Assembly (NCBI RefSeq): GCF_003688895.1
Contig: NZ_REFV01000011.1
Location: forward strand, 1 to 64,000
DNA: 64,000 nucleotides
Source of the DNA: Dokdonia sinensis
GTDB taxonomy: Bacteria; Bacteroidota; Bacteroidia; Flavobacteriales; Flavobacteriaceae
Direction: 5' to 3'
This document shows positions 1 through 64,000 of this stretch, piece after piece (the first letter of the stretch is position 1; each line of letters starts with the position of its first letter). The notes below the pieces were generated by a model. It was not told the origin of the DNA. It searched no databases and saw nothing but the letters and a program-made list of their open reading frames with translations. The position numbers and the translations under genes are program-made.

Positions 1-80
1 GCAGACTGATAACTACTAACTGATAACAAATAGCACTTGTAAAACATTTACGATTGAATAATAGAAATAGCCCTTAATAA

Positions 81-112
81 AAAAAGACTGTCCGAATAGT
101 TTTCAGACAGCC
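81..112 (-). terminator. Terminator of the aldehyde dehydrogenase gene
   Basis: Read on the minus strand, CTGTC and GACAG arms enclose an A/T-rich loop and are followed by a run of seven T. It lies about 50 bases past the stop of the minus-strand dehydrogenase gene. Confidence 0.6.
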
Positions 113-160
113 TCATTTTTTTTGCTTTCACTTAAGTGTCTACTGTCTCAAATCTCGGGT

Positions 161-1516
161 CTATTTAATATAAACTGTTTTCTTATTTACAAACTCTTGA
201 ATCCCATCTGAAGATAACTCACGGCCATAGCCTGAAATCTTTGTTCCGCCAAAGGGTAAATTAGGGTTACTTTTTACCATATCATTTACAAATACAGCTC
301 CATCCTCAAAAAGGGGTATAAGTTTTTCAACACGCGCTTCATCCTTGGTAAAAATAGAAACTCCCAATCCAAAATCAGATTGGTTAACAAGGTCGACCGC
401 TTCTTCATCCGTCTTAAAGGTTGTTATAGAAATTACAGGCCCAAAGGTTTCTTCTTTGAAAATGGTCATTTCTGGTGTCACATCAGTAACTATTGTGGGT
501 TCAAAATATGCGCCGTGTCGGTGTCCACCTAGGAGTACTTTGGCTCCCTCGGAGATAGATTTTTGTAATTGTTCTTCGAGTTCTTTGGCGAGGTCTTCTC
601 TAGCCATTACACCTATATACGTGTCTGGATCCATTGGATCTCCTGACTTTAATTGGGTAACCGCTTTCGCGAAAGCGGACAAAAATTTATCATAAACTTT
701 ATCCTCAATAAGCAATCTTTTTCCAGCAATACAACTCTGTCCCGTATTCTGATATCGTGCCTGAACGCAAGTCTGAACTGTAGCATCAAAGTCACAATCG
801 TCAAAAACGACCAAGGCATTGCTCCCGCCCAACTCTAAAACGGACTTTTTAATCTCGCTCGCAGCCGTACTCGCCACAGCCGCGCCGGCCGGTTTACTTC
901 CTGTAAGCGTTATGGCCTTGATTCTAGGGTCGCGCACGATATTCTCAATGCGGTCACTACCTATGGCCATATTCTGGAAGCATCCCTTAGGCAATCCTGC
1001 GCGTTCAAAAACTTTTTGGATATTCTCTGCACTCTGCATCACATTACTTGCGTGCTTTAAAAGACCGATGTTTCCAGCCATAAGCGCAGGAGCAATAAAA
1101 CGGAATACTTGCCAGAATGGGTAATTCCAAGGCATTACAGCAAGTACAACACCTATGGGATCGTAACGTACATAACTTTTTGAGGCTTCGGTCTCTATGT
1201 TCTTAATTCCCAGATGCCGCTCTGAATTCTCTGCATAATACTCACATACCCAGGCACATTTTTCAACTTCGGCGATGGCTTGGGATATGGGCTTCCCCAT
1301 TTCTCGTGTCATTGTCTCCGCATACTCTTGTTTGTTTTTCTTGAGTTCCTTAGCAACATTAATCAAATGCGTGCTGCGTTCCTTATAAGGTGTCTTGCGC
1401 CAAGATTTGAATGTACTTTGTGCGCGTGTAAGTTTCTCTTCGATTTCATCAAGATTTAGTGCTTTAATGGTCGCAACTTCCTCTTGATTATATGGATTTA
1501 TGGATGTTATATTCAT
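161..1516 (-). CDS. NAD(P)-dependent aldehyde dehydrogenase, succinate-semialdehyde type
   Basis: Oxidises an aldehyde to the acid with NAD(P); the closest family by overall layout is succinate-semialdehyde dehydrogenase, but the substrate is inferred. The general base Glu is in the ELGGSN motif (about residue 228) and the catalytic Cys in NTGQSC (about residue 262); the C-terminal LPFGGTKISGYGRE motif is present. Length 451 is normal. I start at the ATG at 1516 (MNITSINPY) because the 21 residues available upstream do not look like family sequence. An iterated palindrome at 661-678 encodes AFAKA without an obvious insertion. It is a single-gene unit with its own terminator. Confidence 0.88.
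   Translation of the reverse strand: MNITSINPYNQEEVATIKALNLDEIEEKLTRAQSTFKSWRKTPYKERSTHLINVAKELKKNKQEYAETMTREMGKPISQAIAEVEKCAWVCEYYAENSERHLGIKNIETEASKSYVRYDPIGVVLAVMPWNYPFWQVFRFIAPALMAGNIGLLKHASNVMQSAENIQKVFERAGLPKGCFQNMAIGSDRIENIVRDPRIKAITLTGSKPAGAAVASTAASEIKKSVLELGGSNALVVFDDCDFDATVQTCVQARYQNTGQSCIAGKRLLIEDKVYDKFLSAFAKAVTQLKSGDPMDPDTYIGVMAREDLAKELEEQLQKSISEGAKVLLGGHRHGAYFEPTIVTDVTPEMTIFKEETFGPVISITTFKTDEEAVDLVNQSDFGLGVSIFTKDEARVEKLIPLFEDGAVFVNDMVKSNPNLPFGGTKISGYGRELSSDGIQEFVNKKTVYIK
661..678. repeat. Iterated palindrome, 18 bp perfect
   Basis: CCGCTTTCGCGAAAGCGG, inside the aldehyde dehydrogenase gene, where it encodes AFAKA in a surface-helix region. Confidence 0.9.
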
Positions 1517-1549
1517 TTTGAACTGGTTTTTCATAAAGTTAGTTTGAGA

Positions 1550-1557
1550 CAAACTTA
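1550..1557 (-). promoter_or_regulatory. Possible -7 element of the aldehyde dehydrogenase gene
   Basis: TAAGTTTG on the minus strand fits the Bacteroidota -7 consensus TAnnTTTG and sits 34 bases before the chosen ATG. No clear TTG lies at -33, so support is partial. Confidence 0.35.
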
Positions 1558-1682
1558 AATTAAGTGGGCTTAAGAGCATTTTAACGTGACGTAAATTAAA
1601 AGGTCTTAAGAAAATGTGAATTGATACGGTTTTAAGAAAATTCAGCTCTTAGAGCCGTAAATTTATAGAACCAATCATATTT

Positions 1683-2606
1683 ATGCTATTCCAACAAAAC
1701 AAAACAGAAAAAGATACCACAATAGTGGAGGCATTTCAGAATGCCGCTGATAATGTAATTGACCAATTGCCACAACTGGCAATGGGATTGCTTATCATTG
1801 TTTTAGGCGTTTTGATAGCTGGATGGATAGGAAAATTTGCACGTAGAAAGATTTCAGCAAAAACTGAAGATCCTTTAATGAGTAGATTTTTGGGGACGGC
1901 AATACGTTATACGTTTATAATTATAGCAATTATGCTCGCATTGAGGGCAGCTGGCCTTGGAGGTATTGCCGCTGGTATTTTGACAGCTGCTGGCGCTAGT
2001 GCCGTCGTTCTCGGTTTTGCCTTTAAAGACATAGGTGAAAATTTTATTGCTGGAGTGATTCTGGCCTTTAACAGGCCTTTTAATGTGGATGACACAGTAA
2101 TGGTGGGCGATAATTTTGGAAAAGTAAAAGCCCTAGATTTAAGATATACGAAACTCAAGACCTTCGACGGAAAAGATGTTTATATTCCAAATAGTGATGT
2201 CCTTACAGAACCTGTAACAAATTATACTGAGGATGGCTTCTTTAGATGGGATTTTATTATTGGAATTGCCTATGAAGATAATATCGAAGGTGCAAAAGAA
2301 ACGGTTTTAAAAGCACTAGCTCAAGAACCTAATGTCATTAATGACGAACTTCACGAGAATTTTGTTATTGAAGATGAACTCGCTACAAGCACTGTAAACC
2401 TAAAGGTTTTCTTTTGGGTGGACACAAAAGATTTTAGAAAACAAGCGCTTATTACAAAAGGTAATGTGGTGCGGAAAGTAAAAGAAGCATTAGAAGATGC
2501 TGGATATTATATGCCAGCAGACATACAAGAAATTAAACTTTATGGCGGCGTGAAAGAGTTTCCGCTTAGCTTTAGGCAACAAGCCGATACAAACATTGAA
2601 AATTAA
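1683..2606 (+). CDS. MscS-family mechanosensitive ion channel
   Basis: Predicted small-conductance mechanosensitive channel of the inner membrane that releases solutes on hypo-osmotic shock. The 307 residues show an N-terminal transmembrane helix (about 30-52), a second (75-90) and the Gly/Ala-rich pore helix (about 98-125, ending GFAFKDIGENFIAG), followed by the MscS beta domain (FNVDDTVMVGDNFGKV, YIPNSDVL) and a C-terminal alpha/beta domain. Length matches the short MscS class. It is followed after 11 bases by the hibernation-factor gene, so the two are probably co-transcribed and may answer to the same stress. Confidence 0.9.
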   Translation: MLFQQNKTEKDTTIVEAFQNAADNVIDQLPQLAMGLLIIVLGVLIAGWIGKFARRKISAKTEDPLMSRFLGTAIRYTFIIIAIMLALRAAGLGGIAAGILTAAGASAVVLGFAFKDIGENFIAGVILAFNRPFNVDDTVMVGDNFGKVKALDLRYTKLKTFDGKDVYIPNSDVLTEPVTNYTEDGFFRWDFIIGIAYEDNIEGAKETVLKALAQEPNVINDELHENFVIEDELATSTVNLKVFFWVDTKDFRKQALITKGNVVRKVKEALEDAGYYMPADIQEIKLYGGVKEFPLSFRQQADTNIEN

Positions 2607-2617
2607 AAAATACAACT

Positions 2618-2923
2618 ATGGAAGTAATATTTGAATACCACGATGTAACAGCTAGTGAAGCATTAGAAGCTTTTACAAGAGAACAACTAAATAAGTTAGG
2701 AGACAAATATCAATTTGTACACAGAGCAGATGTTTTCTTTAAACTAGAAAATACATCAAGTGACCAAACGGGAAAAATCTCTGGTGTGAGATTAAGTATG
2801 CCTGGACCTAGAATGTTTGCAGAGTCAAGTTCTGACGACTTTCACGCTTCTCTCAAAAAAGCGATAAGCGAGGTTGAACAACAACTGCGCAAAAAGAAAG
2901 AGAAAATGCAGTCTCACCACTAA
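2618..2923 (+). CDS. hpf: Ribosome hibernation-promoting factor, short HPF/RaiA type
   Basis: Small protein of 101 residues with the beta-alpha fold of the sigma-54 modulation/HPF family: EVIFEYHDVTASEALEAF at the start and the ISGVRLSMPGPRMFAESSSDDFHASLKKAISEVEQQL core. The family binds the 30S decoding centre and idles ribosomes in stationary phase or stress. It has no long C-terminal dimerisation domain, so it is the short form. It sits between the MscS gene and the ArsC-like gene in one short operon ending at the 3422-3453 terminator. Confidence 0.85.
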   Translation: MEVIFEYHDVTASEALEAFTREQLNKLGDKYQFVHRADVFFKLENTSSDQTGKISGVRLSMPGPRMFAESSSDDFHASLKKAISEVEQQLRKKKEKMQSHH

Positions 2924-2933
2924 AATTAAATTT

Positions 2934-3395
2934 ATGCCAATCGATATGACACTAGCAACAGACAAGAATGAACTCATTGTAATCTATACGCCAGAATCCA
3001 GTATTGGAAAACAGGTTTTAGGCTATGCAAAAAGTAGCGAGGCTAAGACCAATCTAGTTAACATCTCTGAGGCTGGACTCACAGGTACACAATGGAGCGA
3101 GGTTGCAGATTTGCTAGGGGCGAGTCTAGATGAATTGGTCGCCAAAGATCATCCTGATGTTTCTGGACTTTTAAAAGGAGCTACGATGAGCGATGATGAC
3201 TGGATTCATTTTATCCAAAACAATCCTATCGCCATACAACAGCCTATTCTAATTCAGGGAACTAAGGGAATGCAGGTTAAAACACCTTCTGACGCAATGC
3301 GTTTTATAGGTGTAGATAGCGCTGGTCTTGAAAAACACAATGTGGGAGATGACCCTGATATATCTTCTAATACTGAGGGAGAATCTCAGGTTTAA
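2934..3395 (+). CDS. ArsC/Spx-like thioredoxin-fold protein without the catalytic cysteine
   Basis: The 153 residues follow the arsenate reductase (ArsC/YffB/Spx) fold: a first strand ELIVIYTPES, a middle helical region, then NPIAIQQPILIQGTKGMQVKTPSDAMRFI, which matches the family NP-I-QRPI strand. The site that normally carries the active Cys (CXXXXXR) reads PESSIGKQ, so the reductase activity is probably lost. I use the ATG at 2934; an upstream in-frame ATG at 2874 would overlap the previous gene. A role as a redox-independent adaptor or stress protein is possible but not shown. Confidence 0.7.
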   Translation: MPIDMTLATDKNELIVIYTPESSIGKQVLGYAKSSEAKTNLVNISEAGLTGTQWSEVADLLGASLDELVAKDHPDVSGLLKGATMSDDDWIHFIQNNPIAIQQPILIQGTKGMQVKTPSDAMRFIGVDSAGLEKHNVGDDPDISSNTEGESQV

Positions 3396-3421
3396 GTTCA
3401 AACAATGTAATAAGTTATAAT

Positions 3422-3453
3422 AAAGCCCGATGAGCGATCGCTCATCGGGCTTT
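3422..3453. terminator. Bidirectional terminator
   Basis: A perfect 32-base palindrome from AAAGCCCGATGAGC through GATC to its complement, with flanking A and T runs, lies between convergent genes and would serve both. Confidence 0.85.
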
Positions 3454-3475
3454 ATAACAAGAGTAACTAGTGTAA

Positions 3476-3850
3476 CTAGTCTTCTTTCTCGTCAACCACC
3501 GTTAATGGTTGAATTTTCATTTTTACCTCTCTGTATTTTTTAAGTTGCTGGCGCGTAAGGATGTCGCCCATTTCTCGCGTTTCTTCCGTGCTTAAAATGG
3601 CCAATTTGTCTAACATTTTCTTGCCTTCATACTGATCCTTTATCTTATTCTTGCTTATGAGGAATTCTGCAACTTTCTTTTCAAAAAGTAAGGGTTGCTC
3701 TCCATTCATATAAAGGTGCTTGTTATATTCTGCTGTAATTTCCTTAGCCTGCTTTTCTATAGAAAGTGAGCTGTTTTGGAAATACTGATCCTGAGCATAG
3801 GATACTGCAGTTGTGCTTATAAATAGTAATAGAATTATTATCTTTTTCAT
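3476..3850 (-). CDS. Secreted hypothetical protein
   Basis: 124 residues with a clear Sec signal peptide (MKKIIILLLFISTTAVSYAQ, cleavage after Ala-19 or nearby). The mature part is charged and mostly helical (SIEKQAKEITAEYNKHLYMNGEQ ...) and ends in a very acidic tail. I do not recognise a domain. It is 11 bases downstream of the nitroreductase gene on the same strand and could be co-transcribed with it. Confidence 0.7.
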   Translation of the reverse strand: MKKIIILLLFISTTAVSYAQDQYFQNSSLSIEKQAKEITAEYNKHLYMNGEQPLLFEKKVAEFLISKNKIKDQYEGKKMLDKLAILSTEETREMGDILTRQQLKKYREVKMKIQPLTVVDEKED

Positions 3851-3861
3851 TTTTCTAAATT

Positions 3862-4479
3862 CTACTGGTTAAACTTCTCTTCATTAAAATCTCCATTAAA
3901 AACAAAAGAGCTCTGTTCTTTACGCTTACGTTCGCCTCTTTCTGCATCTTGTAAATCGTCTGGGAGTGAGCTTATGTCACCACCATAGTATCCTATGGCT
4001 GTAGCTGTTGCTACGTGAAAATCATCCGGAAAATTAAATTCCTTCTTTGCTTTTTCATAATCTATACCAGCCATCTGGTGTAATGCTATGCCGTTGTGTT
4101 GTGCTTGTATGGCAACATTTGCCATATACTGTCCTAAATCGTGCAATGCGTGAAAATTTTCTTCTCCTTTAGGATTAGTTTTCTTAAACGCACTCAACAC
4201 TAAGGCTGGAGCATTTTTTGCCCATCCTTGATTAAATTCTACCAAACAGTCAAATATCCTATCGTACATCTCAGTTCCCTTAATCCCATAAATAATAGCC
4301 CACGGCTGAAAGTTGTTTGAACTGGGCGCCCACCGTCCTGCTTCAAATAACTTCTTGAGTTCATTATCAGAAATTGGCATATCATCGAAAGCTCGAGGAC
4401 TCCATCTATTCTTTATTTCTGGTAAGATTTGAAATTTAGTAGGTGTCTCTTTTTTCGTTGCACTTGTATTTTTTTTCAT
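3862..4479 (-). CDS. Nitroreductase-family FMN oxidoreductase
   Basis: 205 residues with family features: the RWSPRAFDD FMN-contact motif near residue 26-34, the EAGRWAPSSNNFQPW motif, and the C-terminal IGYYGG segment. Members bind FMN as dimers and reduce nitro compounds, quinones or related substrates with NAD(P)H. The true substrate cannot be read from sequence. ATG at 4479 is the natural start. Confidence 0.85.
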   Translation of the reverse strand: MKKNTSATKKETPTKFQILPEIKNRWSPRAFDDMPISDNELKKLFEAGRWAPSSNNFQPWAIIYGIKGTEMYDRIFDCLVEFNQGWAKNAPALVLSAFKKTNPKGEENFHALHDLGQYMANVAIQAQHNGIALHQMAGIDYEKAKKEFNFPDDFHVATATAIGYYGGDISSLPDDLQDAERGERKRKEQSSFVFNGDFNEEKFNQ

Positions 4480-4618
4480 AGATTGATTTTTCTTTTAAAA
4501 TTACTATAACTACCCATTGCGGGATAGACTTTTAAAAATCTTTAACTGCTATATTGATAAGACTTTAACAACCGTCTTCTTTCTAGATTGTTTACAAATG
4601 GTTGATATTTATTTTTTT

Positions 4619-4633
4619 GCTTTCGCGAAAGCG
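4619..4633. repeat. Iterated palindrome, intergenic
   Basis: GCTTTCGCGAAAGCG in the 191-base gap between the divergent nitroreductase gene and the 4671 gene, about 40 bases before the latter. Confidence 0.9.
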
Positions 4634-4670
4634 TACTTATCCTCAGTACATTTAAAAAACTGCTAGAGCT

Positions 4671-5090
4671 ATGAATGATAGACCCAATGATATAAAGCGC
4701 ATCCGCCCCGAAATCCCAAGCGCGCGCATTACCGAAAATATGAGTCCGGATGAGCATTTTCAGAATGCTACGCTACGACCCGTAGTCAAACTTCAAAATC
4801 CGTTACTTATTGAAGTGTTTAGAAACTACATCAGTAAGTGGAAAAACGTCTTTTATGACCTTTCTCTTGAAAAACGATTGGCTTACATTGAGAATGCAAT
4901 TCATAAGGATATGAAATTTCGCAATAGCGTAAAGGGTATGATTATAGGTCAATTTACTGTGGAAGAATATTTGATTTACACTCAGAATTCTTCGGCGCTC
5001 AATAAGCGTATTATGAACCTTGTAAAGGAAAGATTAATAAGTCAGATTCAGCTTTTTGAACGACCTACAACGCTAACTAAAGCGAGCTAA
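4671..5090 (+). CDS. Conserved hypothetical protein of Bacteroidota type
   Basis: 139 residues, soluble, helical. The start (RPEIPSARITENMSPDEHFQN) and the middle (EKRLAYIENAIHKDMKFRNSVKGMIIGQFTVEEY) look like a conserved family I associate with flavobacteria; such proteins are sometimes labelled glyoxalase, but I see no glyoxalase metal-site pattern. Its stop overlaps the ATG of the next small gene (TAATG), which implies translational coupling. Confidence 0.65.
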   Translation: MNDRPNDIKRIRPEIPSARITENMSPDEHFQNATLRPVVKLQNPLLIEVFRNYISKWKNVFYDLSLEKRLAYIENAIHKDMKFRNSVKGMIIGQFTVEEYLIYTQNSSALNKRIMNLVKERLISQIQLFERPTTLTKAS

Positions 5091-5254
5091 TGCAAATTCC
5101 CACAGACGTTCCTAAACCACATAATAATAGTCCAATAGACCCATCATCGCCTATTGAACTTATCGTATTTATCGTACTTCCTATCTTACTGATAGTCACT
5201 TATATCATTGTGAGAAAAAGGCGTAGAGACAAACGTAATAAGGATAAGGATTAG
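5090..5254 (+). CDS. Small single-pass membrane protein, 54 aa
   Basis: An ATG overlapping the previous stop opens a 54-codon frame: a Pro/Asn-rich N-terminus, one hydrophobic helix (about residues 22-41, IELIVFIVLPILLIVTYIIV) and a strongly basic tail (RKRRRDKRNKDKD), a topology with the tail inside. Coupled start, clean hydropathy and tail argue that it is real. Its last bases overlap the convergent DUF2461 gene by four bases. Confidence 0.6.
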   Translation: MQIPTDVPKPHNNSPIDPSSPIELIVFIVLPILLIVTYIIVRKRRRDKRNKDKD

Positions 5255-5937
5255 TCTTCCAGAAGCGATACACCATTGAGGTCTGTTGTAAGTACATCGC
5301 TCATATAATCAAAGAAAGGTCTTAAAAGCTGGAAATGTGCTACAACCGTATCTGGAAAATCTGGCGCGGTTACTTGGGCATCTGTAAATTTTCTGGTGAC
5401 CACAAAATTCTTAAGCCTTATTAGGTCTATATTTGGACCGTCCACGTTAAATCCACGAGGTGCAGTTTTAACCGGGTCCCAAGCATCGAATGCTCCTCCA
5501 TACGCTTTGACAAAAGCGGGCTCTGCCAGAATTGCACGTATCTCACTCGCATCCATCTCAAACTCTTGCCGTATACGTTTTAAATCTGCTGGTTCTGGCC
5601 CAAAAAACCCACCTCCTATCATAGAGTTACCATTGGGTTCAATACGTAAATAATAGCCACCACGACGATGCGCTCCTGCCCTACTAAAACTGGCACTACG
5701 ATGCACATTGTATGGAGTCTTGTCATTACTGAAGCGTATATCCCGATTTATACGAAATACCTTAAGTTTTTCAATCTCATCCGTCTTACTCAGTCCTTGT
5801 TGAATCTGAGCATATACCTCTTTAAGTCTTTTCTCACTCGCCAGATATTCCTTTTTATTTTCAGTCATCCAGTCACGATGATTGTTTTTCTTGAGCTTAG
5901 TTAAAAAGTCGAGCGATGATTTTGGGATAGATGCCAT
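5251..5937 (-). CDS. DUF2461 (TIGR02453) family protein
   Basis: 228 residues from the ATG at 5937 (MASIPKSSLDFLTKLKKNNHRDW); upstream in-frame residues are not family-like. The NNHRDWMTENKKEY, NRDIRFSNDKTPYNVH and GGYYLRIEPNGNSMIGGGFFGPEP segments are typical of DUF2461, widespread soluble proteins of unknown biochemical role. It ends in a four-base overlap with the convergent small membrane gene, so no terminator lies between them. Confidence 0.82.
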   Translation of the reverse strand: MASIPKSSLDFLTKLKKNNHRDWMTENKKEYLASEKRLKEVYAQIQQGLSKTDEIEKLKVFRINRDIRFSNDKTPYNVHRSASFSRAGAHRRGGYYLRIEPNGNSMIGGGFFGPEPADLKRIRQEFEMDASEIRAILAEPAFVKAYGGAFDAWDPVKTAPRGFNVDGPNIDLIRLKNFVVTRKFTDAQVTAPDFPDTVVAHFQLLRPFFDYMSDVLTTDLNGVSLLED

Positions 5938-6037
5938 TATTTCATATTGTCTTATCACACTAAAATACGATTTAAAAGTAGAAAACCGCCACACGAGCGC
6001 GTAGCGGTTTTCATTCACCAATCAATCAAATACAGCA

Positions 6038-6586
6038 TTATGCGTGCTGTAACTCGTGTTTACCCTCGTTAATCTCTTCTATCATTTTATTATTGAAGGC
6101 TGGTAAGTCATTAGGATTTCTACTAGTTACTAAGGCCTCGTCCACAACTACTTCCTTATCTACCCATAACGCTCCTGCGTTTGTTAAGTCGGTACGTATG
6201 GACTCAAATGATGTCATAGTCCTACCATTTACCACCTCGGCATCAATTAATATTTGAGGTGCGTGGCATATAGCTCCTACGGGCTTACTTTGCTTGAAAA
6301 AATCTCTCACAAAAATTAGGGCATCATCATTACGACGTAGTTTATCTGGGTTTATTACTCCGCCTGGTAACATTAGAGCATTGTAATCTTTTGCACTTAC
6401 ATTTTCTAATGTGTTTGTGACTTTATATTCGTTTGACCAATTTCCGTCGGCCCAACCTTTAATCATTCCTGATTTATCACTTATAATATCTACGGTAAAT
6501 CCAGCATTTTCCATCGCCTCTTTGGGTGATTTTAATTCACTTTCTTCAAATCCGTCTGTTGCTAAAAATGCTACTCTCTTATTCAT
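6038..6586 (-). CDS. DJ-1/PfpI-family type 1 glutamine amidotransferase-like protein
   Basis: 182 residues. The nucleophile elbow is AICHAP with Cys-107 and His-108, and an N-terminal acidic residue (GFEESEL) completes the usual site. The family includes PfpI-type stress proteins, YhbO/YajL-type deglycases and glyoxalases; the sequence alone does not say which. It is flanked by DUF2461 and truA on the same strand, with gaps of about 100-140 bases to each side. Confidence 0.85.
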   Translation of the reverse strand: MNKRVAFLATDGFEESELKSPKEAMENAGFTVDIISDKSGMIKGWADGNWSNEYKVTNTLENVSAKDYNALMLPGGVINPDKLRRNDDALIFVRDFFKQSKPVGAICHAPQILIDAEVVNGRTMTSFESIRTDLTNAGALWVDKEVVVDEALVTSRNPNDLPAFNNKMIEEINEGKHELQHA

Positions 6587-6727
6587 AATCTTTCTATCTT
6601 TTTAGTTAAACAATTAATTCAATATAAAGATACTATCAAGCCCCATCCATTGTAGTTAAAGGGATTGTAAAGGATGAAGGGCAAGGGTTAAACCTTTGCC
6701 AATAAGAAGAAAATAGTGTTAAGGATG

Positions 6728-7507
6728 TTAAATCTGGACGTCCTGCAGGATCAATCCGCTGGCTTGCGCAATACGCGTGAGCTTAATATGGTTTCCCTCT
6801 TGAAGCGTGCTTTTAAAATAATCTAAAGTAAGATTGCCCTGTCCAAGATCAAAAAGTGCTCCCATCATCAGTCGTATCTGATGTCTTTTAAATCCTTTTC
6901 CGCTTACGCGAAAGAGGAAACTCTCTTCAGGAAAAAAATTTGCGGTATACACATCATTCAGAACGATTTCGGCCACCTCTACTGTACCGATGGTCTGTGT
7001 CTCAGGATTAGGTTTATACGTATAATTTCGGAAGTCATGTGTACCCTCAAAAAGTCGCGCGGCCTGTTTCATAAGGTCAATATCCAGCATCCCCGCTATA
7101 TTAATCATAAATGGTGCTGCAAAGGGATGACTCTTCTCGCCGAATGAGAACACATAAATATATTCTTTCCTCTTAGGAGCGTCAATCACATTGAACTTTT
7201 TATCAACTTGAGTAATTTCAAGACAACGAATATCCTGGGGAAGATTTGCGTTGAGCATTTCTAAAAATCCATTCTCAGGCAACGGTTTGTCATTTAGGAA
7301 AAGTTCTACGTAAGCAACATTTGCAGATACCTTTGCATCTGTCCTTCCCGCTGCGAGTAACTTAAAGTTCTTTCTTTCTAATATATAGGAGAACGTGCGT
7401 TCCATCATACGTTCTACCGTAAGTACATCAGGTTGCTTTTGCCACCCGTGATATCGGAAACCGAGATATTGAATTTTAAGAAGGTAGTAGAAACGTTTTT
7501 CAAACAT
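6728..7507 (-). CDS. truA: tRNA pseudouridine synthase A
   Basis: Forms pseudouridine at positions 38-40 of the tRNA anticodon arm. 259 residues with the catalytic Asp in AAGRTDAKV (Asp-57), the HGWQKQPDVLTVE region and the C-terminal KGFKRHQIRLMMGAL motif. It tends towards a leaderless layout: a possible -7 element TACTTTTG (7512-7519, minus) sits only five bases before the ATG, though the match may be chance. Confidence 0.92.
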   Translation of the reverse strand: MFEKRFYYLLKIQYLGFRYHGWQKQPDVLTVERMMERTFSYILERKNFKLLAAGRTDAKVSANVAYVELFLNDKPLPENGFLEMLNANLPQDIRCLEITQVDKKFNVIDAPKRKEYIYVFSFGEKSHPFAAPFMINIAGMLDIDLMKQAARLFEGTHDFRNYTYKPNPETQTIGTVEVAEIVLNDVYTANFFPEESFLFRVSGKGFKRHQIRLMMGALFDLGQGNLTLDYFKSTLQEGNHIKLTRIAQASGLILQDVQI

Positions 7508-7627
7508 ATTTCAAAAGTAAATTTTTAATTATGAATTGAAATGTGTTGAGGCAAAAAGTCAAATGTTGTTAATAGCAATTTCAAAAAAATTGTACATTTA
7601 AGAACTAACAACCTAAAACCGACTATT

Positions 7628-8053
7628 ATGAACAAACCAAACGCACTATTTTGGGTGATTGCTGTAATTGCCCTTTTATGGAATATTATGGGCCTAAGCG
7701 CCTTTACAGTAGATACTTTCTTTTCTGAAATGCTTCAATCATCTTATACTGCAGCACAAATAACTGCCGTTGAAAATGCTCCTATATGGTCAAAAATAGC
7801 TTATGGTACTGCCACCATCACGGGATTTCTGGCAGCGGTTTTTCTGCTTATGAAGAAAAAATTAGCCGTAAATTTATTTCTAATCTCCCTTCTTGCTTCT
7901 GTAGTTCACGGCATTTATATATCGATTGTGATGGGAGCTCCAGAATTATTTGGAACTTTTCAGGGTATTATTTTTCCTGTCATCATCATTGTTCTAGACC
8001 TTTTCTTTTACCTGTATAGTAAGAAATGTGCGGCTAAAGGCTGGATAAAATAA
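7628..8053 (+). CDS. Four-helix integral membrane protein, function unknown
   Basis: 141 residues, almost wholly hydrophobic with four predicted transmembrane helices (about 8-28, 55-76, 83-104, 108-129) and a short loop bearing TAAQITAVENAPIWSK between the first two. No motif identifies a substrate. It stands alone and ends at a strong terminator. Confidence 0.75.
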   Translation: MNKPNALFWVIAVIALLWNIMGLSAFTVDTFFSEMLQSSYTAAQITAVENAPIWSKIAYGTATITGFLAAVFLLMKKKLAVNLFLISLLASVVHGIYISIVMGAPELFGTFQGIIFPVIIIVLDLFFYLYSKKCAAKGWIK

Positions 8054-8072
8054 AATACGGCAACCTTTGCGC

Positions 8073-8101
8073 AAAGGTCACCTTGTATTAAGGTGGCCTT
8101 T
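8073..8101 (+). terminator. Terminator of the membrane protein gene
   Basis: AAAGGTCACCTT, loop GTATT, then AAGGTGGCCTTT and a T-rich tail. Confidence 0.8.
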
Positions 8102-8115
8102 ATTATTTTTAGACA

Positions 8116-8970
8116 ATGAAACATATTTTGGGCTTTCTTGATACGCAACCGCTTTGGAAAAAAGAACAATTCGGTTTGAAGCAATTTGAGATGCCTGAGA
8201 TTGACCTTGAAACCTTTACGCCCGCTCCTATCCCTACAAAGCTCAGGCTTGGACATCAGGTAGAATATATATTCAAGCAACTCTTAGAACATTCGAGTCA
8301 CTACGAAATTCTTGCGCATAACATTCAGATCAAACGAGGGAGTGAAACCATAGGTGAGCTGGATTTTATAGTAAATGACTTACGCTTTCGCGAAAGCGGA
8401 ACATCTCTTCCCAGCAACAAAAAATTGCTCCACATCGAACTTACCTATAAATTTTACATCATAGACCCGTCTATATCAGAACCCATACACCGACTTATGG
8501 GTCCCAATAGAAAAGATATGTTCTTTACTAAAATGGAGAAAACGCGTGATAAGCAACTGCCACTACTATTCTCTAAAGAAAGCCAGCAGGTCTTAGCGCA
8601 CTTAGAAATTGACGTAAATGAGATAGAACAGCAAACGTATTATATAGGACAGCTTTTTGTACCCTACAATGAGAACATACCATCTATAAGACCTCTAAAT
8701 ATGGATTGCGTAACTGGGTTTTGGGTAAAGATGAAAGAGTTTGAAGATGTATGCCACTTCGGCTCCGCTCAGCACAGGTTTCGCGAAAGCATATTTTATA
8801 TCCCCCACAAATATGAATGGTTACATCAACCTCATAATGAAGTCGCGTGGCAATCGCACCTGGATATTTTAATGGAAATAAACATCAAACACATAAACAA
8901 TTACGCACCTATGATATGGATGAAAAATAGGGATGGCACGATTACTAAAGGTTTTGTGGTATGGTGGTAA
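8116..8970 (+). CDS. DUF1853 family protein
   Basis: 284 residues with the DUF1853 layout: LRLGHQVEYIFKQLL, ILAHNIQIKRG, then GELDFIV and LLHIELTYKFYI. The Asp in ELDFIV and the Glu/Lys in HIELTYK resemble a PD-(D/E)XK nuclease core, which I believe is the clan of this family, but activity is not established. Two iterated palindromes lie in the gene and encode RFRES at residues 90-94 and 221-225; the second belongs to a longer composite repeat. Both look like additions in loops. Confidence 0.75.
   Translation: MKHILGFLDTQPLWKKEQFGLKQFEMPEIDLETFTPAPIPTKLRLGHQVEYIFKQLLEHSSHYEILAHNIQIKRGSETIGELDFIVNDLRFRESGTSLPSNKKLLHIELTYKFYIIDPSISEPIHRLMGPNRKDMFFTKMEKTRDKQLPLLFSKESQQVLAHLEIDVNEIEQQTYYIGQLFVPYNENIPSIRPLNMDCVTGFWVKMKEFEDVCHFGSAQHRFRESIFYIPHKYEWLHQPHNEVAWQSHLDILMEINIKHINNYAPMIWMKNRDGTITKGFVVWW
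8383..8398. repeat. Iterated palindrome, 16 bp perfect
   Basis: CGCTTTCGCGAAAGCG inside the DUF1853 gene, read as RFRES. Confidence 0.9.
8757..8790. repeat. Composite repeat: CTTCGGCTCCGCTCAGCACA joined to the palindrome
   Basis: A second conserved segment is followed by GG and TTTCGCGAAAGC, all within the DUF1853 gene (peptide HFGSAQHRFRES). The same arrangement recurs at 25167-25201. Confidence 0.8.
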
Positions 8971-9011
8971 CGGTAGATTTGAAGATTTATATGTAACCCT
9001 TATTTTGAGTA

Positions 9012-9803
9012 ATGAAATTCCCCTTTGACCCGTCCATAAAACATCACTTGCTCATTGCTCTAGGACTTGCCGTATGGATATTTGTGTTCTTATATTTTAC
9101 AAAACCTCTGGATGTAAATGAATTTACGAGTACGGAAAAACTCATATACCTGCCTTTATACGGACTTTTAGGGGCTCTTTGTTATACTTGTATGCTTCCA
9201 TTCCAGAACTGGTTTTTTAAACGGCAAGAAAAGCAATGGTCGTTAACGAGCGAACTCTTATTCTTCGGTCTTTTTATTCTCTTTGCATTTTTAGTGATGC
9301 GTGGATTTTACCTATATGTCATTGTGTATGGACAACCTAATCCCTATTCACTTCAATATTATTTGACGGGGATTTTCTTTCCTGCAATACTGGTCATCAT
9401 TCCTATTATTTTCATAGGTCGCTTTGCTTTTGGGAAGTATAAAGAAAAGCAATTGGAAGAACAGAAAATCGAAATTAAAGGAGACGGGAATTATGAAGGG
9501 CTACGATTGCTATTTTCGGACTTAATAATGCTGGAAGCTTCAGATAATTATGTAGAAATTCACTTTCAGGATAATGGGAATTATAAAAAACAGCTTGTGC
9601 GCAACAGACTTTCTGCATTAGAAAGCACCCATAAGAATTTGTTACGTACTCACAGATCGTTTCTCATCAATCCTGAGCACTTTATTTCTTATAAAACGGA
9701 CAAAAGCAAACTTGGACTAGCACTTTCCCACAATTTATTCGTACCAGTTTCTAAGACTTGTGCCACAGCAGTCAAAACAGCCCTAAATTTCACCACAGAC
9801 TAG
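9012..9803 (+). CDS. Membrane-anchored LytTR-family transcription regulator
   Basis: 263 residues: four transmembrane helices in the first 140 residues (about 12-30, 48-65, 82-102, 117-137) and a C-terminal LytTR DNA-binding domain (about 165-258; LIMLEASDNYVEIHF, LRTHRSFLINPEHF). There is no receiver domain, so signalling must come through the membrane part. It sits 100 bases before an S41 peptidase gene on the same strand, which has its own promoter-like site. Confidence 0.85.
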   Translation: MKFPFDPSIKHHLLIALGLAVWIFVFLYFTKPLDVNEFTSTEKLIYLPLYGLLGALCYTCMLPFQNWFFKRQEKQWSLTSELLFFGLFILFAFLVMRGFYLYVIVYGQPNPYSLQYYLTGIFFPAILVIIPIIFIGRFAFGKYKEKQLEEQKIEIKGDGNYEGLRLLFSDLIMLEASDNYVEIHFQDNGNYKKQLVRNRLSALESTHKNLLRTHRSFLINPEHFISYKTDKSKLGLALSHNLFVPVSKTCATAVKTALNFTTD

Positions 9804-9832
9804 GTTCATTTCGCCCCAAAGCACAGTATATA

Positions 9833-9864
9833 TTGAGTTTAGAGGTTTTTTCGTAATAGATTTG
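9833..9864 (+). promoter_or_regulatory. Promoter-like site before the S41 peptidase gene
   Basis: TTG at 9833-9835, 21 bases, then TAGATTTG at 9857-9864, about 40 bases before the ATG. Confidence 0.45.
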
Positions 9865-9905
9865 TTTCATCAAATAATCACAACGATAACCTTAAAAAAC
9901 ATCTT

Positions 9906-11192
9906 ATGAAAACGCTATTATCACTTTCGGTTGCCATTTTTATTTCCTTTTCCGCTTTCGAGAAACCTGTGCTGAGTCCTTCGACTTCGCTATGGATAAA
10001 CGTAGTCGAAGTAGCAGAATCCCAACAAACTTGTGACTGCAAAAAAGACCTCGCATACATCAATGAGCAAGTGCAGGAAATGGTCTCATTTAAGAAACAA
10101 ATCAAAGGAGAACAACTCAAAAATTATTTGAGGTTATATGACGACTTATACTCATCAGTGACAGAAGAAACTCCAATCGCCGAATGTTATCTAAAGTTGA
10201 ACACATTAATATCAATGGTACGAGATAAACACGCGAGAATCCTTCACATAAAAAATCCAATCACAAATGAAATGTTAGAAAGTGACTCTGCAATGGAAAC
10301 CTTTAGAACAAGTGAAGCATTTTTAAATCATCCCAAAACAGATCAAGATATCACCAAGTTGTCAAGTAAACTTGCCGAAAAGGAATATGAATCCATAGAA
10401 GGTATTTACGCATATCAAGATATGTTGAAAATCGGCATCGTGAAAAATGGCGAGATATATCAAGGTGTGGTTTTAGAATCAACGTCTAAAAACTGGCTTC
10501 CGGGACAAATAAAATATACGCTTAAACCCGTTGCCGAAAATATGTATGATGTTATGACATCAGATTATCCTGGAGGTAAGATGCGTATTCTAAGAGCTTT
10601 GTTGCACTATGATGGCCGTATATGGCATCTTAAAAAGGATAATGATGAGGAGTATACGCACGTAGGTGAAGACCAAAACGATTGGGAATTCAAGCAGATA
10701 GATGATTACACGCAGTATGTTTACTTTGGGAGTTTCAGTAATGCAGATGAGAATGTACAAGCTTTTGAAAAGTTTTACGAAACATATAAGGAAGCTTTTA
10801 CAGCTAAAAACATCATCGTAGACCTTAGAGATAACGCTGGCGGAAATTCAAAATACTCTGACCCTTTTTATAAAATCATTAAAAAGAACAAAATGAATGT
10901 TTTTGTAGTAACAAACTTCTTCACAGGAAGTAATGGTGAGCAGTTCACACTAAAGCTAAAAGGATTAAAAAATGCCAAGCATTTAGGACAGCGCACCTAC
11001 GGAGCCTTAGCTTATGGAAGTAATTATGGTAAATTACTAGAAACACCATCAGGAGAGTTTGCTATCTATCCTACGGATATGAATTTTCATAAGTTTATCG
11101 ATTATGAATACGTAGGAGTTCAACCAGAAATGCAACTAGACTTTGATAAAGACTGGATTGAGCAGACACTAGATATCATTGCACAGCAATAG
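9906..11192 (+). CDS. S41-family (C-terminal processing-like) peptidase, secreted
   Basis: 428 residues with a short Sec-type signal (residues 1-18). The peptidase core is at about 270-420: IIVDLRDNAGGN, then FFTGSNGEQFTLKL, whose Ser-342 is the predicted nucleophile (TXSXXE-type motif), and a terminal strand with YVGVQPEMQLD. No PDZ domain is apparent, so it resembles the tricorn/CPT subgroup used for small-peptide cleavage. Residues about 16-38 are encoded by a degenerate copy of the composite palindrome repeat, so the region after the signal peptide looks repeat-derived. Confidence 0.82.
   Translation: MKTLLSLSVAIFISFSAFEKPVLSPSTSLWINVVEVAESQQTCDCKKDLAYINEQVQEMVSFKKQIKGEQLKNYLRLYDDLYSSVTEETPIAECYLKLNTLISMVRDKHARILHIKNPITNEMLESDSAMETFRTSEAFLNHPKTDQDITKLSSKLAEKEYESIEGIYAYQDMLKIGIVKNGEIYQGVVLESTSKNWLPGQIKYTLKPVAENMYDVMTSDYPGGKMRILRALLHYDGRIWHLKKDNDEEYTHVGEDQNDWEFKQIDDYTQYVYFGSFSNADENVQAFEKFYETYKEAFTAKNIIVDLRDNAGGNSKYSDPFYKIIKKNKMNVFVVTNFFTGSNGEQFTLKLKGLKNAKHLGQRTYGALAYGSNYGKLLETPSGEFAIYPTDMNFHKFIDYEYVGVQPEMQLDFDKDWIEQTLDIIAQQ
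9951..9996. repeat. Degenerate composite repeat, inverted order
   Basis: TCCGCTTTCGAGAAACCTG, then TGCTGAG and a CTTCGACTTCGC segment: the palindrome arm followed by the reverse of the CGCTCAGCACA segment. It lies in the 5' part of the S41 gene. Confidence 0.6.
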
Positions 11193-11231
11193 TAATAGCG
11201 TTTTCTGGGAAGTGATTATTCCAGGAAAAAG

Positions 11232-11260
11232 AAACCCGCAGTCGTAACGATTGCGGGTTT
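11232..11260. terminator. Bidirectional terminator closing the his operon and the S41 gene
   Basis: AAACCCGCA and TGCGGGTTT arms with an inner TCG/CGA pairing, flanked by A and T runs, between convergent genes. Confidence 0.85.
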
Positions 11261-11273
11261 TGTGTTTTTGAAC

Positions 11274-11873
11274 TTATTTGTGTCTCGCGATCAACGTTTT
11301 CTCCACATCTCGTAAGTGGAAACCTTTTGCTTGGAGCAAGAGCATCATATGAAACAGCAAGTCTGCGCTTTCATTAAGAAACAGGTGGTCATTATCATCT
11401 TTGGCTTCTATAACGACTTCTACGGCCTCCTCGCCCACTTTTTGAGCGACTTTATTGATACCTTTTCTAAAAAGCAATGCCACGTAAGAATCTGCGTTTT
11501 CTTTATTGTTCCAGCGGTCTTCTATAATCTCCTCTAGCTCGTTTAAAAAACCGAAGTTTGTACGGTTACGTTCCCCCCAGCAAGTGTCCGTTCCTTTGTG
11601 ACAGGTAGGCCCTTGGGGATTTACCATTACGAGTAAAGCATCTTTGTCACAGTCGTTCTGGATACTAACCAGATGAAGGTAATTCTTGGTTTCCTCTCCT
11701 TTAGTCCATAACCTACCTTTGCTACGACTATAAAAAGTGACTTTTTCCGTTCGCATAGTGGTGTCAAATGCCTCCTGATTCATGAAACCAAGCATCAAGA
11801 CATTCTTAGTACGTGCATCCTGAATGATTGCTGGCACAAGACCATCATCGTATTTTTTAAAATCTATTTCCAT
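11274..11873 (-). CDS. hisIE: Bifunctional phosphoribosyl-AMP cyclohydrolase / phosphoribosyl-ATP pyrophosphatase
   Basis: Steps two and three of histidine synthesis. The HisI half (1-~105) carries GFMNQEAF, the SRSKGRLWTKGE motif and the metal-site cysteines in NDCDKDALLV and GPTCHKGTDTCWG; the HisE half (~110-199) carries ELEEIIEDR and KVGEEAVEVVIEAK. At 199 residues this is the normal fused form. It is the last gene of the operon and is followed by a strong terminator. Confidence 0.95.
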   Translation of the reverse strand: MEIDFKKYDDGLVPAIIQDARTKNVLMLGFMNQEAFDTTMRTEKVTFYSRSKGRLWTKGEETKNYLHLVSIQNDCDKDALLVMVNPQGPTCHKGTDTCWGERNRTNFGFLNELEEIIEDRWNNKENADSYVALLFRKGINKVAQKVGEEAVEVVIEAKDDNDHLFLNESADLLFHMMLLLQAKGFHLRDVEKTLIARHK

Positions 11874-11938
11874 ATTTTTTTATATTGAATTAAGAGTTCT
11901 GCCATAGGAATTATATTCCGAAACAGAAATGATCACAT

Positions 11939-12694
11939 TTACAATCGAACGGCTATTCCCTGAGAGGCCAATTCCTTTTTCAAATCAGGTATTTCAATTT
12001 CTTTAAAGTGGAAAACACTTGCAGCCAAGGCGGCATCAGCTTTCCCTTCTATAAATGCATCTGCAAAATGTTGCATATTTCCCGCGCCACCGCTCGCAAT
12101 AATAGGGATGTTTAACTCTTCCGAAAGTCTAGCCAAAGCCTCGTTTGCAAAGCCATCTTTTGTCCCATCATTATCCATAGAGGTAAAGAGAATCTCTCCA
12201 GCACCACGCTCCTCAACTTCCTTTGCCCAATCAAAAAGATGATGCTCCGTAGGAACTTTACCACCCACTAAATGTACAATCCAGTCGCCATCTATGTATT
12301 TTGCATCTATAGCCACTACAATACATTGAGAACCAAACTTGGCAACCAATTCATTAATAAGCTCAGGACGTTTTACAGCACTAGAATTTATAGAGATTTT
12401 ATCTGCTCCGTTTTGAAGTAAGATATCTACATCTGCTACAGAAGATATACCTCCACCTACGGTAAAGGGGATATTCACTTGGGAGGCAACACGTAGTACT
12501 AAGTCTGCTAGCGTTTTACGGCGCTCCTCTGTTGCCGAAATATCTAGAAAAACCAGCTCGTCTGCTCCAGTTTCTGAATAAACTTTTGCCAGCTCAACAG
12601 GGTCGCCTGCATCGCGTAGATTTACAAAATTCGTTCCTTTTACAGTCCTGCCATTTTTAATATCTAAACAAGGGATTATACGTTTTGTAATCAT
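11939..12694 (-). CDS. hisF: Imidazole glycerol phosphate synthase, cyclase subunit
   Basis: 251-residue beta/alpha barrel that uses ammonia from HisH to make IGP and AICAR. The catalytic Asp residues lie in [13 protein letters not shown] (strand 1) and [11 protein letters not shown] (strand 5); phosphate loops VGGGISS and ASGGAGN are present. It follows the DinB-like gene by three bases and precedes hisIE by 65. Confidence 0.96.
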
Positions 12695-12697
12695 CGG

Positions 12698-13288
12698 CTA
12701 TTCTTTTCCAGCAATATCATCTGCTTCTTTTTTCTCATTTTTACTGTCCAAATCACTACCCTCTAAATCACCGTCATCCTCTACTTGATTTAAAATGTTT
12801 AAATCAAGTCCGGCGTAGAAACCTAAAGGTTCATTAACAACAAGCTTCACAAGGGTTGCAATTTGCCCTGTGTGATATGAAAAATGCTCTACGGCGTGAA
12901 TTACGAGTCCCATTCCAGAGAGGTCAAAACCTTGCACTTTATATTTTTTAAGTAAATCTTCTTCTGATGCATTTTGTATGGTTGATGTGACCTCCTGACC
13001 TAAATGGAGCAATTGCTTTAAGAGCTCATCCTTTGTGGGTCCATCTTCTGCATTAAATTCTTCCTCTCGGTTTCTATTATCAGCTTCTCCACCCAAACCA
13101 GAGATCACATACTGTTTTAGGTTCCCAATGATATGCAACAGCTGATTTCCAAGTGTATTTATTGCTAGATTCTGTTTTACCCAAGTCTCATCATCGTCTA
13201 CTTTAGATAAAGCAATACTCACCATTCTAATATTTTCATCAAGTCTGTATATGACGTTGCTCTTAAAATCCTCAGTCCAGTTTCCCAT
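12698..13288 (-). CDS. DinB-superfamily (DUF1572-like) protein inside the his operon
   Basis: 196 residues, helical, with the DinB-type metal-site pattern of spaced His residues (GNQLLHIIGNL, IHAVEHFSYHTGQIATLVKL). The C-terminal 25 residues are Asp/Glu/Lys-rich and probably disordered. Its ATG overlaps the hisA stop by one base and hisF follows at once, so it must be translated with the pathway. A histidine-related role is not known; it may be a thiol-transferase-like or DNA-damage type protein carried along. Confidence 0.75.
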   Translation of the reverse strand: MGNWTEDFKSNVIYRLDENIRMVSIALSKVDDDETWVKQNLAINTLGNQLLHIIGNLKQYVISGLGGEADNRNREEEFNAEDGPTKDELLKQLLHLGQEVTSTIQNASEEDLLKKYKVQGFDLSGMGLVIHAVEHFSYHTGQIATLVKLVVNEPLGFYAGLDLNILNQVEDDGDLEGSDLDSKNEKKEADDIAGKE

Positions 13289-14016
13289 TACTTTGTATTT
13301 AAAATATAATCTTCTAGTTGTTTAAGGCCAATACGATTTTCATAAATCGCCTTACCTATAATTGTACCCTCACAGCCCATCTCAGCTAGTTTAGGAAGCT
13401 CATCAAAGGTAGAGATTCCACCAGAGGCTATCAATTTTATTCCTTGAGCTTTTTCTAGAATCTCTTCATAAAGTTCAAAACTGGGCCCTTCTAGCATCCC
13501 GTCTTTACTAATATCTGTGCAGATGACGTGCTGGATTCCTTCAGTTTGATAGTCTCTAATAAAATCTACCACATCATCATCGGACTCCTCAAGCCAACCA
13601 GAAATTGCAATCTTACGATGATGCGCATCTGCTCCAAGAATAATCTTATCACTTCCGTACTTCTTAATCCATCCTTTAAAAATGTCTGGATTTTTTACAG
13701 CGATGCTTCCTCCTGTTATTTGCTTTGCTCCGCTTTCAAAAGCAATACGTAAATCATCGTCGGTTTTCAATCCACCGCCAAAATCTACACTCAAACTTGT
13801 TTGACTCGCAATCTGCTCCAAAATTTTGTGATTTACGATATGCTTACTTTTTGCTCCATCTAGATCTACTAAATGCAGAAATTTGATTCCGTGCGCCTCA
13901 AAGCTCTTTGCAACCTCCAGTGGATTCTCATTGTAAATTTTCTTCGTGTCGTAATCGCCCTTTGAAAGACGAACGCATTTTCCTTCTATGATATCTATGG
14001 CTGGTATTATTCTCAT
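13288..14016 (-). CDS. hisA: ProFAR isomerase
   Basis: 242-residue beta/alpha barrel isomerising ProFAR to PRFAR. The catalytic Asp residues lie in [14 protein letters not shown] and in [14 protein letters not shown]; phosphate loops DFGGGLKT and ASGGIST are present. One-base overlap with the next gene. Upstream of its ATG lie two direct copies of the 18-base TAGAAAAACGAAAGTAGA repeat. Confidence 0.96.
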
Positions 14017-14020
14017 TGTT

Positions 14021-14053
14021 AAAAGTAGAAATTAGAAAAACGAAAGTAGAGAG
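14021..14053 (+). repeat. Intra-operon repeat copy 1
   Basis: AAAAGTAGAAATTAGAAAAA then CGAAAGTAGAGAG, just upstream of hisA (minus strand). Confidence 0.85.
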
Positions 14054-14109
14054 GTGCTCTCGTGAATTCGTTAATAATTAGCTTTTTATTGTTCATTTGT
14101 GACTTAATC

Positions 14110-14142
14110 AAAGTAGAAGTTAGAAAAACGAAAGTAGTAGAG
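14110..14142 (+). repeat. Intra-operon repeat copy 2
   Basis: Same element as copy 1, same orientation, differing at a few bases, between hisA and the four-helix-bundle gene. Confidence 0.85.
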
Positions 14143-14162
14143 ATTTGCATATCTAAACATTT

Positions 14163-14525
14163 CTAGCTTTTTCCTTTCTTGAGTTTTGCTTTTGCTGTAT
14201 TGATGGATGCTACTGTAATTCTTAAAATTTCGTCGCCTTCTTTCCATAGGCGTTGTGCTTCACCTTTGTCTCCATCCCAAATCTCAAGCAATATTTCTAG
14301 CCAAAAACAGGACTCATCTGCCTCTTCTTCTACGATTTTAAGCTTGTTTATAAAGTCGGCGTCGGATTTTGGGCGTTGTGATGCACGCCAATTTGCTCCT
14401 ACCGAACTTGAACTCTTCAGTAATTGGAAAACCAGATTATTATATTCCCTAGATTTAGGCAACAGAGCACATAAATTCCAGCAATCAATTGTAAACCGTT
14501 TTGTTCTGAGCTTTAAATCCTGCAT
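14163..14525 (-). CDS. Four-helix bundle protein (23S rRNA intervening-sequence protein family)
   Basis: 120 residues with the family pattern: KRFTIDCWNLCALLPKSREYNNLVFQLLKSSSSVGANWRAS at the N-terminus, then NKLKIVEEEADESCFWLEIL. Relatives were first seen inside 23S rRNA intervening sequences and form small pentameric or dimeric bundles; the biochemical role is unknown. Here it splits hisH from hisA. The gene is bracketed by inverted copies of an 18-base repeat, two copies on the hisA side and one on the hisH side, suggesting that it arrived as a small mobile cassette. Confidence 0.85.
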   Translation of the reverse strand: MQDLKLRTKRFTIDCWNLCALLPKSREYNNLVFQLLKSSSSVGANWRASQRPKSDADFINKLKIVEEEADESCFWLEILLEIWDGDKGEAQRLWKEGDEILRITVASINTAKAKLKKGKS

Positions 14526-14530
14526 AGCAA

Positions 14531-14567
14531 TTTTTCTACTTTCTACTTTCGTTTTTCTACTTTTTTA
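14531..14567 (-). repeat. Intra-operon repeat copy 3, inverted
   Basis: Inverted relative to copies 1 and 2 (core TCTACTTTCGTTTTTCTA on the plus strand). It reaches into the hisH stop codon. Confidence 0.85.
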
Positions 14568-15185
14568 CAATTCCATTTGTAAGAAATTCTTTAAAATCCT
14601 CTCCCCAACAGCACTCGACTTCTCTGGATGAAACTGGGTTCCGTAGAAGTTCGCTTTCGCGAAAGCGCCACTATAATCAACTCCATAATTGCACGTAGCA
14701 ATAGTATATTTAGTCACGGGAGCATAGAAACTGTGCACCATGTAAATAAATGATTCTTCAGGAATATCTTTAAACAATGAAGACTTTAGATCCGAAATAG
14801 TATTCCATTGAATCTGCGGAATTTTGAGAGCTACATCTTGACCATCACGGTCACTAAACGGAGGAGAAGTGAAGCGTACCACATCTACATCAAAAATCCC
14901 TAAACCTTCAGTATTCCCCTCCTCAGAGCCATTGCACATCAACTGCATCCCAAGACAAATGCCTAAAACTGGCTGTGTGAGCGTATGGATCACCTTGTCC
15001 AATCCTGTTTCTTTGAGCTTTGTCATCGCGCTACTCGCCTCTCCTACTCCTGGGAAAATGACTTTATCTGCACTTCGAATTTCTTCCTCTGAATCACTCA
15101 AAATTGCTTCGAACCCTAAGCGTTCAATGGCAAATTTGATACTTTGGATATTTCCTGCTCCGTAATTAATAATAACTATTCTCAT
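14565..15185 (-). CDS. hisH: Imidazole glycerol phosphate synthase, glutamine amidotransferase subunit
   Basis: 206 residues; supplies ammonia to HisF. The class I triad is visible: Cys-77 in LGICLGMQ, and His/Glu in QFHPEKS near residue 187. The YSGAFAKANFYG segment just before QFHPEKS is coded by the iterated palindrome at 14652-14667; the family usually has a similar-length segment here (for example SFxKDNFYG), so the palindrome fits without an insertion. A 182-base repeat-filled spacer separates it from hisB. Confidence 0.95.
   Translation of the reverse strand: MRIVIINYGAGNIQSIKFAIERLGFEAILSDSEEEIRSADKVIFPGVGEASSAMTKLKETGLDKVIHTLTQPVLGICLGMQLMCNGSEEGNTEGLGIFDVDVVRFTSPPFSDRDGQDVALKIPQIQWNTISDLKSSLFKDIPEESFIYMVHSFYAPVTKYTIATCNYGVDYSGAFAKANFYGTQFHPEKSSAVGERILKNFLQMEL
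14652..14667. repeat. Iterated palindrome, 16 bp perfect
   Basis: CGCTTTCGCGAAAGCG within hisH, read as AFAKA next to the catalytic His/Glu motif. Confidence 0.9.
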
Positions 15186-15219
15186 ACTGTTGTTTATACT
15201 TACCCACTAAGTTGCCCTA

Positions 15220-15274
15220 CTTCGGCTCCGCTCAGTAAACGGGCAAAATCTAGCAGGATACTTGCTAGATTTTG
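15220..15274. repeat. Repeat mosaic and 12-bp hairpin in the hisB-hisH spacer
   Basis: CTTCGGCTCCGCTCAG (15220-15235) is the left part of the composite repeat without the palindrome. It is followed by CAAAATCTAGCA, loop GGATACT, TGCTAGATTTTG (15244-15274), a perfect hairpin without a T-tract. Confidence 0.7.
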
Positions 15275-15342
15275 AAAGTTTTAATCAAAATTCAGTGTAA
15301 AAACTACCGTCTACCGACTATAGACTACCGACTAATTTTCCG

Positions 15343-15370
15343 ATTTCTACTTTCGTTTTTCTACTTTTTA
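15343..15370 (-). repeat. Intra-operon repeat copy 4, inverted
   Basis: Same orientation as copy 3, reaching into the hisB stop codon. Just upstream, 15304-15334 carries short direct repeats built from CTACCGACTA. Confidence 0.85.
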
Positions 15371-16504
15371 CAACATCCCCTTTGTCGAGGGTAAAATCAT
15401 CTTCTCCGCATCGCGCTTTACGGCAACCTTAATCGCCTTTGCAAATGCTTTAAAGATTGCCTCTATCTTGTGGTGTTCATTTGTGCCTTCGGCTTTGATA
15501 TTTAAGTTTGCTTTTGCACCGTCTGTAAAGGATTTAAAGAAATGATAAAACATTTCTGTAGGCATCTTACCTATCATCTCACGTTTAAAATCGGCTTCCC
15601 AGACGAGCCAGTTTCTTCCTCCAAAATCTATGGCAACCTGTGCTAGGCAGTCGTCCATAGGCAAGCAAAAACCGTAGCGTTCTATACCTAATTTACTCCC
15701 TAATGCTTTCGCAAAAACTTCGCCCAACGCAATCGCAGTATCTTCGATGGTATGGTGCTCATCTACTTCCAGATCTCCTTTAACCGTGATGTCCAAGTCC
15801 ATCTGACCGTGGCGTGCAATTTGGTCCAGCATATGATCGAAGAAGGCGATTCCTGTATCAATTTGTGACTTACCCGTTCCATCGAGATTGAGCTTAATGT
15901 TGATATCGGTTTCATTGGTCTTTCGCGAAAGCATAGCTACCCTACTCTCCAGCTTTAAAAACTCATATATTTTTTGCCAATCGTTTGTTTCTAAAGCAAT
16001 GTCTTTATTGAGCTCTTCTTCAGAAATTGTGATTTCTCCAGTTCCTAAATTGGTATTATCATTAATATAGATTCCTTTGGCTCCAAGATTGGTCGCGAGT
16101 TGCATATCCGTTAGCCTGTCGCCGATTACAAATGAGTTTGCGAGGTCGTAATCCTCAGAAAAGTACTTTGTAAGTAACCCAGTTCCTGGCTTTCTGGTGT
16201 CCTTATTTTCGTGGGGAAAAGTTCTGTCCAGAAAAACTTCGTCAAAAATAACTCCCTCGTTCTCAAACGACTTCATTATAAAATTATGAACGGGCCAGAA
16301 TGTATCTTCTGGAAAAACATCTGTTCCTAATCCGTCTTGATTCGTTATCATTACGAGCTCATAGTCCAGCTCCTGCGCAATTTTTCCCAGCCACGTAAAG
16401 GCTTTAGGGTAAAAGATCATCTTCTCAAATGCGTCGATTTGCTCATCTACAGTTTCTTTTATAATGGTACCGTCGCGGTCTATAAATAATACTTTCTTTT
16501 TCAT
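15368..16504 (-). CDS. hisB: Bifunctional histidinol-phosphatase / imidazoleglycerol-phosphate dehydratase
   Basis: 378 residues. The N-terminal HAD phosphatase domain (1-~165) starts with LFIDRDGTI (nucleophile Asp) and has the TRKPGTGLL and [10 protein letters not shown] loops; the C-terminal dehydratase (~185-378) carries the manganese-site motifs [25 protein letters not shown] and [16 protein letters not shown]. The fused form is usual in Bacteroidota and gamma-proteobacteria. The palindrome at 15920 codes for LSRK in the [11 protein letters not shown] start of the second domain, a natural family sequence. Confidence 0.96.
15920..15932. repeat. Iterated palindrome, 12-bp core
   Basis: CTTTCGCGAAAGC in hisB, read as LSRK in the conserved SRKTxETDI motif. 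Confidence 0.8.
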
Positions 16505-16524
16505 TTTATTTTTTTTGAGCCTAT

Positions 16525-17574
16525 CTAGCTTAAACTTTTAAGCGCTTTAATGAGCGCTTGATTCTCTTGTAAAGTTCCCACGGTAAATCGTAAGGTATTC
16601 TCACATAAGGGTTGAGAGCTCCGATTGCGTACTACTATTCCTTTTTTTATGAGTTCGTCGTAACGAGTGTTTGCATCATCTACCCGTGCCAAAACAAAAT
16701 TTGCATCCGAAGCGAAAATCTGCGTCACAAAAGTAACTTCCCTTAAAGCATCGAGGAGCGCATTTCTATTATTTAAAATAAGGTTTACTTCCTCATTAAC
16801 TTCATTTACAGCTACCACTCGCTCATAAGCCTTTACTTGTGTAAGTTTATTTACATTATAGGGTGGTTTAATTTTGTTCAAGACATTTATAATTTCTTCG
16901 CTCGCAAAGCATAACCCTAAGCGTATTCCTGCAAGTCCGTAGGCTTTAGATAATGTTTGTGTTACGACCAAGTTGGGATAATTAGACAATTGAGTTATCC
17001 AACTTTCGGCGGGAGCGAAATCTATATAGGCTTCGTCTATGACTACTAATCCCGAGAAAAGTTCTAAAATTTCAGTAATCACCTGAGCGCTTATGAGGTT
17101 TCCTGTAGGATTATTAGGCGAGCAGATAAATATCATTTTAGTATGAGCATCTACCTCCTTAAAAATAGCACTGATATTCGGTTGGAATTGCTCGTTCAAT
17201 AATACTTCTCTATTCTCAATGTCATTTGTTGCACATAGTACGCCGTACATTCCATACGTGGGTGGCAGACTAATCACATTGTCTCTTCCAGGATTGCAAA
17301 AAGCTCTAAACAGTAAATCTAGTACTTCGTCGCTTCCGTTTCCTGCTAAAATTTGTTGGGTTGTTACACCCTTTTGACTTGCAATTAATGCTTTTAAATC
17401 TCCTTGCTTCGGGTCTGGATAACGATTCACACCATTTTCAAATGGATTTTCGTTTGCATCTAGGAACACCATTTCTTGGTCAAAATCTGTAAACTCATCC
17501 CGCGCAGAGCTGTAGGGCTTCATCCTCGCCACATTGGGGCGGATAAGGTTTTTTAAATTAAATTGTTTTTTCAT
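16525..17574 (-). CDS. hisC: Histidinol-phosphate aminotransferase
   Basis: 349-residue PLP enzyme of fold type I, converting imidazole-acetol phosphate with glutamate. PLP Lys is in [32 protein letters not shown] and CSPNNPTGN are typical cofactor contacts, and the C-terminal LRFTVGT Arg binds the substrate carboxylate. Start overlaps the hisD stop (ATGA), so the genes are translationally coupled. Confidence 0.96.
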
Positions 17575-18854
17575 CTCAACTTATTTAAACGCAGGGTAAC
17601 GGCATTCTTATGCGCATCCAGTCCTTCGGCTTCGGCCATTAACTCTATGGCGTTTCCTATGTTTTGGATACCTGTTTCAGTAATTTTCTGAAAGGTCATA
17701 CTTTTCATAAAACTTTCCAGATTTACACCGCTGTACTGCTTTGCATAGCCATTTGTAGGTAAGGTATGGTTTGTACCAGAAGCATAATCGCCAGCACTTT
17801 CGGGCGTATAATTCCCTATAAAAACGGAGCCAGCATTGATAATTCCGTTCACATAAAAATCTTCGTCCTCCACACAAACTATGAAATGCTCTGGTCCATA
17901 TTTGTTAATCAAATCAAGTGCAATGGCATCATTCTCTACATAAATGAGCTTGCTATTTTCTATTGCTTTTTGAGCTATACGCTTTCGCGAAAGCGTACTC
18001 ATCTGTACTTCAATTTCCTTTTCTACATCCGAAATCAATTGCTTAGAGGTCGAAACCAAAATTACCTGACTATCTACTCCGTGTTCTGCCTGACTGAGTA
18101 AATCTGACGCTACAAAAGAAGCATCTGCCGTATCATCTGCCACGACAAGGAGTTCGCTAGGTCCAGCGGGCATATCTATAGATACACCAAACTTAGTCGA
18201 TAATTGTTTTGCCACAGTTACAAATTGGTTTCCTGGGCCAAATATCTTGTACACCTGAGGAATAGTCTCTGTGCCAAAAGTCATTCCGGCAATAGCTTGG
18301 ATTCCGCCCACTTTAAAGATCTTAGTCACACCGCATAAATTTGCCGTGTATAAAATGGCGGGATTTATATTTCCTTGTTTATCTGGTGGTGTACACAACA
18401 CGATTTCTTCACATCCCGCAATATTAGCAGGAACAGCGAGCATTAATATGGTAGAAAAAAGTGGCGCTGTGCCTCCCGGAATGTACAATCCTACCTTCTG
18501 GATAGGTCGTTTTTCTTGCCAGCAGGTAACTCCTTCGGTGGTTTGGACGGTAATTCTTTCGGTTTTTTGAGCGGTGTGAAATTTTTCGATATTGCTTTTG
18601 GCGAGTTGTATCGCTTCTTTCAGGTCGTCAGAAATAAAGTTCTTTGCGTCTTCTATTTCTTTCGCGGAAGCGTAATTATTCTCAAGCTCCACATTATCAA
18701 AAATGGAGGTGTACTTTGCTACGGCTGTATCTCCGTTTTCACGCACGTCCTTAAAGACACCGTTCACGGTTTCCTCTATGTCGTCTACTGTTTGTGTCGG
18801 GCGTTTTAAAATTGCCTCCCACTCGGCTGGATTTGGATTAAAACTTTTGTTCAT
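17571..18854 (-). CDS. hisD: Histidinol dehydrogenase
   Basis: 427 residues from the ATG at 18854, which overlaps the hisG stop by one base; the 26 residues upstream belong to another frame of hisG. It makes the last two NAD-dependent oxidations to histidine. Motifs: GLYIPGGTAPLFST, GPGNQFVTVAKQL, the zinc-site QAEHGVDSQ and the catalytic GPEHF. The STLSRKRIAQKAI segment is coded by a perfect 18-base palindrome; relatives have a similar TLPRKEIAEKA segment, so codons seem rewritten rather than inserted. Confidence 0.96.
   Translation of the reverse strand: MNKSFNPNPAEWEAILKRPTQTVDDIEETVNGVFKDVRENGDTAVAKYTSIFDNVELENNYASAKEIEDAKNFISDDLKEAIQLAKSNIEKFHTAQKTERITVQTTEGVTCWQEKRPIQKVGLYIPGGTAPLFSTILMLAVPANIAGCEEIVLCTPPDKQGNINPAILYTANLCGVTKIFKVGGIQAIAGMTFGTETIPQVYKIFGPGNQFVTVAKQLSTKFGVSIDMPAGPSELLVVADDTADASFVASDLLSQAEHGVDSQVILVSTSKQLISDVEKEIEVQMSTLSRKRIAQKAIENSKLIYVENDAIALDLINKYGPEHFIVCVEDEDFYVNGIINAGSVFIGNYTPESAGDYASGTNHTLPTNGYAKQYSGVNLESFMKSMTFQKITETGIQNIGNAIELMAEAEGLDAHKNAVTLRLNKLR
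17979..17996. repeat. Iterated palindrome, 18 bp perfect
   Basis: ACGCTTTCGCGAAAGCGT in hisD, read as TLSRKR. Confidence 0.9.
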
Positions 18855-19714
18855 TACAATACCATTTTTTCGATTGGGCAAACTAGAATTCCCTCTGCTC
18901 CTTCTTTCTTGAGTTCGTCTATTATGTCCCAAAATTGATTTTTATCGATGACGGAGTGCACACTACTCCAGCCAGATTGAGCTAGTGGCAATACCGTGGG
19001 ACTTTTCATTCCTGGGAGAATGCTTATTACTTTTTCTAGCTTTGCATCGGGTACGTTAAGTAATACGTACTTATACTTCTGCCCCTTTAAAACGGATTGA
19101 ATACGGAACTGCAATTTCTTAAGGATTGCGTTTCGGTTTTCATCTATGGTAGGAGACACGGTTAGTACAGCCTCGGAGGTGAGCATAACCTCTACTTCTT
19201 TTAAGTTATTCTTAAATAAGGTAGAGCCACTAGAAACGATATCACATATCGCATCTGCAAGCCCGATGTTAGGCGCAATTTCTACAGAACCATTAATAAT
19301 GTGTAAGTCTGCAGTCACGCCTTTTTCTGAAAGATACTTTGTAACGGTATTAGGGTACGATGTCGCAATGCGCTTGCCCTCAAAATCTTTTACTGAGGTA
19401 TAGGTATCTCCTTTAGGAATTGCAAGGGATACTTTGCATTTCGAAAAGCCCAGACGCTCCACAATTTGAAGGTCTTGTCCCTTTTCTATCAGCGTGTTTT
19501 CGCCTAGTATGGCAATGTCTACCACGCCATCTCTTAAATACTGAGGGATATCTCCATTACGTAGGTAAAAAACCTCAAGCGGGAAATCTCTCGCACTTGC
19601 CTTGAGCTGGTCTGTCCCATTATTTATGGAGATACCACAATCCTTAAGCAATTGTAGGGACTCCTCGTTGAGTCTACCTGATTTTTGAATAGCAATTCTA
19701 ATTTTTTCTTCCAT
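18854..19714 (-). CDS. hisG: ATP phosphoribosyltransferase, long regulated form
   Basis: First committed step of histidine synthesis. 286 residues from the ATG at 19714 (MEEKIRIAIQKSGRLNEES); a longer frame from 19795 runs through the attenuator hairpin and is not credible. The catalytic part (1-~215) has GDIPQYLRDGVVDIAILG and the PRPP-loop DIVSSGSTLFKNNL; residues ~215-286 form the ACT-like domain (YVLLNVPDAKLEKVISILPGMKSPTV) through which histidine inhibits long-form HisG. It is the first structural gene after the leader. Confidence 0.95.
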   Translation of the reverse strand: MEEKIRIAIQKSGRLNEESLQLLKDCGISINNGTDQLKASARDFPLEVFYLRNGDIPQYLRDGVVDIAILGENTLIEKGQDLQIVERLGFSKCKVSLAIPKGDTYTSVKDFEGKRIATSYPNTVTKYLSEKGVTADLHIINGSVEIAPNIGLADAICDIVSSGSTLFKNNLKEVEVMLTSEAVLTVSPTIDENRNAILKKLQFRIQSVLKGQKYKYVLLNVPDAKLEKVISILPGMKSPTVLPLAQSGWSSVHSVIDKNQFWDIIDELKKEGAEGILVCPIEKMVL

Positions 19715-19744
19715 TTTTTGCAATTTTATGAGCCATCCAAAACA

Positions 19745-19777
19745 AAAAACCCGTTTGAATGTCTCAAACGGGTTTTT
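19745..19777 (-). terminator. his attenuator terminator
   Basis: On the minus strand AAAAACCCGTTTGA, loop GACAT, TCAAACGGGTTTTT: a 14-bp perfect stem ending in T. It lies after the leader peptide stop and about 31 bases before the hisG ATG, the position of a transcription attenuator. Confidence 0.8.
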
Positions 19778-19799
19778 ACTATATGACTTATGCACATAC

Positions 19800-19859
19800 C
19801 TAACTACCTCGCTGAGCGATTGCTGTAGTATGGTGGTGATGTACTTGTGTTTTTCTCAT
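19800..19859 (-). CDS. hisL: Histidine operon leader peptide, 19 aa with four consecutive His
   Basis: The minus strand from the ATG at 19859 reads MRKTQVHHHHTTAIAQRGS and stops at 19800. Four tandem His codons (CAT CAC CAC CAT, 19830-19841) lie about 53 bases before the terminator stem. In enterobacterial attenuation, scarcity of charged tRNA-His stalls the ribosome on such codons and prevents the terminator from forming; the same logic is inferred here. I could not identify the competing antiterminator pairing with confidence. Confidence 0.75.
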   Translation of the reverse strand: MRKTQVHHHHTTAIAQRGS

Positions 19860-19868
19860 TGTCTGGTA

Positions 19869-19899
19869 CAAATGTAAATGTCTTAATTGTTAAAAACAA
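19869..19899 (-). promoter_or_regulatory. his operon promoter
   Basis: On the minus strand TTG (19897-19899), 20 bases, then TACATTTG (19869-19876), matching the Bacteroidota -33/-7 consensus. Transcription would start a few bases before the leader ATG, so the leader is almost without a 5' untranslated region. Confidence 0.6.
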
Positions 19900-19945
19900 G
19901 TGGATAACGCAATTTTAATTTCTTTTTAAGAGGTTCTGTTTTACT

Positions 19946-19953
19946 TAATTTTG
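19946..19953 (+). promoter_or_regulatory. Possible -7 element of the OmpA-like gene
   Basis: TAATTTTG, 33 bases before the ATG, fits TAnnTTTG; no clear TTG at -33. Confidence 0.35.
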
Positions 19954-19986
19954 GTAGTATTATTTTTTGGGGAAATAGTACAACTT

Positions 19987-20745
19987 ATGAAAGGATTTCT
20001 GTCTGCGCTGTTCGTGTTTATAATATGGGCAGGAGCTAGCATATATTACCTTAGTCTAGGGGAAGAAAGGTCGGTGCATATTGCAACCGCGACAAACCCT
20101 TTGCCTATTGAGGAAGAAAATGAAACTCCAAGGGAAACTCCTCTTTCTCAAGAGACACTTACCGCTAATTCAGATAAAAATCTTGAAAGCTTAATTGAGA
20201 CAAATATAGACGACGCTCAGAAAACCCCGCAAAGAGATATCGACACGAATGAAGCGGAAATACAACGTTCTCCACAAATTGTAGATGCCCAGATACTGGC
20301 AGACGAAATCAAAAGAACGATTGCAATAAGTGATACTATTGATATAAATCGTGATGAACCAGAGCAATCTTTAGACAATGCTATAGTTATCACTAAAGGA
20401 CCGACTGTCTCGACAGAGACTTTTTATCCCAAATACGATAATACAGATCTTATTTTGGATAATAGGCTCGTCTCCTATGCCACCGATTTAAAGGCGCTTC
20501 TAGAAAAAAACCCAGAAAAAAAAGTAACCATTATAGGACATACAGATAATGTAGGAAATGGTGTTGATAATTTTCAAATTGCCCTACGCAAGGCAAGGCA
20601 AGTAAAATGGTATCTTACGAGTCGTAGAGGGATTCCCAGAAAAAAAATCACAGCAATATCACGTGGTGAGGAAGAGCCTATTGAAAGTAATGACAGTAAA
20701 TGGGGTCGTAGTAAGAATAACCGTATAGAAGTAATCATCGATTAA
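19987..20745 (+). CDS. OmpA-like peptidoglycan-binding protein with a membrane anchor
   Basis: 252 residues from the ATG at 19987. An N-terminal hydrophobic helix (about 2-21) anchors it, a low-complexity acidic/Thr-rich linker follows (about 25-140), and an OmpA C-terminal domain closes it (about 150-250), with the diagnostic TIIGHTDNVGNGVDNFQIALRKARQV and NNRIEVII segments. It probably tethers a membrane to peptidoglycan. The stop overlaps the start of the next gene (TAATG). Confidence 0.82.
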   Translation: MKGFLSALFVFIIWAGASIYYLSLGEERSVHIATATNPLPIEEENETPRETPLSQETLTANSDKNLESLIETNIDDAQKTPQRDIDTNEAEIQRSPQIVDAQILADEIKRTIAISDTIDINRDEPEQSLDNAIVITKGPTVSTETFYPKYDNTDLILDNRLVSYATDLKALLEKNPEKKVTIIGHTDNVGNGVDNFQIALRKARQVKWYLTSRRGIPRKKITAISRGEEEPIESNDSKWGRSKNNRIEVIID

Positions 20746-21389
20746 TGACCAATAGCATTTTCATCAATATTACACAAGAGAGTATATCGATACCCGTCGT
20801 ATATATCGAGGCTTTTGTGATGATGTTTGTGTCGTTTCTCATAGGTTATGTGGGCGCTAGGCTATATGCAAACCTTCAATACAAAAAACAAACTGCTACT
20901 TACGATCAAAAAATAATCGAACTTGAAAAGCAGGTTATAAAACTTAAGGAAGAGAATGATCGTGTTCCTGAAGATCGCTATCAAAAAGATAGAATGGATC
21001 AAGATTTTGAGCAGGTGAAGTTTCAAAAACGGGCATTTTCTGAGCACGTTTTGGCAGAAACAGTAGAGGTGATTACACCGCAAGGCATAAATTTTGATAA
21101 GATAGGCAGAGCCACAAGAGAAGAAAAAGACGATTTGCAGGAAATCATAGGTATAGGTCCCTATACCGAAACTAAGCTTAATGACTTAGGCATATACACC
21201 TATGATCAAATCAGCAAATTCTCTGATGAAGATATTGCCATTATTACAGATTTAATCAAGTTCTTCCCTGACCGTATAAAAAATGACAGGTGGGTGGCTA
21301 AGGCAAACGACCTTAAGTTCAAAAAGTCTCAACAAAACGATAACAACCACTCAAAAAAAAAGATGATGTATGAAAAAACCACCCGTTAA
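20745..21389 (+). CDS. Membrane-anchored coiled-coil protein with a helix-hairpin-helix domain
   Basis: 214 residues. One transmembrane helix (about 22-40), a coiled coil (about 50-90, KIIELEKQVIKLKEENDRVPEDRY) and a C-terminal helix-hairpin-helix unit (LQEIIGIGPYTETKLNDLGIYTYDQISKFSDEDI) of the flap-nuclease-like (DUF4332-type) group found in membrane proteins. Coupled to the OmpA-like gene. The stop codon TAA lies in the loop of the terminator hairpin (21373-21400), so the last residues are encoded by its ascending arm. Confidence 0.75.
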   Translation: MTNSIFINITQESISIPVVYIEAFVMMFVSFLIGYVGARLYANLQYKKQTATYDQKIIELEKQVIKLKEENDRVPEDRYQKDRMDQDFEQVKFQKRAFSEHVLAETVEVITPQGINFDKIGRATREEKDDLQEIIGIGPYTETKLNDLGIYTYDQISKFSDEDIAIITDLIKFFPDRIKNDRWVAKANDLKFKKSQQNDNNHSKKKMMYEKTTR

Positions 21390-21400
21390 GGTGGTTTTTT
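21373..21400 (+). terminator. Terminator overlapping the end of the HhH gene
   Basis: AAAAAACCACC, loop CGTTAA (containing the stop), GGTGGTTTTTT. Confidence 0.85.
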
Positions 21401-21406
21401 TAGTTG

Positions 21407-21422
21407 CGCTTTCGCGAAAGCG
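21407..21422. repeat. Iterated palindrome, intergenic
   Basis: CGCTTTCGCGAAAGCG between the terminator of the HhH gene and the convergent SPFH gene. Confidence 0.9.
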
Positions 21423-21432
21423 GAATTAATCC

Positions 21433-22248
21433 TTAGTTATTTCCTAATATCAAGGGAAGCCCAGATTCTCCAGATCCTATGACAATTACTTTGGAATTAG
21501 GTGATTCTGACAACTTAATAGTTGCATCTATTCCTTTATCCTGTAAGATCTTATCTGTGAGTGATGCACTTAATATTTGGTTTGCATCTGCCTTACCTTG
21601 TGCCTCTATACGTACTTTCTCTGCTTCCTTAGATGCCGTTACTAAACGAAATTCATACTCCAAAGATTCTTGCTCTTGTCTAAGTTTACGCTCAATAGCC
21701 TCTTTTATTGTGTTAGGCAGAGTTACGTCACGCACTAAAACCTCGTTAAGCTGAACATACTGCTTACTTAAAATAGTCTTCGTTTCTTCAAAAATCTCAT
21801 CTTGTATAGCATCTCTTTTACTCGAGTATAATTGCTCAGGTGTGTAACGACCCACAACGCTACGGGCAGCAGATCTAATGGCAGGCTGTATTACCCGCTG
21901 CAAATAATTTACCCCAAGACTCTGGTGTAGATTACCTAAATCATCATATACAGGCTCATACCAAGCAGAGGCATCTATCTGTATTTCTAGACCATTAGAG
22001 GACAACACCTTCATTTTTTCAAACAACTCTTGCTGTCGCACCTCATAAACATACACTTTGTTCCAAGGCAAGACAAGGTGAAATCCTTCTCCCATAGGTG
22101 GTTCATTTGTTACAACTCCGTCACCAAAAGTTTTAAATAACACGCCTGCCTCTCCAGAATCTATTGTTACAGCAGATTTTGCTAATACAATGACCAGCAG
22201 AATGACTCCGATTATAATAGGTAATCCAATTTTAGGTAATTTTTCCAT
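21433..22248 (-). CDS. SPFH/prohibitin-family membrane protein
   Basis: 271 residues: an N-terminal transmembrane helix (about 7-26) followed by an SPFH domain (VTIDSGEAGVLFKTFGDGV, VYVYEVRQQELFEKM) and a long charged helix (LRQEQESLEYEFRLVTASKEAEKVRIEAQGKADANQI). Prohibitins form membrane rings that modulate FtsH-type proteolysis or organise lipid domains. It is 26 bases downstream of the VWA gene on the same strand. Confidence 0.85.
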   Translation of the reverse strand: MEKLPKIGLPIIIGVILLVIVLAKSAVTIDSGEAGVLFKTFGDGVVTNEPPMGEGFHLVLPWNKVYVYEVRQQELFEKMKVLSSNGLEIQIDASAWYEPVYDDLGNLHQSLGVNYLQRVIQPAIRSAARSVVGRYTPEQLYSSKRDAIQDEIFEETKTILSKQYVQLNEVLVRDVTLPNTIKEAIERKLRQEQESLEYEFRLVTASKEAEKVRIEAQGKADANQILSASLTDKILQDKGIDATIKLSESPNSKVIVIGSGESGLPLILGNN

Positions 22249-22274
22249 AGTATTTTAGTTTGTTAATTTAGAGT

Positions 22275-24308
22275 TTAAGTAAGTCCATTATACTTGCGCA
22301 TAAACCACTCTAACGCAAGTAAGGCAACTAATGCTGCAAGTAACCAACGCCAATCTATTAAAGGTACAACATTTTCGTTGCTCTTTTGGATAGGCCGGTA
22401 TCTATCGTCAGTCACCAGATCATTGATGAGCATTTCCGTGTCGTCTATTGCGTATAGAGTCCCTTTAGAATCAGACGATAGCTTTCGTAGAGAAGCTATA
22501 TTTGCATTGAGAAATTGCTGCTCTACCTCAAAAGGGATAATAGTAAAACTCCCGCTTCTGGATATTCCTTGATCTTGTGCCGTTACTGTAAAAGAATACT
22601 CTCCTGCATCCAAATTACTCAAATCTATCTCATAACCGTTGCGTTGCAAAAGGAAAGGTGCAGCATACACTTCTTTTGTTTCTTTATTAACCACACGCAT
22701 ATTAAGCGTAGCCCTAGCGTCAAAAACATAATTCTTATCAAAATACTGACAGTAAATTTTTACATCACCATTGCCGTAATAAAAAGAATTAAAATCTACA
22801 TCGAGTCTTGATTTTTTCTTGTCAGAAGCTGCATATTGAACAAGTTTATCTACAAAATTATCGAAATCTTCAAAACTCCTTTTATCTAAAAAACTTTGTG
22901 CTCTCCATCTCCATAAGCCACTTCCCAGCAGATATACTGACCTCTTTCCGCCTTGGTCTGCTGCAAGGAGTAAAGGATCATCTGTACGGACTCGACCTAT
23001 ACGCTGATTAAGCGCAATATCAACCTCTCCATTTCTGGTGACTTCTCCAAAGCTATTCTCTAACGGCGGAAAATTCTCAAAACCTAAATCATCTATAAGA
23101 AAAGAAGAAAAATTCAAGTTAAGGTCTGCAAGTACGTCTTCCTTCTGACCTGTGATTTCCTTTCTTATTATAGATTGTACGCCGTTCAAAAATCGCCAAT
23201 CTGTCTCTTTTCCAGTAACTATAAAACTATTTTTCCCGAGACGATTGATCTCATCAAAAACGTTACTAAAATTTCGGTTGGGCTGATACATTAAGATTAA
23301 CTGATAATCGTTTAACTTTCCAAAACCCTCTGAGGGCTTTAGTAATGTGACAGAACGCAATCTGTTGCTTTCTATACTCTTTTTTAAAACACCGATATCC
23401 GGATGAACTAAATCTGAGATAATGGCAACGTTTGTCTTTTGGTCTATAACCTCAATAGCAAAATTCTTATAGTTATTGGTTGTATTCTTTTCACTATCTA
23501 TACTACTAAGAGCAATAGAAAACTGACGTACTCCAACCACCTCCGCAGGGAGAAGTACATTTATAACTTTAGAAACAACATTGGGTGAAAAATTAAGTGT
23601 TTCTCGATGTAATGTTTTTCCAGATGAGCTTATCGTAAGTTGCGTACTTATATCATTGGTGCCATTATAAGTGGCAAAAATTTCTACTGGAAACTGATTA
23701 TTGATATACGCATAGCGATTTACGTTAATCTGACCTAATTTGAGGTCGTCATAAACGATGGTATCTCCAGCCACGAGAGTATAAATAGATTGTTTAGTAT
23801 TTAGTAATGTGTACGCGTAATTTTTACCAAAGGTTTGATTACCATCACTCAACAGCACAACTGGAGCGACTTCGTTTTTATATAAAGTTTTTAATGAGTT
23901 AAGCGCTTGGGCAATATTTGTTTGTTTTTCAGAGAATGAGAGACTGTCTAGAGGTTCCGTAGTGGTTCCAAATTTAAAAAAGGTAATATCAAATGCTTCT
24001 TGAAGTTGTTCGCTTTCGCGAAAGCGTACCACCGCCTCTCTTACCCGTTTATCATATCCCAAGTGCTCAATACTTGCCGAATTGTCTACCGCTATAGCAA
24101 GTGCAGGCTTTTCTGTAAAGTAGGTAACTTGTTTGTATTTGGGATTTATTAGGAGTAGTAAGAGCCCGAATACAGTAAGAAAACGAAGCAACGCATAGAT
24201 TCGGTTACGACTCGTTTTATATTTTGATTTATAAAAATATTGAAACACCGCAATTCCCAAAGCGAGTATTGCGGCACCAATAATTAAAAATATCGTTGAT
24301 GTTTGCAT
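22275..24308 (-). CDS. Large membrane protein with VWA domain
   Basis: 677 residues: two N-terminal transmembrane helices (about 4-24, 38-58), a von Willebrand A domain (about 70-190) with the metal-site start AIAVDNSASIE, a long extracytoplasmic region of beta-sandwich character, and a C-terminal helix (WRWLLAALVALLALEWFM). This resembles proteins annotated as BatA-like or VWA membrane proteins in Bacteroidota, but the function is unknown. A palindrome inside the VWA domain encodes RFRES in VVRFRESEQLQ. Confidence 0.8.
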   Translation of the reverse strand: MQTSTIFLIIGAAILALGIAVFQYFYKSKYKTSRNRIYALLRFLTVFGLLLLLINPKYKQVTYFTEKPALAIAVDNSASIEHLGYDKRVREAVVRFRESEQLQEAFDITFFKFGTTTEPLDSLSFSEKQTNIAQALNSLKTLYKNEVAPVVLLSDGNQTFGKNYAYTLLNTKQSIYTLVAGDTIVYDDLKLGQINVNRYAYINNQFPVEIFATYNGTNDISTQLTISSSGKTLHRETLNFSPNVVSKVINVLLPAEVVGVRQFSIALSSIDSEKNTTNNYKNFAIEVIDQKTNVAIISDLVHPDIGVLKKSIESNRLRSVTLLKPSEGFGKLNDYQLILMYQPNRNFSNVFDEINRLGKNSFIVTGKETDWRFLNGVQSIIRKEITGQKEDVLADLNLNFSSFLIDDLGFENFPPLENSFGEVTRNGEVDIALNQRIGRVRTDDPLLLAADQGGKRSVYLLGSGLWRWRAQSFLDKRSFEDFDNFVDKLVQYAASDKKKSRLDVDFNSFYYGNGDVKIYCQYFDKNYVFDARATLNMRVVNKETKEVYAAPFLLQRNGYEIDLSNLDAGEYSFTVTAQDQGISRSGSFTIIPFEVEQQFLNANIASLRKLSSDSKGTLYAIDDTEMLINDLVTDDRYRPIQKSNENVVPLIDWRWLLAALVALLALEWFMRKYNGLT
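24011..24026. repeat. Iterated palindrome, 16 bp perfect
   Basis: CGCTTTCGCGAAAGCG inside the VWA gene, read as RFRES. Confidence 0.9.
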
Positions 24309-24351
24309 AAAGATTTCAAAATCAATTAAACCTGATTTTGAATGGGCCTAT

Positions 24352-25098
24352 TTAGGTGAGCATTCCTCCGTCTACATTAATCACTTGCCCTGTGATGTAA
24401 GCGCTCATATCACTTGCTAGAAAAACACAAGTATTAGCAATATCTTCTGGACTACCGCCGCGTTGTAACGGAATAGCCTTGCGCCATTGCTTTACGGTTT
24501 CTTCATCTAACTTTCCGGTCATCTCTGTCTCAATAAATCCAGGAGCGACAACATTTGTTCTGATATTACGTGATCCCAGCTCTAAGGCCATAGATTTTGA
24601 AAAACCAATCATCCCGGCCTTTGAAGCAGCATAGTTAGACTGACCTGCATTACCCTTTACTCCCACAACTGAACTCATATTAATGATGCTACCTTTACGT
24701 TGTTTAAGCATCGTGCGCTGCACCGCCTTTGTCATATTAAAAATAGACTTCAAGTTTACTTCGATTACTTTATCAAAATCTTCTTCTGCCATACGCATCA
24801 AGAGATTATCCTTTGTTATACCCGCATTATTTACGAGTATATCTATACTTCCGAACTCTTCTAAAACGTCTTCGGCTAGTTGTTTGGACTCATCAAAATC
24901 TGCAGCATTACTTTTATAACCTTTAGCTTTAATACCTAATGCATTTAATTCTTTCTCCAGTTCATTTGCAGCCTCTACAGAAGAGCTGTATGTAAATGCT
25001 ACATTAGCTCCGTGTTGTGCAAAAACTTCTGCAATTCCTCTTCCTATTCCTCTACTTGCGCCTGTGATAATGGCTGTTTTACCTTCTAATAGTTTCAT
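24352..25098 (-). CDS. fabG: 3-oxoacyl-[acyl-carrier-protein] reductase
   Basis: 248-residue short-chain dehydrogenase reducing beta-ketoacyl-ACP with NADPH in fatty acid synthesis. TGASRGIGRGIA (cofactor), NNAGITKDNLLMRM, catalytic Ser/Tyr/Lys in NMSSVVGVKGNAGQSNYAASKAG, and PGFIETEMT are all present; the NAGITKDNLLMRM signature is typical of FabG among SDRs. No other fab gene is adjacent. Confidence 0.94.
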   Translation of the reverse strand: MKLLEGKTAIITGASRGIGRGIAEVFAQHGANVAFTYSSSVEAANELEKELNALGIKAKGYKSNAADFDESKQLAEDVLEEFGSIDILVNNAGITKDNLLMRMAEEDFDKVIEVNLKSIFNMTKAVQRTMLKQRKGSIINMSSVVGVKGNAGQSNYAASKAGMIGFSKSMALELGSRNIRTNVVAPGFIETEMTGKLDEETVKQWRKAIPLQRGGSPEDIANTCVFLASDMSAYITGQVINVDGGMLT

Positions 25099-25166
25099 TT
25101 TATGCTATATTAATTGGTATGTTGTTGCTTTCAAAAATGATGTTCAGTTTATGGGTGGTTACGCTA

Positions 25167-25201
25167 CTTTGACTGCGCTCAGCACAAGTTTCGCGAAAGC
25201 G
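25167..25201. repeat. Composite repeat, intergenic copy
   Basis: CTTTGACTGCGCTCAGCACA, AG and TTTCGCGAAAGCG in the 211-base gap between fabG and sucD. Confidence 0.85.
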
Positions 25202-25259
25202 TTATAACCCTTCACAACCTACTTCAAATATAACAATTCCCATACCCAAAGCCATAAAA

Positions 25260-25283
25260 AAACCTCCCGATATTGGGAGGTTT
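25260..25283 (-). terminator. Terminator of sucD
   Basis: AAACCTCCC and GGGAGGTTT arms, extended by T on the minus strand. Confidence 0.8.
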
Positions 25284-25309
25284 CCTTTGATCCGATTTTG
25301 AATCATATC

Positions 25310-26191
25310 TTATGCCATCTGAGCTAAAACCTCAGCAACTTTTTTTCCTATTTCAGCAGGGCTATCTACAACGTGAATTCCACATTCTTTCATAATTGCT
25401 TTTTTGGCCTGTGCTGTGTCGTCAGAACCTCCAACGATTGCTCCAGCGTGCCCCATTGTGCGTCCCGCAGGCGCTGTCTCTCCAGCAATAAATCCAATTA
25501 CTGGCTTCTTGCTTCCACTCTGCTTATACCACTTTGCAGCATCTCCTTCTAATTGACCACCAATCTCACCTATCATTACAACAGCTTCTGTCTCAGGATC
25601 ATTAATTAGTAATTCTACAGCCTCCTTAGTTGTTGTCCCAATAATAGGATCTCCTCCTATACCAATAGCAGTAGTGATACCAAGACCTTGTTTTACAACT
25701 TGGTCTGCAGCTTCATAAGTTAGTGTTCCAGATTTTGAAACGATACCCACTTTTCCTTTTTTGAAAACAAAACCTGGCATAATTCCCACTTTTGCTTCTC
25801 CTGGTGTAATAACCCCTGGACAGTTAGGACCTATCAAGCGACAGTCTCTATCTTTAATGTAAGCTGATGCGGTAATCATGTCTGCAACTGGAATTCCTTC
25901 CGTAATCGTAATAATTACTTTGATTCCTGCATCTGCAGCTTCCATAATAGCATCTGCAGCAAATGCTGGTGGAACAAATATAATCGTAGTATCTGCTCCT
26001 GCTTTTTCTACCGCTTCTGCAACAGTATTAAAAACAGGTCTATCTAAGTGTGTCTGTCCACCTTTTCCTGGAGTTACGCCACCTACTACATTTGTACCAT
26101 ATTCGATCATCTGTCCCGCGTGGAAAGTTCCCTCGCTACCAGTAAATCCTTGAACTATAATTTTTGAATCTTTATTGACTAAAACGCTCAT
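25310..26191 (-). CDS. sucD: Succinyl-CoA synthetase, alpha subunit
   Basis: 293 residues; TCA-cycle step yielding ATP or GTP. CoA-binding N-terminus ([16 protein letters not shown]), the [20 protein letters not shown] loop and the phospho-histidine in [11 protein letters not shown] are intact. The beta subunit is not in this window, so the subunits are unlinked here, as often in this phylum. Confidence 0.95.
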
Positions 26192-26215
26192 TGGTTTGAT
26201 TTAAATTTTGCGTTA

Positions 26216-26223
26216 CAAAAGTA
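26216..26223 (-). promoter_or_regulatory. Possible -7 element of sucD
   Basis: TACTTTTG on the minus strand, 24 bases before the ATG; no convincing -33 TTG. Confidence 0.4.
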
Positions 26224-26265
26224 ACGGTTTCATACTTTCTTAAGAAGGAATTTAGTCTTGAATTT

Positions 26266-26667
26266 TTACATCCAGGATTTCATTGCTTCAGCTTCTTCTT
26301 CTACAGGTTGACTCATCTGAAATCCTTTGTATAGCATACCATCTTTCAGCTCCCATATAGCCATAAAGTGAGCAATGGCATCTTCTTTTCCTGGACGCTC
26401 AAAAGTATCTACATAATACGTAAAACGTATCGTTACTTGATCTCCCTTTCCGATAAGGTGTGTGATTTGTGCTCGCACGCCATCATAAGATTTTGCAGTT
26501 TCTGCCGCCATGGCCATTATAGCATTTCTATCCATCTGAACATAACCCGTCTTTGCATTCCAGAAAAGCTCCATATCAGGATGTAAATATTCTTTTATGA
26601 TTTCTGGGTTATTAAAGAAATCAGAGTTATAAAATTCTGCAACAATTTTCTTCTTACTCTTTGCCAT
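26266..26667 (-). CDS. SnoaL-like (NTF2-fold) protein
   Basis: 133 residues in the NTF2/SnoaL cone fold: KKIVAEFYNSDFFNNPEIIKEYLHPDMELFWNAKTG then VTIRFTYYVDTF and IAHFMAIWELKDGMLYKGFQMSQP. Such proteins are often isomerase-like or simple ligand binders; the ligand is unknown. Overlaps the upstream lpxD-like gene by one base, so they are co-translated. Confidence 0.75.
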   Translation of the reverse strand: MAKSKKKIVAEFYNSDFFNNPEIIKEYLHPDMELFWNAKTGYVQMDRNAIMAMAAETAKSYDGVRAQITHLIGKGDQVTIRFTYYVDTFERPGKEDAIAHFMAIWELKDGMLYKGFQMSQPVEEEAEAMKSWM

Positions 26668-27602
26668 TATGACTGCTTTAGTTTTTCTAATAATTCCTGT
26701 ACTTGTCTTAAAGCTGCTAGCTCCTTATATTTTGTTCTAAAATCTCCCGCTGGAGAGCCAAAGTAGCTTTTCCCGCCTTCTAGAGATTTACTTACTCCGC
26801 TCTGTGCAGATATTACGGCTTTTGATCCGATGTTAATACCGCTGGTTATGCCGACTTGGCCCCAGAGCGTTACTTCGTCACCTATTACAACACAACCAGC
26901 GATTCCTGTTTGTGAAGCAATTAGTACTCTTTTTCCTATAATAGTATCGTGACCTATTTGTACTTGATTATCAATCTTTGTTCCTGCACCTATGGTTGTG
27001 TCTCCTGTTACACCCTTATCTATTGTACAAGCGGCACCTATGTCAACATTATCTTCTATTATAACACGCCCTCCAGATATTAATTTATCAAATCCTTCTG
27101 GTCTTTTTTTATAATAAAAGGCATCTCCACCTAAAACAGTACCTGCATGTATTGTTACATGATCTCCTATAATCGTATCGTCATAGATACTAACATTAGC
27201 GTGTATCAAGCAGTTTTTTCCTATTTGAACGTTATTACCGATAAACACATTGGGTTGAATAACTGTTCCATCCCCTACGCTTGCAGATTCTGAAATAGCT
27301 TTAGTAGAGGCCTCAAAAGGTTTAAAAAACTTAGTAAGTACATTAAAATCTCGAAATGGATCGTCAGAAATGAGCAACGCTTTTCCTTTTGGACAATCTA
27401 CCTGCTTATTTATGAGCACAACTGTTGCTGCACTTTGCAAAGCCTTGTCATAATATTTAGGATGATCTACAAAAACGATATCACCTTTAGTCACTACGTG
27501 GATTTCATTCATTCCCAATACTGGGAAATCTTCATCGCCTACAAAATCGGTATTGATTATTGTAGCTATTTGTTTTAGAGTATGGGGTGTAGAGAATTTC
27601 AC
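26667..27602 (-). CDS. Second LpxD-like UDP-3-O-acylglucosamine N-acyltransferase
   Basis: 311 residues with an N-terminal uridine-binding-like domain (1-~95) and left-handed beta-helix hexapeptides (~100-285). The [22 protein letters not shown] motif carries the LpxD catalytic His. It is a paralogue of the lpxD at 30636 in the lipid A cluster and may set acyl specificity, or serve another acceptor; this is inference. Separated from efp by a terminator. Confidence 0.82.
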
Positions 27603-27621
27603 AACAACGAATATAAAAAGA

Positions 27622-27645
27622 AAATCTCGCCAAAGGACGAGATTT
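27622..27645 (-). terminator. Terminator of efp
   Basis: AAATCTCG and CGAGATTT arms with inner CC/GG, followed on the minus strand by TTCTTTTT. Confidence 0.75.
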
Positions 27646-27671
27646 AAATGAATATTATAAGACTAAAAAAG

Positions 27672-28238
27672 TTACTCTTTTACGCGCTCTTTATAGGTCC
27701 CTTTGTCTGTTTCGACCTTTATCTTGTCTCCCTCGTTTATAAAAAGTGGTACGTTTACCTCAGCACCAGTCTCGACTGTCGCAGGCTTAGTAGCATTGGT
27801 CGCTGTATTCCCTTTTACTCCTGGCTCTGTATGAGTAACCTCAAGAATTACAGAAGCCGGTAGATCTACAGATAGTGGAGCATTATCTTCTGTATTTATG
27901 AGAACCGTTACTACCTCACCCTCTTTTAATAAATCTGGACGATCTAGTGCAGATTCTTGTAATGCAATCTGCGTATAATCCTCTGTGTTCATAAAATGAA
28001 AACCATCTCCATCATTATATAAGAACTGAAATTTATGCGTTTCTACGCGTACTTCTTCAATCTTGTGACCTGCTGAAAAAGTATTATCTAGCACCTTTCC
28101 AGAAGTAACACTCTTCATTTTTGTGCGCACAAAAGCAGGACCTTTACCTGGTTTTACGTGTAAAAATTCGACAATCTTATAGATGTCATTATTATAATGT
28201 ATACATAATCCGTTGCGGATGTCTGATGTTGATGCCAT
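27672..28238 (-). CDS. efp: Translation elongation factor P
   Basis: 188 residues in three beta domains; relieves ribosome stalling at polyproline. The loop VKPGKGPAFVRTKMKSV holds the Lys usually modified in this family, and the KIEVETxxGxYxxR-type end is seen as KIKVETDKGTYKERV. The downstream terminator separates it from the second lpxD-like gene. Confidence 0.95.
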   Translation of the reverse strand: MASTSDIRNGLCIHYNNDIYKIVEFLHVKPGKGPAFVRTKMKSVTSGKVLDNTFSAGHKIEEVRVETHKFQFLYNDGDGFHFMNTEDYTQIALQESALDRPDLLKEGEVVTVLINTEDNAPLSVDLPASVILEVTHTEPGVKGNTATNATKPATVETGAEVNVPLFINEGDKIKVETDKGTYKERVKE

Positions 28239-28407
28239 AATTAAATATTATTAGTGTGAATAAAGACTCACGGGGTATTATTAAATTTTGTTTCGCTTTT
28301 GCGAAAATATGAAAAGATTACTATTACATACGTTTATAGTAATCCGATTGTTCTTTTGAAGGTCTATTTATATTTATAAATTAACTTGCAATGCTCGGAT
28401 GATTGAA

Positions 28408-28423
28408 CGCTTTTGCGAAAGCG
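28408..28423. repeat. Degenerate iterated palindrome
   Basis: CGCTTTTGCGAAAGCG, one change from the perfect form, between efp and lpxA. A weaker copy (CGCTTTTGCGAAAA) lies about 115 bases to the left. Confidence 0.7.
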
Positions 28424-28441
28424 AAATCATTAAGTACGCCT

Positions 28442-29224
28442 TTACGAATTAAAATACCCTTTCATAATCCCGCGTTGAGAGTTACGGATAAATTGTAAAA
28501 TTTCATCACGTTCAGAGGTTGCCTCCATCTCTGCCTCTATAATTCCGACAGCTTGGGTGTTGTTATAATTTTTCTGATACAGAATTCTGAATATATCCTG
28601 AATCTCTCTAATCTTCTCTGTGCTAAAACCACGACGTCGCAACCCAATTGAGTTAATTCCGACGTAGCTCAATGGCTCACGCCCTGCCTTTACAAATGGT
28701 GGCACATCTTTACGAACTAAAGATCCACCTGTAACAAATGCGTGACTCCCAATAGTACAAAATTGTTGTACGGCAGCCATTCCCGCAAGAACAACATAAT
28801 CACCTACCGTAATATGACCTGCAAGCGTACTATTATTAGAAAAAATACAATGATCTCCTACAATACAATCGTGTGCTATATGACAGTATGCCATAATCCA
28901 ACAGTCATTACCGATCTGGGTTTTCATTCTATCAGAAGTACCGCGGTTTATGGTAACGCACTCACGAATTGTCGTGTTGTCACCAATAATAGTGACTGTA
29001 TCCTCATCATTAAATTTCTTATCCTGAGGTATCGCTGAAATTACAGCTCCTGGAAAAATACTAACGTTCTTACCGATACGGGCCCCTTCCATAATTGTCA
29101 CGTTGGAACCTATCCAACTTCCCTCCCCAATTACGACATTATTGTGAATCGTCGTAAACGGTTCAATCACAACATTTTTTGCAATCTTAGCTCCAGGATG
29201 TACATATGCTAATGGCTGATTCAT
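28442..29224 (-). CDS. lpxA: Acyl-ACP:UDP-N-acetylglucosamine O-acyltransferase
   Basis: First step of lipid A synthesis. 260 residues: hexapeptide beta-helix (1-~190) and a C-terminal helical domain. The catalytic His is in CHIAHDCIVGDHC. Order lpxA-lpxC/fabZ-lpxD on the same strand with gaps of 3 and 10 bases shows one operon. Confidence 0.95.
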   Translation of the reverse strand: MNQPLAYVHPGAKIAKNVVIEPFTTIHNNVVIGEGSWIGSNVTIMEGARIGKNVSIFPGAVISAIPQDKKFNDEDTVTIIGDNTTIRECVTINRGTSDRMKTQIGNDCWIMAYCHIAHDCIVGDHCIFSNNSTLAGHITVGDYVVLAGMAAVQQFCTIGSHAFVTGGSLVRKDVPPFVKAGREPLSYVGINSIGLRRRGFSTEKIREIQDIFRILYQKNYNNTQAVGIIEAEMEATSERDEILQFIRNSQRGIMKGYFNS

Positions 29225-29227
29225 AAG

Positions 29228-30625
29228 TTAATTGTTCTTTACTTTAACGATTTGTGCCATAATTTCGGCTTCAGAGACAAGTTTACCATTTGCATAAGCC
29301 CTAGCTTGCATCTGGCAAATACCACGTCTAATAGGCGCGATAAGGTCCAATTTGAAAATCAAGGTGTCTCCAGGTACAACCTGATGTTTATAACGCACAT
29401 TATCAATCTTTAGTAGATACGTTAAGTAATTTTCTGGATCAGGAACAGTGCTCAATACAAGGATTCCTCCTGTTTGAGCCATTGCTTCTATCTGCAGCAC
29501 CCCAGGCATTACAGGAGAACCTGGAAAATGACCTACAAAGAATGGTTCATTCATTGTAACATTTTTTATCCCTATAACATACTCCTCGGTAAGTTCTAAA
29601 ATTTTATCAACCAGTAAAAAAGGAGGTCTGTGCGGCAGCATCTCCATAATCTGATTAATATCCTTTACAGGAGTCGCGTGTAAGTCTACGTCTGGAACGT
29701 AATTACGACGTTCTGTCTTTATAATTTTCTGTAGTTTTTTTGCAAATTGAGTGTTTACATAATGTCCCGGTTTATTTGCAATTATTTTACCCCTTATGCG
29801 GGTTCCCACAAGTGCAAGATCTCCTATAACATCCAGTAATTTATGTCTAGCCGCTTCATTTGCGTGGTGCAGAGTAAGATTATCCAGAATTCCATTAGGC
29901 TTTACTGCGATCTCATCTTTCTTAAAAGCGACGCGGAGTTTATCCATAGTCGCTGCAGAAAGTTCTTTATCTACATAAACAATTGCATTATTAAGATCGC
30001 CTCCTTTTATAAGCCCGTGCTCTAAAAGCATTTCGATCTCGTGCAAAAAACTAAAAGTTCTACTATCTGATATCTCCTCTTTGAATTCAGAAATATGATT
30101 TATACTAGCATTTTGGGTTCCAAGAACCTTGGTGCCAAAATCAACCATAGTCGTAACCTTATACTCATCTGCAGGCATTAAAATAATCTCGCTACCGCTC
30201 TCTTCGTCTATATAGGTTATAACCTCTTTTACGATATATTCATCCCTACAAGTATCCTGTTCTTTAACTCCAGCTTTTTCAAGAGCTTCTACAAAAAACT
30301 TAGAAGAACCATCCATTATGGGTGGCTCAGAAGCATTTAGTTCAATAAGGACATTATCTATTTCCAAACCTACGCAAGCTGCTAAAACGTGTTCTGTGGT
30401 TTGTATTGAAACTCCGTTTTTTTCAAGGTTAGTACCACGTTGGGTATTTGTCACTAATGATGCATCTGCAGCAATTACTGGTTCGCCCTTAAGGTCCACA
30501 CGTTTAAACTTATATCCGTGGTTTTCTGGCGCAGGTTTAAAAGTCATTGTAACTTCTGCTCCAGTATGTAGGCCCACACCTCTTAAAGTTACCTCTTGAG
30601 CAATGGTGCGTTGTTGTGCGCTCAT
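29228..30625 (-). CDS. lpxC/fabZ: Fused UDP-3-O-acyl-GlcNAc deacetylase / 3-hydroxyacyl-ACP dehydratase
   Basis: 465 residues. Residues 1-~300 are LpxC: TLRGVGLHTGAEV, the zinc site QTTEHVLAA and KPGHYVNT region; residues ~310-465 are FabZ: LPHRPPFLLVDKI and the catalytic GHFPGSPVMPGVLQIEAMAQ. The fusion is a Bacteroidota trait and couples the committed step of lipid A to the fatty-acid branch point. Confidence 0.95.
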   Translation of the reverse strand: MSAQQRTIAQEVTLRGVGLHTGAEVTMTFKPAPENHGYKFKRVDLKGEPVIAADASLVTNTQRGTNLEKNGVSIQTTEHVLAACVGLEIDNVLIELNASEPPIMDGSSKFFVEALEKAGVKEQDTCRDEYIVKEVITYIDEESGSEIILMPADEYKVTTMVDFGTKVLGTQNASINHISEFKEEISDSRTFSFLHEIEMLLEHGLIKGGDLNNAIVYVDKELSAATMDKLRVAFKKDEIAVKPNGILDNLTLHHANEAARHKLLDVIGDLALVGTRIRGKIIANKPGHYVNTQFAKKLQKIIKTERRNYVPDVDLHATPVKDINQIMEMLPHRPPFLLVDKILELTEEYVIGIKNVTMNEPFFVGHFPGSPVMPGVLQIEAMAQTGGILVLSTVPDPENYLTYLLKIDNVRYKHQVVPGDTLIFKLDLIAPIRRGICQMQARAYANGKLVSEAEIMAQIVKVKNN

Positions 30626-30635
30626 CTTTTTATAA

Positions 30636-31652
30636 TTAGTTATTTTTTTCTATTTGATTGAGTAGATCTACCATCTTAGGTAAATTCTTGAAATGAACAT
30701 AGGACCTATTCCAATCTCCATAATTGAAAGCTGGTGACCCCTGTAACACTTCACCATCTTTTATATTTCTTCCTATTCCTGATTGCGCTTGTACACGAAC
30801 ACGATCACCTATAACAATATGTCCAGCAATTCCTACTTGACCACCTATTAAACAATGCTTACCTATTTTAGTAGAACCTGCAACACCTGTTTGAGCAGCA
30901 ATAGCAGTATGCTCACCTATCTCTACATTATGAGCAATTTGAATCTGATTATCAAGTTTCACTCCTTTTCTTATAATAGTAGAACCTAAAGTTGCTCTAT
31001 CTATTGTTGTTCCTGCCCCAATATCTACGTGGTCTTCTATAATCACATTTCCTGTTTGAGGAACTTTAGTATACGCTCCATTCTCATCTGGAGTAAAGCC
31101 AAAACCATCTGCTCCAACAATTGCTCCGCTATGAATGTATACTGTATTACCTATGTCTGACTCTGAATAAATTTTTGCTCCAGCAAAAACCACACAATTA
31201 TCACCTATAGTTACATTATCACCTATATATACGTTAGGATAAATTTTAACATTATTTCCTAGTTTCACATTCTCTCCTAAATAAGAAAAAGCACCCAGAT
31301 ATAAGTTATCGCCATACACGGCAGAGTCAGAAATAAAACTGGGTTGTTCTATACCCGTTTTATTCAACTTTACCTGATTATAGTATTCTAAGAGTTTAGA
31401 AAAAGCGTTTCTCGCATCTTCAACCTTAATTAGGGTTGTCGCTATTTCATTTTCTGGTTCAAAACTGTTATCTACAATTGTGATAGACGCAGAAGTCGTA
31501 TATATAAAGGAGGTGTACTTTGGATTAGATAGAAAGGTGAGGGTACCTGGTAGTCCTTCTTCTATTTTGGCAAGTTTAGAAACTTCTACATCAGGGTCAC
31601 CCACTACGGTGCCTTCCAAAATTCCTGCAATCTGAGCGGCTGTAAATTTCAT
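30636..31652 (-). CDS. lpxD: UDP-3-O-(3-hydroxyacyl)glucosamine N-acyltransferase
   Basis: 338 residues from the ATG at 31652 (MKFTAAQIAGILEG). N-terminal uridine-binding domain, then hexapeptides, catalytic His in QIAHNVEIGEHTAIAAQTG. Third lipid A step. First gene of the lpx operon after the HD gene, 22 bases downstream of it. Confidence 0.94.
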   Translation of the reverse strand: MKFTAAQIAGILEGTVVGDPDVEVSKLAKIEEGLPGTLTFLSNPKYTSFIYTTSASITIVDNSFEPENEIATTLIKVEDARNAFSKLLEYYNQVKLNKTGIEQPSFISDSAVYGDNLYLGAFSYLGENVKLGNNVKIYPNVYIGDNVTIGDNCVVFAGAKIYSESDIGNTVYIHSGAIVGADGFGFTPDENGAYTKVPQTGNVIIEDHVDIGAGTTIDRATLGSTIIRKGVKLDNQIQIAHNVEIGEHTAIAAQTGVAGSTKIGKHCLIGGQVGIAGHIVIGDRVRVQAQSGIGRNIKDGEVLQGSPAFNYGDWNRSYVHFKNLPKMVDLLNQIEKNN

Positions 31653-31674
31653 AAAGTACAAAAATAGGAAAAAA

Positions 31675-32901
31675 TTACCCTTTCGGTTTTGGGTAACATA
31701 TATAGTTTTTAACGACAGCTTTGGTAAGTGACTTAAGACTCAACTGGTCACTAGCCTTTACTATATCTACAACTTTATAATTATCTGTAAGGATATTTAT
31801 TCCACCATGTGTATAATTATAGGCTTGATTAGAAATTGTACCTGTAAAAACAAAATAAGAAGCCTCGTATTCTGAAATACCAAATCGTTCGACTAATGCG
31901 GCTTTTTGTTTGTCTAATTTTGCTTTCGCAAAAGCTTTCTTACGAATCTTTACCTTAGGTAAATCTCTATTGATAATACACTTAGACAACTCTCTTAATA
32001 CAAAGTCATCGTGCTCACACCATTCTTTCATTGCCGAAATAATATCGTAGTCATCTAATTTAGAAAACGTCTCTAGAATTTCTGGAGTAAAATTTCCCTT
32101 GGTGATCTTATTTTTAAGAAAATACAGCAATGCAGAACTAGCAGGTAAGCTTATCCCTTTGTGCGACAATTCCTTTGCCCTTTTAAGCACTCTAGTTATA
32201 AGCTGTTCTGCAACTAGGCTCGTTTTATGTAAGTATACCGTCCAATACATAAGCCTCCGCGCTACTAAAAATTTTTCGACAGTATAAATACCCTTAGGAC
32301 TGACTACCAGATTATCATCTTTTACACAAAGCATTGCGATAATGCGCTCTGTATTGATATTGCCCTCTGCCATTCCTGTGTAAAAACTATCACGCTTGAG
32401 GTAATCCGTTCTATCCATGTCCAATTGACCGGAAACCAGCTGATTTAAAAATGCTCGCTCGTACGAACCTTTAAAAATTTTAATGGCCAGCGTTAAACTT
32501 CCGTTAAACTCAGCATTGAGCGCCTCCATAAAATAGAGTGATATAAGCTCGTGGTGTACGCCATCTACGATACTATGCTCCATTGCATGTGAGAAAGGAC
32601 CGTGTCCTATATCGTGCAATAAAATTGCTATTAATGTCGCCTCTTCTTCTTCATTTGAGATGGCTACACCTTTGTTACGCAGGGTCTCAAGAGCTTTTTG
32701 CATAATATGCAAGCAACCTACTGCGTGATGAAATCTAGTGTGATGCGCTCCTGGATAAACAAGATACGAGAGCCCCATTTGAGAAATGCGTCGCAATCTT
32801 TGAAAATAAGGATGCTGGATGAGATTAAAAATGACACCATTAGGGATGGTAATAAAACCATATATAGGGTCGTTTATTATTGTAGTTTTGTGTGGCTGCA
32901 A
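31675..32901 (-). CDS. HD-superfamily phosphohydrolase (dNTPase-like), TTG start
   Basis: 408 residues if started at the TTG at 32901, which gives Met-Gln-Pro-His-Lys-Thr-Thr-Ile-Ile-Asn-Asp, the expected family N-terminus. No ATG exists upstream in frame; another TTG at 32991 would add 30 residues including palindrome-coded RFRES and leave only 53 bases to porX. Metal-site motifs: HHTRFHHAVGCLHIM, HDIGHGPFSHAMEH and QLDMDRTDYLKRD. The family hydrolyses (d)NTPs or related nucleotides; the substrate is not readable. It heads the lpx operon and diverges from porX. Confidence 0.85.
   Translation of the reverse strand: MQPHKTTIINDPIYGFITIPNGVIFNLIQHPYFQRLRRISQMGLSYLVYPGAHHTRFHHAVGCLHIMQKALETLRNKGVAISNEEEEATLIAILLHDIGHGPFSHAMEHSIVDGVHHELISLYFMEALNAEFNGSLTLAIKIFKGSYERAFLNQLVSGQLDMDRTDYLKRDSFYTGMAEGNINTERIIAMLCVKDDNLVVSPKGIYTVEKFLVARRLMYWTVYLHKTSLVAEQLITRVLKRAKELSHKGISLPASSALLYFLKNKITKGNFTPEILETFSKLDDYDIISAMKEWCEHDDFVLRELSKCIINRDLPKVKIRKKAFAKAKLDKQKAALVERFGISEYEASYFVFTGTISNQAYNYTHGGINILTDNYKVVDIVKASDQLSLKSLTKAVVKNYICYPKPKG
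31922..31935. repeat. Degenerate iterated palindrome
   Basis: GCTTTCGCAAAAGC in the HD gene, one change from perfect, read as AFAKA within a Lys-rich helix. Confidence 0.7.
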
Positions 32902-32932
32902 AGGAAAATGTAATCTTTTCGGGTTGTTTTTT

Positions 32933-32950
32933 CCGCTTTCGCGAAAGCGG
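32933..32950. repeat. Iterated palindrome, 18 bp perfect
   Basis: CCGCTTTCGCGAAAGCGG in the divergent gap between the HD gene (with the TTG start) and porX. Confidence 0.9.
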
Positions 32951-33044
32951 ACTCTTAACAAATATACGCTTTCACATACCAAATAACACAAACGCTACAA
33001 TTGTCACAAAGACTTAACCTTTCAATACTAAAATCTTACCATAA

Positions 33045-34592
33045 ATGGGAAATATAAAAATACTTTGGGTAGACGACGAAATAGACTTGCTAAAACCACA
33101 TATCCTTTTCCTTGAAAAGAAAAATTATGACGTGACCACCTGCAATAGTGGTCAGGAAGCCATTGATATTATAGAAGAGCAAAGTTTTGACATTGTTTTT
33201 CTGGACGAGAATATGCCAGGACTTACAGGACTGGAGACTTTAAGTGAGATAAAAAATAAGCGAGAAAGCGTCCCCGTGGTAATGATTACAAAGAGTGAAG
33301 AGGAATATATCATGGAAGAGGCGATAGGTTCAAAAATCGCTGACTACCTCATTAAACCCGTAAACCCAAATCAAATACTACTTAGTCTCAAGAAAACCCT
33401 GGACAATAGCAGACTTGTTTCTCAAAAGACAACTTCATCATACCAGCAAGAATTTAGAAAGATTGCGATGGATATGTCTATGGTCAACTCTTTTGAGGAA
33501 TGGGCAGAGCTCTATCAAAAGCTTATTTACTGGGAAATGGAGCTTGAAAATATTGAGGACGCCAGCATGTTTGAAATTTTAGAATCGCAGAAGGCGGAGG
33601 CTAACAATCAGTTTTGCAAGTTTGTGGATCGCAATTATGAAGATTGGTTCGAGGGGCATGATTCACCGGTAATGTCTCATAATTTATTTAAGAAAAAAGT
33701 CCTTCCTGAGCTTAACAAGGAACAACCTACGCTCTTTGTAGTGATAGATAACTTGCGTTTTGACCAATGGAAAGCTTTTGAACCTCATATGAACGCATAT
33801 TATAAGAAAACAGCAGAAACCCCTTACTATAGCATTCTTCCTACAGCAACGCAATATGCTCGTAATGCAATTTTTTCTGGACTTATGCCTAGTGAGATGA
33901 AAAAGAAACATCCCAACTACTGGTTAGATGATACCGACGAAGGTGGAAAAAATCAATATGAAGCAGAGTTTCTGGAGGCACAGTTAAGAAGACTTAAATT
34001 GGATTTAAAATGGGAATACCATAAAATAACTAACCTTAAAAACGGAAAAAAACTAGCCGAAAATTTTAAATCACAAAAAGATAATGACCTCACTGTTGTG
34101 GTGTACAACTTTGTAGATATGCTCTCGCACTCTAAAACAGAAATGGAGGTTATAAAAGAACTTGCAAGCAACGATAAAGCGTATCGCTCATTAACTGAGA
34201 GCTGGTTTAAAAATTCACCTTTGCTGGATATGATACAGCAAGCACAACAGATGGGCTTCAAGCTAATTGTTACAACAGACCATGGTACTATCAATGTGAA
34301 GAATCCATCTAAGGTAATAGGAGATAAAAATACAAGCTTGAACCTACGCTATAAGACTGGACGCAGTTTGACATATGAAGAAAAAGAAGTAATTGCTTAT
34401 AAGGATCCAAGATCAGTACACTTACCGTCTATTAATATGAGTAGTTCTTTCATTTTTGCTAAGAGTGATTTTTTCTTTGCTTATCCTAATAATTATAACC
34501 ATTACGTAAGTTATTTTAGGAATACATATCAACACGGTGGAGTAAGTCTCGAGGAGATGATTATACCCTTTGCGGTTTTGGAGCCTAGGTAA
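33045..34592 (+). CDS. porX: PorX-type response regulator: receiver plus PglZ domain
   Basis: 515 residues. Receiver domain 1-~120 with phospho-acceptor Asp-54 (VFLDENMPG), Thr-82 and Lys-104; a helical linker to ~225; then a PglZ/alkaline-phosphatase-like domain with metal ligands in VVIDNLRFDQW (Asp-235), the PTATQYARN segment (Thr-267/269) and TTDHGTIN (Asp-412, His-413). In Porphyromonas, PorX with PorY controls the type IX secretion system, and the PglZ part cleaves oligonucleotides. The histidine kinase partner is not in this window. Confidence 0.93.
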   Translation: MGNIKILWVDDEIDLLKPHILFLEKKNYDVTTCNSGQEAIDIIEEQSFDIVFLDENMPGLTGLETLSEIKNKRESVPVVMITKSEEEYIMEEAIGSKIADYLIKPVNPNQILLSLKKTLDNSRLVSQKTTSSYQQEFRKIAMDMSMVNSFEEWAELYQKLIYWEMELENIEDASMFEILESQKAEANNQFCKFVDRNYEDWFEGHDSPVMSHNLFKKKVLPELNKEQPTLFVVIDNLRFDQWKAFEPHMNAYYKKTAETPYYSILPTATQYARNAIFSGLMPSEMKKKHPNYWLDDTDEGGKNQYEAEFLEAQLRRLKLDLKWEYHKITNLKNGKKLAENFKSQKDNDLTVVVYNFVDMLSHSKTEMEVIKELASNDKAYRSLTESWFKNSPLLDMIQQAQQMGFKLIVTTDHGTINVKNPSKVIGDKNTSLNLRYKTGRSLTYEEKEVIAYKDPRSVHLPSINMSSSFIFAKSDFFFAYPNNYNHYVSYFRNTYQHGGVSLEEMIIPFAVLEPR

Positions 34593-34609
34593 ACTACTTA
34601 ATTCATCTT

Positions 34610-34645
34610 AAAAGAGCGTAAATTTAAAACTATTTACGCTCTTTT
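34610..34645 (+). terminator. Terminator of porX
   Basis: AAAAGAGCGTAAAT and ATTTACGCTCTTTT arms form a 14-bp perfect stem. Confidence 0.85.
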
Positions 34646-34770
34646 GGGTTTGTTATATATTGTAAGAATATGTAGGATTTTACTTACTATATAAATTTAC
34701 AAATAGAGATAAAATTAGATTATATCCTCTTATTTCATATATTCGTCTCCATTAACCATTCTAACACCTT

Positions 34771-35187
34771 ATGAAGATAACCTACAATCTATCTCAGATA
34801 GATGACGTTGCCCAGAATATTATTGCAAGCGCAACGTGTTCCCAGTTATTATTTTTTGGTGATATGGGTGTAGGCAAGACCACATTAATAAAAGCGCTTT
34901 CTAGAGCTTTAGGTATATCAGAACCCACCAGCAGCCCTACGTTCTCCTTAGTAAATGAATATAGAACTCCAGATGATGGCATCATTTTTCATTTTGATTT
35001 TTATAGAATAGAACAACCTGAGGAAGTTCTAGACATAGGACTAGAACATTATTTAGAAAATGGGGATTGGATTTTTATGGAGTGGCCAGAAAAAGTTTTA
35101 AAATATTTACCTGAACAGGTGACGGAAATCCATATTATCCAAGAAAGTGAAGAAAAACGGTCGCTAACCTTACAAAACAAATGTTAA
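34771..35187 (+). CDS. tsaE: tRNA threonylcarbamoyladenosine synthesis ATPase
   Basis: 138 residues with Walker A GDMGVGKTTLIKAL (about residue 29-42), SPTSSPTFSLVNEY and the IEQPEEVLDIGLEHYL region. It partners TsaB/TsaD in making t6A37 of tRNA. Placement after porX is common in flavobacteria in my recollection. Confidence 0.93.
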   Translation: MKITYNLSQIDDVAQNIIASATCSQLLFFGDMGVGKTTLIKALSRALGISEPTSSPTFSLVNEYRTPDDGIIFHFDFYRIEQPEEVLDIGLEHYLENGDWIFMEWPEKVLKYLPEQVTEIHIIQESEEKRSLTLQNKC

Positions 35188-35458
35188 TATTATGTTAAAG
35201 AAATTCTCACAAAAATTGAAGTATTTGTAAGAATTTTCTTAGATATGTCCTTGATTTACGGGTGAGCGAATATAAGATTATCCATACATCGAGTAAAATG
35301 AATTTAATAGATAGATAATAAATACGTGTAGATGATGTAATATTCGTTCATTTTTTCAAAAAAAGCGGCGAATATACAAAAAAAAGTGAATGATTGACAT
35401 TATGTGAATATTTGAGATGTTTGTGTCAACAAATCATAACTCAAAACACTCACTTACA

Positions 35459-35590
35459 ATGAAAATCAAAGCACTTATTTTAGGGCTCCTGATCGCTGGA
35501 GCAACGGCATTATCTTACACTGCAATTTCAGACGACAATGCAGAGCAAGCAATCGACAAAACAACCATCAAAGTACCAAGTAAGGAATAA
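35459..35590 (+). CDS. Small secreted peptide, 43 aa
   Basis: An ATG frame with a clear Sec-type signal (MKIKALILGLLIAGATA plus LSYTAIS), an acidic stretch DDNAEQA and a short basic tail, ending at TAA 35588-35590. It overlaps the next gene by 53 bases in another frame. The signal peptide and the clean frame suggest a real gene; it could also be a coupling leader for the membrane protein downstream. Confidence 0.5.
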   Translation: MKIKALILGLLIAGATALSYTAISDDNAEQAIDKTTIKVPSKE

Positions 35591-36110
35591 GCGTAAAGTT
35601 CTTACTGCTGGAACAATTATCGCTGTAGCGATTTTAATTGTTCCTTACTTATGGACGTTATATCAAGGTTTTCCAAATGAAAGAAGTTGGGAAACCTTTT
35701 TTGGTATTTATGATAGCGGTTATTATGAAAGTGTCTACGTTGCCGCTTGGACTCTTTGGGGAAAATTGATTCCACTCTACCTCTTGTTTATTTGGTTCTT
35801 TACTTGTCGCCACTGGTGGTACCACGTTATATTAGTTCCCATTTGTATGTACATTAAACAAATCTTTGACATTTTAAATGATGATTTAAGATTTGCAGAC
35901 AATAATGATATTTTTTATTTAGCTCCTATAATCTTGCTAATGGCAATATTTGTGTATACTATTCGCACAAAAATATTTGATAAAATTCACGGTATTGATT
36001 TAAGCGAGCTCGGAAGAGTATCGCTTAAAGGTAATGTTCAGTTAGAGACCGAAGAAGATGAATTTAGTGATGGTGAAGATGAAGACGAAGAAGACGTATT
36101 TATGGGATAA
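35538..36110 (+). CDS. Multi-pass membrane protein with acidic tail, function unknown
   Basis: 190 residues: basic N-terminus (KQPSKYQVRNKRK), three or four transmembrane helices (about 22-40, 72-90, 93-110, 130-148) and a strongly acidic C-terminus (EEDEFSDGEDEDEEDVFMG). The mapped ATG at 35538 overlaps the small secreted frame; a later start would remove the basic pre-helix segment. No recognised domain. Upstream of ald on the same strand, which has its own -7-like site. Confidence 0.7.
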   Translation: MQSKQSTKQPSKYQVRNKRKVLTAGTIIAVAILIVPYLWTLYQGFPNERSWETFFGIYDSGYYESVYVAAWTLWGKLIPLYLLFIWFFTCRHWWYHVILVPICMYIKQIFDILNDDLRFADNNDIFYLAPIILLMAIFVYTIRTKIFDKIHGIDLSELGRVSLKGNVQLETEEDEFSDGEDEDEEDVFMG

Positions 36111-36151
36111 GCTCATAAAAAACCTAAAATTTTACATTCCCATATAATCCG

Positions 36152-36159
36152 TACTTTTG
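36152..36159 (+). promoter_or_regulatory. Possible -7 element of ald
   Basis: TACTTTTG, 17 bases before the ATG at 36177. Confidence 0.4.
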
Positions 36160-36176
36160 AGCAATTGATCACTTAT

Positions 36177-37376
36177 ATGGATATTACTACTTCTCCATTT
36201 ACCCGAGCGCAACTCCTTCCTCAAGAAGAAATGCTAGAAATCGCCAAAAAAAAGGGCGAACTCTTTATAGGTATTCCAAAAGAGACACATTTTCAAGAAA
36301 AAAGAGTCTGTTTAAATCCAGACGCAGTTGCCGCGCTTACCGCAAATGGACACAGAGTTTTAGTAGAGTCTAAAGCTGGTCAAGGGGCTCGTTATACAGA
36401 TAAAGATTATAGTGAAGCAGGTGCCGAGGTAACAGGAGATACATCAAAAGTCTTTTCCTGTCCTATGATTCTCAAAGTTGAGCCACCTTCACTAGAAGAG
36501 CTCGATATGATGAACCCGCAAACGGTACTCATTTCTGCACTCCAGATAAAAACACAGTCTAAAGATTACTTTGAAAAACTAGCATCTAAAAGAATAACCG
36601 CCCTCGCTTTTGAATTTATAAAAGATGAAGACGGTACATATCCTGCTGTGCGCACTTTGTCTGAGATTGCTGGTACGGCTGCTGTACAGCTCGCCGCCGA
36701 AATTATGAGTAATAGCCATACTGGTAACGGGATGTTATTAGGAAATATTTCTGGCGTACCGCCAGCAGAGATTGTAGTGATAGGCGCAGGAACGGTGGGA
36801 GAATTTGCAACACGATCGGCTATCGGTTTAGGAGCAAATGTTAAGGTTTTTGATAATTCCATAACAAAACTACGATGTTTACAAACTAACGTGGGCAGAC
36901 CACTCTACACCTCTACCATCCAACCTAAAAATTTACTCAAAGCCCTGAAACGCTGTGACGTGGTAATAGGAGCAGTACGAGGTAAGGATAGAGCACCAAT
37001 AGTTGTTTCTGAGGCGATGATCGAGGTGATGAAGAATGGAGCGGTTGCTATAGATGTTAGTATCGATATGGGTGGCTGTTTTGAAACAAGTGAGATAACT
37101 AGCCACGACAAGCCTACCTTTAAAAAACATGGTGTTATCCATTATTGCGTACCTAATATTCCCGCACGATTTGCTCGAACAGCCTCAGTCTCACTTAGTA
37201 ATATCTTTACCCCTTATTTATTAGAAATAGGCGAGCAAGGCGGTATAGAAAACAAGCTCCGTTTTGACAAAGGATTAAAAAATGGGTTGTATTTTTACCA
37301 CGGAATTTTAACTAATAAGTCTGTGGCAGACTGGTTCAACCTTTCCTACCGCGACATCAATCTACTTATCTTTTAA
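36177..37376 (+). CDS. ald: Alanine dehydrogenase
   Basis: 399 residues from the ATG at 36177 (a TTG four codons upstream is also open). Interconverts alanine and pyruvate plus ammonia with NAD. IGIPKETHFQEKRVCLNPDAV is the family N-terminus and VIGAGTVGEFATRSAIGLGANVKVFD the NAD fold; the site Lys and His of the family appear in ILKVEPPS and nearby. It overlaps no neighbour and is three bases before the DUF4258-like gene. Confidence 0.88.
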   Translation: MDITTSPFTRAQLLPQEEMLEIAKKKGELFIGIPKETHFQEKRVCLNPDAVAALTANGHRVLVESKAGQGARYTDKDYSEAGAEVTGDTSKVFSCPMILKVEPPSLEELDMMNPQTVLISALQIKTQSKDYFEKLASKRITALAFEFIKDEDGTYPAVRTLSEIAGTAAVQLAAEIMSNSHTGNGMLLGNISGVPPAEIVVIGAGTVGEFATRSAIGLGANVKVFDNSITKLRCLQTNVGRPLYTSTIQPKNLLKALKRCDVVIGAVRGKDRAPIVVSEAMIEVMKNGAVAIDVSIDMGGCFETSEITSHDKPTFKKHGVIHYCVPNIPARFARTASVSLSNIFTPYLLEIGEQGGIENKLRFDKGLKNGLYFYHGILTNKSVADWFNLSYRDINLLIF

Positions 37377-37379
37377 AAG

Positions 37380-37754
37380 ATGCGATTCATCCACCGCCTC
37401 GGGTATTACCTCGGGGGATTTGCCATAGGTCTTGTAGTTCTTGCTTTTTTCTTAAGTGGTAAACGCGCCAGTTGTTCCTATTTTCCGCAGGCTAGAACCG
37501 TAAAGAATATTTCCATAAAAAAACATACCTACAGTACAGCTGCCGAAGCTACGAGAATGAGTCTCGGTCTTGACACGCTAGCGGTAAATGAACTTATCAA
37601 AACGAGCGAAGTAGATTTTGATAAAAGTGACCAGCGCAAGGAGCCTTGCGGCATCTTTCATTTAGAAAGTGAAGGTGCTTCTGGAAATGTGTATATCCTA
37701 TCGGTTGAAAATTGCTATAAAGAGGCTAAGATTCTTTCGATAGCTAAGAAATAG
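37380..37754 (+). CDS. DUF4258-like membrane-anchored protein
   Basis: 124 residues. One N-terminal transmembrane helix (about 10-27) and an extracytoplasmic domain with several Cys (RASCSYFPQARTVKNI, KEPCGIFHLE, ENCYKEA) that could form disulfides. The LAVNELIKTSEVDFDKS segment fits DUF4258-type proteins placed after ald. Three bases after the ald stop, so one operon. Confidence 0.7.
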   Translation: MRFIHRLGYYLGGFAIGLVVLAFFLSGKRASCSYFPQARTVKNISIKKHTYSTAAEATRMSLGLDTLAVNELIKTSEVDFDKSDQRKEPCGIFHLESEGASGNVYILSVENCYKEAKILSIAKK

Positions 37755-37765
37755 CGGTCTTTTTA

Positions 37766-37781
37766 CGCTTTCGCGAAAGCG
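37766..37781. repeat. Iterated palindrome, intergenic
   Basis: CGCTTTCGCGAAAGCG between the convergent DUF4258-like and proline dehydrogenase genes, where a terminator would be expected. Confidence 0.9.
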
Positions 37782-37813
37782 AACTTCCACACAATACATA
37801 TACTCATCAAAGT

Positions 37814-38983
37814 TTAAAGCTTACGACGTTTCTTCTCTGCTTTGAGCAATTCTAACTCTCTATTCGTCTGTCCTGCTACCGAGGTATTCTCCTCTGCACG
37901 ACGAATGAGATAAGGCATTACATCCTTTACGGGGCCAAAAGGCACATACTTTGCAACATTATAACCATCTGCAGCGAGGTTAAAACTTATGTGGTCGCTC
38001 ATCCCATAAAGTTGGCCAAACCATACTTGATTATCTGTCTTAGGAATATTCATCTCATCCATAATCTGAGTAGCCAGCATACAGCTATCTTCATTATGAG
38101 TTCCTAGGAATATGGAAATATCTTCCAAATGCTCAAACATATAGCGCATCACAGTATTAAAATTATCATCTGTCGCTTGTTTACTCGCGCATATCGGAGT
38201 AGGATATCCCTTTTCTTTGGCGCGTGAATTTTCTTTTTCCATATAAGCGCCGCGCACAATCTTCATTCCTATTTTAAACTTACGTGCCTTTGCTTCTACG
38301 TGTAATTTTTTGAGATAATCAAGACGATCCCAGCGATAGCATTGTAGCGTGTTATAAACCACTACTCGCTCTTTGTTATACTTAGCCATCATTGCCGCTA
38401 CAAGATCATCTGCAGCACCTTGCATCCAGCTTTCTTCACCATCTATAAGTACCTCTATGTCCGATACAGCACAGGCGTTACAGATTATATCAATACGCTC
38501 CACTACACGGTCCCACTCTGAGGATTCACTTATAGAGAGCTCTTTACCTTCGGTCACTTTCTGCCAGAGTGCAAAGCGTCCTACGCCTGTAGGTTTAAAA
38601 ACTACAATGGGCATTGCCTCTTTATCCTTGGCAAAGGCTGTGATCTCTAGTATCTTGTTCATACAGAGTTCAAACTGCTCTTCCTCTTCTTTGCCCTCCA
38701 CAGAAAAATCGAGTACAGAGCTTACTCCCGCTTCATACAACCTATCTACTGTAGGTAAGCAGTCATCCTCGCTCGTCCCACCACAAAAATGGTCAAAAAC
38801 AGTCGCACGTATTAATCCCTCTACAGGTAAATTTGCATTAAGCGCAAACTTCGTCATAGCAGTTCCTATACGAACGAGTGGCTCCTTAGAAATCATCTTA
38901 AATAGGAAGTAAGCGCGTTCGAGTTCGCTATCAGATTTTAGTGCAAATGCACGTTCTGTATTATTAAAGGGAGAAGCTGCCAT
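37814..38983 (-). CDS. Proline dehydrogenase, monofunctional
   Basis: 389 residues from the ATG at 38983. FAD-linked oxidation of proline to pyrroline-5-carboxylate at the membrane. Barrel motifs: ARKFKIGMKIVRGAYMEKE, LGTHNEDSC and QLYGMSDHISFNLA, the latter with the family flavin contacts. No P5C dehydrogenase domain, so not full-length PutA. Divergent from aroB. Confidence 0.9.
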   Translation of the reverse strand: MAASPFNNTERAFALKSDSELERAYFLFKMISKEPLVRIGTAMTKFALNANLPVEGLIRATVFDHFCGGTSEDDCLPTVDRLYEAGVSSVLDFSVEGKEEEEQFELCMNKILEITAFAKDKEAMPIVVFKPTGVGRFALWQKVTEGKELSISESSEWDRVVERIDIICNACAVSDIEVLIDGEESWMQGAADDLVAAMMAKYNKERVVVYNTLQCYRWDRLDYLKKLHVEAKARKFKIGMKIVRGAYMEKENSRAKEKGYPTPICASKQATDDNFNTVMRYMFEHLEDISIFLGTHNEDSCMLATQIMDEMNIPKTDNQVWFGQLYGMSDHISFNLAADGYNVAKYVPFGPVKDVMPYLIRRAEENTSVAGQTNRELELLKAEKKRRKL

Positions 38984-39002
38984 AGCATATTTTTTTGAAT
39001 AA

Positions 39003-39010
39003 CAAATATA
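39003..39010 (-). promoter_or_regulatory. Possible -7 element of the proline dehydrogenase gene
   Basis: TATATTTG on the minus strand, 20 bases before the ATG; no -33 TTG. Confidence 0.35.
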
Positions 39011-39059
39011 ATTCAAACTCCTATTGATTTTGTAATTTGGACGCAAATTTAAATCTATT

Positions 39060-40136
39060 ATGACCCCGATTGCTGCAGCTACTTATGATATCGTTTTCAA
39101 CACAAATGGATACGACCGGCTCAATAAATTGCTTAGAGATAGTACCTACTCTAAGCTTTTTATTATTGTTGATAATCATACCCACGAGCATTGTTTACCC
39201 TCCTTTTTAAGTATGCTTGAAACTGAACTTGAAATGGAGATTGTCGAAGTCCCATCAGGCGAGGAAAACAAAACAATAGACACCTGCGTACAAGTCTGGG
39301 AAGCCCTTGCAGATCTAAATGCAGATAGGAAAGCACTCATCATTAATGTAGGCGGTGGCGTTGTTACAGATCTGGGAGGATTTATCGCTAGTACTTTTAA
39401 GCGCGGAATGGATTTTATCAATATCCCTACTTCCCTACTATCTATGGTCGATGCCTCTGTGGGCGGAAAAACGGGTGTAGATTTAGGCTCACTTAAGAAT
39501 CTTGTAGGTGTCATTAACAATCCGGAAATGGTACTTATAGATGCTGGATTTCTAGCAACCTTGCCTCAAAACGAAATGCGCTCTGGCCTCGCCGAAATGT
39601 ATAAACACGGTCTTATTGCAGATAAAAATTACTGGGAAAAGCTTTCAAACCTTGAGGCAATGACATCAGATGATTTAAACCATTTAATATACGAAAGTGT
39701 CATCATTAAAAATACAATTGTCCTTGAAGATCCCAGAGAACAAGGGAAGCGCAAGACTTTAAACTACGGTCACACACTAGGGCACGCCATTGAGTCGTAT
39801 TGCTTGAGCTCTGAGAATCGCAAGACCTTATTGCACGGAGAAGCTATTGCGATAGGAATGATTTTAGAATCATTTATTTCAGAAACATTATGTGGGTTTC
39901 CCAGCGATGATTTAAAAAACGTGACAAATATCCTGCTCAATATGTATGAGAACGTTGATTTTGACCAAAATGAAATTGACCACATTATCAAACTCCTAAA
40001 ATACGATAAGAAAAATGCTAACGGCATTATAAATTTTGTTTTACTTGAAGATATAGGAAAGGCCGTTGTAGATAAGCAGGTATCTAATGATTTGATAAAG
40101 AAAGCATTTGAGTATTACGCTTTCGCAAAAGCGTAA
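39060..40136 (+). CDS. aroB: 3-dehydroquinate synthase
   Basis: 358 residues; second shikimate step, NAD and metal dependent. GGGVVTDLGGFIASTFKRG (NAD), PTSLLSMVDASVGGKTGVD, the zinc ligands in RSGLAEMYKHGLI and LNYGHTLGHAIE. The last residues YAFAKA and the stop are encoded by a near-perfect iterated palindrome (40117-40134), so the very end of the protein looks set by the repeat. Confidence 0.95.
   Translation: MTPIAAATYDIVFNTNGYDRLNKLLRDSTYSKLFIIVDNHTHEHCLPSFLSMLETELEMEIVEVPSGEENKTIDTCVQVWEALADLNADRKALIINVGGGVVTDLGGFIASTFKRGMDFINIPTSLLSMVDASVGGKTGVDLGSLKNLVGVINNPEMVLIDAGFLATLPQNEMRSGLAEMYKHGLIADKNYWEKLSNLEAMTSDDLNHLIYESVIIKNTIVLEDPREQGKRKTLNYGHTLGHAIESYCLSSENRKTLLHGEAIAIGMILESFISETLCGFPSDDLKNVTNILLNMYENVDFDQNEIDHIIKLLKYDKKNANGIINFVLLEDIGKAVVDKQVSNDLIKKAFEYYAFAKA
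40117..40134. repeat. Degenerate iterated palindrome at the aroB 3' end
   Basis: ACGCTTTCGCAAAAGCGT, one change from perfect, ending inside the aroB stop codon region. Confidence 0.75.
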
Positions 40137-40208
40137 CCATCTCATCCACTAGTAAGCCTCTATTGGTTTTTTTCATAACTTTAAGTGCTGACCAATCCCC
40201 TCAATAGT

Positions 40209-40529
40209 ATGAAACGTGTTATTGTAGATTACAAAAAATTAACTCCTGAAGTGCTCTCACTCCTCGTAAATAAATATCCTTATGGATATGATGATGATCA
40301 CGTGATCACCTTTACAAACCATAAAAATGAAAAGGTAGAAGCTGTAGAGGTTCGACTAGAAGATACTATTTATCTTGTAAAAATAAGTGCAAGCCTCCAA
40401 AAGAAGATGGAGTTCTTTACAGACGATGATTACGAAGATGAGGATTACCAAACACCGATTATTGAGCTTCCAGATCCCGAATCTGAAGATGCATCAAATA
40501 CTGAGGGCCAAACTCAAAAAGATGATTAA
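40209..40529 (+). CDS. Conserved small acidic protein
   Basis: 106 residues from the ATG at 40209. MKRVIVDYKKLTPEVLSLLVNKYP then a strand-rich core and an Asp/Glu-rich tail (FFTDDDYEDEDYQTP). I associate this shape with an uncharacterised flavobacterial family found after aroB. Function unknown. Confidence 0.65.
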   Translation: MKRVIVDYKKLTPEVLSLLVNKYPYGYDDDHVITFTNHKNEKVEAVEVRLEDTIYLVKISASLQKKMEFFTDDDYEDEDYQTPIIELPDPESEDASNTEGQTQKDD

Positions 40530-40536
40530 GACACTA

Positions 40537-41055
40537 TTATAGGTAACGCTCCTCTAAAATCTGAATGTGGTGTATCTCGTGACCAGCATTTATAAATCCT
40601 AGTGCCCGCGCACTAAATGCACTCCCACTTCCCATTCCTAAATGCTTTAATTGCTTGTTTGTTAAATTCTCGTATAGCGTAATTGTACTTTCTCTTACTG
40701 CACTATATTCTCGAAGTAGCGAATGCATATTACGAGAAGATGCGTTAGAATTAATAACGTAATCATCTTGCTCAAAACCTGGTAAATTGACCGTTTCCTT
40801 TCGGCTAGAACGTAACGCTCTGTATGAGAAAATACGTTCTGTGTCTATAAGGTGCAATAAAACCTCTTTAGGCGTCCATTTTCCTTGGGCGTAACTGTAT
40901 TCTAACTTGTCTTCTGGGATTTGAGTAAAGAAGGCTATGGTTTCTGCTTTTCCTTTTTCAAGCGCCTCCATAAGCTCTCTGTTACTGTCTACTTTGTCAA
41001 TGTAAAGACTGTAATATGGGTTAAATTCTTCAAGTTTGAGGTCTGTACGTTTCAT
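40537..41055 (-). CDS. DinB-family protein
   Basis: 172 residues of a DinB-type four-helix fold with three spaced His positions (KEVLLHLIDTERIF ... NAGHEIHHIQILEERYL) as metal ligands. Family members include bacillithiol/mycothiol S-transferases; substrate unknown. It is convergent with the 40209 gene, seven bases apart. Confidence 0.85.
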   Translation of the reverse strand: MKRTDLKLEEFNPYYSLYIDKVDSNRELMEALEKGKAETIAFFTQIPEDKLEYSYAQGKWTPKEVLLHLIDTERIFSYRALRSSRKETVNLPGFEQDDYVINSNASSRNMHSLLREYSAVRESTITLYENLTNKQLKHLGMGSGSAFSARALGFINAGHEIHHIQILEERYL

Positions 41056-41094
41056 TCTCAGGTATTTTAGATATCGAAGATAACAGAAAAAATA

Positions 41095-41122
41095 AAGCCA
41101 TCCTCACAAGTGAGAATGGCTT
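41095..41122 (-). terminator. Terminator of lpdA
   Basis: AAGCCAT and ATGGCTT arms with inner CTCAC/GTGAG, then a T-run on the minus strand. Confidence 0.8.
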
Positions 41123-41148
41123 ACTCTTATGATCGGTATTCAATATAA

Positions 41149-42576
41149 TTAAATATGTAACGCTCGATCCTCTGTCGCTGCAAGTGCTGCTTCTTTTACG
41201 GCCTCTGCATACGTAGGGTGTGAGTGACTCATACGTGAAATATCCTCTGCGCTAGCTCTAAACTCCATTGCGGTAACAGCCTCTGCGATAAGGTCTGCTA
41301 CTCGGGCGCCTACCATATGTACTCCTAAAACTTCATCTGTTCTCTTATCTGCTAGAATTTTTACAAAACCGTCTGTGTCTCCACTTGCACGGCTACGTCC
41401 CAAGGCACGCATCGGGAACTGACCTGTTTTATATTCTATTCCTGCTTCTTTTAATTGTTCCTCCGTTTTTCCAACAGATGCTACTTCTGGCCAGGTATAG
41501 ACCACTCCAGGAATCAGGTTATAATCGATATGTGGTTTTTGACCAGCAAGACTTTCGGCTACAACTACGCCTTCTTCTTCTGCTTTGTGGGCTAGCATTG
41601 CTCCTTTTACTACATCGCCTATAGCGTAGATGTTTGAAACATTCGTTTTTAAATGTCCGTCTACTTCTACTCTGCCTCTATCGTCCGTTTTAATACCTAC
41701 AGCGTCAAGATTTAATCCATCTGTGTATGCACGACGACCAACAGAAACTAAAACATAATCTCCTCTAAATTCGACTTCATTGTCTTTTTTGTCCTTAGCT
41801 TTTACAACAACTTCATCGCCCTTGCGCTCCACGGCAGTTACTCCGTGAGATAGAGCAAATTTCATCTTTTGCTTTTTAAATACTTTGAGCATTTCCTTGC
41901 TCTGAGCACCGTCCATCGTTGGGATGATGCGGTCCATATATTCTACTACGGTTACTTCGGCACCTAGGCGTTTGTATACTTGGCCTAGTTCCAGACCGAT
42001 AACTCCACCACCTATAACGATAAGATGTTTTGGTATTTCTTTAAGCTTTAAAGCTTCGGTTGACGTAATGATGCGCTCTTTATCTATTTCAATAAAAGGT
42101 AGCGTGCTAGGTTTAGAACCAGTAGCAATAATGGTGTTTTTTGCTTCAATGGTTTCGGTTTTCCCTTTCGCGGACCCGCCTGCTCGGCCGGCAGGAGCGA
42201 TATCAATATGCGTCGCATCCTTAAATGAGCCGATGCCGTGATACACATCTATCTTGTTCTTGTCCATTAAGAACTCAATACCTTTTGTAGTTTGATCTAC
42301 TACGCCCTGCTTACGAGCAATCATTTTCTCTAAGTTCACCTTTACCTCGCCAGGAATCTCAATTCCGTGCTCCTCAAAGTGCTTTACCGCATCTTCATAA
42401 TGGTGTGAAGAATCAAGTAAGGCTTTAGATGGAATACAACCTACATTCAAGCAGGTTCCTCCTAAAGTATCGTATTTTTCTATAATTGCAGTTTTCATTC
42501 CTAGTTGTGCGCAGCGTATTGCTGCTACATATCCTCCAGGTCCTGATCCTATTACGGCTACATCGTATGTGCTCAT
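41149..42576 (-). CDS. lpdA: Dihydrolipoyl dehydrogenase
   Basis: 475 residues; FAD flavoprotein E3 of 2-oxoacid dehydrogenases. Redox disulfide GGTCLNVGCIPSK (Cys-42, Cys-47), FAD fold GSGPGGYVAAIR, NAD fold IGGGVIGLELGQVYKRLGAE, and HSHPTYAE with the active-site His. A Gly/Ala-rich insertion APAGRAGGSAKGKTE (about residues 128-141) is encoded by a GC-rich repeat (42163-42199) and looks like a repeat landed in a surface loop. Confidence 0.95.
   Translation of the reverse strand: MSTYDVAVIGSGPGGYVAAIRCAQLGMKTAIIEKYDTLGGTCLNVGCIPSKALLDSSHHYEDAVKHFEEHGIEIPGEVKVNLEKMIARKQGVVDQTTKGIEFLMDKNKIDVYHGIGSFKDATHIDIAPAGRAGGSAKGKTETIEAKNTIIATGSKPSTLPFIEIDKERIITSTEALKLKEIPKHLIVIGGGVIGLELGQVYKRLGAEVTVVEYMDRIIPTMDGAQSKEMLKVFKKQKMKFALSHGVTAVERKGDEVVVKAKDKKDNEVEFRGDYVLVSVGRRAYTDGLNLDAVGIKTDDRGRVEVDGHLKTNVSNIYAIGDVVKGAMLAHKAEEEGVVVAESLAGQKPHIDYNLIPGVVYTWPEVASVGKTEEQLKEAGIEYKTGQFPMRALGRSRASGDTDGFVKILADKRTDEVLGVHMVGARVADLIAEAVTAMEFRASAEDISRMSHSHPTYAEAVKEAALAATEDRALHI
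42163..42199. repeat. GC-rich repeat insertion in lpdA
   Basis: CCCTTTCGCGGA, a broken arm of the iterated palindrome, runs into CCCGCCTGCTCGGCCGGCAG and GAGC, a near-palindrome much richer in GC than its surroundings. Confidence 0.6.
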
Positions 42577-42600
42577 AGTGGTGTTTTAAATTTACTATTA

Positions 42601-42608
42601 CAAAGGTA
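42601..42608 (-). promoter_or_regulatory. -7 element of lpdA
   Basis: TACCTTTG on the minus strand, 25 bases before the ATG. Confidence 0.45.
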
Positions 42609-42748
42609 CGATACCCTGTTTGAGTTTAAAAGATTATGATTAGAATATTAGACCGCTTTTGGGCCTAGATTTGAGATGTCAGATTGGAGGGTATCAAGTG
42701 TAGGTTGCAAGAATTTAAGACTAGAATATAAGTTACTGCAAAACAAAA

Positions 42749-42772
42749 AAGGAGCCTTCTTACAGACTCCTT
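42749..42772 (-). terminator. Terminator of the DUF349 gene
   Basis: AAGGAG and CTCCTT arms with further inner pairing, followed by TTTTTT on the minus strand. Confidence 0.75.
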
Positions 42773-42793
42773 ATTACATATTCTTTACAGAAA

Positions 42794-44812
42794 CTAATCG
42801 AGAGTAGCTCTTATTTTGCGCTTCTTAGCCTCCCAAATCGCAAGTTCTTCTTTGTGCTTTGCAATGTTCTTGTGTACTTCCTTTACCATCGGGTTATCAT
42901 CTGGTACGTGCTGGAAAAATCCTAAATTGTTCTCAAGCTGATTGATTTCTGCCTTAATCTCATCTACCTTTTTAGAGAGGAAGAAACTTTCTTTTTCTAA
43001 TGCTCTCTGATCATCTGCCTCTGACATTGCTGCCATACGGTTATCATATTTAATGAGCTCTGCCTCTTTCTTATCAATATCCAACTGATTAAAAAGACCA
43101 TCGAGTGCTTTATTGAACTGCTCGTCGATTTTCTTTTTGGCATACGGCACGCGACCTATTCCTTTCCAGGTGGTGATATGACCTTTAATAGTTTCGAGGT
43201 TTTCTTTGTGATCACCAGCTAGCTTGAGGGCTTTTACCTCTTCTAAAAGCCCGGCTTTCTTCTCGTAAGCTTCTTCTTCCCCAGCGTTTGCTTTATTTTT
43301 TGAAGCGTGCATCCTATCGAAAAAGTGATTACAAGCAGCTTTGAACTGCTTCCAGACTTTATCACTATCCTTACGTGGTACGTGACCTATTTTTTTCCAG
43401 TCTGCCTGGATTTTTTTCATTACCTCAATGGTTGCGGTAAAATCCTCACTGTCTTTGTGCTCCTCTGCAATTTTAATAAGTTCTTTTTTCTTATTGAGGT
43501 TATCGTATTGTTCTTGCTTTTGAGATTTGTAAAAGTTGTTTTTATTGTGATTAAAATCTCTTGTGGCATTTTTAAATGCACTCCAAGTTTCCTCATTAAC
43601 CGCTTGTGGAACTTTTCCAGCTTTAAAGAAAGCTTCGCGTAACGCCTCTACTTCTTTAATTTTATTCTGGATACCATTATGAGACTTTATCGGGTCGTCT
43701 GCCAGCGCTCTTATTTTTGAAATGAGCTCTTGCTTTACCTCTAAATTCCCTTCCCAAGATTTCTCAATCTCCGCCTGTTTTGCATCACGTGCATCGTGTA
43801 TTTTCTTAGTCGCTGCAGAAAACTGGTCCCAGATCTCATCGCTGTATACTTTAGATACGGGACCTATTTCTTCCTTCCACATACGGTGGAGCAGCTGTAG
43901 TTCCTTAAATGCTTTATTTACGTCTGTACCTTGCGCAAGCTCTTCTGCACGCTCAATGAGTGCAACTTTTTTTGACAAATTATCTTCATAGTGCTTATCG
44001 CGGAATTCTCTATTTAAGTGTAACAACTCATAAAAAGCGTCTACATGATGATAATAGTTGTTCCAAACAAGATTATAACGATCTCGCGGAATATTACCCG
44101 CATTATGCCATCGTTCCTGAATATCTTTAAACTTGTTATATGTTGTGTTTACACTTTCTGCACCGCCTAACTCATCGCGCAATTGTTTTACTTCTTCTAC
44201 AAGCGCATTACGTGTCTCTTCGTTTGCTTTTAGATTCTTCTGGCGGTTTTGATAGTACTTAGAGCGTTTGTTACGGTAATCGTAATACACTTCATTGTAG
44301 GCCTTCCTAAGTGGCGCATTGAATCTAAAATCAATAATATTGCCTCCTTCTTCTAAAAATTTTGCCTTTGCCTCTGCCTGTGTCGCATCAAACTGCGCAT
44401 TAATCACAGTATTGATCTCATCAGCTTGACTCTTAATATCCTGAACTGGAAAAGTAGCAACTAGGCTTTGAAGTTCTTCTGTAAGTTCTTCCTTAGACAT
44501 TGTTGTGTAATCCTTTGTTGGGACCTCACGCTTTTCTTTCGGAGCGTCAGCTTCTTTTACTTCTTCAGCATCTTGGGCAGCTTCTGCTACTTCTTTAGCC
44601 TCTTCTTCTACTTGATCATCGATCTTGGGAGCGTCAGCTTCGATTTCGGCTTCTATGGTTTCTGGGGTTGGAAGTTCTGTGGCTTCTGCTTCGGCGGCAA
44701 GCGCAGCAATCTCTTCATTTATTCCTTTTTCAGGTTGAGGCGTCACCTCTTCTGTTTGGGGAATCTCATTTTCAACATTCTCCGTTGCTTTTGGCTTTTT
44801 TTCTTCAGACAT
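42794..44812 (-). CDS. DUF349 repeat protein
   Basis: 672 residues from the ATG at 44812 (MSEEKKPKATENV). The first 120 residues are Glu/Ala-rich and probably disordered; the rest is a series of helical DUF349 units recognised by recurring W-K/H-x-I/A-G-x-V/I-P-R/K (ERWHNAGNIPRDRYN, RMWKEEIGPVSK, ADWKKIGHVPRKDSD, TTWKGIGRVPYAKK). DUF349 proteins are coiled, cytosolic and of unknown function. A near-consensus promoter (TTTG, 18, TATCTTTA at 44846-44874) precedes it. Confidence 0.85.
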   Translation of the reverse strand: MSEEKKPKATENVENEIPQTEEVTPQPEKGINEEIAALAAEAEATELPTPETIEAEIEADAPKIDDQVEEEAKEVAEAAQDAEEVKEADAPKEKREVPTKDYTTMSKEELTEELQSLVATFPVQDIKSQADEINTVINAQFDATQAEAKAKFLEEGGNIIDFRFNAPLRKAYNEVYYDYRNKRSKYYQNRQKNLKANEETRNALVEEVKQLRDELGGAESVNTTYNKFKDIQERWHNAGNIPRDRYNLVWNNYYHHVDAFYELLHLNREFRDKHYEDNLSKKVALIERAEELAQGTDVNKAFKELQLLHRMWKEEIGPVSKVYSDEIWDQFSAATKKIHDARDAKQAEIEKSWEGNLEVKQELISKIRALADDPIKSHNGIQNKIKEVEALREAFFKAGKVPQAVNEETWSAFKNATRDFNHNKNNFYKSQKQEQYDNLNKKKELIKIAEEHKDSEDFTATIEVMKKIQADWKKIGHVPRKDSDKVWKQFKAACNHFFDRMHASKNKANAGEEEAYEKKAGLLEEVKALKLAGDHKENLETIKGHITTWKGIGRVPYAKKKIDEQFNKALDGLFNQLDIDKKEAELIKYDNRMAAMSEADDQRALEKESFFLSKKVDEIKAEINQLENNLGFFQHVPDDNPMVKEVHKNIAKHKEELAIWEAKKRKIRATLD

Positions 44813-44883
44813 TTCTTTCAATGTTAAGGTTCTTGAATAAGGGTCTAAAGATACTAATACCATACGAAATACAAACTTCTGGG

Positions 44884-45729
44884 CTAGGAAGTACTATTCC
44901 AAATATCCCAAGCCGCCTGTGCTTGTAGTTCTAACATTCTGAGCCCATTGAGAACATCTGCATCTTGTGCCTTTGCTTTGGCAAGAAATGTAGTTTCTGG
45001 CGGATTGTAAATAAGATCATAAGCAATATGCGTAATATTGAGAAAATCGTACGGTATATCTGGGTGGAGCTCGACTTCTGGATAGGTTCCTAATGGCGTA
45101 CAGTTTACAATAAATGTCGCGTTGCCGATAATTTCTTCTGTGAGATCCTCATAAGAAATGGTGGTTTTTGTTCGCTTTCGCGAAATATATTGACACGAGA
45201 CTCCTAATAATTCAAAAGCATACACCACCGCTTTAGATGCTCCTCCTGTTCCCATAATGAGCGCATTTATGGGTAAAGCAAGAGCATTTTGCTCTTCCTT
45301 GTGGGCTGATTTTTTTTCTGTATTTGATACAAGCTCAGTATCCCCTTTCGCGAAAGCGGAAATATCATCTGCCCCACCAAACAGCGTCTCTCCATATTGC
45401 TCTAAAAGTGAATTTCCGAATCCTATGAAATCCGTATTAAAACCTTTGAGCTCACCATTAGGCATACGCTTTATGGTGTTCACAGCTCCTATTGCGGCAC
45501 TATGTTTATCAAGTGTATCTAGTAATGGGATTATGGCTTCCTTATATGGAATGGTGACATTGTAACCAGAAACAGTAGCATCTTTGAGCTTATTTTGTAC
45601 TTCTTGAATAGTAGCGCAATCAAAGTTTTCGTAAGTCGCATTACGTTCTAAAGCAGTAAACTTTGCTCTGAAATAATTACGAGAGAAAGAATATCCTATG
45701 TTCTTTCCAAACAAGCCGTACTTATCCAT
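44884..45729 (-). CDS. aroE: Shikimate dehydrogenase with a loop insertion
   Basis: 281 residues from the ATG at 45729, which overlaps the DUF368 stop by eight bases. Substrate domain: GLFGKNIGYSFSRNYF, SGYNVTIPYKE (catalytic Lys) and NTDFIGF; NADP fold: IMGTGGASKAV. About 35 extra residues (about 117-153, low-complexity, charged) lie between the two, just before the NADP motif. A palindrome encodes AFAKG within them. A second half-palindrome codes SRKR at residues 183-186. The enzyme is otherwise intact. Confidence 0.92.
   Translation of the reverse strand: MDKYGLFGKNIGYSFSRNYFRAKFTALERNATYENFDCATIQEVQNKLKDATVSGYNVTIPYKEAIIPLLDTLDKHSAAIGAVNTIKRMPNGELKGFNTDFIGFGNSLLEQYGETLFGGADDISAFAKGDTELVSNTEKKSAHKEEQNALALPINALIMGTGGASKAVVYAFELLGVSCQYISRKRTKTTISYEDLTEEIIGNATFIVNCTPLGTYPEVELHPDIPYDFLNITHIAYDLIYNPPETTFLAKAKAQDADVLNGLRMLELQAQAAWDIWNSTS
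45173..45185. repeat. Iterated palindrome, half-degraded
   Basis: CGCTTTCGCGAAA, right arm decayed, in aroE (peptide SRKR). Confidence 0.75.
45345..45359. repeat. Iterated palindrome in the aroE insertion
   Basis: CTTTCGCGAAAGCGG, read as AFAKG. Confidence 0.85.
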
Positions 45730-46744
45730 TTGCGCGGGTTTTATCTCCATACTTACCAAGAGCTACAACGAGAAAAATACCTAAAAGAATAAAAAAAACA
45801 GCGAGGACATTTTCCATATTCATTTCTGACGGCAAGTATCTATCGTAATTGTCCAGCACGGCATTTCCGTTTCTATCTATAAGGATGTCTCCTTTAAAGT
45901 CTTTCTTAAAAATCTCTTCTTTCCAAGGCCAAACCACGCCTAATGAACCTGCAATAAAGCCAATTATACCCGCATTAGTTGTCTGTTTGTAATGTTTTAA
46001 AAGAAAACCAAGAAAATGAGAGAGCGTTACGAGTCCCGTAAGTGAACCCGCAGAAAAGACTAAAAGGACTTTAATGAGCCTTACTTGTTCTGGATTATCT
46101 ACAAATGAAAAATCTAACGTGATAATATCAATAAGAGTTATATAGAGAGCATTTACAGAGTCTACGAGTAGTAAAACGTAATTACCTAGTAGGATTAATA
46201 TAAAAGAACCCGATAATCCTGGAAGTGTCATTCCAGAAACCCCGATAATGCCGCAGAAAAACACAAATAAAAGGTTATCATTTTCTTGGGCTGGCTCTAA
46301 TAGACTTATACTTACACCTACAATAATACCGAGTACTAAAACAGTAATATTGCGTCGCGACCAGTTTTCGAAGTCTTTACCTATATAGTATATGGAACCG
46401 ATAATCATCCCAAAGAAAGTGCTCCACACCAACAAAGGAAAATTTTTAATAGCGATATCCAATAATAAGGAAATACTAAAATAGCTTATAAGCATTCCAA
46501 GAATAAGAAGCCCTAAAAATTTACCGTTTATATATTGCCAGAAGCTTCTAAACCTACCATTAAGAATAAGCCGAAAGGCAGTACCATTTATTTTTTGAAG
46601 GCTGTATATAAACTCTTCATAAAATCCAGCAACAAAAGCAACGACACCACCAGATACACCAGGAACTTTATTTGCGGCTCCCATTGCTAGTCCCTTAAGA
46701 ACGAGCCATAGTTTATCGGTAAATGTGCGTGTTTCAGTTTGCAT
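45722..46744 (-). CDS. DUF368 polyprenyl-phosphate transporter, copy 2
   Basis: 340 residues with about eight transmembrane helices and two DUF368 signatures: KGLAMGAANKVPGVSGGVVAFVAG and GMTLPGLSGSFILILLGNY. DUF368 (PopT) proteins recycle undecaprenyl phosphate across the membrane. It overlaps copy 1 upstream by 11 bases and aroE downstream by 8, so three genes are translated as a unit. In the first signature AANKVPG replaces the usual AADVVPG. Confidence 0.88.
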   Translation of the reverse strand: MQTETRTFTDKLWLVLKGLAMGAANKVPGVSGGVVAFVAGFYEEFIYSLQKINGTAFRLILNGRFRSFWQYINGKFLGLLILGMLISYFSISLLLDIAIKNFPLLVWSTFFGMIIGSIYYIGKDFENWSRRNITVLVLGIIVGVSISLLEPAQENDNLLFVFFCGIIGVSGMTLPGLSGSFILILLGNYVLLLVDSVNALYITLIDIITLDFSFVDNPEQVRLIKVLLVFSAGSLTGLVTLSHFLGFLLKHYKQTTNAGIIGFIAGSLGVVWPWKEEIFKKDFKGDILIDRNGNAVLDNYDRYLPSEMNMENVLAVFFILLGIFLVVALGKYGDKTRANG

Positions 46745-47708
46745 TTACCTCTTGTTTTGATGCTGCTTTTTCGAGTCCTAATATCAATAAAAAACCTACA
46801 ATTGCAGCGATAGTCGCATAGAGAACAAGAGGCTCTCCTTCAAAGTTATCAGGTAAAATACTATTCTCTAGAAGGGGTACTTCATTACCGTGTCTATCTA
46901 TTCTCGTGGACATGACTTGTTTCCAAGGCCAGATCTTATTTAAAGAGCCTATCATAAAACCTGTAAGCACTGCAAGAGTTATCTCCCTTTTATGCTCAAA
47001 CATCCATCTTAAAGCTTTAGAAAATACTTTAAGTCCAAGAACACAACCTACACTAAAAAGTACTACTCTAAAAAAACTGGACTTTACCGTTTCCCAATCC
47101 CGAGCTAGAATTGCCTCAATAAAATCAGTCAAGGTTCCCAATACTAACCCATAAGAGCCGAGTAATACCAGAATAAAAGATCCCGAGACACCAGGTAAAA
47201 TCATTGCTATAATAGCTATAAACCCCGAAAGTAAGAAGTAATACCACGCATCTGGTGCATTTCCAGGGACAGCAACGGTAATATAATAAGCTACTATCGC
47301 TCCTAAAATTATGGATATAATTACAGGCGCGTTCCACTTCTTAATTTGCTTTGCTATAAAGAGGATACTGGCAAGTACAAGTCCAAAGAAAAATGACCAT
47401 AGTATAATAGGGTGTGATTCAAGAAGGTATGCGATAAGCTTTGCTAGTGATAAAATACTAATTGCAATTCCTAAGAATAAGCTTCCCAAAAAGCCGAGAT
47501 TATAATCTGCGACCATCGCTTTAAATCCATCTTTTTTCCAAGACTTAAAAACACCCAAGTCAAGTTTATCTATTGTCATAATGAGCTCTTCATAGATCCC
47601 AGCGACAAAGGCAATCGTTCCTCCGGATACTCCCGGGACTACATCTGCAGCGCCCATCGCCATTCCTTTTAAGGTTACTATGAAATAAGAAAGAAAAGTA
47701 CGATTCAT
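46734..47708 (-). CDS. DUF368 polyprenyl-phosphate transporter, copy 1
   Basis: 324 residues, paralogue of the next gene and closer to family consensus: KGMAMGAADVVPGVSGGTIAFVAGIYEEL and AMILPGVSGSFILVLLGSY. Both copies keep a long helical hairpin and end in a C-terminal helix. Tandem duplication suggests either a heteromeric transporter or different lipid carriers. Confidence 0.9.
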   Translation of the reverse strand: MNRTFLSYFIVTLKGMAMGAADVVPGVSGGTIAFVAGIYEELIMTIDKLDLGVFKSWKKDGFKAMVADYNLGFLGSLFLGIAISILSLAKLIAYLLESHPIILWSFFFGLVLASILFIAKQIKKWNAPVIISIILGAIVAYYITVAVPGNAPDAWYYFLLSGFIAIIAMILPGVSGSFILVLLGSYGLVLGTLTDFIEAILARDWETVKSSFFRVVLFSVGCVLGLKVFSKALRWMFEHKREITLAVLTGFMIGSLNKIWPWKQVMSTRIDRHGNEVPLLENSILPDNFEGEPLVLYATIAAIVGFLLILGLEKAASKQEVNAN

Positions 47709-47787
47709 TTATTTTATGCTTGGTATTCGTAAAAATATGGTTTTATAAACGATGAAACGAATGATATTCCGCTAATATTTAAACCAA

Positions 47788-47816
47788 AAAAAGTGCGACT
47801 TTACATCGCACTTTTT
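47788..47816 (-). terminator. Terminator of the TPR gene
   Basis: AAAAAGTGCGA, loop CTTTACA, TCGCACTTTTT. Confidence 0.85.
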
Positions 47817-47835
47817 ACTTAATTGCTTTACTATC

Positions 47836-49224
47836 TTATGTATTAAACTTCTCAATAAGCTTACGTACTTCTTTTTTATCATTTGCATACGGAAACAACT
47901 CCTCTAGAATAATGGTAAATTCTGGATTTATCTTCAATCCGTTTTTAAGAAAATATCGCCCTTGTATATCATTCCCGTTACGGTAATTAAGTCCAGAGAG
48001 TCTAAAGTTAATCTCTGCACTTTCTGGGAAATACTCTAGCGCTTGAGTAAGATTAATAATAGCTGCATCTGTTTCTCCTAATTTGAGCAATGTGTCTCCT
48101 CTATTAAGCCACGTCTGTAATTCGTAATCGCCTAGTTCTAATGTTTTACGATATCCAACTTCTGCCTCTTCATAAAATTTAAGACGGTGATTTATGGTTG
48201 CATAACGTTTCCAATATAAAAGGTTATCGCTATCTATATTTATCGCCTTATTAATATAGTATAAGGCTTTTTGATAATCTAATCGCTTTGTGTGAAAATC
48301 TGTAATCGCAATCCAGCCATTATCTAGTAACGGGTCTTCATGCACGCATTTTTTAAAATGCTTCAGCGCCAGTTCATCACTTCCCAATTTATCGTAGCAT
48401 TTCCCCATACGGAGCAATGCAAATGCAGTCGGGTCGTCTAGTTGTAGTGTGATTTGATAATTCTCAAGAGCCTCATTGTATTTTCCTAATTTCTCTAGCA
48501 CTTTACCTTTTTCCAGATAAGCACCTACGAACTGATCATCACTTATTATTGCAAAGTCAAAAGCTGATAAGGCTTTTTCATATTCTTTTAAATCAAAATA
48601 CTGTTTACCCACTTGATGCCAAGCAACTTCACAATACGGGTTTTTGTTCAAGAACATATTAAGGTACTCGATAGCTTCCTCGTGTTGCTCTAAGAAATCA
48701 AAGCAGTAAATCACATTATATAATGCACTATAGTCTAGGTCATCGACCTCAAGACACTTCATAAAATTGAGCTTTGCGTTTTGGAAGTCTTCCATAAACA
48801 GATACTCCATCCCAATTAAAGAATACACTTCTACAGGGTCATCGGTAAGATCTACAGCTTGTTCTAAAAGGTCTACCGCTTTTTGATGTTCGTCTTGTTT
48901 ACTGTAAATATTTGCTTTCTGAATATATATTTCTTCGTTGTTAGGCTCGAGCACGTGAAGTTCAGAAAGTAACTCATTTGCAAGGTTAAACTTATTTTCA
49001 AAAATGGCAATCTCTATACGAAACAGCTTAAGATTAGAAGATGTAGGGTGCTGGTTTAGTCCTAACTTGACCGCTTTACGGGCAAGGGCTATTTTACCAT
49101 TTTCTATGTAATGGTTTGCAATCGCCTCAAATTCCTCACTATCAAAGAAAACAATATCGTTTGTCTTTAACATCGATTCGAAACGCGTGAGAGACATATT
49201 ATGTTCTTCTGGGTAAAAATCCAT
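47836..49224 (-). CDS. Tetratricopeptide-repeat protein
   Basis: 462 residues from the ATG at 49224. About ten TPR units throughout (for example ALYNVIYCFDFLEQHEEAIEYLNMFL, EYEKALSAFDFAI, RMGKCYDKLGSDELALKHFKKCV), with no signal peptide or other domain. It is a cytosolic protein-interaction scaffold; partners unknown. Stands alone. Confidence 0.85.
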   Translation of the reverse strand: MDFYPEEHNMSLTRFESMLKTNDIVFFDSEEFEAIANHYIENGKIALARKAVKLGLNQHPTSSNLKLFRIEIAIFENKFNLANELLSELHVLEPNNEEIYIQKANIYSKQDEHQKAVDLLEQAVDLTDDPVEVYSLIGMEYLFMEDFQNAKLNFMKCLEVDDLDYSALYNVIYCFDFLEQHEEAIEYLNMFLNKNPYCEVAWHQVGKQYFDLKEYEKALSAFDFAIISDDQFVGAYLEKGKVLEKLGKYNEALENYQITLQLDDPTAFALLRMGKCYDKLGSDELALKHFKKCVHEDPLLDNGWIAITDFHTKRLDYQKALYYINKAINIDSDNLLYWKRYATINHRLKFYEEAEVGYRKTLELGDYELQTWLNRGDTLLKLGETDAAIINLTQALEYFPESAEINFRLSGLNYRNGNDIQGRYFLKNGLKINPEFTIILEELFPYANDKKEVRKLIEKFNT

Positions 49225-49447
49225 ACGATGTAATTTATGCAATGCTTATTTATAAATTTAGCAATGTTTTGTCGTGGTCTCATTTTAAGCACCACTAGTT
49301 GTTAACACACTAATCAACAAGCCAAGAATCGCGCCAAACTCAGTATTCGGACATCTAGAAATATGCCTGCAATCCTGTCAGTCACTTTTATAAAAGGCAT
49401 CATTTTACGATTCAGTAACGGTTTTTGACAGGTGGGTGGGATTTGTT

Positions 49448-49463
49448 CGCTTTCGCGAAAGCG
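49448..49463. repeat. Iterated palindrome, intergenic
   Basis: CGCTTTCGCGAAAGCG, 50 bases before the DUF2141 ATG and followed by an AT-rich TATATTTA, so it would lie within the promoter. Confidence 0.9.
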
Positions 49464-49514
49464 TACCCCTATATTTACACCATCAATCACAATAAACCAT
49501 TAAAAACCAATATT

Positions 49515-49925
49515 ATGAAAACAATTATCACATTTATCGTACTCGCCGTTTCGTCTATAATGTATGCTCAGGATGGCGTCACAATTACTGTAGTTTTTGA
49601 AAACCTAAAGTCAGACGAAGGAAAAGTGAGTGCCGCCTTGTATGACCAAGCGACATTTATGGTAGCAGCACCCCTAAAAGCAGCCGAAGGAACCATAAAA
49701 GAAAAGAAAGCATCGCTTACACTTGAAAACGTACAACCCGGTGAATACGGAATTATAACCCTGCACGACAAAAATGAAAATGGGCGTATGGACTTCGAGG
49801 CAAACGGAATGCCTAAAGAAGCCTACGGAACGTCTAACAACGTAATGTCTATGGGACCTCCAAACTTCACAGACGCAAAATTTACAGTTGGTTCTGAGGA
49901 TATGACAGTTACTATCAGAATGTAA
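49515..49925 (+). CDS. DUF2141-family secreted protein
   Basis: 136 residues from the ATG at 49515; the upstream in-frame part is palindrome-coded and unlikely. Sec signal (MKTIITFIVLAVSSIMYAQ). The EGKVSAALYDQATF, LTLENVQPGEYGIITLHDKNENGRMD and GTSNNV segments are typical of DUF2141, a beta-sandwich with a Ca-loop-like DKNENGRMD. Function unknown. Confidence 0.82.
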   Translation: MKTIITFIVLAVSSIMYAQDGVTITVVFENLKSDEGKVSAALYDQATFMVAAPLKAAEGTIKEKKASLTLENVQPGEYGIITLHDKNENGRMDFEANGMPKEAYGTSNNVMSMGPPNFTDAKFTVGSEDMTVTIRM

Positions 49926-49952
49926 ATGCTCGAACTTGAAATACAAAACATT

Positions 49953-49985
49953 AAAAAGCCTTTGGAATTTTTCTGAAGGCTTTTT
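49953..49985 (+). terminator. Terminator of the DUF2141 gene
   Basis: AAAAAGCCTT and AAGGCTTTTT arms with an AT-rich loop. Confidence 0.75.
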
Positions 49986-50042
49986 TCTATCAACAAAACT
50001 TAAAGAAAATCAAATTACTATAGCTATTCTTGATTGGTTTTT

Positions 50043-50050
50043 TAATTTTG
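50043..50050 (+). promoter_or_regulatory. Possible -7 element of oxyR
   Basis: TAATTTTG, 20 bases before the ATG. Confidence 0.35.
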
Positions 50051-50069
50051 TAAAAACATCAATCATAAT

Positions 50070-51002
50070 ATGACCATCACCCAACTCAAATACGTCCTTG
50101 CGGTTGCAGAGCATCAAAACTTTACAAAAGCCGCAGAAAAAACTTTTGTTACCCAGCCTACCCTCAGTATGCAAATACAGAAACTGGAAGACGAACTGGA
50201 TATTCTCATTTTTGACCGTTCTAAAAAACCAATTGCGCTTACAGATGTAGGAGCAAAAATTGTACAACAAGCAAAGAGCATCGTAAATGAAGCCAACAGA
50301 ATGACAGACATTGTCGACCAACAAAAAGGATACGTAGGTGGCGAATTTAAACTTGGAGTAATCCCAACCGTTATGCCCACGTTGCTTCCTATGTTTCTAA
50401 AAAACTTTATCACAAAGTACCCTAAAGTAAAGCTTAAAATAGAAGAGCTAAACACCGAAACGATCATAGAGCAATTAGAAGAAGGACACTTAGACGCAGC
50501 AATTGCGGCGACTCCGCTTGATAATCCCAATATTATAGAACGTCCTTTGTATTACGAGCCATTTATGGCGTATGTTCCCGATAATCATAGACTTGCGGGT
50601 GCAAGAGAACTCACCACGGCAGATTTAGACTTAAGCGATATGCTTCTCCTAGAAGACGGGCACTGTTTTAGAGATGGAGTCATAAACCTTTGTAAAGTCT
50701 CTAAAGACTATGGTGATGACCATTTTTCACTAGAAAGTGGCAGTTTTGAGACCTTAGTAAAACTGGCAGATGAAGGTCTGGGAATGACCCTACTCCCCTA
50801 TTTGCACACCCAAGATATGCCACAAGACAAACACTTTAAACGTTTTAAAGAACCATCTCCTGCCCGCGAGGTGAGCTTAATCTTTCCCAAGAGTGAACTT
50901 AAAATGCAAATTATCGAAGCGTTACGCGATACAATTTCGGGTGTAATCCGAGGTGCTATTGCCTTTCATAATGTGGAGATTATTAGTCCGCTCGGGAAAT
51001 GA
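50070..51002 (+). CDS. oxyR: Hydrogen peroxide sensor OxyR (LysR family)
   Basis: 310 residues. N-terminal winged helix (TQLKYVLAVAEHQNFTKAAEKTFVTQPTLSMQIQKLE) and a LysR effector domain. The GHCFRDGVINLC segment holds Cys-199 and Cys-208, exactly the numbering and spacing of the redox pair in E. coli OxyR; the His before the first Cys is also conserved. Peroxide would form a disulfide and activate it. No catalase or peroxidase gene is adjacent. Confidence 0.93.
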   Translation: MTITQLKYVLAVAEHQNFTKAAEKTFVTQPTLSMQIQKLEDELDILIFDRSKKPIALTDVGAKIVQQAKSIVNEANRMTDIVDQQKGYVGGEFKLGVIPTVMPTLLPMFLKNFITKYPKVKLKIEELNTETIIEQLEEGHLDAAIAATPLDNPNIIERPLYYEPFMAYVPDNHRLAGARELTTADLDLSDMLLLEDGHCFRDGVINLCKVSKDYGDDHFSLESGSFETLVKLADEGLGMTLLPYLHTQDMPQDKHFKRFKEPSPAREVSLIFPKSELKMQIIEALRDTISGVIRGAIAFHNVEIISPLGK

Positions 51003-51006
51003 GCTT

Positions 51007-51040
51007 TGAGTGGTGAGCTGTGAGTGGTGAGCTGTGAGTG
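51007..51040 (+). repeat. 14-base tandem repeat after oxyR
   Basis: TGAGTGGTGAGCTG occurs twice in tandem (51007-51020, 51021-51034) followed by a partial third unit. Confidence 0.8.
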
Positions 51041-51084
51041 TGTTTAGGTGGAAAAATTACTTTTTTAATGAATGTATAATAGAA

Positions 51085-51114
51085 AAAGCCTTTATAGAAA
51101 TCTGAAAAGGCTTT
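51085..51114 (+). terminator. Terminator of oxyR
   Basis: AAAGCCTTT and AAAGGCTTT arms. Confidence 0.65.
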
Positions 51115-51275
51115 GTTTATCGATTACTTCGTATTATAATTTTTAGGGATAACGGGATCGATGTTTACTTTACGTTTTACACCAACAAATACGTTAAATG
51201 ACGGCAAAATTGGAATCAATTTGAAATTACGAAGATGTAATAACCGTATTTCACTCGTCTTACCAAAATCTAGCC

Positions 51276-51842
51276 TTACTCACTGGACAGTAACTTATCT
51301 AAGGTTTTCCTTACAGAATCGCTATTCCAGTCTTGCGCACCCTGCTCTTTTATCACGATATTTCCCTCTTTATCTATAATATAATTTGTTGGGATGCTGC
51401 TTTCATAAAGGGGTTTTGGGGTTTCTTGAGCTGGAATGAATACCGGCAGATTGTATCCTTTTTTTTGTAAAAATGCTTTGACTACTTCGGCATCTTCGCT
51501 GGTGATGAGTGCAAAATCTACGCGGTCACCGTAGTCATTATATAGCTCTTGGATAGACGGCATTTCGGCTATGCAGGGTGGACACCAAGTGGCCCAGTAG
51601 CTCATAAATGTTACTTCTCCTTGCCCTATGGGTGCGCTCACAGTATCACCATCTAGTGAGGTGAGGCTGTAATTAAAAGGTTGTAGCTGAATTTGGTCCG
51701 CTTTCGCGAAAGCGGAAGGAGAAAACACCATCATCTTTACCTTATTTACCATCACCTGAATAGGCTGCCTCGTCTGCGGAATGATAAGCAACACAAGCAC
51801 AACAATAAATATGAGGTTTTTCCAATTAAAACTTTTTTTCAT
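51276..51842 (-). CDS. TlpA-like thioredoxin, membrane-anchored
   Basis: 188 residues from the ATG at 51842. Signal-anchor helix (about 9-25) then a thioredoxin fold with CPPC at Cys-87 and Cys-90 (YWATWCPPCIAEMPSI). Such proteins reduce disulfides in the periplasm, for cytochrome maturation or general repair. A 20-base perfect palindrome in the linker (SPSAFAKADQIQ) encodes AFAKA, so the linker appears repeat-derived. The gene has its own frame end next to a terminator upstream. Confidence 0.88.
   Translation of the reverse strand: MKKSFNWKNLIFIVVLVLLIIPQTRQPIQVMVNKVKMMVFSPSAFAKADQIQLQPFNYSLTSLDGDTVSAPIGQGEVTFMSYWATWCPPCIAEMPSIQELYNDYGDRVDFALITSEDAEVVKAFLQKKGYNLPVFIPAQETPKPLYESSIPTNYIIDKEGNIVIKEQGAQDWNSDSVRKTLDKLLSSE
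51697..51716. repeat. Iterated palindrome, 20 bp perfect
   Basis: TCCGCTTTCGCGAAAGCGGA in the TlpA-like gene. Confidence 0.92.
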
Positions 51843-51859
51843 CCTTTTCAAAATTAAAA

Positions 51860-51887
51860 ATGCGCAGCTACTTACGTAACTGCGCAT
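51860..51887 (-). terminator. Terminator of the four-repeat lipoprotein gene
   Basis: ATGCGCAG and CTGCGCAT arms with inner TAC/GTA pairing, then TTTTTAATTTT on the minus strand. It lies between this gene and the TlpA-like gene. Confidence 0.75.
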
Positions 51888-51907
51888 CAAAATTAACCAT
51901 TTATAAA

Positions 51908-53314
51908 CTAGTTACGTGTCACCGTAACAGGCTCAGATAAGTCAAAACACCCTTCAAGATCGTTTGCATTCTCACCAGCAGCAAGTCCTGTAAGTCCTTC
52001 TTCATATCTCAAGTACCAGATAAGGCATACTCCTACTCCTGCAGCGTCAAAGTTTACACCCTCAACAGCAGCTAGTGTAGGTGGAAGGCCTAAAATCTCA
52101 CCTGTATCTGTAGTGATGACCCAAGTATTAAATTCACCTGAGCTATCGCCAGTTAGGCTCAAGCCGCTCACCATATCTGGAGTGCCGTCCACAGTAAATG
52201 TAAATGGTCCTCCTACAATTTCGGCAGCTTTAGGTTCGTTACGAGTTACTGTGACAGGCTCAGATAAGTCAAACACACCGCTTAAATCATTTGCATTTAA
52301 TCCTGGCTCAAGTCCTTCAAGACCCGGCTCATAACGCAAGTACCAGATTAAGCATACGCCTGCTCCCGCATCGTCAAAATTTACTCCTTGAACCGCGTCT
52401 AGCGTAGGTGGAAGTCCTAAAATCTCACCAGTGTCTGATGTGATAACCCAAGAACTTTCACTTCCTACAGACTCTCCTGTTAAACCAAGACCACTTACCA
52501 TACTTGGAACTCCATCTACACAAATGGTGTAAGGACCTCCTGTAATTTCGGCAGCAACCGGCCCTGCAAGTCTGTTTACAACGATAAAGTTAGATAAGTC
52601 AAAAACTCCTGTAAAATTATCAAGGTTCTCACCACCTGCAAGACCTGTAAGTCCTTCTTCATAAGCAAGGTGATAAATATAACAAGCACCTACTCCAGCA
52701 TCATCAAAGTTTATGCCTTCCACAGCTTCTAGCGTTGGTGGGATCCCTAAGATATTCTTATCTGCATCTGTCACAACGTATGTTGTTGTTGATCCCTGGA
52801 TATCTCCAGACAGGATAATACCGCTTACATTATCTACATTACCATCTACAAAGAAAGAGAAAGGACCGCCGCTCAACTCACCAGCAACTGGCCCTGCAAG
52901 TCTATTTACAACAATAAAATTTGAAAGGTCAAAATCTCCTGTAAAGTCATCGAGATTTTCACCAGCAGCAAGACCCGTAAGTCCATCTTCATAAGCCAGG
53001 TGATAAATATAACAGGCGCCTACTCCCGCATCGTCAAAGTTTACACCCTCCAGTGCTGCAACCGTGGGTGGTAGACCCAAAATATTCCTTTCTGCATCTG
53101 TTACGACATAGGTTGTGACAGATCCTTCTATGTCTCCAGAAAGGGTAATACCGCTTACATTGTCTGCAACGCCATCTACAAAAAAGGAGAAAGGACCACC
53201 GCTTAGCTCACCAGCCTCAACTTGAGCGCCAGTAGTTGTAGTGTCATCGTCAGAATCACAGGATGCAAATACCGCTGCTAGCGCTAAGCATCCAAAAAAA
53301 AGTTTGTTTTTCAT
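51908..53314 (-). CDS. Lipoprotein made of four tandem 110-residue repeats
   Basis: 468 residues from the ATG at 53314. Lipobox FASC with Cys-19, a short Asp/Thr spacer, then four units of about 110 residues (34-143, 144-253, 254-362, 363-468). Each begins AGELSGGPF or AAEIxGGPF and contains ILGLPPT, GVNFDDAGxGxCxI and FDLS. Units 1 and 2 (with CYIYHLAYE) are nearly identical; units 3 and 4 (CLIWYLRYE) form a second type. One Cys pair is conserved in most units. The unit is a small beta-rich domain I do not recognise; repeat identity at the DNA level points to recent duplication and possible unit-number variation. Confidence 0.82.
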   Translation of the reverse strand: MKNKLFFGCLALAAVFASCDSDDDTTTTGAQVEAGELSGGPFSFFVDGVADNVSGITLSGDIEGSVTTYVVTDAERNILGLPPTVAALEGVNFDDAGVGACYIYHLAYEDGLTGLAAGENLDDFTGDFDLSNFIVVNRLAGPVAGELSGGPFSFFVDGNVDNVSGIILSGDIQGSTTTYVVTDADKNILGIPPTLEAVEGINFDDAGVGACYIYHLAYEEGLTGLAGGENLDNFTGVFDLSNFIVVNRLAGPVAAEITGGPYTICVDGVPSMVSGLGLTGESVGSESSWVITSDTGEILGLPPTLDAVQGVNFDDAGAGVCLIWYLRYEPGLEGLEPGLNANDLSGVFDLSEPVTVTRNEPKAAEIVGGPFTFTVDGTPDMVSGLSLTGDSSGEFNTWVITTDTGEILGLPPTLAAVEGVNFDAAGVGVCLIWYLRYEEGLTGLAAGENANDLEGCFDLSEPVTVTRN

Positions 53315-53340
53315 TTTAAAATAGGATTTGATTTGTACCA

Positions 53341-53348
53341 CAAATCTA
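53341..53348 (-). promoter_or_regulatory. -7 element of the four-repeat lipoprotein gene
   Basis: TAGATTTG on the minus strand, 27 bases before the ATG; the same AATCTAGAACCTGCTCA segment occurs again at 55425-55441. Confidence 0.4.
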
Positions 53349-53419
53349 GAACCTGCTCAGCCCTTAAAATGTTAGCTAGCTTACACTAGCGCAAAGAATT
53401 TGTTAAAATTTTCTTGTAA

Positions 53420-54085
53420 TTATGCCACCTTAAGACGTATCTCACTTCGGTTAAAGTCCAGAAAACTACTTGCCTTAAGTTCATTCATAATCGTATTAAG
53501 TGTAGGACGAGACGTCCCGATTAAACTCGCGATGTCTTTTTGAGTATACGGGTGTTTTATTACGGTGTCTCCTGTGTTAGGACAGCAGTAGCCGTAATCT
53601 TCGGCCATTTCGGCTAGGAATTCTTTTACTCTTGTGGTCGTGTCTTTAAATAGTAGGAGTTCTAGACGACGCTCTAGTTTTTTAAAGCGCATCCCAAGAA
53701 ATTTATAAAATCGTAATGTAAATGGGCGATTGTCTCGCATCAGATCTTGCATCGTAGCCACAGGAACAGGACATACAGACGTTGCGTTGTCCAGAGACTG
53801 TGCAAACTCATTGCGTGTTTCTTCTCCTAAAATAGCCTTCTCGCCAAAGAGTTCCCCTTTAGTTAGTATAGCTTTGATTACCTCTGTTCCATCCTCTTTG
53901 TAGTAGCCTATTTTTACCTTTCCGCGCTCGATGAGATATACTTTTGTAGCGCTATCCTCTTCAAAATAGATAAAATCTTGTTTTGGATAATGGGAAAACT
54001 CGTGTTTGTCCTTGTACTTTTTCATCTTATGCGGGCACAACATCTTAAAAACATTTACATCTTCAAAAAACCAAATAGCAGGCAT
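53420..54085 (-). CDS. Crp/Fnr-family transcription regulator
   Basis: 221 residues. Cyclic-nucleotide-binding beta barrel (about 30-140; YLIERGKVKIGYYKEDGTEVIKAIL, GELFGEKAIL) and a C-terminal helix-turn-helix (YTQKDIASLIGTSRPTLNTIMNELK, about 175-200). A CPHKM and other Cys residues exist, but no clear FNR iron-sulfur set. Targets unknown. The divergent right side is the accessory island. Confidence 0.85.
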   Translation of the reverse strand: MPAIWFFEDVNVFKMLCPHKMKKYKDKHEFSHYPKQDFIYFEEDSATKVYLIERGKVKIGYYKEDGTEVIKAILTKGELFGEKAILGEETRNEFAQSLDNATSVCPVPVATMQDLMRDNRPFTLRFYKFLGMRFKKLERRLELLLFKDTTTRVKEFLAEMAEDYGYCCPNTGDTVIKHPYTQKDIASLIGTSRPTLNTIMNELKASSFLDFNRSEIRLKVA

Positions 54086-54168
54086 AACGAGGTAGGATTT
54101 TAATGGTTCTTCCTTAAGTCTTCTTGAGATACGGTTCCTTACATTATCTGGATAATAAATGTGTTAGG

Positions 54169-54188
54169 TACGCTTTCGCGAAAGCGTA
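54169..54188. repeat. Iterated palindrome, 20 bp perfect
   Basis: TACGCTTTCGCGAAAGCGTA in the gap right of the Crp/Fnr gene. Confidence 0.92.
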
Positions 54189-54353
54189 TATAAGCTTTAA
54201 AGATTTCTATTTCCAAAATCTTAAAAAAGATAACAAAACTAACGTATTATCGCTGAAACAAATAATTTATCTTTACGGGATATCGACGACAAAAATCCAT
54301 TTTTATCCTGAGAATTTCCCGGTATATCGACGATAAAAGTTACTATATAACAA

Positions 54354-54367
54354 GTTGTAAGTAATGC
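54354..54367 (+). repeat. Left inverted repeat of the hicAB cassette
   Basis: GTTGTAAGTAATGC; its complement recurs with one change at 55055-55068. Confidence 0.65.
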
Positions 54368-54397
54368 TGGAAATCCGTCTTCGCATCAAAATTAGTT

Positions 54398-54427
54398 TTG
54401 TAAAAAGTAAATAATAGTTTACCTTTG
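54398..54427 (+). promoter_or_regulatory. Promoter of hicAB
   Basis: TTG (54398-54400), 19 bases, TACCTTTG (54420-54427); ATG of hicA follows 24 bases later. Confidence 0.55.
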
Positions 54428-54451
54428 TTGTCTAAATCAAAGCGAAACTGA

Positions 54452-54641
54452 ATGAAATGTTCCCAACTTTATCGAATATTAACAAAAGACGGTTGGTATG
54501 CGGTATCGCAAAAAGGTTCGCACGTTAAAATGCGACACGAAACAAAAAAAAGGAACGATTATTTTCCCGAACCACGGAAGTCAAGAAATGGGTAAAGGAT
54601 TGGAAAAGAAAATTCTAAAAGACGCTGGAATTAAAAAATAG
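54452..54641 (+). pseudogene. hicA: HicA-type mRNA interferase, frameshifted at A8
   Basis: The first 33 codons read as a HicA protein (MKCSQLYRILTKDGWY then KGSHVKMRHETKK, with the catalytic GSH His). At eight consecutive A (54544-54551) the frame must shift by one base to continue into GTIIFPNHGSQEMGKG and LEKKILKDAGIKK, ending at TAG 54639-54641. With seven A the frame would be intact, length 62, normal for HicA. The unshifted frame stops early. Either a broken toxin, or one restored by slippage on the A run. Confidence 0.75.
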
Positions 54642-54645
54642 GATT

Positions 54646-55041
54646 ATGGCAAAGAAGAAAAAAATAATAATGACAGTTGAGAAAACTAATACTGGATTTT
54701 CTGCCTTTTCAGCGGACTATCCAATATTTACGACTGGAAAATCAATTCCCGAACTGATTAACAACACATACGAAGCGACGGAATTACATTTTGAGGACGA
54801 AAAAATAAAAGTTGACCCAACCGACATTACATTTGAAATAGATTTTAAGCAGTTCTTTAAATTTTACAAGGTTTTAAATGCTAAGTTTCTTGCTGAGAAA
54901 ATTGGAATGAACGCTACTCTACTTTCTCAATATGTTTCAGGAACAAAAAAACCATCGGCGAAACAGACCGAGAAAATTTTGAGTGGAATTCACCAAATTG
55001 GACAGGAATTGAGCGGGATAAATCTATTACAAACCGCATAA
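54646..55041 (+). CDS. hicB: HicB-like antitoxin with helix-turn-helix
   Basis: 131 residues, four bases after hicA. N-terminal HicB-type partial RNase-H fold (TVEKTNTGFSAFSADYPIFTTGKSIPELI) and a C-terminal Xre-like helix-turn-helix (AKFLAEKIGMNATLLSQYVSGTKKPSAKQTEKIL). It should neutralise HicA and repress its own promoter at 54398-54427. Confidence 0.82.
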   Translation: MAKKKKIIMTVEKTNTGFSAFSADYPIFTTGKSIPELINNTYEATELHFEDEKIKVDPTDITFEIDFKQFFKFYKVLNAKFLAEKIGMNATLLSQYVSGTKKPSAKQTEKILSGIHQIGQELSGINLLQTA

Positions 55042-55054
55042 CAGAACGCGAAAA

Positions 55055-55068
55055 GCACTACTTACAAC
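55055..55068 (-). repeat. Right inverted repeat of the hicAB cassette
   Basis: GCACTACTTACAAC, complement of the left repeat at 13 of 14 positions, just after hicB, running into ACAACAAGGG. Confidence 0.65.
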
Positions 55069-55126
55069 AAGGGTAACCGTTGCACAAGCCACTAATTTCT
55101 AAAAATATGACCTTAAATGCGCCCAT

Positions 55127-55330
55127 TTAAGGGCGTTTTTGATGAATGGCATATTGAACTCGGCTCAAATTTGAGGAGCTAAGACCAAGGTAGATTACGT
55201 TTTTGAGTACGGTTTTCAAGTTTTTAATAAAGGCCTTGCTTTCTGCCCCATTTTTTAAGCGTTTCTCTTCAAATTTAAGGTATTTCTTCAGGTTATAGGT
55301 GATGACCGAGAGGTGCACAAAATACAACAC
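55127..55330 (-). pseudogene. Possible C-terminal remnant of a transposase
   Basis: A 67-residue minus-strand frame with a TTG at its start contains VHLSVITYNLKKYLKFEEKR, reminiscent of the C-terminal end of IS1182/IS4-type transposases, then a basic tail. No catalytic domain, no inverted repeat found. It fits with the accessory nature of the island. The identification rests on one motif only. Confidence 0.4.
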
Positions 55331-55650
55331 ACCAAGAATAAAAGAAAACCAGATAAATAAAGTAAAAACGATGAAAAGCAGCTGTAGACATAGGCTTTAC
55401 GTTCATCTCATACAATCTCAAAAGAATCTAGAACCTGCTCAAGACTTCCAGTAACAGTCTACATCAGGTGTATATGAAAAAATGAGCTTTCTTAAGAGAA
55501 ATTTTAAGTCAAATACAGTTATTATCCCCTCAAAACATAAAAAACAAGCTGGAACCACTACACCTAGACTAAAAAAAGTATTTTAGTAGAAATTAAAGGG
55601 TGGTTATTAGACAGATTGCCGTTGTAAATAATTTAAGAAAACCGAAACTT
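55331..55650. other. Gap before the orphan lipoprotein
   Basis: AT-rich, with a 17-base copy (AATCTAGAACCTGCTCA, 55425-55441) of the sequence at the four-repeat lipoprotein promoter. No convincing gene or promoter; a hydrophobic frame runs into the transposase-like end but resembles nothing I know. Confidence 0.5.
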
Positions 55651-56172
55651 ATGAAAAAAATAAATTTAGCATCATTAATTTTAATCAGTTTAATGTTTAT
55701 AAACTGTTCTTCTGATGATGATGATGACAATCAAGAGGCAGCTTCTATTATTGGACAATGGAAACTGGAATCCAAATTGTTTGGTGGTAATCAATTAACT
55801 TTAGATGATTGCGAGCAAGGAGAAGGTGTAATTTTTACTGATAATTTTATAGCTAATTTTATAATAGTTGATATAGAAGGATTTGAGCCAGATATAATTC
55901 AAGAAGGATTTGAAGATTGCGATTTCAGGTATGCTGAATATACATATTTATTGAATGAAACGAATAAATTATTATATAGAATTGTGGAGGGCGAAGGAGC
56001 AACAGCTGGAGTTGATGATTCGATAACAATATTCGAAATTGAAATTTTAAATAATCAAAGCTTAAGAATAAAAAGTATTGCACGGAGTAATCAAGGTACA
56101 ATTAATGATGTTGAAATGAATAGTGTTGATATTGATGCAAGTTCTCGACAAACTCTAATCTACACGAGATAA
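55651..56172 (+). CDS. Orphan lipoprotein, lipocalin-like
   Basis: 173 residues from the ATG at 55651. Lipobox (MFINCSSDDDDDN) places Cys at about 20, followed by an Asp run. SIIGQWKLESKLFGGNQL and later FEIEILNNQSLRIKS resemble small lipocalin-like (META/DUF4923-type) lipoproteins of Bacteroidota. AT-rich, unlike core genes around it; belongs to the accessory island. Ends next to another TTTACAACAAGGG. Confidence 0.65.
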   Translation: MKKINLASLILISLMFINCSSDDDDDNQEAASIIGQWKLESKLFGGNQLTLDDCEQGEGVIFTDNFIANFIIVDIEGFEPDIIQEGFEDCDFRYAEYTYLLNETNKLLYRIVEGEGATAGVDDSITIFEIEILNNQSLRIKSIARSNQGTINDVEMNSVDIDASSRQTLIYTR

Positions 56173-56226
56173 ACTATTTACAACAAGGGATAGAGCATAT
56201 AAAAAGTAAATAATTCACCCACAAAA

Positions 56227-56252
56227 AAACTCCGCTGTAACCAGCGGAGTTT
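56227..56252. terminator. Bidirectional terminator between lipoprotein and aconitase
   Basis: AAACTCCGCTG, loop TAAC, CAGCGGAGTTT, flanked by A and T runs. Confidence 0.85.
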
Positions 56253-56278
56253 TCTATTATTTATAAGCCAACTTAGGG

Positions 56279-58552
56279 TTAAGCAGCATTCTCCTTCTTA
56301 ATAAGGTTTAAAGCACTTCCCTCTCGGTACCAAGCAATTTGAGCCGCATTGTACGTGTGGTTTACTTTAATAGTATCCTTGCTTCCATCTGCGTGTACGA
56401 TTTCCACAGTAAGTGGTTTGTCTGGTGCAAAGTCTGCAATATCTACAAAGTTAAAGGTGTCATCTTCTTGAATAAGGTCATAGTCTGCTTCGTTTGCAAA
56501 CGTGAGTCCTAACATTCCTTGCTTCTTTAAGTTTGTCTCGTGTATACGGGCAAATGACTTAACAATTACTGCGGCTACGCCTAAGTGACGTGGCTCCATT
56601 GCTGCGTGCTCGCGAGAAGAACCTTCTCCATAGTTGTGATCTCCCACGACCACCGTGTAAATACCAGCTTTTTTATATTCACGCTGGGTATCTGGAACTC
56701 CGCCATACTCACCTGTCAACTGGTTCTTAACAAAGTTTGTTTTCTTTCCGAAAGCATTTACAGCTCCTATCAGACAATTGTTAGATATATTATCCAAGTG
56801 TCCTCTAAAACGTAGCCAAGGTCCTGCCATAGAGATATGGTCTGTTGTACATTTTCCAAAAGCTTTGATAAGCAACTTCATCCCTTGCATATCGCTGTCC
56901 TTAATAGGCTCAAAAGGAGTAAGAAGCTCTAAGCGTTCTGAGTCTTCTGCTACTTTTACTTCGACCTTGCTGCCGTCTTCTACTGGAGCGAGATAGCCAT
57001 TATCTTGCACTTCAAAACCTTTAGGAGGTAATTCCCACCCTGTAGGCTCGTCAAATTTTACTTCCTGTCCATCCTCATTAATTAGTGTATCTGTCATCGG
57101 ATTAAAATCCAAACGTCCGGCTATTGCAATTGCAGCAGTCACCTCTGGAGATGCTACAAAAGCGTGCGTGTTCGGATTACCATCTGCTCGCTTTGCAAAG
57201 TTTCTATTAAAGGAGTGTACAATACTGTTTTTAGGAGCATTTTTAGGGTCACTGTAACGCGCCCATTGTCCGATACAAGGTCCACAAGCATTTGTAAAAA
57301 TCTTTGCATCTAGTTTTTCAAAAATCCCTAAGATACCGTCACGCTCTGTTGTAAATCTTACAAGTTCAGAGCCTGGATTAATACCTAATTCAGCCTTCAT
57401 CTTAAGTCCTTTATCTATTGCTTGTTGTGCTATAGAAGATGCTCTAGATAAATCTTCGTAAGACGAGTTTGTACAAGAACCTATAAGTCCCCACTCTACT
57501 TGAAGCGGCCACTCGTTTTTAGTTGCTTTGTCTGTCATATCTTTCCCTACAGTCGTAGAAAGGTCTGGAGTAAACGGCCCATTAAGTAGTGGTCCTAGTT
57601 CAGAAAGATTAATATCTATTACTTGATCAAAATATTGCTCTGGGTTTGCGTATACCTCTGCATCTGCCGTAAGATACTCTTTTACCTTATTTGCTGCATC
57701 TGCAACATCTGCGCGGTCTGTAGCACGTAAATAGCGCTCCATAGACTCGTCATATCCAAAGGTAGAAGTTGTAGCTCCTATCTCTGCTCCCATATTACAA
57801 ATCGTTCCTTTTCCAGTACAGGACATTGCTGTAGCCCCAGGACCAAAATATTCTACAATTGCTCCTGTTCCTCCTTTTGCGGTTAGAATTTCGGCAACTT
57901 TTAGGATAACATCCTTAGGTGCTGTCCATCCAGAGAGTTTTCCAGTAAGTCTTACCCCAATGAGTTTTGGGAATTTAAGCTCCCAAGCCATACCTGCCAT
58001 CACATCTACCGCATCTGCACCTCCTACTCCTATGGCAACCATACCGAGACCACCAGCATTTACTGTGTGAGAATCTGTACCTATCATCATTCCTCCAGGG
58101 AATGCGTAGTTTTCTAATACTACTTGATGGATAATTCCCGCTCCTGGTTTCCAAAAACCGATACCGTATTTATTTGATACCGATTCTAAAAAGTCAAAAA
58201 CCTCACTAGAAACATCATTTGCGTTCTTTAGGTCTGCTACTGCACCGTCTTTTGCTTGAATTAAGTGATCACAATGTACTGTTGTTGGTACCGCAACTTT
58301 ATCCTTTCCAGCTTGCATAAACTGTAATAATGCCATTTGTGCCGTAGCATCCTGACAAGCGATACGATCTGGTGCGAAGTCTACATAATCCTTACCGCGT
58401 GTAAAAGCTTTTGTCGCTTTTCCTTCCCAGAGGTGGGAATATAAAATCTTCTCAGAGAGTGTCAAAGGTTTTCCTACAAGGTCACGAGCAGCGTCTACGC
58501 GCTCTGACATATTTGCATAAACCTTCTTGATCATATCAATATCAAATGCCAT
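56279..58552 (-). CDS. Aconitate hydratase
   Basis: 757 residues; citrate/isocitrate isomerisation with a 4Fe-4S cluster. Cluster ligands are in [11 protein letters not shown] (Cys about 363) and ACGPCIGQW (two Cys about 426 and 429). [23 protein letters not shown] and the C-terminal swivel [18 protein letters not shown] are intact. This layout and length match the mitochondrial-type aconitase found in Bacteroidota. Confidence 0.95.
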
Positions 58553-58625
58553 ATATAGTTTTTTTTAGTTTGGATTATTGTGCAATTACACCTTCAAATA
58601 GCTTTACGAAATTACGAAATCGTAG

Positions 58626-58708
58626 TGACAATGGCAATAGGCAAAGAGATATGGCTACGTGGCGCTACACTTTGTACTTTCGGCAAAAGGTTAGACCTGC
58701 CATTGTCA
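58626..58708. repeat. Distant inverted repeat
   Basis: TGACAATGGCA (58626-58636) and TGCCATTGTCA (58698-58708), 61 bases apart, upstream of aconitase. Could be a long hairpin or an operator pair. Confidence 0.5.
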
Positions 58709-58722
58709 TATCCACAAAAAGA

Positions 58723-58759
58723 ACCGCCTCAAATTATCATAATAACAATTTGAGGCGGT
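58723..58759 (-). terminator. Terminator of the 58825-59316 lipoprotein gene
   Basis: ACCGCCTCAAATT and AATTTGAGGCGGT arms, then TTCTTTTTG on the minus strand. Confidence 0.75.
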
Positions 58760-58794
58760 AGTAGGATTTTTTACACTTAGGGTGTTGCGGAGTC

Positions 58795-58810
58795 CGCTTT
58801 CGCGAAAGCG
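58795..58810. repeat. Iterated palindrome, intergenic
   Basis: CGCTTTCGCGAAAGCG between the lipoprotein stop and its terminator. Confidence 0.9.
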
Positions 58811-58824
58811 TAATAGTTTATACT

Positions 58825-59316
58825 TTAAAGTCGTTGAAAATTTCCGATATAACTGCCAGAAACTAATTTTCCGTCAGTACGGGTAAATTCGAATATGATA
58901 TCTATTTCTTGGTCAAAATTATTAAAGTTTACGATACGCATAAAGCCTTTTTCTGTGTTTTCTTGCCCCAGAACATCTGCACCTTGCACTACTCCATTTT
59001 CCATACGCCCAGAGACGATCGCATTGCACTTCTCAAGTTTCTGACCTACGGTATAGGTAAGCTCGTTTAAATTACCATTTTTAGTGGAGAATATAACAAA
59101 ATGACCTTCTTCATCACCTTCTGTTGTGAGATTGCGGTTAGACAGAACGATGTTGTTGTCCTCATCTATAAACACAAGATCTGTTATGTAAGCAGTCTTT
59201 TCGAACTCGAAGCCGTTATCACCCGCCAGGGTATTATTAGGGACGCTATCGTCATCACTACAAGATGTAAAAGCGAAAAGACAAGTGAATGCAAGTAAAA
59301 GTAATTTTGATTTCAT
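58825..59316 (-). CDS. Hypothetical lipoprotein
   Basis: 163 residues with lipobox AFTSC (Cys-19) and an acidic spacer DDDSVP. Beta-rich (ITDLVFIDEDNNIVLS, DIIFEFTRTDGKLVSGSYIGNF). No named domain. Downstream palindrome and terminator separate it from aconitase. Confidence 0.72.
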   Translation of the reverse strand: MKSKLLLLAFTCLFAFTSCSDDDSVPNNTLAGDNGFEFEKTAYITDLVFIDEDNNIVLSNRNLTTEGDEEGHFVIFSTKNGNLNELTYTVGQKLEKCNAIVSGRMENGVVQGADVLGQENTEKGFMRIVNFNNFDQEIDIIFEFTRTDGKLVSGSYIGNFQRL

Positions 59317-59445
59317 AATCTAGCTGACTTGGGGTTAACTACTAGCCAAATTAAGAATAAATTACCAAATCATCGGTAAAAAAACGTAATTATTCGATGA
59401 AATACACAATTATGCAATCACGAGTAATTAATGAATGATGAATTT

Positions 59446-60399
59446 TTAGAAAAGACTTTTGATAATCTCCTCAATACTAAGCCCCTCAGCCTCTGCCTTA
59501 TAATTTTTTATAAGTCGATGTCTTAAGATTCCTTCGGCTACGGCTTGAACATCTTCTATATCTGGAGAAAATTTACCGTGTATCGCGGCGTGTGTCTTTG
59601 CTCCTAGGATTAGATTTTGTGAAGCACGTGGCCCCGCTCCCCAATCTACAAAGTCATTTACAAGTTGAGTAGCATTTTCTGTTTTGGGACGTGTCTTACT
59701 CACCATATTTACGGCATACTCAATAACATTATCTGCGACCGGAATACGCCTTATGAGTTGTTGAAAGTCTATAATTTCCTGAGCTGTAAATAAGGCATCT
59801 ACGGTAGGCTTCTTATCTGCCGTTGTGGCTTTTACAACGTCTACTTCTTCTTGAAAGGAAGGGTATTTTAAGTTTATAGAGAACATAAAACGGTCCAACT
59901 GTGCTTCTGGAAGCGGATACGTTCCTTCTTGCTCAATAGGGTTCTGCGTGGCTAAAACAAAATACGGCAAACTTAATGGATATCGCTGTCCAGCAACTGT
60001 TACCACCCGTTCTTGCATTGCTTCTAAAAGCGCGGCCTGAGTCTTAGGTGGCGTTCTGTTTATCTCATCTGCAAGTACAATGTTTGCAAAAATAGGACCT
60101 TTAATAAATTTAAATTTTCTAGACTCGTCCAGAATTTCTGAGCCTAGAATATCACTAGGCATTAGATCTGGAGTAAACTGAATTCTTTTAAAATCAAGAC
60201 CTAAAGCTGTAGCAATTGTGTTGACCATTAGTGTTTTTGCAAGACCGGGAACCCCAACCAATAAAGCATGACCTCCTGAAAAAATTGAAATAAGAATTTG
60301 ATCAATTACAATTTCTTGTCCTACAATGATCTTTGAAATCTCCTTTTTAAGGACTTTATGTTTTTGTACTAATGCTTCAATCGCTGCAACGTCAGACAT
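59446..60399 (-). CDS. MoxR-family AAA+ ATPase
   Basis: 317 residues. Walker A GVPGLAKT, Walker B VLADEINRTPPKTQAALLEAMQER, sensor 1 FVLATQNPIEQEG, and the lid domain. MoxR proteins are chaperone-like ATPases for metal-centre or complex assembly, often with VWA partners (a VWA protein lies at 22275 but far away). Three bases after the PPIase gene upstream. Confidence 0.92.
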   Translation of the reverse strand: MSDVAAIEALVQKHKVLKKEISKIIVGQEIVIDQILISIFSGGHALLVGVPGLAKTLMVNTIATALGLDFKRIQFTPDLMPSDILGSEILDESRKFKFIKGPIFANIVLADEINRTPPKTQAALLEAMQERVVTVAGQRYPLSLPYFVLATQNPIEQEGTYPLPEAQLDRFMFSINLKYPSFQEEVDVVKATTADKKPTVDALFTAQEIIDFQQLIRRIPVADNVIEYAVNMVSKTRPKTENATQLVNDFVDWGAGPRASQNLILGAKTHAAIHGKFSPDIEDVQAVAEGILRHRLIKNYKAEAEGLSIEEIIKSLF

Positions 60400-60402
60400 A
60401 TT

Positions 60403-61863
60403 TTATTTTTCTTTTTTTAGCCAGTTATTAGAAAGCTCACAATCTCTATTATCACCGTTTATTTTAATATAGGTTTCGGCAATTTTCTCTTTTTGCCATT
60501 TTTGGATTGTACGGATCTTTTTCTCTTTTAAAGCAAGATCCTTAATCTTCACGTAATCCTGCTTAAAATCTGCAAGATGCTCTTCGTAACGCTTATTTAC
60601 GGTGAGTATTTTAAAGTTTGTAGTTCCCTTGCGATCTGGATCGTTAAAAACCTCTGAGATCTCACCCACCTGTAACGTAGCTACTCTAGGATAAATACTT
60701 GGATCTAATTTTGTCAACTCAAAACGCTGATCTAATGTTATGTCATTTGTAAGAACGCCATCATTAAACTTTGTTGTTGTATCTGTAGAAAACTCCTGAA
60801 CTGCATCTACAAAATCTAAGGATCCTTCCTCGATTTTACTTTTTATAAGCTTAAGCTCGTCTTTTGCTTCTTGCTCTTGTTCCTCGGTAATCACTGGTCT
60901 TAATATAATGTGCCTGATCTCCAGATTTTCACCTCTTATTTTATCTACTGTAAGGATATGAAAACCGTCAGGAGTTTCAAACGGCTCACTTACCTCTCCC
61001 GGTTGAAGAGAAAATGCAACGTCCATAAATTCCTTATGAAATGGTGTTTTCCTATTAATTACATATAGTCCTCCATTTGTGTTAGACCCTGGATCTTGTG
61101 AATATAATACTGCTTTTGTAGCAAAACTACTTCCGTTTTCTACTATATCCTCTCTGTACTGCTCGAGAGTTTTGATGGCTTTTGCACGTTCTTCTTCAGA
61201 AGCCTTTGGTGTTATTACAATCTGTGCGATTTCCAATTCTACTCCGAAAGTAGGAAGTTCATCTTTTGGGATTTTCTTAAAGAAAGTACGTACTTCTTCA
61301 GGAGTGACCTCAACTTCTGAAATGATTTTCTCACTCATTAAGCGAGCCAGCTCATTGTTCTTATTAATTTCAAACAAATCTGCTCGTAAATCTGCCATAC
61401 TTTCTTTCTTGAAAAATTCGACCACTTTCTGGTCACTTCCAAGTTGGCTTTTAAAACGCTCTATCTGTTGGTCTGAGTAGGCATTAATCTGTGACTCTCT
61501 TACTTCCAAACTATCTTGTACTGCGTGGTGTGTCATTAAACTACTCTCGAGCATACTCTCAAACATCTGACAACGAGAGATATCTTCAACATCTCTTCCC
61601 TGTGACCTTAAATCTATAAGTGTTTTATCTACGTCGAATTCCAGAATAACATATTCTCCCACTACTCCTGCTACTCCATCTAATTTAAAAGGCTTAAAGG
61701 GCGTCTTTGTAGTGTCTACTACCTCTAGCATAGCCATTTCTTCTCCTGCATCTGCCACAACATCTTCTGTTACGGGCTCTTGGGCACATAATGATTGTCC
61801 AAAACATACGATGGCTAGCATCGCGCTACTTAAATATTTCAAATTTTTTGTCTTTAATTGCAT
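60403..61863 (-). CDS. SurA-like periplasmic peptidyl-prolyl isomerase, two parvulin domains
   Basis: 486 residues. Signal peptide (about 1-27, FGQSLCAQ), N-terminal SurA-type helical domain, then two parvulin modules (about 190-300: LEIAQIVITPK, GGLYVINRKTPFHKEFMDVAFSLQPGEVSEPFETPDGFHIL; about 310-410: LEIRHIILRP, GVLTNDITLDQRF). It folds outer-membrane proteins. Start overlaps the end of the upstream gene by 38 bases. Confidence 0.88.
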   Translation of the reverse strand: MQLKTKNLKYLSSAMLAIVCFGQSLCAQEPVTEDVVADAGEEMAMLEVVDTTKTPFKPFKLDGVAGVVGEYVILEFDVDKTLIDLRSQGRDVEDISRCQMFESMLESSLMTHHAVQDSLEVRESQINAYSDQQIERFKSQLGSDQKVVEFFKKESMADLRADLFEINKNNELARLMSEKIISEVEVTPEEVRTFFKKIPKDELPTFGVELEIAQIVITPKASEEERAKAIKTLEQYREDIVENGSSFATKAVLYSQDPGSNTNGGLYVINRKTPFHKEFMDVAFSLQPGEVSEPFETPDGFHILTVDKIRGENLEIRHIILRPVITEEQEQEAKDELKLIKSKIEEGSLDFVDAVQEFSTDTTTKFNDGVLTNDITLDQRFELTKLDPSIYPRVATLQVGEISEVFNDPDRKGTTNFKILTVNKRYEEHLADFKQDYVKIKDLALKEKKIRTIQKWQKEKIAETYIKINGDNRDCELSNNWLKKEK

Positions 61864-62677
61864 CTTCCTTTATCTCTTTTTCGAGCTGTTTTACTAACTC
61901 TAATTTCCTCTTATTTAAAATAATTTGATTAATTGTTGGCCTAACATATTCTAACGGTGCCATATCTTTTATAGAAAGCGTATTGTTTACAGCGATCAAA
62001 TATAATCCTAATGAATCTCGCAGTTGTAGGAAATTAGTTTTTTTTAACAACACATCTGCATTGTCCTTTGTTATCATTCCTATCTGAGACCGTACTTGAC
62101 TTCTCTTAACCCAGGTACTATCGTTTAGAAAATATGACTTAAACTGGAGACTCAGAGAATCTAATGCATATTTGTCTTCTTCCTTAAAATCTATAAAATG
62201 CTTTTTAAGTCTTTCTAAATTAGTATAGTCCTCAGGAAGGTGAATGTATCGTAATTGCACTAAGGGCTCATTAAGAACAAAATTTTCTTTTTCGTCCTCG
62301 TATAAAGTTTCGGCTGTTTTATCAGTCACAATAGTATCTAAACGCTGAATAATGAGGGCGTCCTTGTACGACTTTGTGTAGAGATCCTCCCTATACTTTT
62401 TTACAAGTTCATCAAACTTATCTTGCTCATCGCTTGACAGGTTGCGTTTTGCTCCTTCTACAAGTAGTTGTCTTGTTGCCCAATTATTTATAAAGGCATT
62501 TGCTATTCTAGAACTGTCCTGAATACTTAGTCCTTCAGGCACATTTTCATCTAGAGTATTGCGCGTTAAATAAGTATCATAAACACGAGCAACTACATCT
62601 TGTTCTTTCTCTGTTGTAAATAAACTACAGCTTATAAACAACCCCAAGAAACAGATGTAGAACAGCATTCTAGACAT
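61826..62677 (-). CDS. PPIase-like lipoprotein without a clear catalytic core
   Basis: 283 residues with lipobox LFISC (Cys-17). The N-terminal half resembles the SurA chaperone domain (INNWATRQLLVEGAKRNLSSDEQDKFDELV), while the parvulin signature is poorly kept. It is coupled on both sides: start overlaps the upstream stop (TAATG) and its end overlaps the next start. Probably a chaperone partner of the other two isomerases. Confidence 0.7.
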   Translation of the reverse strand: MSRMLFYICFLGLFISCSLFTTEKEQDVVARVYDTYLTRNTLDENVPEGLSIQDSSRIANAFINNWATRQLLVEGAKRNLSSDEQDKFDELVKKYREDLYTKSYKDALIIQRLDTIVTDKTAETLYEDEKENFVLNEPLVQLRYIHLPEDYTNLERLKKHFIDFKEEDKYALDSLSLQFKSYFLNDSTWVKRSQVRSQIGMITKDNADVLLKKTNFLQLRDSLGLYLIAVNNTLSIKDMAPLEYVRPTINQIILNKRKLELVKQLEKEIKEDAIKDKKFEIFK

Positions 62678-64000
62678 TACTGAACGTTTAAGGATTTACT
62701 TAGTTTTTTGAGCACTTTAGTGTTTATATCAATCTTTGCATTATCTCTTAATTGTTTCACCCAAATTTCCTCCACTTCTTTTTGGAAATCTGTAGCCACC
62801 TGTCCTTTTACTTCATCTAAAGCTTTTACTCCCGCAGGAAGTATATCGTGAATTTGATAAACCTCATAATCTTTCTCTCCCAAAACATCACTTATTCCCA
62901 ATGCTATATTTAACCTTTTAGGTAAACTAGGATCATTTACTGAAAATGTACGCCTGGTAACAATAATATTTATTTGTGTGCCTTCATTTAACGCAGCAGT
63001 AACTTGATCTACTGTTTGTCCATCATTTAGCATCTGCCTAGCTTGCTCTGCTACCGCTTTATCCGAAGTATTAATCACGGTCGCATCGATACGTTTATCC
63101 CATTGATAATTTTTACTATTCTTATTATAGTATTTTAGAAGGCCCAGGCTATCTGTTTTTGCTCTGTTCCATATCGTGGATTCCATTAAATCAAAAAGTA
63201 AAAGCCCCTCCTTATATTCTGTGATGATTCCAGCAAAATCTGGATCTTGCTCTTCTAGATGCTCCTCGTGATATTGTAGGGTTTTTGTCTCAAAAAATGA
63301 CGCAATCTTATTTTCTACAAACTCGGATGTACTAGCATATTTTTTTGAGCGCACCTGTGATCTTTCCAAAAACTCTCCCACGTCCATATAGCTGTATATC
63401 GTGTCATTGAGTGTTAAGGCAATTTTATCCAACCCATCTAAAGTTGCATCAAACTTCCATTTTTCTTGGTTTACAGCATCTGTAACTATTGCATTAAAAA
63501 AAGATACTAAATCATTAGGAATGGTGACGTTGTACTTTTCAAAAAGACGGTCTGTAAGTCGTTCTGAAATAATTCTTGCTCTCGCATCGCGCTTCACTTT
63601 GCTTTCCAGCTCATACTTCATTTGGTCATATGAACCTATAGGGTATCTCTTTTCTAACTTTGCAATATGCCAGCCAAAATCTGTTTTGAAGGGCTCTGTA
63701 TAATCCCCTTCCTTATTAAGCGCAAAAACTTTATTTTCAAAAGTAGTACTGCTCAACTGACCTTTAGAAAACTTGTTGAGTGTACCTCCTTTTTTTCCTG
63801 ACTTCTTATCCTCACTATATTTTATAGCGAGACTTTTAAAGGGTTCTCCCTGGCGTAGCAACGCGTAGATTTCATTTATGCGCTTCTCTGGGTCTACAGT
63901 TGTATCCTTTTGCTTAAGAGCAATCATAATATGAGAAGCTGCAACCTCACCGGCAGATTTACGACGCTCCGTGGGCTGCACGATATGGTAACCAAAACGC
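62677..64000 (-). CDS. Peptidyl-prolyl isomerase, 5' end outside the window
   Basis: At least 441 residues. The frame is open through 64000, where RFGYHIVQPTERRKSAGEVAASHIM shows the tail of one parvulin domain and the start of another (ASHIMIALKQKDTTVDPEKRINEIYALLRQGEPF ... GGTLNKFSKGQLS), so the true start lies further right and an apparent GTG start near 63981 is false. C-terminal part is helical. First of three coupled PPIase genes. Confidence 0.85.
   Translation of the reverse strand, partial: RFGYHIVQPTERRKSAGEVAASHIMIALKQKDTTVDPEKRINEIYALLRQGEPFKSLAIKYSEDKKSGKKGGTLNKFSKGQLSSTTFENKVFALNKEGDYTEPFKTDFGWHIAKLEKRYPIGSYDQMKYELESKVKRDARARIISERLTDRLFEKYNVTIPNDLVSFFNAIVTDAVNQEKWKFDATLDGLDKIALTLNDTIYSYMDVGEFLERSQVRSKKYASTSEFVENKIASFFETKTLQYHEEHLEEQDPDFAGIITEYKEGLLLFDLMESTIWNRAKTDSLGLLKYYNKNSKNYQWDKRIDATVINTSDKAVAEQARQMLNDGQTVDQVTAALNEGTQINIIVTRRTFSVNDPSLPKRLNIALGISDVLGEKDYEVYQIHDILPAGVKALDEVKGQVATDFQKEVEEIWVKQLRDNAKIDINTKVLKKLSKSLNVQ

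Follow-up and report, generated by a model that had tools for sequence, protein, structure and literature searches.

A ten-base palindrome, TTTCGCGAAA, recurs so often in a 64,000-nucleotide stretch of the Dokdonia sinensis genome (hereafter the window; GC content 38%) that the nature of the element needs explaining: a signal for DNA binding, uptake, methylation or repair, or a mobile mini-element, as a preliminary description of the window had proposed.

Abundance of the palindrome

The exact count of 18 TTTCGCGAAA cores in the window agreed with the preliminary description, as did its expectation of well below one, with 100 dinucleotide shuffles of the window giving 0.15 +/- 0.39 (maximum 2). 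The positions listed there were right to within a few bases, but most of them mark a place near the start of a longer 16-mer, CGCTTTCGCGAAAGCG, and not the start of the 10-mer. Near-copies were also recovered at 18657, 28408, 31921, and 40118, perfect symmetry extended to 20 bp at 17983, 32937, 51702, and 54174 and to 18 bp at 665, and rough ORF calls placed 10 of the 18 copies within genes. Since the motif is palindromic, the copies listed below have no strand orientation.

662..677, full 16-mer, 18 bp symmetry, inside an aldehyde dehydrogenase-like ORF (named by eye)
4618..4633, copy with 1 mismatch, intergenic
8383..8398, full 16-mer, genic
8776..8791, 10-mer core, 3/16 mismatches, genic, abuts the rarer repeat GCTCAGCACA
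14652..14667, full 16-mer in hisH; core in G011, G014, and G015, absent through substitution in the remaining relatives covered
15918..15933, hisB copy, 3/16 mismatches; among 13 Dokdonia relatives, core in 9 and one-base variant in 4
17980..17995, full 16-mer in hisD, 20 bp symmetry; core in all 13 further Dokdonia tested, also in three genomes from the two other motif-rich genera
18657..18672, near-copy, 3 mismatches
21407..21422, full 16-mer, flanked by convergent genes; position retained in G008, G009, and G016
24011..24026, full 16-mer, genic; core in 11/11 other Dokdonia covered, also in G229
25186..25201, 10-mer core, intergenic, abuts GCTCAGCACA; core retained in G008, G009, and G016
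28408..28423, near-copy, 1 mismatch
31921..31936, near-copy, 3 mismatches; full core at the equivalent place in G229
32934..32949, full 16-mer, 20 bp symmetry, intergenic; retained in G008, G009, and G016 with altered flanks
37766..37781, full 16-mer between convergent genes
40118..40133, near-copy, 1 mismatch
45173..45188, 10-mer core with degraded right outer arm, in an aroE-like ORF (named by eye)
45343..45358, copy with 1 mismatch, 170 bp from the previous one and in the same ORF; a rare close pair
49448..49463, full 16-mer, intergenic, divergent
51699..51714, full 16-mer, 20 bp symmetry, reading SAFAKA in a thioredoxin-like ORF (named by eye)
54171..54186, full 16-mer, 20 bp symmetry, intergenic
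58795..58810, full 16-mer, intergenic

Across the whole D. sinensis genome, CGCTTTCGCGAAAGCG had 630 exact copies (reversed control word, 0) and its inner 14-mer 857, a vast genome-wide excess, as expected of a highly iterated palindrome, that was far above expectation and not gathered in any single local cluster. In sampled sequence, the inner hexamer TCGCGA fell mostly within the motif (135/185 occurrences). The sample held 135 copies, 79 of which lay in genes, using all three reading frames as had been claimed, and 56 in intergenic DNA, which makes up ~11% of the sequence. Among the intergenic copies with known context (n = 55), 37 were co-directional, 13 divergent, and 5 convergent, against 32.1, 9.9, and 7.5 kb of available DNA, respectively.

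Anatomy of the site

Alignment of the copies revealed a conserved unit of ~52 bp with a sharp limit at +/-26, in which both the 16-bp core (perfectly palindromic) and the flanks are symmetric. The 5' flanks are C-poor and T/G-rich, with C at 2-8% per bin from -26 to -10 compared with a background of 16-20%, A depleted as well from -21 toward the center, and T and G raised; the flank edge at -27 was equally evident in genic and intergenic copies. Arm-to-arm complementarity equaled the marginal expectation at nearly all of 22 positions, i.e., the arms hardly covary, with exceptions at positions 10 (z = +2.0), 12 (-3.0), and 22 (-2.0), and, in a smaller set, position 15 (p = 0.014). Half-sites lying outside full sites, counted for three versions in a sample that contained 85 full 16-mers, numbered 20, 22, and 10 (expected 11.0 +/- 6.8, 9.2 +/- 5.7, and 2.2 +/- 2.6), a weak excess that could reflect monomer sites or decayed copies. 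Given the little arm covariation and the weakly enriched half-sites, the unit looks like a site bound by a dimeric protein, not a hairpin, and a hairpin or terminator repeat was rejected on the lack of arm covariation at nearly all positions. The earlier suggestion of a DNA-binding signal holds up, with a predicted dyad-symmetric site.

Gain, loss, and conservation

Aligned orthologues, which the preliminary description had proposed for separating insertion from substitution, pointed to substitution in the his genes, where the hisD, hisB, and hisH copies arise and disappear among Dokdonia without any indel at the site. For intergenic copies, the alignments were too poor to tell the two apart. 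Many sites persist across 27% DNA divergence: at ~73% DNA identity, 5/7, 6/7, and 5/7 sites were retained in G008, G009, and G016, figures that are not independent because these genomes are close kin, compared with 6-7% of random 10-mers.

These results bear on the idea of a mobile mini-element (REP, MITE), or of a transcription terminator or regulator site. It accords with the intergenic excess (56/135) and with the rarer dispersed repeat GCTCAGCACA, which adjoins 3/135 sampled sites, but it is disfavored by the 79 copies within genes, the proportions of co-directional, divergent, and convergent copies, the scant arm covariation, and the indel-free changes in hisD, hisB, and hisH, which together make it scarcely credible. 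Spread of a REP or MITE by insertion was accordingly rejected on gene context, arm covariation, and the substitution-type gain and loss, and the mini-element suggested earlier is not supported.

Distribution among genomes

The 14-mer was present at 369-905 copies per genome in all 18 Dokdonia genomes examined. Among 397 Flavobacteriaceae genomes, hundreds of copies were found in three genera only (Dokdonia, g11, and g209), with a maximum of 19 elsewhere, and the flanks come as genus-specific dialects. The palindrome is abundant in the genus and has a sharp taxonomic border. Ten cores were detected in 80 his-operon loci of relatives, eight of them within the hisB coding sequence of Flavobacterium, where they look like ordinary codons. 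In the 76 of these 80 loci long enough to scan, no other iterated palindromes of this kind were seen, the repetition being limited to tandem-type repeats and words present 3-4 times. In literature searches by word or by kind of palindrome, no title among the matches listed names the repeat; the 10-mer TTTCGCGAAA does occur in ten papers, which were judged by titles and abstract openings.

Even spacing of the copies

Spacing, another property that had been marked for checking, proved unusually even, with copies repelling each other within ~1 kb. In D. sinensis, 5 pairs lay closer than 1 kb where 42.5 were expected; for other Dokdonia, the observed and expected numbers were 14 and 77.4 (counts summed over bins), the latter set being partly non-independent through the close kin G008, G009, and G016. 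The coefficient of variation of spacing (0.583) lay below the minima of control words matched for copy number, namely 0.776 for 402 seven-base words and 0.871 for 12 eight-base words, so the palindrome is spaced more evenly than any of the 414 control words; seven- and eight-base words served as controls because the nine-base set held one word only. Mutual exclusion within ~1 kb was seen again in one g209 genome and one g11 genome. Moreover, the single-contig genome G016 showed even coverage in all 20 sampled blocks (5-9 copies per 20 kb), and no origin or terminus bias was seen in these blocks.

Candidate proteins and the uptake and methylation readings

Five protein families were searched for in 13 motif-rich genomes, with eight motif-poor genomes for comparison. 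Each of the 13 motif-rich genomes had one canonical ParB, and no conserved ParB paralogue tracking the motif was found among them; the ParB helix-turn-helix region was common to motif-rich genomes and motif-poor genera. A ParB/Noc paralogue was rejected as the binder, as the genomes contained ordinary ParB alone, apart from a single additional match in G011.

The main rival explanation is a palindromic DNA uptake sequence, whereby a surface receptor would prefer site-bearing DNA and transformation would spread the site, as with DUS/USS. The copy number, the intergenic excess, the use of all reading frames, the even spacing with ~1-kb exclusion, the T-rich flanks, the genus-level flank dialects, and the gain and loss by substitution are all DUS/USS-like. 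In addition, the competent relative Riemerella columbina prefers its own DNA, according to PMC7965970. On the protein side, ComEC was detected in 13/13 motif-rich genomes but does not discriminate, as 8/8 motif-poor genomes were also positive (21/21 overall). A PilB/GspE-type ATPase scored over the cut-off in motif-rich genomes only (5/13 vs. 0/8), but the other 8/13 fell below it, including the single-contig genomes G006, G008, G009, G016, and G229. Furthermore, the uptake sequences described in PMC1939737 are not palindromes, and the present sites also occur on phage contigs and on an island in other genera. The uptake signal put forward earlier is thus possible but, given the eight genomes below the ATPase cut-off and the phage-borne copies, rather doubtful.

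A HIP1-like palindrome coupled to an orphan DNA methyltransferase that recognizes an inner sequence such as TCGCGA would agree with the strong iteration of the palindrome and the concentration of this hexamer within the motif. However, usual methyltransferase recognition sites are far shorter than 52 bp, and the conserved unit far exceeds them. Neither the C5 methyltransferase family PF00145 (6/13 motif-rich vs. 3/8 motif-poor genomes) nor PF01555 (over cut-off in 2/13 vs. 3/8) tracked the motif, and both were rejected as partners; cyanobacterial HIPs do track methyltransferases, according to PMC4390886. Overall, this coupling appears very unlikely, and the proposed methylation signal is not supported for the two families tested.

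Copies on phages and mobile DNA

Seven phage records of 12-40 kb carried 2-5 copies each; these were picked for the motif. A metal-resistance island in other genera also carried sites. Three phages of Winogradskyella and Flavobacterium, distantly related to these, had no copy in 98 kb. A search for Dokdonia prophages via PF03237 gave a match in 1/18 genomes only, and phage relatives sought by transposase and by integrase yielded one and four loci, respectively.

Such copies would be expected if the site were a self-DNA license, by which a nuclease or defense complex would spare DNA bearing a site every few kilobases, and resident phages and mobile islands would have copied the license. The direction-independent symmetry and the even spacing are in keeping with this idea. 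Nevertheless, no nuclease is known to go with the site, the choice of phage records was based on the motif, and residence alone could give prophages their sites, so that the license is quite improbable.

A cis-acting maintenance site as the preferred explanation

We consider a cis-acting genome-maintenance site bound by a putative dimer, with one ~52-bp dyad-symmetric site per copy, to be the best explanation, at a probability of roughly 0.4. Each copy would be one binding site for a sequence-specific DNA-binding protein, predicted to be a dimer, and would act in cis with a reach of a few kilobases. One nearby site may then benefit whatever DNA is resident, whereas a second within ~1 kb would add little; if so, point substitutions would raise sites where coding allows, and even spacing would result. 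The likeliest job would be genome maintenance. The site could serve the nucleoid as an anchor or a domain site, or else be a direction-independent counterpart of Chi, at which machinery for repair or degradation would be told to halt or to recombine. Uptake signals, too, are reported to be evenly spaced and in excess between genes, which counts against the maintenance reading.

A more elaborate proposal, unlikely in its full form, is a direction-independent license or checkpoint: a dimer on the 52-bp site, needed every ~1-4 kb, would halt a degrading or loop-extruding machine or pass it to recombination, the GT-rich strands running toward the dyad from both sides would serve as polar entry tracks, and phages and islands of the hosts would have copied the pattern.

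Comparison with known systems and significance

Like the Dokdonia motif, for which a dimer is predicted, the ParB-family parS/Noc sites are long palindromes in which a dimer recognizes TTTC...GAAA half-sites. The Dokdonia motif, however, is two base pairs shorter between half-sites and is present in hundreds of copies, among which no bias toward ori or ter was seen. Chi is a short, asymmetric, strand-biased octamer. Like Chi, the Dokdonia motif occurs about once per few kilobases, has a GT-rich strand leading into the site, and would benefit resident DNA; unlike Chi, it is not a strand-biased asymmetric octamer, and it is even over the 20 sampled chromosome blocks.

DUS/USS of Neisseriaceae and Pasteurellaceae resemble the motif in having hundreds of copies or more, even spacing, non-coding excess, excess near-copies, and group-specific forms, as reported in PMC1939737. 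That paper describes uptake sequences as evolving gradually, with significantly even spacing and an excess in non-coding DNA, and judges their even spacing too weak for a role in compaction. However, DUS/USS are asymmetric short words, whereas the Dokdonia motif is perfectly symmetric, also resides on phage contigs, and is accompanied by no conserved pilus ATPase.

The likeness to HIP1 noted at the outset stands: HIP1 and other HIPs, as presented in PMC4390886, are also genome-wide iterated palindromes, lineage-specific, and both genic and intergenic, and the role of HIP1-type sequences is still termed a mystery there. Nevertheless, HIP1 is GCGATCGC, which CGCTTTCGCGAAAGCG neither matches nor contains, and HIPs span 8-10 bp in contrast to the 16-bp core and 52-bp symmetric unit described here. 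The Dokdonia motif further differs from HIP1 in its strong mutual repulsion within 1 kb, its occurrence in another phylum, and its failure to track C5 or PF01555 methyltransferases.

The 52-bp extent, the even spacing, and the genus-level distribution go beyond the preliminary description. This palindrome is an independent HIP1-type case in culturable marine Bacteroidota with an unusually clean anatomy: the 52-bp unit is symmetric, copies exclude one another within 1 kb, the taxonomic border is sharp, and the flanks form dialects. Naming the putative binding protein could open the function of genome-wide iterated sites to direct tests, and the motif may flag DNA that has left Dokdonia, g11, and g209.

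Copy number and taxonomic range

The preliminary description had put the number of ten-base cores in the window far above chance, and this was borne out by shuffled sequences, with 18 copies of TTTCGCGAAA observed against 0.15 expected. Counting over the whole of G000, the Dokdonia sinensis genome from which the window comes (3.65 Mb in 43 contigs; GC content 39.4% over 400 kb), showed the 16-mer CGCTTTCGCGAAAGCG in 630 exact copies and the inner 14-mer GCTTTCGCGAAAGC in 857; the reversed control word did not occur. Among relatives, the 14-mer was searched for in 59 genomes, and every Dokdonia genome was rich in it (18/18, 369-905 copies), as was G027 of another genus (578 copies); G029 had 6 and the remaining 39 had none. 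At least one copy of the motif was detected in 79 of 397 genomes of the family, and hundreds (408-903) only in G000, G011, G027, G279, G429, and G229, which represent three genera (g1, g11, and g209), all others having 19 or fewer. Across 394 genomes of the phylum, 22 had any copy, with no more than six in all except G000 and no more than one outside the family. The hisB tree placed g11 distant from Dokdonia and left the position of G229 unsettled. The larger Dokdonia genomes (G011, G013, G014, and G015, 4.3-5.5 Mb) carried 570-903 copies, not above the genomes of 3-3.6 Mb, as if their accessory DNA were without the motif.

Placement and spacing of the sites

The copies are spread over the chromosome rather than confined to one local cluster, as each of twenty 20-kb blocks sampled round that of the Dokdonia genome G016 held 5-9 cores. 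In the G000 sample, 79 of 135 cores were genic with a coding share of about 89%, so core density is several-fold higher in intergenic DNA. Genic copies used all three reading frames, as described from the window, with 91, 49, and 46 copies per frame in a larger sample (n = 186). Intergenic copies lay in co-directional (37), divergent (13), and convergent (5) gaps, roughly in proportion to the base pairs available there. In G011 (C9, 101340) and G016 (C1, 104330), a motif copy lies some 60-75 bp ahead of the region matching the ComEC domain and so is probably inside comEC; one inherited site could explain both.

The sites were significantly even in spacing. Over 400 kb, with genic and intergenic densities held, 3 of 116 neighbour distances were below 1 kb against 31 expected, and the coefficient of variation (CV) was 0.58 against 1.01 ± 0.09. 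No control word of similar copy number approached this evenness (CV 0.583; fraction below 1 kb 0.026): the minima were 0.776 and 0.157 among 402 seven-base words, and 0.871 and 0.182 among 12 eight-base words. In pair counts for both the window's species and the other Dokdonia sampled, for which the G008, G009, and G016 stretches are orthologous in part, there was an exclusion zone of 1 kb, with no clear period at longer range. Evenness extended to G229 (CV 0.72, P 0.008; 3 gaps below 1 kb vs 9.3 expected) and G279 (CV 0.66, P 0.0015; 1 vs 7.9). Close pairs occurred as exceptions at 170 and 393 bp in the window and at 47 bp in contig C1. The exclusion zone indicates that one site serves a neighbourhood of about a kilobase.

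Anatomy of the site

In 464 kb of G000, which contained 135 cores, 135 of 139 occurrences of TTCGCGAA and 135 of 185 of TCGCGA fell in the core. The 16-mers with 0-4 mismatches to the motif numbered 85, 24, 21, 31, and 32 in the G000 sample, compared with 0, 0, 0.05, 1.3, and 14.4 for shuffled palindromes. Flank bias was symmetric, positions -26 to -10 (5' to 3', toward the centre) being C-poor and T- and G-rich, with A also scarce from about -21 inward, weaker bias at individual positions (e.g., -22, -15, and -12), and a sharp edge at -27 in both genic and intergenic copies. The bias was weaker in G229, and G279 had a different form (T at -17, -14, and -11; T or C at -9), which is a dialect. 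Arm-to-arm complementarity equalled the marginal prediction at nearly all positions, and half-sites outside full sites were weakly enriched (20 vs 11.0 ± 6.8, 22 vs 9.2 ± 5.7, and 10 vs 2.2 ± 2.6). Judged from sequence, the site looks like a dimer-binding type rather than a hairpin, and its anatomy points to a dimeric binder.

A rarer dispersed repeat resembling CGCTACTTYGACTNCGCTCAGCACA was found at 8766 and 25176 in the window and at 322610 and 307686 in G000:C1, and it adjoins the motif in three of the four cases. A separate repeat, AATTCNGAATT, occurred 13 times in 19.5 kb at locus L072 of the g11 genome G429.

Evolution of the sites

In an aligned 22-kb stretch, the window's seven sites were kept 5/7 in G008, 6/7 in G009, and 5/7 in G016 at 73% identity, compared with 6-7% of random 10-mers; G229 kept 2/7 and the motif-free G018 0/7. 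The hisD core was found in all 13 other Dokdonia tested (17 exist in the set) and in G229, G279, and G429, and was absent from G018, G023, G091, and G183, where the site was covered; G029, G082, and G141 matched, with alignments stopping short of the site. The hisD of motif-poor genomes is already near the motif sequence, and convergence between separate genera is therefore possible on this comparison. As to insertion versus substitution, hisB and hisH of Dokdonia relatives showed one-base and few-base variants at the site and no indels in the columns shown, indicating that genic sites are gained and lost by substitution; intergenic alignments were too gappy to decide.

Candidate partners, phages, and islands

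Protein families were compared between 13 motif-rich and 8 motif-poor genomes. ParB was present as one canonical copy per genome in 13/13 motif-rich genomes, with one further match in G011, and its HTH region was common to motif-rich and motif-poor genera. C5 methyltransferases were found in 6/13 motif-rich and 3/8 motif-poor genomes, the N4/N6 methyltransferase PF01555 over cut-off in 2/13 and 3/8, ComEC in 13/13 and 8/8, and a PilB/GspE-type ATPase over cut-off in 5/13 and 0/8. Carriers of this ATPase were patchy and solely motif-rich (G004, G011, G013, G017, and G279; open frames of 464-479 aa), and it was absent over cut-off from the single-contig G006, G008, G009, G016, and G229. Given these counts, no partner is named.

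From at least 80 loci with the motif, eleven virus records were queried, seven of them picked for showing several copies; the 12-mer occurred 2-5 times in each of these seven and once in each of the remaining four. PHROG matches were obtained for 14 of 20 proteins from the seven, including Mu-type transposase, integrase, tape measure, terminase, portal, baseplate hub, and head protease. In related phage contigs, the core after the integrase gene was kept and its surroundings differed (79% identity). Three Winogradskyella and Flavobacterium phages, related through one protein (37-47% identity), were covered in part, and the 98 kb of sequence contained no core.

Small motif clusters in other genera sit on related islands, whose aligned pieces are about 67-97% identical from genus to genus. 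The family comprises loci L195-L199, L201-L203, L205, L206, and L209 in several Flavobacteriaceae genera; genes of L198, named by eye from ORFs, are of copper-type (copper/silver-type) efflux, multicopper oxidase-like, and P-type ATPase-like kinds. Motif density on the islands is Dokdonia-like, in host genomes totalling only 3-8 copies, and pairs of copies with a spacing of 933 bp are found in five genomes.

By PMC4390886 and PMC1939737, the nearest known kinds are HIP1 and uptake sequences, and no published title on this repeat was found in a literature search with most subscription journals outside its coverage. Chromosomal residence could alternatively account for the sites on phage contigs and on a transferred island. 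Their presence there suggests that the benefit of a site lies within the cell and belongs to the DNA carrying it. From the dimer-type anatomy, the exclusion zone, and the phage and island presence, we therefore rank an uptake sequence second and a self-DNA licence, by which a nuclease or defence complex would spare site-bearing DNA, third, and place first a genome-maintenance site acting in cis.
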